Assembly (NCBI GenBank): GCA_022824615.1
Contig: JAJDZM010000202.1
Location: 1 to 34,136 of the forward strand
Length of the DNA: 34,136 nt
Direction: 5' to 3'
Source: Candidatus Binatia bacterium
GTDB taxonomy: Bacteria; Desulfobacterota; Binatia; Bin18
The notes under the pieces were generated by a model. The model had not been told where the DNA came from. It did no database searches and saw only the letters and a list, made by a program, of their open reading frames with translations. Within the stretch, counting starts at the first letter, position 1; every line of letters begins with the position of its first letter. Below, piece after piece: positions 1 to 34,136 of this stretch. A program made the translations under genes and the position numbers.

Positions 1-561
1 CCATCAGCCTTCGGGTGGGTCGGTATTATCGCTTCCAGCCTGGGGGTGATGCTGATGAACCTCAGCAAAGAGGGCGGGCCCGCGGGCCTGCGCCGAGCCT
101 TGCATTTTGACCTGGGCGCCTTGCTCGCTCTTGGGTGCGCCGTCTTTCTGGTGCTCGCCAGCTTTCTGTTGAAGGAGGCGACCACGGAGTTTGCCGCCCT
201 CAATCCGCACCTTGGAACAAGTCGCTTCGAGGCTGCTGTACACGCTGTGTTTCATACCACCTGGATGGAGGTTGTGATGCTGACGGCCTACCTGTGGTGG
301 CTGAAGCGCGAGGAATTGCAGGATATTCCAATGCACTGGCATCGGATGTCGTTCATTGGGGCGGCAAGTTTTTGCGGCAGCATCTGTGCCTTTTGGTCAT
401 ACTCGTTGACCCTGGTGGTATACGCCAAGGCAGTCGCTCAAATTGAAGCCGTGGTGGCCATTGGGCTGGCTCTCGTGCTGTGGCGTGAACACGAAGTCTG
501 GCGTCAGCTCCCCGGTATAGTCCTCGTGCTGATCGGAATAGCGCTGGTTCTGCTGGGGTGA
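1..561 (+). CDS. EamA/DMT-type membrane transporter, C-terminal part (5' end outside window)
   Basis: The reading frame is open from base 1 and ends at TGA 559-561, so only about 186 C-terminal residues are seen. At least five hydrophobic helices are visible: the opening GWVGIIASSLGVMLM segment, one around ALLALGCAVFLVLASFLL, one around MEVVMLTAYLWWL, one around FIGAASFCGSICAFWSYSLTL and a last one ending VLIGIALVLLG at the stop. The sequence VVYAKAVAQIEAVVAIGLALVLWRE followed by a final short helix matches the end of EamA-domain (drug/metabolite transporter) proteins, where the last repeat carries a helix, a short charged loop and a closing helix. The substrate cannot be read from the sequence. 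No terminator is evident in the 150 bases that follow. The alternative is another small multi-helix permease of the same superfamily. Confidence 0.7.
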   Translation, partial: PSAFGWVGIIASSLGVMLMNLSKEGGPAGLRRALHFDLGALLALGCAVFLVLASFLLKEATTEFAALNPHLGTSRFEAAVHAVFHTTWMEVVMLTAYLWWLKREELQDIPMHWHRMSFIGAASFCGSICAFWSYSLTLVVYAKAVAQIEAVVAIGLALVLWREHEVWRQLPGIVLVLIGIALVLLG

Positions 562-714
562 ACTCTATAGTTCACGGAAGAAACATTATCAGATGCAAAT
601 AGAAAATAGATAGGACAGTGCGAGTAGGGACGTCGGCAATACGCCGTATCTTTGACCTTACCCGCCCGCTTCACCTAGTCGTCAGCGGAGAATAGTTGTA
701 CGATCTTTTTGAGG

Positions 715-806
715 AACCCACCCCGGCCCTTCGGGCCACCCCTCCCAAGAGGGGAGCTTTTTTATCCCCTCCTCGGAGGGGTGCCGCGTAAGCGGCGGGG
801 TGGGTT
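715..806. repeat. Nested GC-rich palindromic repeat upstream of the dehydrogenase gene
   Basis: The outer arms AACCCACCCC (715-724) and GGGGTGGGTT (797-806) are exact reverse complements. Inside are smaller hairpins: GGCCCTTCGGGCC, CCCCTCCCAAGAGGGG, CCCCTCCTCGGAGGGG and GCCGCGTAAGCGGC, around a central CTTTTTTAT. The whole can fold into a cruciform or a multi-branched RNA. It is non-coding; an open frame runs through it into the downstream gene, but a good ribosome-binding site only appears after it. Similar AACCCACCCC-bounded elements are scattered in many bacterial genomes; that statement is from memory, not a search. Confidence 0.75.
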
Positions 807-915
807 ACCCCCGACCCGGCGGCCCCCACGCTTGGCGAGCGCTGGTTCCTGGGAATGTGCATGGCACGTCCGAGGAGGAGAAAAGGGAGAGAGGGCAGGA
901 AAGGAGTGTCTGGCT

Positions 916-3360
916 ATGAACCTTCCTTCGCATACGCAGGTCGTCATTATTGGCGGTGGAATAATCGGTTGCAGCGTCGCCTACCACCTCTGTAAACTTG
1001 GCCTCACCGATGTGGTCCTGCTCGAACGCAAAAGCCTCACCAGCGGTACCACCTGGCACGCGGCCGGTCTGGTGGGACAATTGCGGGCCACCCAGAATCT
1101 GACCAGACTCGCCCAATATACGACGACGCTCTTGCAGGAACTTGAAGCCGAAACCGGACAAGCAACCGGCTTTAAGCAAACCGGCTCCCTGGCTATTGCC
1201 AATAATGCCGAGCGTTTTGAGGAGCTGAAGCGCGGTGCGTCCATGGCCAAATGCTTTGGGCTTGAGGTGGAAGTGATCGGCCCGCGGGAGGCAGCCGAGC
1301 TGTGGCCGCTCATGAATGCCTCGGATCTGGTGGGAGGGGTGTATTTACCGGGTGACGGGCAGACGAACCCAACCGATACGACCCAGGCCTATGCCAAGGG
1401 TGCCAAAATGCGCGGCGCCCGGATCTTCGAGAATGTAAAGGTGACCGGCGTTCACCAAAAAGACGGCAGGGCCAGCGGAGTGACAACCGAATACGGCGAC
1501 ATCCACTCGGAATATGTCGTCAATTGTGCCGGTATGTGGGCGCGGCAGGTCGGTCGCCTGACCGGGGTCAGCATTCCCCTGCACGCGGCGGAACACTTTT
1601 ACGTGGTGACCGAGCCGATTGCCGGTCTGGCCTCCGGTTTACCGACGCTGCGCGACCCTGGCAGCGCGACGTATTTCAAGGAAGAAGTCGGTTGTGTGCT
1701 GGCCGGTTTCTTTGAACTCCAGGCCAAGCCGTGGGGTAGGGGCGGCGAGGCCGTTCCCGAAGACTTTGCGTTTGGCACTTTTGGTGAGGACTGGGACCAT
1801 CTTGAGGATGTGTTCAAGCAGGCCATGCACCGTCTGCCGGCGTTGGAGACCGCGGGAATCAAACTTTTTCTTAACGGGCCCGAAAGTTTCACCCCGGACG
1901 ACCGCTACCATTTGGGCGAAGCGCCTGAGCTCAAGAATTTCTATGTTGCCGCGGGCTTTAACTCTATCGGTATCCAGTCTTCCGGCGGGGCCGGGAAGGT
2001 CCTGGCCGAATGGATTGCGCACGGCTATCCGCCCGTCGATCTATGGGACGTTGATATTCGACGCAACCGGCCCTTCCAGAATAACCGTCGCTATTTGGAA
2101 AAGCGGGTCTCGGAAACCCTGGGGCTTCTATACGATATGCACTGGCCGTTCCGGCAGTATGCAACAAGCCGCAATGTGCGTATGTCACCTCTGCACGACC
2201 GCCTGGCCTCCCAGGGGGCGTGTTTCGGTGAAGTTGCTGGCTGGGAGCGGGCAAACTGGTTTGCTCCTCCGGGTGTGGAACCCAGGTATCAATATTCGTA
2301 CGGCAAACAGAACTGGTTTGCCTATTCGGCGGCCGAGCACCGGGCCGTGCGCGAGAATGTCGGTCTGTTCGACCAGACCTCCTTCAGCAAATTTCTCCTC
2401 CAGGGGCGGGACGCGCTAAGCGTGCTTCAGCGTCTGTGCGGGAACCAGATTGATGTTGTGCCAGGCAAGGTGGTCTACACCCAAATGCTGAATGAGCGGG
2501 GCGGAGTCGAGGCCGATGTGACCGTCACCCGTGTTGCTCCGGACTGTTTCTACATCGTAGACGCCGCAGCCACGCAGACCAAAACCTTTTCCTATATCCA
2601 GTCGCATATTACTATGGACGAATACGCCTTTCTCACCGACGTGACCTCAGCCTATGCCGTGCTCGGTGTGATGGGTCCGAATGCCCGGACGCTCCTGAGC
2701 GGCTTGACCGATGCGGACCTCTCCAATCAATCCTTCCCGTTTGCCAGCTCGCGGGAAATCGACTTTGCCGATGCCAGCCTGCGGGCCATCCGTATTACCT
2801 ATGTGGGTGAGTTGGGCTGGGAGCTGCATATCCCGACTGAATTTGCTCTTTCGGTCTATGACGCTCTGACTCGGGCCGGTCAGGCTCTGTCACTCCAACA
2901 CTGCGGCTATCACGCCCTCAATTCCTTGCGCATGGAAAAAGCCTATCGCCACTGGGGCCATGACGTGACCGATGAGGAAACGCCGCTCGAAGCCGGGCTG
3001 GGGTTTGCCGTCCGGCTGAATAAAGACCACTTCCTGGGCCGAGAAGTCCTGCTGGAGCAAAAACACAAGGGTGTCAAAAAACGGCTGGTTCAGTTTGCGT
3101 TAGAAGACCCGGAGGCATTGCTCTATCACAACGAACCTATCTGGCGAGATAACGAAATTGTCGGCTTTATTACCTCCGCGATGTTCGGCCATACCCTGGG
3201 GGCGGCCATTGGCCTGGGGTATGTCAATCATGCGGAGGGCGTCACGCCCGAATATATTCAGTCCGGTCGCTATGAAATCGAGGTTGCGGGCAGGCGTATT
3301 CCGGCTCGGGCTTCGCTACGGCCCTTATACGACCCGGAGAACGAGCGGATAAAAGTATAG
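916..3360 (+). CDS. FAD-dependent dimethylglycine/sarcosine dehydrogenase-like protein with GcvT domain
   Basis: This 814-aa protein has the architecture of dimethylglycine and sarcosine dehydrogenases, which demethylate N-methylated glycine and can pass the one-carbon unit to tetrahydrofolate. The N-terminus has an FAD Rossmann motif (VVIIGGGIIGC, residues 9-19) and LTSGTTWHAAG, in which His48 matches the histidine that carries covalent FAD in this family. GPESFTPD and AAGFNSIGIQSSGG belong to the DAO domain. From about residue 430 the protein is a GcvT/aminomethyltransferase-type domain (GLFDQTSFSKF, VVYTQMLNERGGVEADVTV, YVGELGWELHIP, LRMEKAYRHWGHD). The start at 916 is chosen because AAGGAG lies 9 bases upstream (901-906) and the protein then begins directly at the FAD motif; upstream in-frame sequence is the palindromic repeat. 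Which methylated amine it uses is not decided by sequence alone. Confidence 0.9.
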   Translation: MNLPSHTQVVIIGGGIIGCSVAYHLCKLGLTDVVLLERKSLTSGTTWHAAGLVGQLRATQNLTRLAQYTTTLLQELEAETGQATGFKQTGSLAIANNAERFEELKRGASMAKCFGLEVEVIGPREAAELWPLMNASDLVGGVYLPGDGQTNPTDTTQAYAKGAKMRGARIFENVKVTGVHQKDGRASGVTTEYGDIHSEYVVNCAGMWARQVGRLTGVSIPLHAAEHFYVVTEPIAGLASGLPTLRDPGSATYFKEEVGCVLAGFFELQAKPWGRGGEAVPEDFAFGTFGEDWDHLEDVFKQAMHRLPALETAGIKLFLNGPESFTPDDRYHLGEAPELKNFYVAAGFNSIGIQSSGGAGKVLAEWIAHGYPPVDLWDVDIRRNRPFQNNRRYLEKRVSETLGLLYDMHWPFRQYATSRNVRMSPLHDRLASQGACFGEVAGWERANWFAPPGVEPRYQYSYGKQNWFAYSAAEHRAVRENVGLFDQTSFSKFLLQGRDALSVLQRLCGNQIDVVPGKVVYTQMLNERGGVEADVTVTRVAPDCFYIVDAAATQTKTFSYIQSHITMDEYAFLTDVTSAYAVLGVMGPNARTLLSGLTDADLSNQSFPFASSREIDFADASLRAIRITYVGELGWELHIPTEFALSVYDALTRAGQALSLQHCGYHALNSLRMEKAYRHWGHDVTDEETPLEAGLGFAVRLNKDHFLGREVLLEQKHKGVKKRLVQFALEDPEALLYHNEPIWRDNEIVGFITSAMFGHTLGAAIGLGYVNHAEGVTPEYIQSGRYEIEVAGRRIPARASLRPLYDPENERIKV

Positions 3361-3401
3361 GAATAGGTTTCCCCCAGAGGAGAGGAGGCTCCCTACGCCG
3401 A

Positions 3402-3456
3402 AAAGAGTAAACGTGTCCTCCAATAGACAGGCAGATGCTGGACACGTCTACTCTTT
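3402..3456 (+). repeat. 55-bp palindromic element, copy A
   Basis: Left arm AAAGAGTAAACGTGTCC, a 21-base centre, right arm GGACACGTCTACTCTTT; the arms pair over 16 of 17 positions. It lies between the converging dehydrogenase and coxG-like genes and could act as a two-way terminator. Its right end supplies the last codons and the TAG stop (3448-3450) of the minus-strand coxG-like gene. Five more copies occur in the window. Confidence 0.9.
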
Positions 3457-3897
3457 GAAATGTTTTGCAACGTTCCGGGCGAACTTGGCTACGATCCTAT
3501 CCGCCTTTTTCCGAATGACGGGTTGGCCAAACTCCCCCAGTTTGCCCATGAGCCGGGCTTCGGTCTGGATGGACAGTTGGGTTTGCGCCTCCTCTTGCTC
3601 GACTAATGTCAGCTCGGCACTAATATGGACGCCGCCGCCAACGCGGCGGTCGTTCGCTTCCGCTCTGCCAACCGCCCGCCAATTTATTTGGTCGAGTTCC
3701 TGTATGCTCAGCTCGCCCTGTAAGGTGAGTCGAATAGGCCCGAATGTGATTTTCATCCGGCCGGCATATTGATCCTCTCCGGTGGCGACAACCTCACTCA
3801 CCCCGGGCATACAAATCGCCATCTGAGGAACATCTATGAGAAAATTCCACAGGGTTTCACGCGCAACCGGGACCGTACAGCTATGCTCAAAGTTCAT
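3448..3897 (-). CDS. coxG: CoxG-like SRPBCC protein
   Basis: This 149-aa protein matches the CoxG/CO dehydrogenase subunit G family, START-like (SRPBCC) fold proteins that accompany molybdenum hydroxylases and in carboxydotrophs help anchor or mature the enzyme. Family features seen are the opening F-E-H-S-C-T-V-P-V-A-R-E-T-L-W-N-F-L-I-D, the CMPGVSEV segment and the YAGRMKITFGPI strand. It is the last gene of the operon: its ATG overlaps the TGA of the FAD subunit as ATGA (3894-3897). There is no C-terminal membrane helix, which some longer CoxG proteins have. The final KHFKE and stop codon lie partly inside palindromic element A, so the native C-terminus may have been altered by that insertion. 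Confidence 0.85.
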   Translation of the reverse strand: MNFEHSCTVPVARETLWNFLIDVPQMAICMPGVSEVVATGEDQYAGRMKITFGPIRLTLQGELSIQELDQINWRAVGRAEANDRRVGGGVHISAELTLVEQEEAQTQLSIQTEARLMGKLGEFGQPVIRKKADRIVAKFARNVAKHFKE

Positions 3898-4778
3898 ACG
3901 TTTCCGCTCGCTCCCCTGGCTTGTGTCACGGCCTGTTCGATGGCTCGCTGGGTAAAGACGACGGCCATGTCACGCTTGTATTCCACCGAGCCGCGAAAGT
4001 CCGCGAGAGGGTCGACCTCTTCCGCAACAAGAGCGGCAGCGGCATGAATAACCTGCGGGGTCGGCGCTTGGCCCCGGAGGGCTGTTTCAACTGCACGTAC
4101 CCGCAGTGGGGTTGCCGCGGCCGCGCCCAAGGCGAGGCGGGCCCGGATAATAGTGTCGCCGTCCAAGGAGACCAGTGCGGCAACGGCAATAGTTGCGTAA
4201 TCGTCATGCGTCTGAGGCAGGAATTTAAGGAAAGCGGTTCCTGTGTCGGCAGGTTGGGGCGGAATGATAACTGTGGTGATGAGCTCTTCGGGTTCGAGCG
4301 CGGTTTCATAATAATCGACAAAAAAGTCGCTCAACTCAATTTCCCGCTCGCCGTGGTGCGATTGGACTCGAAGCCGTGCGTCCAGAACGAGCAACGCGGG
4401 AGGGGGGTCCTGGTTGGGGTCGGCATGCGCCAATGAACCGCCAAGAGTTGCAGCCGTTCGAATCCGGACGCTGGCCACGTGCCGAAAGGTTGTCGCCAAA
4501 AGGGGAAGGCGGTGTTGAATCAGGGCCGAGGTTTCTATGGTCCGGTGCGAACACAACGCCCCAATCGTGAGGCCGCTGTTGGGCCGAATCTCAGCGAGTT
4601 CCGGGCTGTGCGCCAGTTGGCGGAGGCCGATCAGATATGCAGGCTGCACCAGACGTTGCTTCATCAGGTTGATCAGCCCGGTCCCACCAGCCAGGACTTT
4701 GGCGTCTTCGCCGTGCTGTTCAAGCAGAGCCAATACCTCTTCGAGGCTTTCCGGCTCGACATATTCAAAGGTAATCAT
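3894..4778 (-). CDS. Molybdenum hydroxylase FAD-binding subunit (CoxM/XdhB-like)
   Basis: This 294-aa protein is the medium flavin subunit of a xanthine dehydrogenase/CO dehydrogenase-family enzyme; it takes electrons from the 2Fe-2S subunit to FAD and an external acceptor. Visible motifs are KVLAGGTGLINLMK (FAD pyrophosphate loop, usual form AGGTDL) and ATLGGSLAHADPNQDPP (second FAD loop), followed by the CO-dehydrogenase flavoprotein C-terminal domain. The start at 4778 is chosen because its ATG overlaps the stop of the 2Fe-2S gene (ATGA, 4775-4778), the protein then begins with the usual MITFEYVEPESLEEV, and the length is typical. A longer in-frame extension to 4952 has no family similarity. 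It also overlaps the next gene by ATGA, so translation is probably coupled through the operon. Confidence 0.92.
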   Translation of the reverse strand: MITFEYVEPESLEEVLALLEQHGEDAKVLAGGTGLINLMKQRLVQPAYLIGLRQLAHSPELAEIRPNSGLTIGALCSHRTIETSALIQHRLPLLATTFRHVASVRIRTAATLGGSLAHADPNQDPPPALLVLDARLRVQSHHGEREIELSDFFVDYYETALEPEELITTVIIPPQPADTGTAFLKFLPQTHDDYATIAVAALVSLDGDTIIRARLALGAAAATPLRVRAVETALRGQAPTPQVIHAAAALVAEEVDPLADFRGSVEYKRDMAVVFTQRAIEQAVTQARGASGNV

Positions 4779-5245
4779 GTGGAGACCTTTCCGTCCGCCA
4801 CCGCTTGGATCGACTCGATGATTTTGTAATAGCCGGTACAGCGGCACAGATTGCCCATCATCCAGCTTTGAATCTCGTCCTTTGACGGATGGGGGTTTTC
4901 GTCCAATAACGCCTTGGCCGACATGATCTGACCTGGCGTACAAATGCCGCACTGAAAGCCGCCATAATCGATAAACGCTTTTTGGAGCGGGTGCAGTCTG
5001 TCGCCTTCAGTCAGCCCTTCGATGGTGGTGACTTCACAGCCGTCTGCGGTGACCGCGAGAGTCAAACAGGAACTGACGGGCTGACCGTCAAGCAGGACGG
5101 TACACGCTCCGCACACGCCCACGCTACAGCCTTCTTTGGTCCCCGTGAGATCAAGCCCGTTGCGTAACAAGTCGATGAGCAGGGTGTTATCAGGAATGTC
5201 TCGCTCAACCGCTTGGCCGTTGACTCGGAGTTGAATGGGTTTCAT
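4775..5245 (-). CDS. Molybdenum hydroxylase [2Fe-2S] subunit (CoxS/XdhC-like)
   Basis: This 156-aa protein is the small iron-sulfur subunit. The plant-ferredoxin-type cluster is held by Cys40, 45, 48 and 60 (GCSVGVCGACTVLLDG ... SSC), and the helical second cluster by Cys99, 102, 134 and 136 (QCGICTPG and NLCRCTGY). All eight ligands are present and the length matches the family. It lies two bases after the stop of the large subunit gene and overlaps the FAD subunit gene by four bases. The protein carries electrons from the molybdenum site to FAD and would be cytoplasmic; no export signal is seen. Confidence 0.95.
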   Translation of the reverse strand: MKPIQLRVNGQAVERDIPDNTLLIDLLRNGLDLTGTKEGCSVGVCGACTVLLDGQPVSSCLTLAVTADGCEVTTIEGLTEGDRLHPLQKAFIDYGGFQCGICTPGQIMSAKALLDENPHPSKDEIQSWMMGNLCRCTGYYKIIESIQAVADGKVST

Positions 5246-5247
5246 GT

Positions 5248-7545
5248 CTAGCTGTTTCCCCTACGCATCGTTCTTGAACGTGCTGTTTTTTCTCGGAGGG
5301 CCGCATAGACTTTTTCTGCGGTTACGGGCAAATCCATCAGACGAACCCCCACCGCATCAAAGACGGCGTTTGCCACCGCGGCCGGTACAGCCACATTGCT
5401 ATGCTCGCCAATGGCCTTGCCCTCATATGGGGCAGGGCCGGCGTCGCTTTCGACCAGCACGGTTTTCATCTCTGGAATATCCATGCTGGTCGGCAGTTTA
5501 TAGTCACCCAGATGAACATTCGTCACGGCTCCGTCCTGCACAATCAGATGTTCGGTCAGGGCGTGGCCGACCCCTTGGATCGCCCCGCCTTCAACTTGTC
5601 CCTGATGGGTGAGCGGATTGAGAACCGTGCCGACATCGTGCGCAGTGGTGAGTTTCTGCAGGGTCACCTGGCCGGTTGCCGGGTCAACTTCGACTTCGGC
5701 TATTTGAGCGCAGAATGAGGTTACATCCATGGGGGCTTCCGCTACATATTCTCCGGTATAGCGTAACGGCAGCTCTTCCCGGTCGGCGAGTGCGGCCATC
5801 AGCGTGGGAAGGGTAAGGCGCTGTTCGTTCGTATTCACAAACTCACCCGCCCGATATGCAACCTGCTCCGACGGAGTTTCCATATGACGCGCTGCAAATG
5901 CGGTGAGCCCTTCCTTTAACCTTTGAACAGCGGCAAGGGTCGCCTGGCCGGCCATATGCGTCAGACGACTTCCCCCGGCACCTACTTCCCAAGGGGCGGA
6001 GTCGGTACTCCCCTGTACGACCCGGACGGATTCCAAAGGGACCTGTAATTCTTCAGCCACAACCTGCTGTAGAACCGTATACGAGCCGGTACCGGTATCG
6101 GCCGCTCCCGTCATAAGGGTCAGCGTAGCGTCGGCAGCTATGCTCAAGGTTGCACTCGACGGCCCAAAAGCGCCCGGCTCACGGTCATACATGCCTATGC
6201 CGCGCCCTCTATTGGCTGCCTTTTCTGCGCCCCACTTTGCTTCCTTAGCTGCGGCCTCCAGCGTCTCTTTGCAGCGAATTTTCTTCCACTTTTCACCCAG
6301 CGGGGCGGCGTCGCCTTCGATGAGCGTATTGCGGAGCCGAAACTCCAAGGGATCAAGCCCCAGTTCCTGGGCAATGAGGTCCATATGGCTCTCAACCCCA
6401 AAAACGATCTGCGGCGCACCCGGTGCGCGCATATGCCCGGCGGGCACGGTGTTGGTGTAGACCCGGAAGACTTCAATCTCGACATTGGGCATCCGATACG
6501 GACCGGCGGCATGAACACTGCCGTGCACGGTATGCAGGGGCGTGAAGGCGCTATAGGCCCCGCAGCTAAAAACCAGCCTGGCCTTGCGGGCAACAATCCG
6601 GCCGTCGGCGTCTACGCCGGTCCGGAGCGTAATGACTGCCGGATGACGCGGATTGCCGGCTAACAGTTCTTCGGTATAGCTCATAACCATTTTGACCGGT
6701 CGGCCGGCGGCTGCGGCCAAGTGATAGCACACGACGCTATCCATGAGTGAGCCTTTTCCCCCAAAATCACCGCCAATAGGCGCGGTGTTGACGCACACAC
6801 GGTCCTCGGCCACATCGAGCGCAGCCGCAAACTGAGCCTGGGCCACAAAGGGGGTCTTATTGGAAATCCACAGATTGACTTTGCCGTCCGGCTCAATCTG
6901 GACGACGCTGGCGTGCGGCTCGATATAGCCCTGATGAACCGGGGGAATGGTAAACGTATGGGTAAACTCGCGAGCGGCTTGGGCAAAGCCGGCTTCAATA
7001 TCACCATGGGTGTAGAATACCTGTGACACCACGTTGGGAATGTCGGGGTACAGACGGTCATCACCCGGATGCACAAAATCGGGCACAGGAGGATGGGTAT
7101 AGGTGCTGGTGTCGGCATGGACGCGCGGTGCATCTTCCTGCATGGCCTTGACCGGATCAAAGACCGCAGGCAAAGCTTCATACTCGACCGCTATGCGGGT
7201 AAGGGCTTCCTCGGCAATATCCATGGACTCAGCCGCCACCGCGACCACCTTCTCGCCCACAAAACGGACCACATCACGCGCGAGGACGGGCTTGTCCAAA
7301 AAGAAACGACCGATACGGCGGTCCGGCAGCTCCGCACCGGTAATGACCGCGTGGACACCGGCCAGCGCTTTTGCCTGCGAGGTATCAATCGAGACAATGC
7401 GTGCGTGGGGAAACGGGCTGCGCAGGCATTTGCCATACAGCAAACCGGGCAGACGAATATCCGCGGTATAGCGGGCCTGCCCGGTTACTTTTGACGGTCC
7501 TTCTACATGGCCCGCCGGTTGCCCAACGCTGGCTAAATCCATCAT
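5248..7545 (-). CDS. Molybdopterin-binding large subunit, xanthine dehydrogenase/CoxL family
   Basis: This 765-aa catalytic subunit starts with the aldehyde oxidase a/b hammerhead domain (SKVTGQARYTADI through VEYEALPAV), followed by the molybdopterin domain (PIGGDFGGKG about residues 256-265, the GHMRAPGAPQ loop about 370-380, GGSRLTHMAGQA) and the catalytic-glutamate loop KAIGEHSNVAVPAA near residue 714. The loop that is AYRCSFR in true form I CO dehydrogenase is GHMRAPGAPQ here, so CO is not the expected substrate; an aromatic, heterocyclic or aldehyde compound is more likely. The start at 7545 is chosen over a GTG at 7557 because GGAGGG precedes it with normal spacing. It is the first gene of the L-S-M-G operon and diverges from the 109-aa gene. 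Confidence 0.9.
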   Translation of the reverse strand: MMDLASVGQPAGHVEGPSKVTGQARYTADIRLPGLLYGKCLRSPFPHARIVSIDTSQAKALAGVHAVITGAELPDRRIGRFFLDKPVLARDVVRFVGEKVVAVAAESMDIAEEALTRIAVEYEALPAVFDPVKAMQEDAPRVHADTSTYTHPPVPDFVHPGDDRLYPDIPNVVSQVFYTHGDIEAGFAQAAREFTHTFTIPPVHQGYIEPHASVVQIEPDGKVNLWISNKTPFVAQAQFAAALDVAEDRVCVNTAPIGGDFGGKGSLMDSVVCYHLAAAAGRPVKMVMSYTEELLAGNPRHPAVITLRTGVDADGRIVARKARLVFSCGAYSAFTPLHTVHGSVHAAGPYRMPNVEIEVFRVYTNTVPAGHMRAPGAPQIVFGVESHMDLIAQELGLDPLEFRLRNTLIEGDAAPLGEKWKKIRCKETLEAAAKEAKWGAEKAANRGRGIGMYDREPGAFGPSSATLSIAADATLTLMTGAADTGTGSYTVLQQVVAEELQVPLESVRVVQGSTDSAPWEVGAGGSRLTHMAGQATLAAVQRLKEGLTAFAARHMETPSEQVAYRAGEFVNTNEQRLTLPTLMAALADREELPLRYTGEYVAEAPMDVTSFCAQIAEVEVDPATGQVTLQKLTTAHDVGTVLNPLTHQGQVEGGAIQGVGHALTEHLIVQDGAVTNVHLGDYKLPTSMDIPEMKTVLVESDAGPAPYEGKAIGEHSNVAVPAAVANAVFDAVGVRLMDLPVTAEKVYAALREKTARSRTMRRGNS

Positions 7546-7625
7546 AGTGCCCTCCACAGTCAGACACGACCCAAAGTACGGATATCGTCATGAATCCTTT
7601 TCACAGTCAAGCGCCGCAGGCTAGA

Positions 7626-7655
7626 TTGACCTGAAAGGTCGCGGGTCAGTATAGT
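7626..7655 (+). promoter_or_regulatory. Putative sigma-70-type promoter for the 109-aa gene
   Basis: TTGACC (7626-7631) and TATAGT (7650-7655) each match the -35 and -10 consensus at five of six positions, with an 18-base spacer. The gene starts at 7688 with AGGAG shortly before it, so the leader would be about 25 bases. It lies in the divergent region shared with the molybdenum hydroxylase operon. Confidence 0.5.
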
Positions 7656-7687
7656 CGTGCCAGAGGAGAAAGTGTCAGGAGTTCTGC

Positions 7688-8017
7688 ATGTGTCTCTGGG
7701 AGCGAGTGGTTGGAATGCCGAGTTTCGATATCGGGGTCGGACATGGTTCTGCCTATCACCTGGTTGAAGAAAATATCGCGCACTACGTGGTCAAGGCGTA
7801 TCGCGGCCGGCCCGAGCGTGCGCTGACGGCCGGCAGCATTGTTCGACATATTATACAGGAACTGGGCGTGACCGGATTCTCCTTACAACCGGAGCACATT
7901 ATGAAGTGGGTCTCGGTATTTGAGGAACGGACGGGCCGAAAGATTCTCGAAGCGGAGACCGGCACGTTTCCGGTACGCTACCGGTGTGTATATCACAAAG
8001 ATATTCGGATTCTCTGA
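7688..8017 (+). CDS. Hypothetical 109-aa protein
   Basis: I do not recognise this family. The protein is soluble, with no signal peptide or membrane helix. It has a histidine-containing N-terminal half (FDIGVGHGSAYHLVEENIAHYVV), a middle helical stretch with GSIVRHIIQELGVTGFSLQPEHIMKWVSVFEERTG split by short turns, and a basic C-terminus ending KDIRIL. The start at 7688 is supported by AGGAG six bases upstream. It stands alone: a recognisable promoter lies ahead and a strong terminator follows 25 bases after the stop, so it is a monocistronic unit between the molybdenum hydroxylase operon and the amidohydrolase. No function is assigned. Confidence 0.7.
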   Translation: MCLWERVVGMPSFDIGVGHGSAYHLVEENIAHYVVKAYRGRPERALTAGSIVRHIIQELGVTGFSLQPEHIMKWVSVFEERTGRKILEAETGTFPVRYRCVYHKDIRIL

Positions 8018-8042
8018 TCAGATGGCTGCCTGCTCCAGTCAA

Positions 8043-8078
8043 AACGGCCAAGGGCGGATACCCTTGGCCGTTCTTTTT
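8043..8078. terminator. Rho-independent terminator between convergent genes
   Basis: A perfect 12-bp stem (AACGGCCAAGGG / CCCTTGGCCGTT) with a six-base loop is followed on the plus strand by CTTTTTG. It ends the 109-aa gene. On the minus strand the stem is followed by only four T's, so it may also work, more weakly, for the amidohydrolase gene that ends at 8099. Confidence 0.88.
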
Positions 8079-8098
8079 GCGAGTGGTGCACTGAGATT

Positions 8099-9277
8099 CT
8101 ATGCGTTCAGCTTGGCTTCGTCCGCTGCGGTCGGCCCCTCGACTCTATACAGCTTCTGTCCGTTGTCCCACAGGATTTTACGCCGGACGTCCTCGTCGCA
8201 ATCGTCCAGACCGTTTTTGATACGGTCATGAACCTCGTCGCCGTAAAGCGAAGTCGGGTGGGGAAAGTCGGTTTCAAACATGATCCGGTCCGCTCCGACC
8301 TTGTCAATCAGGCGCCGCGGGGCGATCTGCTCGAACCAGTAACAGGCGTAGATGTTACGCGCAAAATACTCGGACGGCAGCATATCGAGGTCGGGCCGTT
8401 CTTCCGGGACTCGGTTGCCGAGGAACTGATAGTCCAGGGCTTCGAGAGCAAACGGAATCCAGCCGATCCCGCTCTCGACCGAGACAAATTTAATACTGGG
8501 ATAACGCGCCAGTACGCCCGAAATGATCAGGTCGCTCAACTGAATACCGTTGCGCATGAAGATATCAACCGACAACTCGGCAAAGGCCGCCATTTTACCG
8601 TAGGTTTTCACCTTGTCGCGCCGGAGTCCGCCATCCATATTGCCCGAGCCAATATGGAAGCTGATCGGCTGGTCAAGTTCGCAGGCAACTTCCCACAACG
8701 GATTCCAGTGCGGGTCGCCCAGCAGGGGCTGGCCGAGCGATTGTGGGTCTCCGGTGAAGAGAATGCCTTTATGACCCATAGCGTGACAGCGTCGGATTTC
8801 TTCAACCGAGGCGTCAACATCCCAGAAGGGCGTTGAGGTGATCGGGAGCAGGCGGCGCGAATCGGCTGACGCCCACTCGGTTTGCCAATCGTTATACACC
8901 TTGACACAGGTGAGCTTGAGGTCTGAGTCTTCCAGGCGGAGAAACTCCTGGCTGCCAAATCCCCCGACGTTGGGATACATGACCATTGCCCAGATGCCCA
9001 TTTCATCCATGTATTTGAGACGCTCCTGGGCGTCGAACGCCCCTGGGTGCATCTCGTCATACGACTTGGGCCAGTTGGTCATATCGCCCACACCCGCGGT
9101 GGCGGTCAGGCCCGGATTGGCTATGCGCCGGTCGCCGAGGAACCACCACTGGCGTCCCTTGGCATCAAGGTCAACGCGGGGAACCGAATCTTTCAACCTA
9201 TCAGGGACCCGACTGGTCCACAGGTCCGGCGTTTCCGTTACGTGCGTGTCAACGTCAATGATTGTATAGCCACTCAT
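8099..9277 (-). CDS. Amidohydrolase family 2 (ACMSD-like) metal-dependent hydrolase
   Basis: This 392-aa protein belongs to the amidohydrolase-2 group, TIM-barrel enzymes related to aminocarboxymuconate semialdehyde decarboxylase. The first metal motif is IIDVDTHVTE (D-x-D-x-H at residues 8-12, with an Asp where many relatives have His-x-His). Further barrel residues are in PISFHIGSG (mid-protein His) and MFETDFPHPTS (late catalytic Asp). Reactions in this group include C-C decarboxylation and hydrolysis of ring-cleavage products; the substrate here is unknown. The start is well supported by AAGGAGG eight bases upstream of ATG 9277. It is a single minus-strand gene divergent from the 83-aa/YhaN-like pair. 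Confidence 0.88.
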   Translation of the reverse strand: MSGYTIIDVDTHVTETPDLWTSRVPDRLKDSVPRVDLDAKGRQWWFLGDRRIANPGLTATAGVGDMTNWPKSYDEMHPGAFDAQERLKYMDEMGIWAMVMYPNVGGFGSQEFLRLEDSDLKLTCVKVYNDWQTEWASADSRRLLPITSTPFWDVDASVEEIRRCHAMGHKGILFTGDPQSLGQPLLGDPHWNPLWEVACELDQPISFHIGSGNMDGGLRRDKVKTYGKMAAFAELSVDIFMRNGIQLSDLIISGVLARYPSIKFVSVESGIGWIPFALEALDYQFLGNRVPEERPDLDMLPSEYFARNIYACYWFEQIAPRRLIDKVGADRIMFETDFPHPTSLYGDEVHDRIKNGLDDCDEDVRRKILWDNGQKLYRVEGPTAADEAKLNA

Positions 9278-9449
9278 ATGCGTGCCTCCTTCAGCCGCCG
9301 TTCTGAGGCCCTAGCGTATCTGAGGACTCAACAATTGCCAAGTCGGACGGAGGGGCCGGTGATTCCATGACGGGGGTGGTCGTTGTCATCAACCTGTCCG
9401 TATATGATACACTGGAACCGATTGAACCAACGAGGCAAGGGAGGACTGC

Positions 9450-9701
9450 ATGGCAACAAAAAAAGATATCGCTCTGGTAAGAGAATTGCGGCCTAGTAAC
9501 CCAACAGAAGAACAGGTGTCGGCAAAGGAGCCTGCTCTGATAGAAGAATTTCGACTCACGAGTCTGGCTGGAGAATTTGAGCAGCATAGCCAGGCAGAAA
9601 TCGAACGTTTGGGCAGTGAGAATCCTGATTTTGACGAGCAACCCTACCACGAAGCCGTCTCCCTCGTCCTGCGGAAACTCGGCCGGTATCGAAAAGAGTA
9701 A
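9450..9701 (+). CDS. Hypothetical 83-aa acidic protein coupled to the YhaN-like ATPase
   Basis: I do not recognise this family. It is small, charged and probably mostly helical (EEQVSAKEPALIEEF, SLAGEFEQHSQAEIERL, YHEAVSLVLRKLGRYRKE), with no signal or membrane helix. GGGAGG sits just upstream of the ATG. Its stop is 11 bases before the ATG of the Rad50/YhaN-like ATPase, so the two are almost certainly co-transcribed and the protein may be a partner or regulator. The stop codon region (AAAAGAGTAA) resembles the arm of the palindromic element but no right arm follows. Confidence 0.75.
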   Translation: MATKKDIALVRELRPSNPTEEQVSAKEPALIEEFRLTSLAGEFEQHSQAEIERLGSENPDFDEQPYHEAVSLVLRKLGRYRKE

Positions 9702-9712
9702 AGGAAACTTTC

Positions 9713-11977
9713 ATGATCATTACGAGTGTTCACGCGAAAAATGTGCTGCGTTATGCGGAACTGAAACTCACGAATCTCCCCCGGCGGGGAGTGATTGGAA
9801 TAAGTGGAGCCAATGAATCCGGCAAAACGACCATTGCCGAGATTCTGTGTCTGGCATTGTTCGGACGGACGTTCTCTCACGCCGAGGACGATTTCCAAAA
9901 AAACATCAAGTGGGGCGAATTCGGCGCTTCAGTCGCTGTTGGCTTTCTTGCCAAAGATAAACACAACTATCTGGTGACTCGCTCTTTTGACGCAGACGGG
10001 AATCACCTGGCCCAGCTTCGCAGGGAAGGGGAAGACGAGCCTTTTGTCCGTGGGGCCACTGCGGTGAACGAGAATATTGCACAGCTGTGTGGTTTTACCT
10101 ATCAACGTTTTATCGATTCCTTTTATTTAGCCCAGCGCAATATCGCCTCTCCGTCTCTTCTCCTGCAGACCGCCAAGGCGTTGGCAGGCGTTGAAACCTT
10201 TGAGCGTGTGGCGACTGAATGTGAATCTGATATACACACCCTCCAGGAAGAACTCACCCCTCTGCATAGCAGCCTTGCCGAGGCTCGCCGGCAGCGTAGT
10301 GAACTCGATATCCAGGTTGATGCGTTGCCGAATTTGCAGACAGAACGAAACGCACAAACCACAGCTATTGCTGAGCGAAAAAAAGAGAATACGGTCCGTC
10401 AGCTGGCGCTTGACCGTCTGCGCGCTGCCACCGCAGAGATCACTGAGCAAGTGAAAAAGACGATGCAGGCCACTCTCAATACCAGCTTGCAGCAGTGGCT
10501 CCATTATGCGGAGAACCTCGAGACGGCCACCCAAAACGTCGACGCGGCGAGTGAAGGGGCAGAATCCGGTTCGGGGCCACGACTGACGGGGGCACTCCAA
10601 TCGTGGAGTGAGGATCTGCGCAAGCGTCTTGAGGCTTTTACCCCGGTGCGGAATGCGACAGCCGCGTACCGCCAACGTTTGGCCTGGCTCGTTGGCCAGG
10701 GAGAGCGGCCGGCTGAGGTTGACGCTCGTGCGCGCTCTTTACCCGACCAGAGAGCACAGATCCTCAGTCAGGGGGAAGAAATACGCGGGAAGCGGACCCG
10801 TCCTATTATCGGCTTTTCTCTCACGTTTCTGCTGATGGTTATGAGCTGGGGTGCGCTCTGGTTTCTGAACTATATGCCAGACCACGCCATCGGACAGTGG
10901 CTCAGCAACGACCTGCAACTCCAGGTGGCGCATACCACTGTACTTCTCCCGGTTGCCGCGGTCTCCAGCGGACTGAGCCTGGTGTTGCTCGTTATGGTTT
11001 TTGTTCTGACGGAGCAGATGCTGACCGCGCGGCAGAAGGCCGCCCGCCTCCAGGCCGACCGAGAAGCAATCAAAGCCCAACTCCAAAGCGTAGAGTATCT
11101 TCCCCAGCAGTCCTTGATAACTGAGGTGGTGGCGCTTGATGCCTGTGACGATCCACCATTGAAAGAAGCCCTGACCCAGTTTGTCCGCGGTCCTGGCGCG
11201 GCGCTGCTTGATACGGAGGCGCTCGCAGCGTTTCTTGCCCCGTTGGAGGCTGCGAGCCTCACCTGCCAGGAGGACGCTGACGCCATCACCAGACGGACCA
11301 CTGAAGAAATACGGTCTGTTGAGACGAATATGGCTGCCATACAACAAGATCTGGAGCGTTTGGACCAGGCCATTACGGAAGAAGAGCGTCGCCTCAATAA
11401 AGCGGCCCAACTGGACCAGGAGGTCGCCGCGCTCGAAAAGGATATTGATGGCAAAACCCACAGTATTGAAGTACGGCGAATCGCCCAAAATCTCCTCGCT
11501 GGTTCACACCGTCGTTTACTGAGCCGGTTTAACCTGGAGATGCGGCACGTTGTGAGTAAAATCATGCCGAAGCTCACTGAGGAGCGCTACGAGACCATGC
11601 AGATCGATAATGACCTGAACGTCCGGGTATGGTCGAGTGAAAAGGGTCATTTTGTTGGTCTGAACGAAATTTCGGGAGGCACCTATAATCAGGTCATGCT
11701 GGCGATCCGTCTGGCCTTGTCACAAGCTTTGATTACCTCATCGGTGTGTGGCGTTGAGTGCTTGATTCTTGATGAGCCGTTCGCCTTTTTTGACGCCCAG
11801 CGCACCCAAAAGACTCTGGAAATTTTGCCTCAGGTCAGTCCTGAAATCGAACAGATGTGGATTATTGCTCAGCAGTTTGCTGACAGCAGCCCCTTTGCCC
11901 TGCACCTGAGTTGCTCACGGGACTCGGAGGTTTTGATCGCCCCAGTGGGCGAATATGAGGCGCTGGGGGAAGGGTAG
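9713..11977 (+). CDS. Membrane-associated SMC/Rad50-like ATPase (YhaN-like)
   Basis: This 754-aa protein has a split ABC-type ATPase as in SMC/Rad50/SbcC proteins: Walker A GANESGKTT (residues about 33-41), a QxR/Q-loop-like YLAQRN region, then coiled coil, then the signature ISGGTYNQVMLAIRLALSQAL (from residue 653) and Walker B LILDEP with Asp687-Glu688. Where SbcC and Rad50 have a zinc hook (CxxC), this protein has no such motif but two strongly hydrophobic helices (about 364-387 and 405-433). That layout matches YhaN of Firmicutes and related proteins. The ends opens and closes the ATP head next to the membrane hairpin, so it is probably tethered to the inner membrane. AAGGA precedes the ATG. 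No SbcD/YhaM-type nuclease gene is adjacent; the only partner is the 83-aa protein. A role in DNA end handling or defence is inference. Confidence 0.85.
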   Translation: MIITSVHAKNVLRYAELKLTNLPRRGVIGISGANESGKTTIAEILCLALFGRTFSHAEDDFQKNIKWGEFGASVAVGFLAKDKHNYLVTRSFDADGNHLAQLRREGEDEPFVRGATAVNENIAQLCGFTYQRFIDSFYLAQRNIASPSLLLQTAKALAGVETFERVATECESDIHTLQEELTPLHSSLAEARRQRSELDIQVDALPNLQTERNAQTTAIAERKKENTVRQLALDRLRAATAEITEQVKKTMQATLNTSLQQWLHYAENLETATQNVDAASEGAESGSGPRLTGALQSWSEDLRKRLEAFTPVRNATAAYRQRLAWLVGQGERPAEVDARARSLPDQRAQILSQGEEIRGKRTRPIIGFSLTFLLMVMSWGALWFLNYMPDHAIGQWLSNDLQLQVAHTTVLLPVAAVSSGLSLVLLVMVFVLTEQMLTARQKAARLQADREAIKAQLQSVEYLPQQSLITEVVALDACDDPPLKEALTQFVRGPGAALLDTEALAAFLAPLEAASLTCQEDADAITRRTTEEIRSVETNMAAIQQDLERLDQAITEEERRLNKAAQLDQEVAALEKDIDGKTHSIEVRRIAQNLLAGSHRRLLSRFNLEMRHVVSKIMPKLTEERYETMQIDNDLNVRVWSSEKGHFVGLNEISGGTYNQVMLAIRLALSQALITSSVCGVECLILDEPFAFFDAQRTQKTLEILPQVSPEIEQMWIIAQQFADSSPFALHLSCSRDSEVLIAPVGEYEALGEG

Positions 11978-11986
11978 GGGCTATGT

Positions 11987-12019
11987 GAGTCCTTTGAGTC
12001 CTTTGAGTCCTTGAGACCC
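11987..12019 (+). repeat. Tandem GAGTCCTTT short repeat
   Basis: GAGTCCTTT occurs twice, followed by GAGTCCTTGAGACCC. It lies between the YhaN-like gene and the acyl-CoA dehydrogenase gene. The units resemble the longer GGGTCTTTT/GACTCAAC repeats at 18331-18410 and 24017-24076. Confidence 0.7.
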
Positions 12020-12061
12020 AGCGCATCCTGTATCCCGACATAATGCAGGCAAGGAGATGGT

Positions 12062-13213
12062 ATGGATTTCGCTCTCACCAAAGAACAAGAAGCGTTTCGC
12101 GCAGAAATCCGGGAGTTCCTGTCGAGCGAGGTGCCGGCTGAGGCGCGGGTTGAAGATGGCTGGATTAGCGGCTACTCGCGCGGATTTTCCCAGAAACTAG
12201 GTCAGCAAGGCTGGATCGGATTGACCTGGCCCAAGCAATACGGCGGGCAAGAACGGTCGTATCTTGACCGCCTGATCCTGACTGAAGAACTGCTGCGTGC
12301 CGGAGCCCCGGTCGCGGCGCACTGGCTGGGGGACCGCCAGGTTGGTCCGGCACTGCTGGCGTACGGCAGTGAAGAGCAAAAACAAGAAATCCTCCCGCAA
12401 GTCTGTAAAGGCGAGATCGTTTTTTGTCTGGGTATGAGTGAACCTGGGTCGGGCTCAGACTTGGCCTCGCTCCAGACCCGGGCGGAAGAGGAAGGCGATC
12501 ACTATACCCTGAACGGCCAGAAAGTCTGGACCAGCTTCGCCCATGTTGCAGATTATGCTTATCTGGTTGCTCGCACAGACCCGGATGCCCCGAAGCATAG
12601 GGGGATCAGTGAATTCCTGGTTGCGATGGATACCCCGGGTGTCGATGTGCGACCCCTCATCGATGCCACAGGGGAACACCATTTCAATGAGGTCTTTTTC
12701 GATAATGTTGAGGTGCCGAAAAATCGGCTGATTGGTGAGAAAAATCGAGGCTGGTATCAGATTGCCTCCCAGCTTGACTATGAACGTAGCGGTATTGAGC
12801 GGCTGCTGAGTAATTATCCCCTTTTTCAGGATGCTGTTCAGTACGCAAAGGAACGGGGACTGACGAAAGACCCGCTTGTCCGGGACACGCTGGCTCAGCT
12901 TCAGATCGAGCTCGATTTGGGTCGTTCCATGGTCTATAAGGTCGCGTGGTATCTGACACAGAAGATCGTGCCGAACTATGAGGCCGCTATGGCAAAGTGT
13001 TTTTGTACCGAAGTGGAACAGCGTATTGCGAAAGCGGTGAGTGAACTGCTGGGTGATTATGCGGTCCTCTTACCCGGCTCGCCTCATGCCCGCTTGGCCG
13101 GCCGTGCGGCTCGAGAATATCTGTACGCCCCGGCCTATACGATCCAGGGCGGAACGAGCAATATCCTGCGCAATATCGTCGCCATCCGCGGTCTTGGTTT
13201 GCAGCCAGGGTAG
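12062..13213 (+). CDS. Acyl-CoA dehydrogenase family protein
   Basis: This 383-aa flavoprotein has the acyl-CoA dehydrogenase fold: an N-terminal helical domain (MDFALTKEQEAFRAEIREFL), the middle beta domain with GMSEPGSGSDLASLQTRA and GQKVWTSFAHVADYAYLVART, and the C-terminal helical domain ending IQGGTSNILRNIVAIRGLGLQPG. These enzymes introduce a double bond next to the CoA thioester and pass electrons to an electron-transfer flavoprotein. Length is normal. AAGGAG lies upstream of ATG 12062. Members with this C-terminus are often FadE-type enzymes for unusual acyl-CoAs; the substrate cannot be read. It is followed after four bases by palindromic element B, which probably ends the transcript. 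Confidence 0.92.
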   Translation: MDFALTKEQEAFRAEIREFLSSEVPAEARVEDGWISGYSRGFSQKLGQQGWIGLTWPKQYGGQERSYLDRLILTEELLRAGAPVAAHWLGDRQVGPALLAYGSEEQKQEILPQVCKGEIVFCLGMSEPGSGSDLASLQTRAEEEGDHYTLNGQKVWTSFAHVADYAYLVARTDPDAPKHRGISEFLVAMDTPGVDVRPLIDATGEHHFNEVFFDNVEVPKNRLIGEKNRGWYQIASQLDYERSGIERLLSNYPLFQDAVQYAKERGLTKDPLVRDTLAQLQIELDLGRSMVYKVAWYLTQKIVPNYEAAMAKCFCTEVEQRIAKAVSELLGDYAVLLPGSPHARLAGRAAREYLYAPAYTIQGGTSNILRNIVAIRGLGLQPG

Positions 13214-13217
13214 GTAG

Positions 13218-13272
13218 AATGAGTAAACGTGTCCTCCAATAAACATGCAGTTGCTGGACACGTTTAGTTATC
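13218..13272 (+). repeat. 55-bp palindromic element, copy B (decayed right arm)
   Basis: Left arm GAGTAAACGTGTCC is intact, and the right arm reads GGACACGTTTAGTTATC, so the outer five bases have diverged. It begins four bases after the stop of the acyl-CoA dehydrogenase gene. The centre also differs from copies A and D at several bases. Confidence 0.85.
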
Positions 13273-13354
13273 GGGACAGCATAAGAGCGAGCGGTTGTGC
13301 TTGTGCCGCTCGCTCTCTGAGACGGGCCAGTCGGCTCTGACTGAGGGAGTGCCC

Positions 13355-14107
13355 ATGCTTTTGGAAAATAAAGTCGCGCTTATTACCGGATCGGTACGAG
13401 GGACCGGAGCCGGTATTGCCCGTGTTTTCGCTGACGAAGGGGCTCGGGTTGTCCTGAACCAAGTCAAAGAAGAAGGCAATCCTCAACAGTTGCTTGAAGA
13501 AATCGAGTCAGCCGGCGGGCAAGTCCTGTTTGTCAAGGCAGACATTACCGATGAAGCCCAAGTCACGGATATGGTTCGCCAAATAGAAGATCGATTTGGG
13601 CAGGTTGATATTCTGGTTAACAATTATGCTGGTGGTATTCCGCAGAAACTGTTTCAGGACACAACCTGGGCGGACTGGCAGTACCAGCTCGATACGACGG
13701 TCAAAGCTGCCTTTTTGTGCGCGCAAGCGGTTTTGCCGGGAATGAAAACGCGACGGTGGGGGCGGATCATCAACATCAACACGATTGGCATTCATCAACC
13801 CAGCCCGCACTATCACGCCTATATCGCAGCAAAAACGGCTATGTTGGGCTTCTCTCGGAATCTGGCGGTTGAATTTGGTCAGTATAATATCACCGTCAAT
13901 ATCGTTTCTCCCGGTTTGACCTTGACCCAGGAAGTCAAAGACATGCTGACACAAGAAACCCAGGCCAAGCATGAGAGTAAAGTACCGTTGCGCAGAACAG
14001 GAACGGTTGAGGATACGGCAAACGCAGCGCTGTTTTTTGCGTCTGAGTTGGGTAGCTTCGTCACCGGTCATTATATGCCCGTGTGTGGCGGGCAAGTGTT
14101 AGAGTAG
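13355..14107 (+). CDS. Short-chain dehydrogenase/reductase (SDR)
   Basis: This 250-aa protein is a classical SDR. The cofactor motif is TGSVRGTGAGIA near residue 13 (T-G-x-x-x-G-x-G), the structural motif is ILVNNYAGG (usually NNAG, here with an extra Tyr), and the catalytic pair is Tyr-x-x-x-Lys in YIAAK, preceded by the usual serine-region strand RIININTIG, where the catalytic Ser position appears replaced by Thr. VNIVSPGLTLT is the usual motif after the active site. The start at 13355 is chosen because it has GGGAG upstream and begins MLLENKVALITG; an upstream in-frame ATG at 13295 lacks family similarity. It sits between an acyl-CoA dehydrogenase and an LLM oxidoreductase gene; the substrate is not known. 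Confidence 0.9.
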   Translation: MLLENKVALITGSVRGTGAGIARVFADEGARVVLNQVKEEGNPQQLLEEIESAGGQVLFVKADITDEAQVTDMVRQIEDRFGQVDILVNNYAGGIPQKLFQDTTWADWQYQLDTTVKAAFLCAQAVLPGMKTRRWGRIININTIGIHQPSPHYHAYIAAKTAMLGFSRNLAVEFGQYNITVNIVSPGLTLTQEVKDMLTQETQAKHESKVPLRRTGTVEDTANAALFFASELGSFVTGHYMPVCGGQVLE

Positions 14108-14176
14108 GCTGAAGTATCGATCATTTGATAAAAATAAGGCTGATAATGTTTCTTCTGTCAAATTTCAGGAGGATGC

Positions 14177-15190
14177 ATGCAACGATATGGAATCGCCCTT
14201 TTTACGCCCACGCTCCGTGACATGATGGAAATCGCTCAACTCGCCGATGAAGCTGGCTTTGATTCTCTTTGGAACGGCGAGTTTTTTAATCGCAATGGCT
14301 TGGTCACCTTAGCCGCGGTTGCCACGTGTACCCAGCGCGCCAAAATTGCCACTGGAATCGCCTATGCGTATATGCGGAACCCTGTGCTGAATGCGACCGG
14401 GGCAATGGATATTGATGAACTCTCAAACGGCCGTCTGATTCTTGGCTTGGGGAGTGGGACCCGCTCCATGAACGAAATGTGGTACGGAGAGAAATTCGAG
14501 CCCCGCTCTGCGTTGAAAATGAAAGAGTGTGTCGCCTTGATCAGGAAAATATGGGCATCACACGCGGGTGGTGGGATGAAGTTTGAGGGCGATTATTATC
14601 AATTGAACATTCCGGCGTACGCGCGTCCGCATATCGTCCGAGATCGTATTCCTCTCTATCTGGCAGCGGTGCAAAAGGGCATGTTGCGCACGACTGGCGA
14701 GATTGCCGACGGCTTGGTCGGCCACCCGCTCTACAGCCGGAAATACATCACGGAATTCATTCGGCCGCATATCGAGGTCGGAGCGAAGCGGGCAGGGCGG
14801 ACCGCCAAAGATATTGACCTGACGACGTTGTTGATCACCGCGATCAGCCATGATCGCGAGCAGGCCATACGCGACGCGAAAAATCAGATCGCCTTTTATG
14901 CCTCGGTAAAATCCTACGAGGGCATTCTGAATCTGCATGGTTGGGAAGAACAAAAACGCACCATATGGGAACATTTCAGAACCTTTAATTTGCCGAAGAT
15001 GGCGGCTGCCGTAACTGACGATATGGTCGAACAAATCGCGATCGCGGGTACGCCGGAAGAATGCCGTGAGCAGATTGAGAAATGGAAAGATGTCGTGGAT
15101 CTGCCTATTCTGTATACTCCAACGGCTGGGGTAAAAGCTGATCGCGTACGAGAGAATCATAGGCTCATTGTCGAGACGTTTGGCCAATAA
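14177..15190 (+). CDS. LLM-class (luciferase-like) F420- or FMN-dependent oxidoreductase
   Basis: This 337-aa protein belongs to the bacterial luciferase-like family, TIM-barrel enzymes using F420 or FMN. Seen are the opening YGIALFTPTLRDMMEIAQLADEAGFDSLW split over the first strand and helix, RAKIATGIAYAYMRNP, LSNGRLILGLGSGTRSMNE, and the C-terminal AIAGTPEECREQIEKWKD. The G-L-G-S-G-T phosphate loop is typical of the F420-using subgroup. No CxxC or second domain is present. AGGAGG lies just before the start (14168-14173). The gene follows the SDR by 69 bases in the same direction, so the two may form one unit; no terminator was found after it. Confidence 0.88.
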   Translation: MQRYGIALFTPTLRDMMEIAQLADEAGFDSLWNGEFFNRNGLVTLAAVATCTQRAKIATGIAYAYMRNPVLNATGAMDIDELSNGRLILGLGSGTRSMNEMWYGEKFEPRSALKMKECVALIRKIWASHAGGGMKFEGDYYQLNIPAYARPHIVRDRIPLYLAAVQKGMLRTTGEIADGLVGHPLYSRKYITEFIRPHIEVGAKRAGRTAKDIDLTTLLITAISHDREQAIRDAKNQIAFYASVKSYEGILNLHGWEEQKRTIWEHFRTFNLPKMAAAVTDDMVEQIAIAGTPEECREQIEKWKDVVDLPILYTPTAGVKADRVRENHRLIVETFGQ

Positions 15191-15490
15191 TACAAACTGT
15201 GAATACGTGCGAGCACCGTCGGAGGAAAATGTTTCGTGTGAAACAGCTAAGGTGTTGGATGAGATAATACAGCCTTTCGAGTATTTTCTCCGCTTGATGA
15301 GACTAAAAATATATCAAGTAGTTATATGGTAAGATGGGAAATTCTCTGAGGTGGAACATCACTTTTTGATATATGACGCTCTACCATGCGGAACGATTCC
15401 ATAGGCCCTTCACTCTCCCGGTTGAAGGAATATGGACAAACTGAAATCTAGCTATGCCCAAGCAATGTTGATGAGGTAAAAATTATCAAG
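15191..15490 (+). other. AT-rich leader region upstream of murI-secA
   Basis: No conserved gene is seen in these 300 bases, which are more AT-rich than their neighbours. Two very short frames have good ribosome-binding sites: 15229-15267 (12 aa, GGAGG just upstream) and 15432-15479 (15 aa, AAGGAA just upstream, ending 11 bases before the murI start). An inverted repeat CTTGAT (15292) ... ATCAAG is present. Possible -10 boxes (TATATG, TATGGT) lack a well-placed -35. This region probably holds the promoter and leader of murI-secA, but I cannot fix it. Confidence 0.4.
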
Positions 15491-16297
15491 GTGAATGGTG
15501 TGAGCGAAGATGCGGCCATTGGAATTTTTGACTCCGGCATAGGAGGACTCACGGTCTATCAGCAAATTGCGACTCTCTTGCCTGCCGAAAATCTGATGTA
15601 TCTCGGGGATACGGCGCGCTGTCCGTATGGGACAAAGTCACACGATGTTGTGACGCAATATGCGTGCGAGAATAGTGATTTTCTCGCCGAACGGAATATC
15701 AAGATGCTGATAGTGGCGTGTAATACGGCCTCGGCAGTGGCACTCATGGCCTTACAAGAACGCTACTCCATGCCCGTTATCGGTGTCATACAGCCTGGTG
15801 CTTCGGCTGCCGTCCGGTTAAGTCAAAACAAAAAAATAGGGGTGATAGGAACTGAGGCTACCATCGCGAGTGGAGCCTATACAAAAGCGCTGCGCGCCCT
15901 AGACCCATCCCTTGAGATTTATACACGTGCGTGCCCGTTGCTTGTTCCGTTAGTGGAGGAGGGCTGGGTGGAGAACGACGTCGCCCACTCGACCGTAGCG
16001 ACGTATCTCAGTAGTCTCAAACAGAGTGGCATCGATACATTGATTTTAGGCTGTACGCATTATCCCTTATTAAAAAAGACGATTGCGGCATATCTCGGCG
16101 ACCATGTACAGCTTATTGATTCTGCTGAGGAAACGGCCAAGGTGGTGAGCGCAACCTTATCTGACAACCACCGGCCCCCGTTGAATGGACCGGGACGGGG
16201 CAGCTTTTTCGTCACAGACAGCCCGGATCAATTCATTAAAGTTGGCGCTCGTTTTCTCGGGGACATAGTTGAATCAGCAGTACGTCTGGAACGTTAA
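15491..16297 (+). CDS. murI: Glutamate racemase
   Basis: This 268-aa enzyme makes D-glutamate for peptidoglycan. Both catalytic cysteines are in place: Cys77 in IVACNTAS and Cys188 in LGCTHYPLL. The substrate-binding loops [13 protein letters not shown] and [11 protein letters not shown] are also clear. The start is a GTG. A second in-frame GTG at 15500 has AAGG eight bases upstream and would shorten the protein by three residues, so it may be the true start. secA follows 20 bases after the stop, indicating one transcript. Confidence 0.95.
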
Positions 16298-16317
16298 TAT
16301 CTAAAGGTAACACGATC

Positions 16318-19300
16318 ATGTTAGCACGTTGGGCACAGAAGATTTTTGGAAGCAAAAACGAACGCGAGCTCAAGCGTATGCGTCCGTTGGTGGAAGAGAT
16401 TGGCCAGCTTGAACCCGAACTGCAAGCGCTCAGCATGGATGAGCTGCGAGCGAAAACGGATATATTCCGCAGTCGAATCCAAGAGGCCACTGCGGCGACA
16501 CGGGCACAGTTGGACGAGGTTGCCCAGCAGGCGGCCGAAATTACTCCAGAGGGCATTCCTGACGAAGATGATCTGGAGAAGCTGGACTACTTCCAGGAGG
16601 AACGAACGATCCTGGAAAAAGAACTCCGCACGGCTGAAGCTGATGTGCTCGACGACATTCTGCCCGAAGCCTATGCCACCGTCCGCGAAGTCTCGCATCG
16701 AGTCACCGGCATGCGCCATTTTGATAGCCAGCTCCTTGGCGGTATTGTCCTCCATCAGGGCCGCATTGCCGAGATGAAAACGGGCGAGGGAAAGACGCTG
16801 GTGGCAACTCTGCCTCTCTATCTCAACGCCCTGCTCGGTCGCGGGTCGCATCTGGTAACGGTCAATGACTATCTGGCCCGCCGTGACGTGCAGTGGATGG
16901 GGCCTATTTATCATGCCCTGGGGCTGTCCGTTGCTTCTAGCGTACATGACGCGAGTTTTCTCTTTGACCCGACCCATGTGGTCAAAGATTATCGCTATAT
17001 GAATCTTCGTCCGGTCAGCCGCAAAGAGGCCTATGCGGCCGATATCACCTACGGAACGAATAACGAATACGGCTTCGACTACTTACGCGATAACATGAAG
17101 TTCAATCTTGAAGATTATGTTCAGCGTGAGTTGCATTTTGCCATTGTTGATGAAGTGGATAACATCTTGATTGACGAAGCCCGGACGCCGCTGATTATTT
17201 CCGGTCCGGCAGAAGAATCCACCCAGAAATATTACTCGCTCAATCGGGTCATCCCACGTCTCCAGCGTGAGATGGATTATGCCATTGACGAAAAACTCAG
17301 AACCGCAACGCTCACCGAAGAGGGGGTGGCGAAAGTTGAGCGTATTCTCGGCGTGCGTAACCTGTATGACCCGTCTGAGATCGGGACCTTGCACCATGTC
17401 AACCAGGCGCTGAAAGCCCATGCCATTTTTAAGCGCGATGTTGACTATGTGATTAAGGATGGTGAAGTCGTTATCGTTGATGAATTCACCGGCCGCCTCA
17501 TGCCCGGCCGGCGCTGGTCGGACGGGCTGCATCAGGCTGTCGAAGCCAAGGAGGGTGTCCGGATTCGTGAGGAAAATCAAACTCTTGCGAGTATCACGAT
17601 CCAGAACTACTTCCGCATGTACGACAAATTGGGAGGCATGACCGGGACCGCGGATACGGAAGCGGTTGAATTCAAGAAAATCTACGACCTCGACGTGGTG
17701 GTTATTCCACCCAACCGCCCCATGGTCCGGGCGGATCATCCTGACGTGGTGTACAAGACCGAGCGCGAGAAATTCGAGGCTGTGATTGCCGACATCCTCG
17801 ACTGTCACGAACGGGGACAACCCGTGTTGGTTGGGACAATTTCAGTCGAAAAGTCCGAACATCTCGGCAGACTCCTCAAGCGAAAAAAGGTCAAGCACAA
17901 CGTCTTGAATGCGGTCAACCATGAAGCTGAGGCAAACATTATTGCCCAGGCAGGTCGTTTTGGTGCAGTGACGATTGCCACGAATATGGCTGGCCGGGGG
18001 ACAGATATTTTGCTTGGTGGAAACCCGGAATTCCTGGCCCGCTCCGATATTGAAAAAAAATGGGTCAACAAGGCCAGTGCTGCTCGGACCAAAAAAGGCG
18101 CAAAAACAGCGGCCACAACAGAAAAGAGTTACGAAGATCAGCTAGAAGAAATCCGTGCAGAATATAACACCGAGATCGCCCAGGCCCAGGAAAAATATGA
18201 ACCTGAATGGACTCCCTTCGAGGAGGCCCGCAACGCGGCCTTGAAGCGGATGACGGAGACCTATCGTCCCTACCTCCACGCCACGCTACAGAAAGCCCGG
18301 GCCGACTATCAAGAGGCTTCGCGTGTGTTTGTTGAGTCCGTTGAGTCTTCAGGGTCTTTAGGGTCAGGACTCAACAGACCCAATGACTCAACGAACCCAA
18401 AAGACCCCCTTTCAGCGGCGCAATTGGAGACGTATGGCCAAGCCCGAGAAGCGTATGAGTCAGCATTATCAGAATATGACAAGGTGGTCGGTCCAGCGCT
18501 GAACGAAGAACAACAACAGGAATATGAGACTGCGCGTGCCGATTTCATTGCGGTATTAACTGAAGATGGAACAAGGGAGGGAGAAGCATCTGAGCGCCTG
18601 AACCTGAACCGAAGCCGCTACGAAGGCTGGCTGGAAGATTACGGTTGGTCCATTATCCAGATGGCCGGCTTAGCCCTGAGTGAAAACGGCCGGGTACAAG
18701 AGGGATACGAAGACGCACGCCGGGCGTATGAAGAAAACCAACAAGCCTACCAGGACGCGGACCAACACTATGAAGAGGCACGGAAACCGTATGAAGCCGC
18801 TGTTGCTGAGGCAGAGCGTGTATATGAGCAAAAACGCAAAGATCATGTTCAGGTCATAGAAGAGGTCCGGGAACAACTTGAGAAAGCTCCTGACGCGTAT
18901 AGCCAGGATTTCAACGAAATTCTTGAGAAGTACGAGCAAACGTGCAGCGAGGAGCGAGAAAAGGTTGTTGCTGCCGGTGGTGTACACATTTTGGGCACCG
19001 AGCGCCACGAGTCCCGGCGCATTGATAATCAACTCCGCGGACGTGCGGGCCGCCAGGGAGACCCTGGTTCATCCCGATTTTTCCTCTCGCTCGAAGATGA
19101 CCTCCTGCGCATTTTTGGCGCAGAGCGCGTCCAGAAGATAATGGACCGGCTGGGCATGGAAGAGGGGGAACCCATAGAAGCCGGACTCGTCACCCGGGCA
19201 ATCGAAAACGCCCAGGGGCGCGTCGAGGGCCATAACTTCGACATCCGAAAACACCTGCTGGAATATGACGATGTCATTAACAAGCAGCGTGAAGTCATCT

Positions 19301-20058
19301 ATGAGCAGCGCAGGGGATTCCTGTCCGGTGAGAACCTGAAAGGTCAGGTGCTGGAAATTGTTGAAGGGATGGCTGAAGAAAGTGTGCTGAACTATGCGGA
19401 TAAAGGAATCGACCCGACGGAGTGGGACTGGAAAGGGCTTGATGACACGGTGTTTCGTCAATTCAATATGCGTCTTGGCCTGAGTGAGGAACAGCAAGAA
19501 GAACTGATAACGGAAGACCTCCAAGACCTGGTGCGGGACCGGGCGCTCCAACACTATGAAGAGCGTGAACAGGCTTTTACACCGCCCGTTATGCGGTATC
19601 TCGAAAAGGTGATCATGCTGCAAACCATGGACAGCCTGTGGAAAGATCACCTGTTTGCCATGGATCACCTCAAAGAAGGGATTGGACTGCGCGGCTACGG
19701 TCAGAAAAATCCTTTGCAAGAGTATAAGAAAGAGGCCTTTAATCTTTTTGATGACCTCTCCCGTCGGATGCAGGAAGATGTGGTTGAGAAGCTCTATAGT
19801 GTCCAAGTGGCGCGCCAGGAAGATGTCCAGCGGATGGAGGAAGGGCAGGCTGCCCAACGGCCCATGCAGATGCTGCACGGCGGACAGGCCGCTCTTCAAC
19901 AGCCACAGCCGGAAACGCCCCCAGCACCTGGGAGACCGGACACCCCGCCGCGGGCGGCAAGACCCGTCCAGACCGTACGGGATACACCCAAGGTTGGTCG
20001 GAACGCCCCCTGTCCGTGTGGCAGCGGCAAGAAATACAAGAAATGTCACGGCGCATAA
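16318..20058 (+). CDS. secA: Protein translocase ATPase SecA, with a very large coiled-coil insertion
   Basis: SecA drives preprotein export through SecYEG. Walker A is MKTGEGKTL (residues 153-161), the DEAD-type motif is [15 protein letters not shown] (278-), and the second helicase domain has [15 protein letters not shown] (to Asn569) and [29 protein letters not shown]. The C-terminus has the zinc motif with Cys1232, Cys1234, Cys1243 and His1244. At 1246 aa it is far longer than the usual 830-1000. About 318 residues (570-887) separate LLGGN from GGVHILGTE, where E. coli SecA has about 36. The insertion is charged and helical with recurring Y-x-x-A-R/Y-E-x-A patterns. About 50 further residues (near 65-115) are added before the DDILPEAYA helix. 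Residues 672-698 are encoded by a short DNA repeat. The stop overlaps palindromic element C by one base. Confidence 0.96.
18331..18410 (+). repeat. GGGTCTTTT/GACTCAAC repeat, in frame inside secA
   Basis: The left half contains GTTGAGTC twice and then GGGTC units; the right half contains GACTCAAC, AGACCC, GACTCAAC and AACCCAAAAGACCCC, so the two halves are inverted copies. It adds about 27 residues rich in S, G, N, P and D to SecA without breaking the frame. The same units form the gatA-gatB spacer at 24017-24076. Confidence 0.8.
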
Positions 20059-20088
20059 AAGAGTAGATGCCGAACACGTTTACTCTTT
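20058..20088 (+). repeat. Palindromic element, compact 31-bp copy C
   Basis: It reads AAAGAGTA, then GATGCCGAACACG, then TTTACTCTTT. Compared with copies A and D it lacks about 24 central-left bases, joining the outer left arm to the right half. An 8-bp stem (AAAGAGTA/TACTCTTT) remains. It starts on the last base of the secA stop codon and ends 11 bases before the argJ ATG. Confidence 0.85.
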
Positions 20089-20099
20089 AGAGTCAAATC

Positions 20100-21308
20100 A
20101 TGAAAATCACCGTCAAAAAATCTCCGATTCTTATTCCCGGATTTCGATTTTCCGGGGTGTCCTGTGGGCTCAAACCGAGCGGTAAAAAGGATCTGTCGTT
20201 GCTGGTATCGGACGTACCGGCGACGGCTGTTGCCGCATTTACGACGAATAAGGTGAAGGCCGCGCCGGTCGCCGTCGGTGAAGAGCGCCTCCGGGCCGGA
20301 CGCTTGCAAGCTATTGTCGTCAACAGCGGGAATGCCAATGCTTCGACCGCACAACCCGGCCTCAAGCTGGCCCGGGACACCTGCGCGCTGGTCGGCCGTG
20401 AACTTGCCATTGATGCCCAACTGGTGCTGCCGTCATCTACGGGGGTGATTGGCGTGCTGCCCGACTGGAAGAAAATGCAGGCCGGCATTCAGGCCGCCGC
20501 CGCGGCCCTGGCTCCGCGCGGTTTCTGGAATGCCGTGGCCGGTATCATGACGACCGATGCTTTTCCCAAGGTCGCGACCCGGCAGGTGACATTGAACGGA
20601 CGGACGCTGACCATCGCTGGCATGGCCAAGGGCGCCGGCATGATCAACCCGAACATGGCGACCATGCTGTGCTATGTGTGTACCGATGCCGTCGTGAGCC
20701 GGGCTGCGCTCCAGCAGGTGCTCGACCAGACCTTGCCCGACTCTTTCAACGCGATCTCCGTCGATGGGGATACCAGTACAAATGACACCCTGGTTCTGCT
20801 CGCCAACGGCCAGGCCGGCAACCGGGAGATTACGCCGCGCAGCCGCGGATATGCGGCCTTTCGAGACGCAGTCCGGGAAGTCCTGTGCAGCTTGGCCCGT
20901 ATGTGCGTCAAAGATGGGGAGGGGGCGACCAAGGTGGTCGATATCTACGTCAACGGCGCAAAGAACAGAGCGGACGCGGAAAAGGTCGCCCGCAGTATTG
21001 CCTATTCACCCTTGGTCAAAACGGCCTTTTTCGGGGGCGACCCGAACTGGGGACGCATTGCCTGTGCAGTGGGCTATGCGGGTGCACAATTGGACCAGGA
21101 CCGGCTGGCCATCAGCGTCGGCGATGTTCCGATCGGCCGCAACGGCATGAGTACTGGGTCGCGCAATGAGCAACGGGCCGCCCGGATTATGCAACAGGAC
21201 GAGTTCTCTATAGACGTCCATTTACATCTGGGCCGCGGCCGTGCCCATGTCGTTACCTCCGACCTGTCCACCGGCTATGTTCACTTCAACTCGGCGTACA
21301 CGACGTAG
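20100..21308 (+). CDS. argJ: Bifunctional ornithine acetyltransferase/N-acetylglutamate synthase
   Basis: ArgJ moves the acetyl group from N-acetylornithine to glutamate in the cyclic arginine pathway; the bifunctional form also uses acetyl-CoA. The 402-aa protein shows the autocleavage site MINPNMATML, where Thr188 becomes the N-terminal nucleophile of the beta chain, and the upstream KGAGM motif. NSGNANAS (oxyanion region), TTDAFPK, SVDGDTSTND and FGGDPNWGRI are all present. It lies 41 bases after secA, with palindromic element C filling the gap. No convincing ribosome-binding site is visible before ATG 20100. Its TAG stop directly abuts the stop of the convergent acyl-CoA dehydrogenase gene. 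Confidence 0.95.
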   Translation: MKITVKKSPILIPGFRFSGVSCGLKPSGKKDLSLLVSDVPATAVAAFTTNKVKAAPVAVGEERLRAGRLQAIVVNSGNANASTAQPGLKLARDTCALVGRELAIDAQLVLPSSTGVIGVLPDWKKMQAGIQAAAAALAPRGFWNAVAGIMTTDAFPKVATRQVTLNGRTLTIAGMAKGAGMINPNMATMLCYVCTDAVVSRAALQQVLDQTLPDSFNAISVDGDTSTNDTLVLLANGQAGNREITPRSRGYAAFRDAVREVLCSLARMCVKDGEGATKVVDIYVNGAKNRADAEKVARSIAYSPLVKTAFFGGDPNWGRIACAVGYAGAQLDQDRLAISVGDVPIGRNGMSTGSRNEQRAARIMQQDEFSIDVHLHLGRGRAHVVTSDLSTGYVHFNSAYTT

Positions 21309-22514
21309 TTAGCGGCCCTTGGGCAGTTGGAGGACGCGTTCTGCGATGATGTTACGCAGGATCTCGGAGGTGCCGCCCTCAATGGTATTGGCCCGGGCGC
21401 GGAGAAAGCCGTACTGCCAATAATGTTCCGCTTCGGCCTCGTCATAGAGCTGACCGGCCGTCCCCTGCATCTCGACGGCGAGGTCTTGCATGCGCTGGTT
21501 GGTTTCGGCCCAATGCAGCTTGGCAATTGAGCCTTCCGGCCCGGCCGGATTGCCGCGCAGCAGCCGCGTCAAGGCGCGATAATTATTCAGCTTTAGGACC
21601 TCGCAATCGATATATGCCTGGGCCATTTTCTGGCGGAACCGACGGTCTGTCCGGCCTGAGCCTGTCCTGAGCCCAGTCGAAGAGGCTGAGCCGGCATCGC
21701 ACAGCCAGGCACGCAGGTCGTCGTAGGTCCGTTTTTGGGCAAAGGTAAAATAGAAACCCAGCCCCTGCCGTTCAAACATGAGCGAGGTGATAATGACCTT
21801 CCAGCCTTGGTTCACTTCTCCCAGAATATTGGCCTTGGGAACCTGGACGTTCTCGAAAAAGACCTCGTTAAATTCGCTCTCACCGGTCATGGTCCGCAGC
21901 GGCTGAATCGTAATACCCGGACTCTTCATATCCACCAGGAGGGCTGATAGCCCCTGATGTTTCGGCGCGTCCGGGTCGGTCCGTACCAGGAGTAAGCACC
22001 AGTTGGCGTAGCGGGCTAAACTCGTCCACACTTTCTGGCCGTTGACTAAAAAATAATCGCCCCGGTCAACCGCGCGGGTCTGGAGCGAGCCCAGGTCCGA
22101 GCCCGAGTTCGGCTCGGAATAGCCCTGGCTCCAGATATCCGCACCACTCAAGATAGCGGCGAGATGTTTCTTTTTCTGCTCTTCCGTCCCATAGACGATA
22201 ATCGTCGGTCCGACGATCTCCAAACCCAGGACATTGAGCAACCCAGGCGCTTTGTGGTTGGCCATTTCTTCATCAAAGATCATCCGTTCAATCAGAGAGG
22301 CACCACGGCCTCCGTACTCTTTGGGCCAGGAAATCCCGGCCCAGCCGCCCTCAAAGACCGTGCGCTGCCAGTCTTTCAGAAAGGCGAGGTCCGCGGCTGA
22401 GGCCTGTGGCTGAAGGTGACGCAGCGAGCCATTGTTGTGTGGAACGTTGGCCGCGAGCCAGGTGCGGAGTTCCTGCCGAAAGGTCTCCTGCGCTGGGGTA
22501 AAATGAAAATCCAT
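21309..22514 (-). CDS. Acyl-CoA dehydrogenase family protein with repeat-derived insertion
   Basis: This 401-aa flavoprotein has the standard acyl-CoA dehydrogenase layout: MDFHFTPAQETFRQELRTWL at the start, SQGYSEPNSGSDLGSLQTRA and NGQKVWTSLARYANWCLLLVRT in the middle domain, and EGGTSEILRNIIAERVLQLPKGR at the end. The start at 22514 is chosen because AGGAGC lies upstream and the protein then begins at the conserved helix; the longer in-frame extension overlaps gatB and has no similarity. Residues about 275-288 (AGSASSTGLRTGSG) are encoded by a dispersed DNA repeat and fall in a loop just before the FRQKMAQAYIDCEVLKL helix. It follows gatB by 31 bases and could be read from the same transcript. 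The substrate is unknown. Confidence 0.92.
   Translation of the reverse strand: MDFHFTPAQETFRQELRTWLAANVPHNNGSLRHLQPQASAADLAFLKDWQRTVFEGGWAGISWPKEYGGRGASLIERMIFDEEMANHKAPGLLNVLGLEIVGPTIIVYGTEEQKKKHLAAILSGADIWSQGYSEPNSGSDLGSLQTRAVDRGDYFLVNGQKVWTSLARYANWCLLLVRTDPDAPKHQGLSALLVDMKSPGITIQPLRTMTGESEFNEVFFENVQVPKANILGEVNQGWKVIITSLMFERQGLGFYFTFAQKRTYDDLRAWLCDAGSASSTGLRTGSGRTDRRFRQKMAQAYIDCEVLKLNNYRALTRLLRGNPAGPEGSIAKLHWAETNQRMQDLAVEMQGTAGQLYDEAEAEHYWQYGFLRARANTIEGGTSEILRNIIAERVLQLPKGR
21654..21692 (-). repeat. GCCTGTCCTGAG...GTCGAAG repeat inside the acyl-CoA dehydrogenase gene
   Basis: The plus strand reads GCCTGAGCCTGTCCTGAG then CCCAGTCGAAG then AGGCTGAGCCGG. The flanks GCCTGAGCC and GGCTGAGCC give it a partial inverted-repeat character. 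A second copy of the core lies at 23666-23688 in gatB. It keeps the reading frame. Confidence 0.75.
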
Positions 22515-22545
22515 GCTGGGCTCCTGTGCTGGAACAGTCGAATCG

Positions 22546-24015
22546 CTATTGGGAAAGCTGTTGCCGTAAGAGAGTATTGACCATCTGGGGGTTGGCCTTG
22601 CCCTGGGTGGCGCGCATGACCTGCCCGACAAAGAAGCCGAGCAGTTTTTCTCTGCCGCCACGATAGGCCTCCACTTTATCCGGGTTGGCCGTCAATACTT
22701 CAGTAATAGCAGCCTGCAAAGTGTCGGTATCACTGACCTGGCGCAGTCCCTTGGCCTCGATGATCTCTTCCGGTGGATGACCGGTTTGGCGCATTTCCTC
22801 GTAGATGGTCTTGGCGATGGTTGTGCTGATGGTGCCGTCCTGTATCAACCCGATTAACATACCCAAGTGCTCGGGCGAACACGGCCAGGTCTCGATCTTC
22901 AGCGCCGCGTCCAGTTTTTCTTCTTTGACGAAGCGCAGCACGCTGTCCATAACCCAGTTGCTGACGACTTTGGGTACTGCGGGGCAGGCGCGTACGCTGG
23001 CCTCGAAATAGTCCGCCACATCCTTGCGGGCCGTCAGTACCTCGGCATCATAAACCGGCAGGCCGTAGTCGTGTATGAAGCGCGCCCGTCGCGCAGCCGG
23101 CAACTCGGGCAGGTCGGCTTGAACGTGTTCGACCCAGGCCTGGTCCACGACCAGGGGTAACAAATCCGGGTCGGGGAAATAGCGGTAATCGTGGGCAAAC
23201 TCCTTGCTGCGCATGGGCCGGGTCACCTCCCGGTCTGCATCCCAGAGGCGGGTTTCCTGGACGACCCGGCCGCCAGCTTCGACGACCTCGGACTGGCGCT
23301 GAATTTCATGCTCAATCGCCTTTTCAACGGCTCGAAACGAATTGAGGTTCTTGATCTCTGTTCTGGTGCCGAGTTCGGCGTTTCCCTGCGGACGTATGGA
23401 GACGTTGGCATCACAGCGCAGGCTGCCTTCTTCCATATTGCCGTCACAAACTTCGATATATTGGAGCAGAGTCCGCAAGCTGCGCAGATAATGACCCGCT
23501 TCCGCGGCAGACCGAATATCCGGTTCGCTGACAATCTCTAAGAGGGGCACACCGGTACGATTCAGGTCAACAAGACTCGCGCCCGCCTCGGCATCATGAA
23601 TGCTCTTGCCGGCGTCTTCCTCCATATGAATCCGGGTTAAGCACACCTTTTTTGCTTGGCCTTGGGCCTGTCCTGAGTCCGGTCGAAGGGCGGCGACCTC
23701 AACATGGCCGTGTTCGGCAATGGGCAGCTCGTACATGCTGATCTGGTAGCCCTTGGGCAGGTCGGGATAAAAATAGTTTTTTCGCGCCCAACGGCTCGTG
23801 GGCGCGATCGTGCAGTGCGTGGCCAGTGCGGCGCGAAGGGCGAAATCGACGACCTTCTTATTGAGTACGGGCAAGACCCCGGGCAGACCCAGGCAGACCG
23901 GGCAGGTATGCTGGTTGGGCGCTGCACCAAAGCGGGTCGAACAGCCACAAAAAATTTTCGACTCGGTCAGCAACTGCGCGTGCACTTCCAGGCCAATGAC
24001 GGATTCGTAGGGCAT
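22546..24015 (-). CDS. gatB: Asp-tRNA(Asn)/Glu-tRNA(Gln) amidotransferase subunit B
   Basis: GatB binds the mischarged tRNA and activates it by phosphorylation in the GatCAB amidotransferase. The 489-aa protein opens [18 protein letters not shown], has the zinc cysteines Cys23, 25, 38 and 41 (FCGC ... CPVC), [29 protein letters not shown], and the C-terminal YqeY-like tRNA-binding domain. The start at 24015 is chosen because conservation begins there; an in-frame TTG at 24075 would add a P-K-D-P stretch encoded by a DNA repeat. The ribosome-binding site candidate AAAGGA lies within that repeat. Residues about 109-121 ([13 protein letters not shown]) come from a second dispersed repeat and replace a normal beta-hairpin loop before the [12 protein letters not shown] segment. 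Confidence 0.95.
23666..23688 (-). repeat. GCCTGTCCTGAG...GTCGAAG repeat inside gatB
   Basis: GCCTGTCCTGAG is followed by TCCGGTCGAAG, differing from the copy at 21654-21692 at two positions of the shared 23-base core. It is in frame and encodes part of a surface-loop-like stretch (PDSGQAQG) in GatB. Confidence 0.75.
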
Positions 24016-24016
24016 A

Positions 24017-24076
24017 GGGTCCTTTGGGTCTTTTGGGTTCTTGGGGTCTTTTGGGTCAAGACTCAACAGACTCAAC
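24017..24076. repeat. GGGTCTTTT/GACTCAAC repeat between gatA and gatB
   Basis: Units GGGTCCTTT, GGGTCTTTT, GGGTTCTTG, GGGTCTTTT and GGGTC are followed by AAGACTCAACAGACTCAAC. It fills essentially the whole spacer between the gatA stop and the gatB start on the minus strand and appears to contribute the gatB ribosome-binding site. It shares its units with the copy inside secA. Confidence 0.8.
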
Positions 24077-24078
24077 TG

Positions 24079-25539
24079 TTAGAGCGGCGGCTTACGGGCC
24101 CGCCAGTCATGATCTTGTTCGTACGCATAACCAGCCTGAAGCAGGGCTTCTTCATCAAAGGGGCGTCCTATCAACTGGAGTCCAATGGGCAACCCGTGCT
24201 GATCAAAACCGCACGGTACGGATAGCCCTGGTAAGCCGGCCAGATTGACCGCGATCGTAAAAATGTCCGAAAGATACATCGTGAGTGGGTCCGCCAGTTT
24301 CTCTCCCAGCCGAAACGCGGTTGTCGGAGCGACCGGAGTGGCAATGATATCACAGGCCTCAAAGGCGCTCAGAAAATCCTGCCGAATAAGAGTCCGTACC
24401 TTCTGCGCCTTCACATAATAGGCGTCATAATATCCTGCGGATAAGACGTAGGTGCCGAGCGCAATGCGCCGCTTGACCTCGCTGCCAAATCCCTGGGCAC
24501 GGGTCGTCTGATACAGCGCTCCCAGGTCTTCAACCTCGGCCGCCCGATAGCCATAGCGGACTCCATCGTAGCGGGCCAGATTGGAACTCGCCTCAGCCAT
24601 GGCAATGATATAATAGCTGGCAATCGCATATTCGGTATGAGGGAGAGAGATGGGGACGATCTCTGCTCCCAATGTGCTCAGGTGGGCAATTGCATCTCTG
24701 ACCGCAGTTTCGACTTCCGGCTGCATCCCCTCAATAAAGTATTCTTGCGGTATCCCGATACGCAGACCGCTGACGCCCCGCTCCAGGTGGGCCGTGTAGC
24801 TCGGCGTGGGCCGGTTGACGGAAGTCGAATCACGAGGGTCGTAGCCAGCAATCACTTCCAATAGGAGAGCGCAGTCCCGGACATCTTTGGTGCACGGGCC
24901 GACCTGGTCCAGGGACGACGCATAGGCCACAACACCAAACCGACTCACCCGCCCGTAGGTTGGTTTTAGACCGACAATGCCACAGAATGCGGCTGGCAGG
25001 CGAATGGAACCGCCCGTATCCGTTCCCAAGGCCGCACAAGTCTGGTCGGCCGCAACGCATGCCGCTGACCCGCCGGATGAGCCGCCCGGTACCCGGTCCG
25101 TATCCCACGGATTCCGGCAGGGGGCGAAGGCCGAATTTTCATTGGACGAGCCCATCGCAAATTCGTCACAGTTGACCTTACCGATAATCACGGCACCGGC
25201 CTCTTTGAGGTGCTGTGTCACGGTAGCGTCATACGGCGAAACAAAGTGTTCGAGGATTTTTGAACCCGCGGTTGAGCGCACGCCCTGGGCGAGGATAACG
25301 TCCTTGAGCGCAATTGGAATTCCGCACAGCGGGGGAGGGGTCACCCCGTTTGCAAGTGTCCGGTCCGCGGTTTCTGCCTGGGCGAGCGCTTCCTCGGCAC
25401 ACACGGTCAGATAGGAATGCAGGTGCTGGTCTGTATCTTGAATCCGGTTCAGAACCGCCTGTGATAGCTCGACCGCACTGACTTCTCGGGCACGTAGTTT
25501 TTCCTGGGCTTGATGAATGGTCAGGGCATAGTGTGACAT
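24079..25539 (-). CDS. gatA: Asp-tRNA(Asn)/Glu-tRNA(Gln) amidotransferase subunit A
   Basis: GatA is the glutaminase subunit of GatCAB, releasing ammonia for the amidation of mischarged Glu-tRNA(Gln) or Asp-tRNA(Asn). The 486-aa amidase-signature protein has the full catalytic triad: Lys79 (GIPIALKD), cis-Ser154 ([11 protein letters not shown]) and Ser178 ([11 protein letters not shown]). These are the same residue numbers as in the Staphylococcus enzyme. Length is normal. It starts two bases after the gatC stop, so it is translated with gatC. The presence of GatCAB implies that at least one of GlnRS or AsnRS is missing or supplemented in this organism. Confidence 0.97.
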
Positions 25540-25541
25540 GT

Positions 25542-25838
25542 TTACTCAATGATTTTTGGAACGCGAAAGAAGTGGGTTTTCCGACTGGGTGCATTCGCCA
25601 GCAGGGCGTCGGTTTGGGCGGCATTTGGTGTATTGGTAACCACGTCGTCCCGTAGCGGAGCGGACACCGCGACCGCATGGGCGGTCGGCTCAACGCTGTC
25701 GGTCTGCAACTCGCCAAGTTTATCGACATAGGTCAGGATCGTATCAAAGTGTTGGGTCAGCTCTGTCAACTCTTCCTCTGTAAACGACAGGCGGGCCAGT
25801 GTGGCAATCTGTCGAACTTCATCCGGTGTAATGCGCAT
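25542..25838 (-). CDS. gatC: Asp-tRNA(Asn)/Glu-tRNA(Gln) amidotransferase subunit C
   Basis: This 98-aa protein is GatC, which wraps around GatA and stabilises the complex. It opens [20 protein letters not shown] and continues with [21 protein letters not shown], then VEPTAHAV and LRDDVV, all typical of the family. It is the first gene of the C-A-B operon. Its start lies 41 bases from palindromic element D, which is in the divergent spacer shared with yraN. Confidence 0.95.
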
Positions 25839-25879
25839 ATGTGCGTGTCAGTGTGTCACACCACTCCTTGCAATTCAAC

Positions 25880-25934
25880 AAAGAGTAAACGTGTCCTCCC
25901 ATAGACAGGCAGATGCTGGACACGTTTACTCTTC
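25880..25934 (+). repeat. 55-bp palindromic element, copy D
   Basis: Left arm AAAGAGTAAACGTGTCC and right arm GGACACGTTTACTCTTC pair over 16 of 17 positions. The centre differs from copy A by one base. Unlike other copies it lies between divergent genes (gatC and yraN), where it could affect both promoters. Confidence 0.9.
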
Positions 25935-26000
25935 GCAGTGGACCGGTTGCCGGAGGACGCTCTTGATCCACGTAAGTCGTGTCAGCTACCCTGTACTTCT

Positions 26001-26381
26001 ATGGTGAGAGGCGACCGGCGACGCCTGTTTGGTCAATCCGGCGAGCGACGCGCCGCACAGTTTTTACAGGGCCTCGGCTATACGATAGTGGACCGAAATT
26101 ATCGATGTCCACGCGGAGAAATTGATCTCGTTGCGCAGGATAAAGAAACGCTTGTCTTCGTGGAGGTTCGGACGCGCCGCTCTCCGGAGTTCGGAGACCC
26201 CCTCGCCTCAGTCAACAAGCGGAAGCAGCGCCAAATCGCCATGACTGCCCTCCATTATCTGGCGCGTTTCCAACTGCACGACCAAGCCGCACGATTTGAC
26301 GTCATTGGGATTATGGGGGAGGGAGACTCTGCACAACTCACCCATGTCAAAGAGGCTTTTGAATTCCCAACTTCAGGATAA
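26001..26381 (+). CDS. yraN: UPF0102/YraN-family protein
   Basis: This 126-aa protein has the UPF0102 pattern: GERRAAQFLQGLGYTIVDRNYR, then RGEIDLVAQDKETLVFVEVRTRR, then ASVNKRKQRQIAMTALHYL. The D...EVR arrangement is that of a small restriction-endonuclease-like (PD-(D/E)XK) fold; the cellular role is not established. ATG 26001 is chosen because it gives the usual length; a GTG at 25938 would add residues with no similarity. No clear ribosome-binding site is seen. serS follows 10 bases after the stop, so the two are co-transcribed. Confidence 0.88.
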   Translation: MVRGDRRRLFGQSGERRAAQFLQGLGYTIVDRNYRCPRGEIDLVAQDKETLVFVEVRTRRSPEFGDPLASVNKRKQRQIAMTALHYLARFQLHDQAARFDVIGIMGEGDSAQLTHVKEAFEFPTSG

Positions 26382-26391
26382 AGAGCGAAGC

Positions 26392-27669
26392 ATGCTTGAT
26401 ATTAAACTGATCCGAGACAACCCGGAAGAAGTAAAAAAACGCCTGGCAACAGTGGGTGTTCCAGGTTCCGACGTTGACGCTCTGCTCAATAGTGATCGAG
26501 TCCGGCGCGCGCGCATAAACGAAGTCGAGACACTGCGTGCCGAACGCACGAAGCGTTCAAAAGACATCCGAAAAATTTCAGCTCCTACCGAGCGAGACTC
26601 CGCTGTCCGATCCATGCGAGCGCTCGGAGAGCGTGTGAGCCAACTGGAGAAACAACTCGTTCAGGAGGAAAAAGACTTCCAGCAGCGGCTCCTCGAGTTG
26701 CCAAACCTGCCCCACCCAGACGTCCCGGTTGGGCAAGACGAAGACGAAAATGTCGTCATCCGAACGGAGGGCAAACCGTCGGATTTTGCGTTTTCTCCTC
26801 GGCCGCACTGGGAACTGGGCGTAGCCTTGGGCATCATTGATTTTGAGCGCGGGGTAAAAATTTCGGGCACTCGCTTTTATATCCTCAAAGGACTTGGCGC
26901 CCGACTCCAGCGCGCGCTGATTAGCTGGATGCTGGACCTGCATGTCAATGAACACGGCTATACCGAAATATACCCACCGGCCATGGTGAAACAGGATTGT
27001 TTGGTTGGGACGGGTAACCTGCCAAAATTCGGGGACAATCTCTACCGGGATATTGAGGAAGACTTTTGGTTTATTCCTTCGGCAGAAGTGCCCGTGACCA
27101 ATCTGTATAGAGAAGAAGTGATCGAACCCGGACAGCTTCCGTTGTATCATGTGGCGTATACGCCGTGCTTCCGCCGGGAGAAAATGTCTGCGGGTCGCGA
27201 TGTTCGTGGCATTAAACGTGGCCATCAGTTCGACAAGGTCGAAATGGTAAAATTTGTTGAGCCTTCACAATCGGATGCAGAGTTGCTGGCGCTGGTCGAC
27301 AATGCGGAAGATGTGTGCCGCAAACTCAACATCCCGCATCGGGTCGTTCAGATGTGTACCGGAGACCTGAGTTTTGTTGCGGCCTGCAAATATGATGTGG
27401 AAATGTGGGCGCCGGGTTGTGCGGAATGGCTCGAAGTGAGTTCCTGCTCCAATTTTCGTGATTTCCAGGCCCGTCGGGCGAAAATCCGGTATCGGCCCGA
27501 ACCTGGCGCAAAACCTGATTTCGTGCACACCCTGAACGGTTCCGGACTCGCCCTCCCACGGGTTGTCATCGCTATTCTTGAAAACTACCAACAAGAAGAT
27601 GGGAGCGTTGTCATACCCCATGTCCTTCGCCCCTATATGGGGGGACGGGAGAAAATCGATACGGCTTAA
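26392..27669 (+). CDS. serS: Seryl-tRNA synthetase
   Basis: This 425-aa class II synthetase charges tRNA(Ser). The N-terminal coiled-coil arm that binds the long variable loop of tRNA(Ser) is present (LRAERTKRSKDIRKI through QLEKQLVQEEKDFQQRLLELPNLPH region). Class II motif 2 is PCFRREKMSAGRDVRGIKRGHQFDKVEM in outline, and motif 3 is NGSGLALPRVVIAILENYQ. The C-terminus is IPHVLRPYMGGREKI. The start at 26392 is chosen because MLDIKLIRDNPEEVKKRL is the family's standard beginning; an upstream ATG in frame overlaps yraN. Confidence 0.96.
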   Translation: MLDIKLIRDNPEEVKKRLATVGVPGSDVDALLNSDRVRRARINEVETLRAERTKRSKDIRKISAPTERDSAVRSMRALGERVSQLEKQLVQEEKDFQQRLLELPNLPHPDVPVGQDEDENVVIRTEGKPSDFAFSPRPHWELGVALGIIDFERGVKISGTRFYILKGLGARLQRALISWMLDLHVNEHGYTEIYPPAMVKQDCLVGTGNLPKFGDNLYRDIEEDFWFIPSAEVPVTNLYREEVIEPGQLPLYHVAYTPCFRREKMSAGRDVRGIKRGHQFDKVEMVKFVEPSQSDAELLALVDNAEDVCRKLNIPHRVVQMCTGDLSFVAACKYDVEMWAPGCAEWLEVSSCSNFRDFQARRAKIRYRPEPGAKPDFVHTLNGSGLALPRVVIAILENYQQEDGSVVIPHVLRPYMGGREKIDTA

Positions 27670-27754
27670 TGATTCGCTCCGTGAGGGGGTGAGGGGGAGT
27701 TGACGACTCAGGGGCAGCCCGTTACTAAATTGCCCAAGAAAACGGCGAAACTCT

Positions 27755-28114
27755 GTGGCAGAAGACGCGCACAAACCAGCGTCCGGTCAGGATGTCGAAA
27801 ATACCATCGAGGACCTGACGAAAGAACTGTCTCGCTTAATCAACGAAGCTGGGACGGACGGACGTGAAGAATTGCGTGACTATGCAATAAGCCTGCTACA
27901 GGGTGAAACGGAAACAACACAAACGGAAGAGCCCGTGGGGGAAGATTCGGCTCAGCCTTCTACCCCTTTTAGCCCAGTTGCTTTGAGCATTCCATTTCTG
28001 CTTATTGGTATTATTCTCCTCCCGCTTTTCGCTCCAGTAGGGCTGCTGATGTTGTTGTTGGCGATAATCATGGGGGTAGGGGGTTGGCTGGCTCTCATGT
28101 TCAGAAGAAAATAA
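27755..28114 (+). CDS. Hypothetical small protein with acidic N-terminus and membrane hairpin
   Basis: I do not recognise this 119-aa family. The first 70 residues are polar and acidic (EDLTKELSRLI, ETETTQTEEPVGED); the rest is two closely spaced hydrophobic helices (LSIPFLLIGIILLPLF and VGLLMLLLAIIMGVGGWLALM) ending in FRRK, which suggests a C-terminal membrane hairpin with a cytoplasmic N-terminal part. The start is GTG without a clear ribosome-binding site, so it is uncertain. It lies 85 bases after serS and 40 bases before the Rieske gene, in the same direction, so it may be the first gene of the respiratory operon. Confidence 0.6.
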   Translation: MAEDAHKPASGQDVENTIEDLTKELSRLINEAGTDGREELRDYAISLLQGETETTQTEEPVGEDSAQPSTPFSPVALSIPFLLIGIILLPLFAPVGLLMLLLAIIMGVGGWLALMFRRK

Positions 28115-28154
28115 AAGAACCAGGCAGAATCACTCTCACTAAGGAGTAAGTTCC

Positions 28155-28757
28155 ATGGCAAAAAAACCAACTTCTCCTGAAGAAATCCAGGAATACGAGG
28201 AGCGTCGCCGTGTTGAGCAACGGGCGGAGCGTGAGAAACGACTCCGTGAACGCGCGCAACGGGGTGGCTTGTGGTCTCGGCGTGATTTTTTTGGACGGCT
28301 CAGCTGGGGCGGTTTTGGGCTGGTTTCGCTCGTGAGCCTGCTCGCCTTTGTCCGCTCAGCCTTTCCTCGGGTGCTCTTCGTCCCGCCATCAACCTTCAAG
28401 GCAGGCTTTCCTGGAGACTACCCGGTGGGCGAAGTGAGCGAGAAATACCGGTCAGATCAACGCACCTGGATCGTTCGAGAACCGCAAGGCTTCTACGCCA
28501 TCTTTGCCAATTGTACGCACCTCGGCTGTACTCCCCGCTGGTCGTCGTCGGAGAATAAATACAAATGTCCCTGTCACGGCAGCGGCTATTATCGCACGGG
28601 CTATAACTTTGAAGGCCCGGCCCCACGGCCCATGGATCGCTTTAAGTTATCCTTGGCTGACGACGGTCAACTCTTAGTTGATAAAAGCAAGATATTTAAG
28701 ATGCAGCCTGGCGTTGACCCTAATAAACAACACCCCGACAGCATTTTGCGCATTTAG
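28155..28757 (+). CDS. Rieske [2Fe-2S] protein of a cytochrome bc/b6f-type complex
   Basis: This 200-aa protein carries the high-potential 2Fe-2S cluster that takes the first electron from quinol. The ligands are Cys120 and His122 (NCTHLGC) and Cys138 and His141 (CPCHGS), with Cys125 and Cys140 placed for the stabilising disulfide. A long charged N-terminal helix (residues 8-37) precedes a twin-arginine-like motif SRRDFFGR (41-48) and a hydrophobic anchor (about 50-68), consistent with Tat insertion as an uncleaved membrane anchor. GPAPRPMDRFKL is the conserved proline loop region. AAGGAG lies before the ATG. The cytochrome b6 gene follows 39 bases after the stop. Confidence 0.95.
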   Translation: MAKKPTSPEEIQEYEERRRVEQRAEREKRLRERAQRGGLWSRRDFFGRLSWGGFGLVSLVSLLAFVRSAFPRVLFVPPSTFKAGFPGDYPVGEVSEKYRSDQRTWIVREPQGFYAIFANCTHLGCTPRWSSSENKYKCPCHGSGYYRTGYNFEGPAPRPMDRFKLSLADDGQLLVDKSKIFKMQPGVDPNKQHPDSILRI

Positions 28758-28796
28758 CTGCCAGTGGAAAAGCGAGTGTAAAGGCAAGGAAAGAGT

Positions 28797-29570
28797 ATGA
28801 GCAGCCAATTTGATGAACTCAAACGCCAGGTCATGGAGTCACAGGTCTGGCAGTCCATTTTCCGCCACGGCTACGAAGATACACCACGCAACCGCATTCT
28901 GATGGTCTCGGGCAATGTCTGGCTCCATCTACACCCCTCGAAAGTCCGCAAACATGCCACGCGCCTGCGTTTCACCTGGTGTATGGGCGGCATTACCTTT
29001 CTGATGTATTTGGTCACCGTAGTCACTGGCGTGTATCTCATGTTCTATTACCGCCCGGTGGCGGAATACGCCTACGCCGACATTAAATATCTCGAATTTG
29101 ACATGCCGTTTGGTATGTTGATGCGTAATATGCACCGCTGGGCTGCCCACGGCATGGTGATTGCCGTCTGGCTGCATATGTTTCGCGTCTTTATGACGGG
29201 CTCGTATAAGCCCCCACGTGAGTTTAACTGGGTCGTCGGTGTCCTGCTCTTAGTCTTGACCTTGCTTCTCTCGTTTACCGGATACCTCCTGCCGTGGGAC
29301 CAGCTTGCTATCTGGGCTGTTTCGGTCGGATCGAATATGGGCCGGGCAACCCCGCTGTTGGGATATGAAGGGCCTTTCAACGAGGTGCTCGGGGTGAACC
29401 CGATTTACGATGCCCGCGCTTTTCTCTTTGGCGGCGGAGAGATTGGGGCACATACCTTACTCCGTTTCTATATTTTGCACTGTATTTTTATTCCATTGGT
29501 AACGAGCCTATTTCTGGCGGTTCATTTCTGGCGTATCCGGCGCGACGGATTCTCGGGGCCAGCCCTCTAG
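28797..29570 (+). CDS. Cytochrome b6-type subunit (N-terminal cytochrome b)
   Basis: This 257-aa membrane protein holds the two b haems of a quinol oxidoreductase. Ligand pairs are His113/His127 (14 apart, HRWAAHGMVIAVWLHMFR) and His228/His243 (15 apart, RFYILHCIFIPLVTSLFLAVHF), the spacing of b6-type proteins. SFTGYLLPWDQ is the conserved Q-site segment. Cys62 in TWCMGGITF aligns with the cysteine that attaches haem c_i (c_n) in b6f complexes. The N-terminus has about 50 extra polar residues. It ends RRDGFSGPAL as b6 proteins do, the rest of cytochrome b being a separate subunit. AAGGA precedes the start. Confidence 0.95.
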   Translation: MSSQFDELKRQVMESQVWQSIFRHGYEDTPRNRILMVSGNVWLHLHPSKVRKHATRLRFTWCMGGITFLMYLVTVVTGVYLMFYYRPVAEYAYADIKYLEFDMPFGMLMRNMHRWAAHGMVIAVWLHMFRVFMTGSYKPPREFNWVVGVLLLVLTLLLSFTGYLLPWDQLAIWAVSVGSNMGRATPLLGYEGPFNEVLGVNPIYDARAFLFGGGEIGAHTLLRFYILHCIFIPLVTSLFLAVHFWRIRRDGFSGPAL

Positions 29571-29582
29571 TCGAGGTCTCTT

Positions 29583-29678
29583 ATGCGCGTACTTGCGATT
29601 CCCATTTTAGTTGGCGTTGTGTGCTGGCTGCTGTACGTAGTGGCGAAACCCAAGGCGTCTTCTTCGGAAGACCAATAA
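29583..29678 (+). CDS. Putative 31-aa single-helix subunit
   Basis: An ATG frame of 31 codons encodes MRVLAIPILVGVVCWLLYVV followed by a polar tail (AKPKASSSEDQ). It is one clear transmembrane helix. CGAGG lies six to seven bases upstream. It begins 12 bases after cytochrome b6 and ends 15 bases before subunit IV, filling the gap between them. Size and topology resemble PetG/PetL/PetN, the one-helix subunits of b6f complexes, but no sequence match is claimed; it may also be a chance frame. Confidence 0.55.
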   Translation: MRVLAIPILVGVVCWLLYVVAKPKASSSEDQ

Positions 29679-29693
29679 GATAAGGAAGCTGTT

Positions 29694-30491
29694 ATGGCGG
29701 AAATGGGCTCAGCGGCCACGCGAGTCGAAGTCACGCTCAAGAAAGCGACCGGCCCCGGCGACGATAAGGTCCATACTTGGCCGAATCTGGTTCGAGCAGA
29801 ATTCCTCTGCACGCTGTTTGTCATGATCTTCCTGCTCTTATGGTCGCTGCTGGTCGATGCGCCGCTTGAAGAGCCAGCCGACCCTGGGCGCACGCCCAAC
29901 CCATCTAAAGCGCCCTGGTATTTCCTTGGACTACAAGAAATATTGGTCTTTTTCGACCCCTGGCATGCCGGAGTGGTGGCGCCCACCTTTATCATCATGG
30001 GACTGATGGTCATTCCCTATATCGATATCAATCCCAAGGGAAACGGCTATTACACGTTTCAAGAACGAAAATATGAAATCATAACCTTCATCTTTGGCTT
30101 CCATGTGCTGTGGATTTCAACCATTATTATCGGCACCTTTGTCAGAGGGCCGGGCTGGAACTGGTTTTGGCCCTGGGAGGTGTGGGACGCCCACCTAGTT
30201 GAAGCCCTGACCAACCAGGACCTGCCCTATCTGGTTGGTATCCGGGACTATTGGACCGCAGCCGTCTTTGGCCTGTCACTCATCATTGGTTTCTTTGTGC
30301 TGGGGACCGCTGCCATGTATTGGTGGGTGGTGTGGCTCAAGGGCCGTGAATTTATGCAGCGCTGGGGCGCGGCTCGATTTTTCTTAACGTCATTTCTCAC
30401 GCTGAATATGATTGCCGTAGTGATTAAGATGCTGCTGCGTCATATACTGAATGTCAAATATATTTTAGTCACGCCGTGGATTAATGTCTGA
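29694..30491 (+). CDS. Subunit IV-type cytochrome b C-terminal protein
   Basis: This 265-aa protein corresponds to the C-terminal half of cytochrome b (PetD-like), forming part of the quinol-oxidation site. In place of the usual PEWY the motif reads KAPWYFLGLQE (Ala73-Pro74-Trp75-Tyr76), a form seen in cytochrome b proteins of several Deltaproteobacteria-like groups. DPWHAGVVAPTFIIMGLMVIPYID is the following conserved helix. About six hydrophobic helices can be counted, more than the three of plastid PetD, with an additional tail of WV-rich helices (YWTAAVFGLSLIIGFFVLG, FFLTSFLTLNMIAVVIKMLL). The stop codon is immediately followed by palindromic element E. Confidence 0.92.
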   Translation: MAEMGSAATRVEVTLKKATGPGDDKVHTWPNLVRAEFLCTLFVMIFLLLWSLLVDAPLEEPADPGRTPNPSKAPWYFLGLQEILVFFDPWHAGVVAPTFIIMGLMVIPYIDINPKGNGYYTFQERKYEIITFIFGFHVLWISTIIIGTFVRGPGWNWFWPWEVWDAHLVEALTNQDLPYLVGIRDYWTAAVFGLSLIIGFFVLGTAAMYWWVVWLKGREFMQRWGAARFFLTSFLTLNMIAVVIKMLLRHILNVKYILVTPWINV

Positions 30492-30545
30492 AAAGAGTAA
30501 ACGTATCCAGCATCGAGTATCCATAGGAGAACCTGTTTACTCTTT
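30492..30545 (-). repeat. 54-bp palindromic element, copy E (reverse orientation)
   Basis: Left arm AAAGAGTAAACGTATCC, right arm GAACCTGTTTACTCTTT, centre AGCATCGAGTATCCATAGG. The centre matches the reverse complement of copies A and D, so it is inverted relative to them. It starts on the base after the subunit IV stop codon and ends on the base before the ATG of the 58-aa gene. Confidence 0.88.
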
Positions 30546-30722
30546 ATGATGTTCTATCTGGCAAAAATTCTTCAGGCGCTTGGGATTGCAGACGTTGGAT
30601 ACGCTTTATTCGTTGGGCTGACTGAAGAAAAGAGTATGGGTAAGGAATTATGGCTCCTTGGGATTGGGGTGGTGGTGTTTTATCTGGGTCGCTTCCTTGA
30701 GACGCGCGCAAGCAAAGAGTAA
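30546..30722 (+). CDS. Small 58-aa membrane protein between two palindromic elements
   Basis: The frame begins ATGATG at 30546 and encodes 58 residues with two hydrophobic stretches (YLAKILQALGIADVGYALFVGL and LWLLGIGVVVFYLGRFL). It sits inside the respiratory operon between subunit IV and the large cytochrome c. Its start abuts element E, and its last codons AAA GAG TAA are the first bases of element F. No ribosome-binding site is visible other than GGAGAA inside element E (30526-30531), which is rather far. Small two-helix proteins of this kind occur near bc complexes in other bacteria; function unknown. Confidence 0.65.
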   Translation: MMFYLAKILQALGIADVGYALFVGLTEEKSMGKELWLLGIGVVVFYLGRFLETRASKE

Positions 30723-30768
30723 ACGTATCCAGCATCTCATATCTATTAGGAGGACACGTTTACTCTTT
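30714..30768 (-). repeat. 55-bp palindromic element, copy F (reverse orientation)
   Basis: Left arm AAAGAGTAAACGTATCC, right arm GGACACGTTTACTCTTT; the centre AGCATCTCATATCTATTA matches the reverse orientation like copy E. It supplies the KE-stop end of the 58-aa gene and ends 19 bases before the start of the large cytochrome c gene. Confidence 0.9.
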
Positions 30769-30787
30769 CGACTCATAGTGGATTATT

Positions 30788-33499
30788 ATGGCACGTAGAG
30801 AAGTTGACGACGAAAAGCGCTCGTATAGTGGAGTATTTCTCTTCGCAGTGGGACTGCTGCTGATCGGGTCGGTCTGGTCGGTCTGGGACGATGCGATTTC
30901 GCGCCGGCCCTGGAAGAAATATCAGGCTGAATTCTCGATGCTCGCCTACAATCAAACCCTGGCGGAGATCCAGGCTGAAGAAGAGCGGCTCGCCGCAGAC
31001 TCGGCCTACCAGGAGGCTATGGCGGCATTAGAATCGGCCCAGGCCGATATTGCGGGCGGGGAAGGGGGGCAGCGTCTCGCCGCGCTGCAAACCGAACTGG
31101 CGGCCGCCGAAATGCGGACGAGTGACGCGGAGAACGTCTTACGTATGGTCCGCAGTGAGATTGAGGCCGCCTGGTACGAATACGACCATGCGATTCAGTT
31201 GGAACACTCGACGAAAGACGAGAAAGCCCATCTTGATGCGCTCCTGGCTGAGGCGGACGCACGTGAAAAGGTCTTTCTGGCCGAGCAATCGGAGCGAGAC
31301 CGGATTGAAAACGAAATCAATGAGATCAACGCGCGTGTTATTGCAGCCCAGGACACGTTGCGTAATATGCACCAGCAAAAGGATTTCCTGACTCAACGGC
31401 TCGACAATTACATCATGCAGCCACTCCCGGGGCTTGTCCTGCCCACGATTCCCGCTATTACGCAGGTGGTCGTGCCGGAATTCGACCGGAGTAATTTTGA
31501 TACGCCGCTGTCGCGCGTTGACCGTTGCCAATCCTGCCATGTCGGGATCGACAAGCGGGGATTTGAAGACCAGCCGAACCCGCACAAAACCCATCCGCAG
31601 TATAACCTCTTAATGACGAATCATCCACCGGAATTGTTCGGCTGCACCTCGTGCCATAACGGACAGGGGGTTGCCACCAGCAGCGTAGACATTGCCCACG
31701 GCTATGTCCAATTCTGGGAGCACCCGCTACTGCTCGGTCCCAAAATGGAAGCCAACTGTCTGAGTTGTCACACGGATATGCAGACGGTGGCAATGCAGAA
31801 TACGACAGTTGGCCAGCATATCGCTCGCGGCGAAAAGCTCTTTATGCAGCTCGGCTGTACCGGCTGTCATCTGGTCGAAGGGTATGGTGAGGCCAAGGAA
31901 ATAGGTCCCTACCTGCGGCGGGTCGCTGCCAAGTCCGATCCGGCCTGGATGGTTGAATGGGTCACTAACCCGCATGAATTTCGGCCGCATACCCGCATGC
32001 CGCACTTCTTCTTTACTGAGGATCAGGGCCGGGCGGTGACGGCCTATTTGATGAAGGCCAGCATGGAGGAGGGGCAGGCGTGGTTGGAATCTCATCCTGA
32101 GCCTGAAGGGATTGACTCGACGAATGCGCAACTCGTCCAAAAAGGCGAGCAACTCGTCAACTCCCTTGGCTGCCGAGCCTGCCATGGGTTCAGTCCGGAA
32201 CAGACCGCGACTATGGTCGGGCAGAACAAAAATCATGCCCCGAATTTAGCCCGGGTTGCAGAGAAGACGAACGCGCGCTGGTTATATCACTGGATCAAAA
32301 ATCCTCGTGACTACTCGCCAGATACGGCCATGCCGGATCTGCGTCTGGGTGACGAGGAGGCACAGGCCATTGTGTCCTATCTCTTGACCCTCAAGACGGA
32401 GGTTGAGCGGCCAGACATTCGAGCCGAGTTGGAGGATCCGGACTTGATACTTGAAGGGGAAGGCTTAGTCCGGAAATATGGCTGCCATGGTTGCCACGAC
32501 ATCCCGGGCATGGAAAAAGAGGCACGGATCGGGGTGGAGTTGACCTCATTTGGGGAGAAGAGCCTGGAAGAACTCTTCTTTGGGAATCGGACCGATGTCC
32601 CGCATACCTGGGAAGATTGGACATATGAGAAGGTCAATGCCCCGCGGGGCTACGCCACGGAGCGGATTGAGCAGCTCATGCCGTCGTTCAATCTCTCGGA
32701 CGAAGATATTCTCTCTGTCCGCGTCTTTTTGAAGAGTCAGACCGGCCATCATGTGCCTGAGCAATTCACCGCGCACAGTGATTTGACCGACGCCATTGTT
32801 AAAGGGCAGCGGCTGGTCCAGTACTATAATTGTACCGGCTGTCATGTCATCGAAGGTGGCGGCGGAGATATTCGATCGCTCTATTTGGATAATCCCTCCT
32901 TTGCTCCGCCCATCCTGACCGGACAGGGGAAAAAGGTGCAGCCCGAGTGGTTCTACGGTTTTCTCAAACAGCCTATTCCCATTCGTCCCTGGCTTGAACT
33001 ACGGATGCCCACCTTTCATTTCGCCAATGACGAGGCCAGTGGTATCGTGGACTATTTTAACGCCTTGAGTAAGCTGGAGATTCCGTACACCTATTTTGAC
33101 CGCACCCGCACCTCGCCAGAAATGGTTCATGCGGGCGAGGTGCTCATGTCCGAGGATTATTTTGCCTGTTTTTCCTGTCACCAGCAGGGCGACCGTAAGC
33201 CGGAGGGCCCGCCGGCCGGCTGGGCGCCGGACCTGGCCCTGGCTAAAGAGCGCCTGAATCCAGAGTGGATTGTTGAGTGGATTCAAGACCCTCAGACCCT
33301 GATGCCGGGGACGAATATGCCCACCTTTTATCCCGGTGGTCCGGATGATATCTTTGACGGCGATGAGGATAAGCAAATTGTCGCCATGCGGGATTATATC
33401 ATGCTGCTTGGCATCAACGATCCGTTTGCCAGTATGAATGGGTCGAATGAAACAGAGGCCGGTACAGCCTCCGAAGCAATAGAAGAATTTCAGTTCTGA
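30788..33499 (+). CDS. Membrane-anchored octahaem cytochrome c with N-terminal coiled coil
   Basis: This 903-aa protein has one N-terminal membrane helix (about 13-31, VFLFAVGLLLIGSVWSVW), a long charged coiled coil (about 45-195) and eight CxxCH haem sites starting at residues 247, 286, 324, 357, 462, 566, 682 and 794. The first three are close together. The last five lie in tandem mono-haem domains of about 105-115 residues, each with G-x-x-L near the CxxCH and a later M-P-x-F/L motif (RMPHF, AMPDL, LMPSF, RMPTF, NMPTF) that could give the Met ligand. It follows the Rieske/b6/subunit IV genes and is the likely electron acceptor or c1 equivalent of the complex outside the inner membrane. No good ribosome-binding site is seen before ATG 30788. 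Confidence 0.92.
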   Translation: MARREVDDEKRSYSGVFLFAVGLLLIGSVWSVWDDAISRRPWKKYQAEFSMLAYNQTLAEIQAEEERLAADSAYQEAMAALESAQADIAGGEGGQRLAALQTELAAAEMRTSDAENVLRMVRSEIEAAWYEYDHAIQLEHSTKDEKAHLDALLAEADAREKVFLAEQSERDRIENEINEINARVIAAQDTLRNMHQQKDFLTQRLDNYIMQPLPGLVLPTIPAITQVVVPEFDRSNFDTPLSRVDRCQSCHVGIDKRGFEDQPNPHKTHPQYNLLMTNHPPELFGCTSCHNGQGVATSSVDIAHGYVQFWEHPLLLGPKMEANCLSCHTDMQTVAMQNTTVGQHIARGEKLFMQLGCTGCHLVEGYGEAKEIGPYLRRVAAKSDPAWMVEWVTNPHEFRPHTRMPHFFFTEDQGRAVTAYLMKASMEEGQAWLESHPEPEGIDSTNAQLVQKGEQLVNSLGCRACHGFSPEQTATMVGQNKNHAPNLARVAEKTNARWLYHWIKNPRDYSPDTAMPDLRLGDEEAQAIVSYLLTLKTEVERPDIRAELEDPDLILEGEGLVRKYGCHGCHDIPGMEKEARIGVELTSFGEKSLEELFFGNRTDVPHTWEDWTYEKVNAPRGYATERIEQLMPSFNLSDEDILSVRVFLKSQTGHHVPEQFTAHSDLTDAIVKGQRLVQYYNCTGCHVIEGGGGDIRSLYLDNPSFAPPILTGQGKKVQPEWFYGFLKQPIPIRPWLELRMPTFHFANDEASGIVDYFNALSKLEIPYTYFDRTRTSPEMVHAGEVLMSEDYFACFSCHQQGDRKPEGPPAGWAPDLALAKERLNPEWIVEWIQDPQTLMPGTNMPTFYPGGPDDIFDGDEDKQIVAMRDYIMLLGINDPFASMNGSNETEAGTASEAIEEFQF

Positions 33500-33517
33500 A
33501 GAGGAGGAAGCATACGT

Positions 33518-34136
33518 ATGATGCATAGCAAGATGGTTATTTCCTTGGTTGCAGGAGCAAGTCTCTCTTTCGCGTCTGTGGCTCTTGGCTACGATGCGGG
33601 TGCGGTCAGCAACGGCGGGAGCATTAGCGGAACCATTACGTTTACCGGTGATGCGCCTGAAGCCAAACCTATTGAGGCCACGAAAGATGCCAAGGTCTGT
33701 GCGCAGACGCAAAAATATGATGAGAGTCTCGTTGTTGGCGAAAACAAAGGCATAAAAAACGCGGTCATCTCAATCTCGAATATTTCCAGCGGAAAAGATT
33801 TTGGCGAGGCAATAGCCTTGGATCAAAAAGAATGCGTCTACACGCCGCATATCGTGCTTACGCCGGCTGGCTCGGAACTCGAGATTCTCAATAACGATGG
33901 CATTTTGCATAACATCCATACTTATAGCGAAGCAAACCCGGCCTTTAATCAGGCACAGCCGAAGTTCAAGAAGAAACTGAAAAAGAAATTCGACCATCCC
34001 GAGTACGTGAAAGTGACGTGCGACGCGCATAACTGGATGACCGGCTGGATCGTGGTCATGGACCATCCTTATTATGCGGTAACCGACGGGGAGGGGAAGT
34101 TTAGCCTGAGCGACGTCCCTGCCGGCGAATATGAAG
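33518..34136 (+). CDS. Secreted cupredoxin-like protein (3' end outside window)
   Basis: 206 residues are seen. GGAGGAAG lies upstream of ATGATG. A signal peptide is clear (VISLVAGASLSFASVALGYDA, likely cut after ALG). The next part is a beta-rich domain (GSISGTITFTGDAPE). A plastocyanin-like copper site follows: His131 or His134 (ILHNIHTYS), Cys168, His171 and Met174 (CDAHNWM). After it begins a carboxypeptidase-regulatory-like repeat (YYAVTDGEGKFSLSDVPAGEYE). It lies 18 bases after the octahaem cytochrome c gene and so probably belongs to the same operon, perhaps as a soluble or surface electron carrier. Two further cysteines (61, 106) precede the copper domain. Confidence 0.85.
   Translation, partial: MMHSKMVISLVAGASLSFASVALGYDAGAVSNGGSISGTITFTGDAPEAKPIEATKDAKVCAQTQKYDESLVVGENKGIKNAVISISNISSGKDFGEAIALDQKECVYTPHIVLTPAGSELEILNNDGILHNIHTYSEANPAFNQAQPKFKKKLKKKFDHPEYVKVTCDAHNWMTGWIVVMDHPYYAVTDGEGKFSLSDVPAGEYE

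What the first reader, a model, noticed from the sequence alone, without database searches (positions are those of the whole stretch)
3402..30768. Six-copy family of ~55-bp palindromic elements at gene boundaries
Copies at 3402, 13218, 20058, 25880, 30492 and 30714 share 17-base arms (AAAGAGTAAACGTGTCC / GGACACGTTTACTCTTT) and a conserved 20-base centre, in both orientations. Centres are conserved although they do not pair, so this is a replicating or spread element, not merely independent terminators. No transposase is encoded here, and the copies have no obvious target duplication. It could be a MITE/REP-type element that was also recruited as a two-way terminator.
Basis: seen in the sequence. 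Interest (0 to 1): 0.7.

Follow-up and report, generated by a model that had tools for sequence, protein, structure and literature searches.

The report
Mobile, self-flipping DNA hairpin family
Dozens of copies of a 54-base DNA hairpin have hopped around the genomes of two related groups of uncultured bacteria, landing cleanly at gene ends or adding 18 amino acids inside proteins, and their middle part sometimes flips over in place.

Summary
The family is genome-wide and found in two genera only (9 of 16 family genomes; 0 of 117 other phylum genomes sampled). Seven syntenic genomes show a non-autonomous mobile hairpin of 54-55 bp. At 13 of 30 sites with an alignable other allele, filled and empty differ by exactly the element, without target duplication; several gains are species-specific. 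Afterwards copies diverge at about the rate of non-coding flanks. At 9 of 37 orthologous sites the centre is inverted in place, the published signature of replication template switching. Copies also lie inside predicted ORFs (14 of 105 sites); in two clear cases the protein gains exactly 18 residues. The terminator idea is not supported: spacer types match background and no T-tract follows. It is not a standard REP/REPIN: no GTAG/CGTC tag, and RAYT-type genes are detected in only 3 of 7 genus genomes, never beside this element. The mobilising enzyme was not found.

The parts
3402..3456 (+). Element copy, 55 bp, between convergent genes; the predicted - strand gene 3448-3897 ends at a stop inside its right arm
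   Evidence: Shared with G001, G002, G003, G004; centre inverted in G003.
9693..9702 (+). Remnant (AAAGAGTAAA) of a copy that is intact in G003; the junction sequence in G004 is empty
13218..13272 (+). Element copy with AATGAG outer variant and degraded right arm; exact empty site in G004 (against one of the other filled copies); centre inverted relative to G002 and G003; G003 has GAGG/CCTC on both arms
20058..20088 (+). Deletion product of a copy (most of left arm and centre lost), overlapping the stop codon of the SecA gene; intact copy in G002
25880..25934 (+). Element copy, 55 bp, between divergent GatC and SerRS genes; exact empty site in G001, G004, G005; centre inverted in G002
30492..30545 (-). 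Element copy directly after the stop of the cytochrome b-type gene 29694-30491; same orientation in G001-G005; shorter deletion product in G006
30714..30768 (-). Element copy present in G000 and G003 only; empty (1 bp off exact) in G001, G002, G004, empty with a small local duplication in G005 and G006
   Evidence: tree.

Best explanation
The sequences are copies of a non-autonomous mobile palindromic element, a 54-55 bp hairpin with two 17-base arms and a roughly 20-base centre. Shown by comparison of species: it is gained (and at some sites perhaps lost) as an exact unit with no target duplication, can sit in frame inside proteins or supply the stop codon at a gene's end, afterwards diverges at about the neutral rate, decays by short deletions, and its centre inverts in place. 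Inferred: the inversions and the joint arm changes come from DNA polymerase switching templates within the hairpin. Inferred and unproven: the folded single strand is the mobile form and is moved in trans by an enzyme not yet identified, most simply a single-strand (HuH/Y1-type) transposase that is lost from, missing in, or too divergent to detect in most of these genomes. A role for the host is not needed to explain the pattern.
For: Copy number and lineage restriction. Arms and centre over 91 distinct sequences. Exact presence/absence: 13 of 30 sites with an alignable other allele; 8 more within 1-2 bp of exact (one of these, site 24, against a deletion remnant); 9 others. No TSD excess over 91 copies. 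Lineage-specific gains: site 29 in G005 only, five other genomes empty including its nearest relative G001; sites 18 and 19 in G001 with G005 empty; 30714 in G000/G003 only; tree. In-place inversion: 8 of 37 orthologous sites, plus 13218, whose degraded G000 copy that count dropped; site-specific centre variants are kept, so it is inversion, not replacement. Both arms changed alike at 4 of these sites; positions differing on both arms 14 against 6.5 expected if independent. Divergence: arms 7.0%, centre 10.3%, non-coding flanks 9.1% (58 pairs). Exactly 18 extra residues against orthologues at 2 sites. Spacer inversion with arm homogenisation is the described product of template switching between inverted repeats (PMC8604942, abstract read).
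Against: No mobilising enzyme was found. Direction is not certain at every site: 25880 and 13218 are filled in G000, G002 and G003 (25880 only as a truncated copy in G003) but exactly empty in G004, which on the tree needs a precise loss, local exchange or parallel gain. Most arm differences between orthologues (162 of 169 pairwise) are not matched changes, so arm homogenisation is occasional. Arms diverge slightly less than flanks (7.0 against 9.1%), leaving room for weak constraint; pairs are not independent. The excess of lengths divisible by 3 inside ORFs (12 of 14 against 72 of 113 overall) is not significant (p = 0.08). One site in G002 and in G008 (the other genus) carries the exact consensus although flanks differ by 16%, which neutral decay does not predict. 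The target bias, and a deficit of complementary flank bases (12 against 28.8 expected at offset 2), fit no transposase that I know.
Confidence: 0.72

Rival explanations
1. A REPIN/REP family moved by a RAYT (Y1 REP-associated tyrosine transposase), with each arm a REP.
For: Same general design (two conserved 16-17 base ends in inverted orientation around a spacer, hairpin, many copies); REPIN description in PMC3116915 (passages). RAYT-type genes exist in G000, G003 and G005.
Against: No GTAG or CGTC in the consensus. PF01797 not detected in 4 of 7 genus genomes, including the single-contig, 98% complete G006, which has many copies. None of the four loci found carries the element; three of them show other palindromic repeats near the gene, judged by eye (L175 was not printed in full).
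Confidence: 0.15
2. A host-functional RNA or DNA signal (two-way terminator, mRNA stabiliser or protein-binding dyad) kept by selection.
For: Copies fold well as single-stranded DNA (z-scores -2.9 to -7.7 for the six window copies); many are at gene ends; 97% of arm cells pair, and the covariation score exceeds all 500 shuffles.
Against: Spacer types do not differ from background; no T-tract; copies exactly absent in related species; near-neutral divergence; copies inside ORFs; centre orientation not preserved; recency of copying and template switching can both give paired arms.
Confidence: 0.07
3. A MITE derived from a dsDNA (DDE-type) insertion sequence with the arms as terminal inverted repeats.
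For: 17-base terminal inverted repeats; several bacterial small repeats are of this kind (PMC2229807, passages).
Against: No target duplication; no full-length relative with the same ends seen in the loci examined; no match in the phage or plasmid collections. Whole genomes were not read for such an IS.
Confidence: 0.06

Closest known systems
Rickettsia palindromic elements (RPE)
   Same: Palindromic, non-autonomous, spread in one lineage, both intergenic and in frame inside conserved protein genes (PMC2229807, passages).
   Different: RPEs are 105-146 bp in that review; this one is 54-55 bp, often gives the gene its stop codon, and shows in-place inversion of the centre. No RPE sequence was compared here.
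REPINs (REP doublets forming hairpins)
   Same: Two conserved ends in inverted orientation, spacer, hairpin, many copies (PMC3116915, passages).
   Different: No GTAG/CGTC tag, no linked RAYT found, whole unit 54-55 bp against 71 bp between the 16-mer starts of the GI REPINs described there.
CGTC-tagged REPs
   Same: Palindromic repeat families that apparently lack a dedicated transposase (PMC3733652, abstract and outline).
   Different: No CGTC in the consensus.
Bacterial MITEs (RUP, NEMIS/Correia, ERIC, YPAL)
   Same: Small, non-autonomous, inverted repeats, intergenic and sometimes in frame (PMC2229807, passages).
   Different: That review gives most of them TA ends and target duplications; this element has neither.

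Membership tests
REP / REPIN | GTAG (or CGTC) tetranucleotide next to the palindrome | tested here: not met
   Neither motif on either strand of the consensus.
REP / REPIN | Associated RAYT gene flanked by the same element | tested here: not met
   PF01797 in 3 of 7 genus genomes, 4 loci; element absent from those loci of 2.8-3.3 kb.
REP / REPIN | Inverted conserved ends with spacer forming a hairpin, many copies | tested here: met
Classical MITE | Target site duplication | tested here: not met
   91 copies, no excess at lengths 2-11; exact empty alleles.
Classical MITE | Parent IS with the same ends | tested here: inconclusive
   None seen in fetched loci, phages or plasmids; whole genomes were not read in full.
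Rickettsia palindromic element | Palindrome inserted in frame in protein genes | tested here: met
   14 of 105 sites in predicted ORFs; exactly 18 residues extra against orthologues at 2 sites, 22-28 gapped columns at 2 more, no informative orthologue for most others.
Rickettsia palindromic element | Sequence similarity to an RPE family | not tested
   No RPE sequence was fetched.
Intrinsic terminator | T run after the stem; enrichment at convergent gene ends | tested here: not met
Template-switch inversion of an inverted-repeat spacer | Spacer inverted in place with arm homogenisation | tested here: met
   9 of 37 sites inverted; both arms changed alike at 4 sites. The mechanism itself is inferred.

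The most novel reading that the evidence does not exclude
The hairpin spreads without any dedicated transposase: replication or repair copies the folded single strand, and the same strand-switching that flips the centre also, rarely, pastes the hairpin at a new place, so that the element is a self-templating parasite of the replication fork.
Probability: 0.1. Interest if true: 0.9.

Novelty: new variant of a known kind. Interest (0 to 1): 0.52.

Why it matters
It gives a clean natural record of how a very small hairpin behaves as mobile DNA: exact, duplication-free gain, in-frame entry into proteins, flipping in place and decay, all readable across seven syntenic genomes. It also warns that covarying hairpin arms and opposite orientations can come from the mutation mechanism, not from selection on RNA or from separate insertions. 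It sharpens the open question of what moves palindromic repeats that have no RAYT.

Tried and rejected
Rfam at gathering thresholds: no match in the window. RAYT link: rejected as above. Phage and plasmid collections: no match; three viral contigs matching the inner arm pattern are, by eye, unrelated hairpins. An apparent strand bias of arms at 1.9-2.9 Mb of G006 was a listing artefact; paired arms are there. An EM search for a one-sided target motif gave only weak signal; GC at -5/-4 or at +4/+5 occurs on one side at 46 of 113 sites, on both at 1, on neither at 66. A recurrent gene between neighbouring copies was sought and not seen in 38 pairs. Covariation as proof of an RNA function was rejected: only 2 of 17 pairs change on both sides, which 348 of 500 shuffles reach; cells with a double change (1 of 500), percentage paired (0 of 500) and covariation score (0 of 500) do exceed shuffles, but recent copying and template switching explain that. 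Genes were called with a home-made codon-usage script, not a standard gene finder. Of the 23 genes that it calls in the window, 10 were scanned against Pfam.

Rows dropped: 8 of 113 sites had short flanks; one search kept 216 of 230 hits (both ends and enough flank present); one search needed both flanks; one search dropped pairs with flank identity under 70%; the flip at site 7 is below the score limit used for the 37 sites. Loci L111-L141 were used although the listing shows no names for them; unnamed loci are counted as separate genomes.
Full report
What is there. The window is contig C65 of draft genome G000. The window has copies at 3402-3456, 13218-13272, 25880-25934, 30492-30545 and 30714-30768, a 31-base deletion product at 20058-20088 and a 10-base stub at 9693-9702. 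Arm matches are 10 against 0.03 expected. Over 91 distinct sequences the consensus is AAAGAGTAAACGTGTCC - TCCAATAGACATGAGATGCT - GGACACGTTTACTCTTT; the outermost letters vary more than those next to them. At 113 distinct sites the length is 54 (61 sites) or 55 (29), and 2 copies equal the consensus.

How widespread. The arm 14-mer with up to 2 mismatches has 134 + 133 hits in the own genome against 18 + 9 for the reversed control. With up to 1 mismatch the seven genus genomes have 50-103 hits per strand, the second genus g2 4-11, and the seven other family genomes 0-1, which is the control level. A covariance model finds it at E up to 0.01 in 9 of 16 family genomes, all in g1 and g2, and at E up to 0.001, with stricter filters, in none of the 117 other genomes of a 118-genome phylum sample. 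Counts are capped and count strands apart; one search gives 49 matches in the own genome. Most g2 copies printed belong to a variant with GAGG/CCTC or GAGT/ACTC arms and a GTTGACAC right side.

It moves, exactly. I fetched the syntenic regions of the six genus relatives and built a table of 33 sites. For 30 sites some other genome had an alignable allele. At 13 of these at least one other allele differs from a filled one by exactly the element, at 8 more by 1-2 bp of that (one against a deletion remnant), and 9 are partial deletions, further copies below threshold, rearrangements or other repeats. No excess of flanking direct repeats exists (lengths 2-11). On the tree of eight window genes ((G000,G003),G004), G002, (G006,(G001,G005)), site 29 is a gain in G005, sites 18 and 19 gains in G001, and 30714 a gain before the G000/G003 split, by parsimony. 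Against a gain-only history, 25880 and 13218 are filled in G000, G002 and G003 (25880 truncated in G003) but exactly empty in G004.

It flips. At orthologous sites the centre is inverted in place while keeping that site's own variants: 3402 (G003 against four others), 25880 (G000 against G002), 13218 (G000 against G002 and G003), and others. One search counts 8 of 37 sites; 13218 is among the 37 as an unflipped G002/G003 pair because the degraded G000 copy was dropped, so the total is 9. Both arms changed alike at 4 sites (for example GAGT/ACTC to GAGG/CCTC at 13218 in G003), but 162 of 169 pairwise arm differences are not such matched changes; positions differing on both arms number 14 against 6.5 expected if independent. 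Inverted spacers plus homogenised arms are the published outcome of template switching between inverted repeats (PMC8604942, abstract). This explains why copies occur in both orientations, and why arm covariation here is no proof of an RNA function.

It decays and is tolerated. Between orthologous copies (58 pairs, not independent) divergence is 7.0% in arms, 10.3% in the centre and 9.1% in non-coding flanks. Of 105 assessable sites, 65 are in tandem, 19 in divergent and 7 in convergent spacers, not different from all spacers (p = 0.16), and 14 are inside predicted ORFs. At 16 of 79 neighbouring gene 3' ends the predicted stop lies 9 bases into the element, that is, the TAA (or variant) of AAAGAGTAA. 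Inside ORFs length is divisible by 3 in 12 of 14, against 72 of 113 overall (p = 0.08). Against orthologues without it, two proteins have exactly 18 extra residues (an acyl-CoA dehydrogenase-like protein of G005, whose G000 orthologue is window 21309-22514, and L023) and two have differences of 22-28 gapped columns (L301, L185); the rest had no informative orthologue or also carry the element.

What moves it. Not found. PF01797 is detected in 3 of 7 genus genomes (4 loci); the element is absent from all four loci, and the three printed in full show other palindromic repeats, by eye. No recognised transposase was seen between 38 close pairs (by eye, not by a family search). The target shows a two-sided avoidance (A at -6 in 4 of 113, T at +6 in 2 of 113; about 24 expected each), a weak GC preference usually on one side, and fewer complementary flank bases than expected (12 against 28.8 at offset 2). 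Exact, duplication-free entry of a hairpin fits single-strand transposition best, but that step is inference.

Is it known? Searches of the held library for Binatota with repeat (10 of 15 papers listed) and with palindromic (2 papers, listing), and for spacer inversion with repetitive extragenic palindromes (8 of 162 listed), showed no title or abstract start describing this element; a 2025 survey of REPs has no hit for Binat- or the arm sequence in its main text (PMC12306157, word search). That is limited to open-licence papers. In kind it resembles RPEs and REPINs; by the tests above it is neither a standard REP nor a classical MITE.

Unexplained. In G002 and in G008 (the other genus) one shared site carries the exact consensus, inverted between the two, although the surrounding 2.7 kb is 84% identical.

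Noticed in passing
window 18324-18407 (also 24015-24075): A second dispersed palindromic family (GTTGAGTC/GGGTC type, about 80 bp) lies in frame inside the SecA gene; SecA of five relatives aligns with 16-24 gapped residues, most of them in this stretch, and G002 has its own version.
   Followed up: partly
window 712-884: A third dispersed repeat, about 77-97% identical over about 65-170 bp at tens of places in several genus genomes.
   Followed up: no
L172, L173, L174: RAYT-type genes with other palindromic repeats close by (GTAGGTCGG..., TGTAGGGGCAACC..., GGGAGCGCGGGCATCTTG...), so several REP systems seem to coexist in the genus.
   Followed up: partly
L310:1501-1554 and L064:6355-6408: Exact-consensus copies at one orthologous site in two genera, inverted relative to each other, in flanks that differ by 16%.
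   Followed up: partly
G004:C17:27001-216000 and like stretches: Copies cluster near the window region while long stretches (the first 189 kb fetched of G004) have no significant copy.
   Followed up: no
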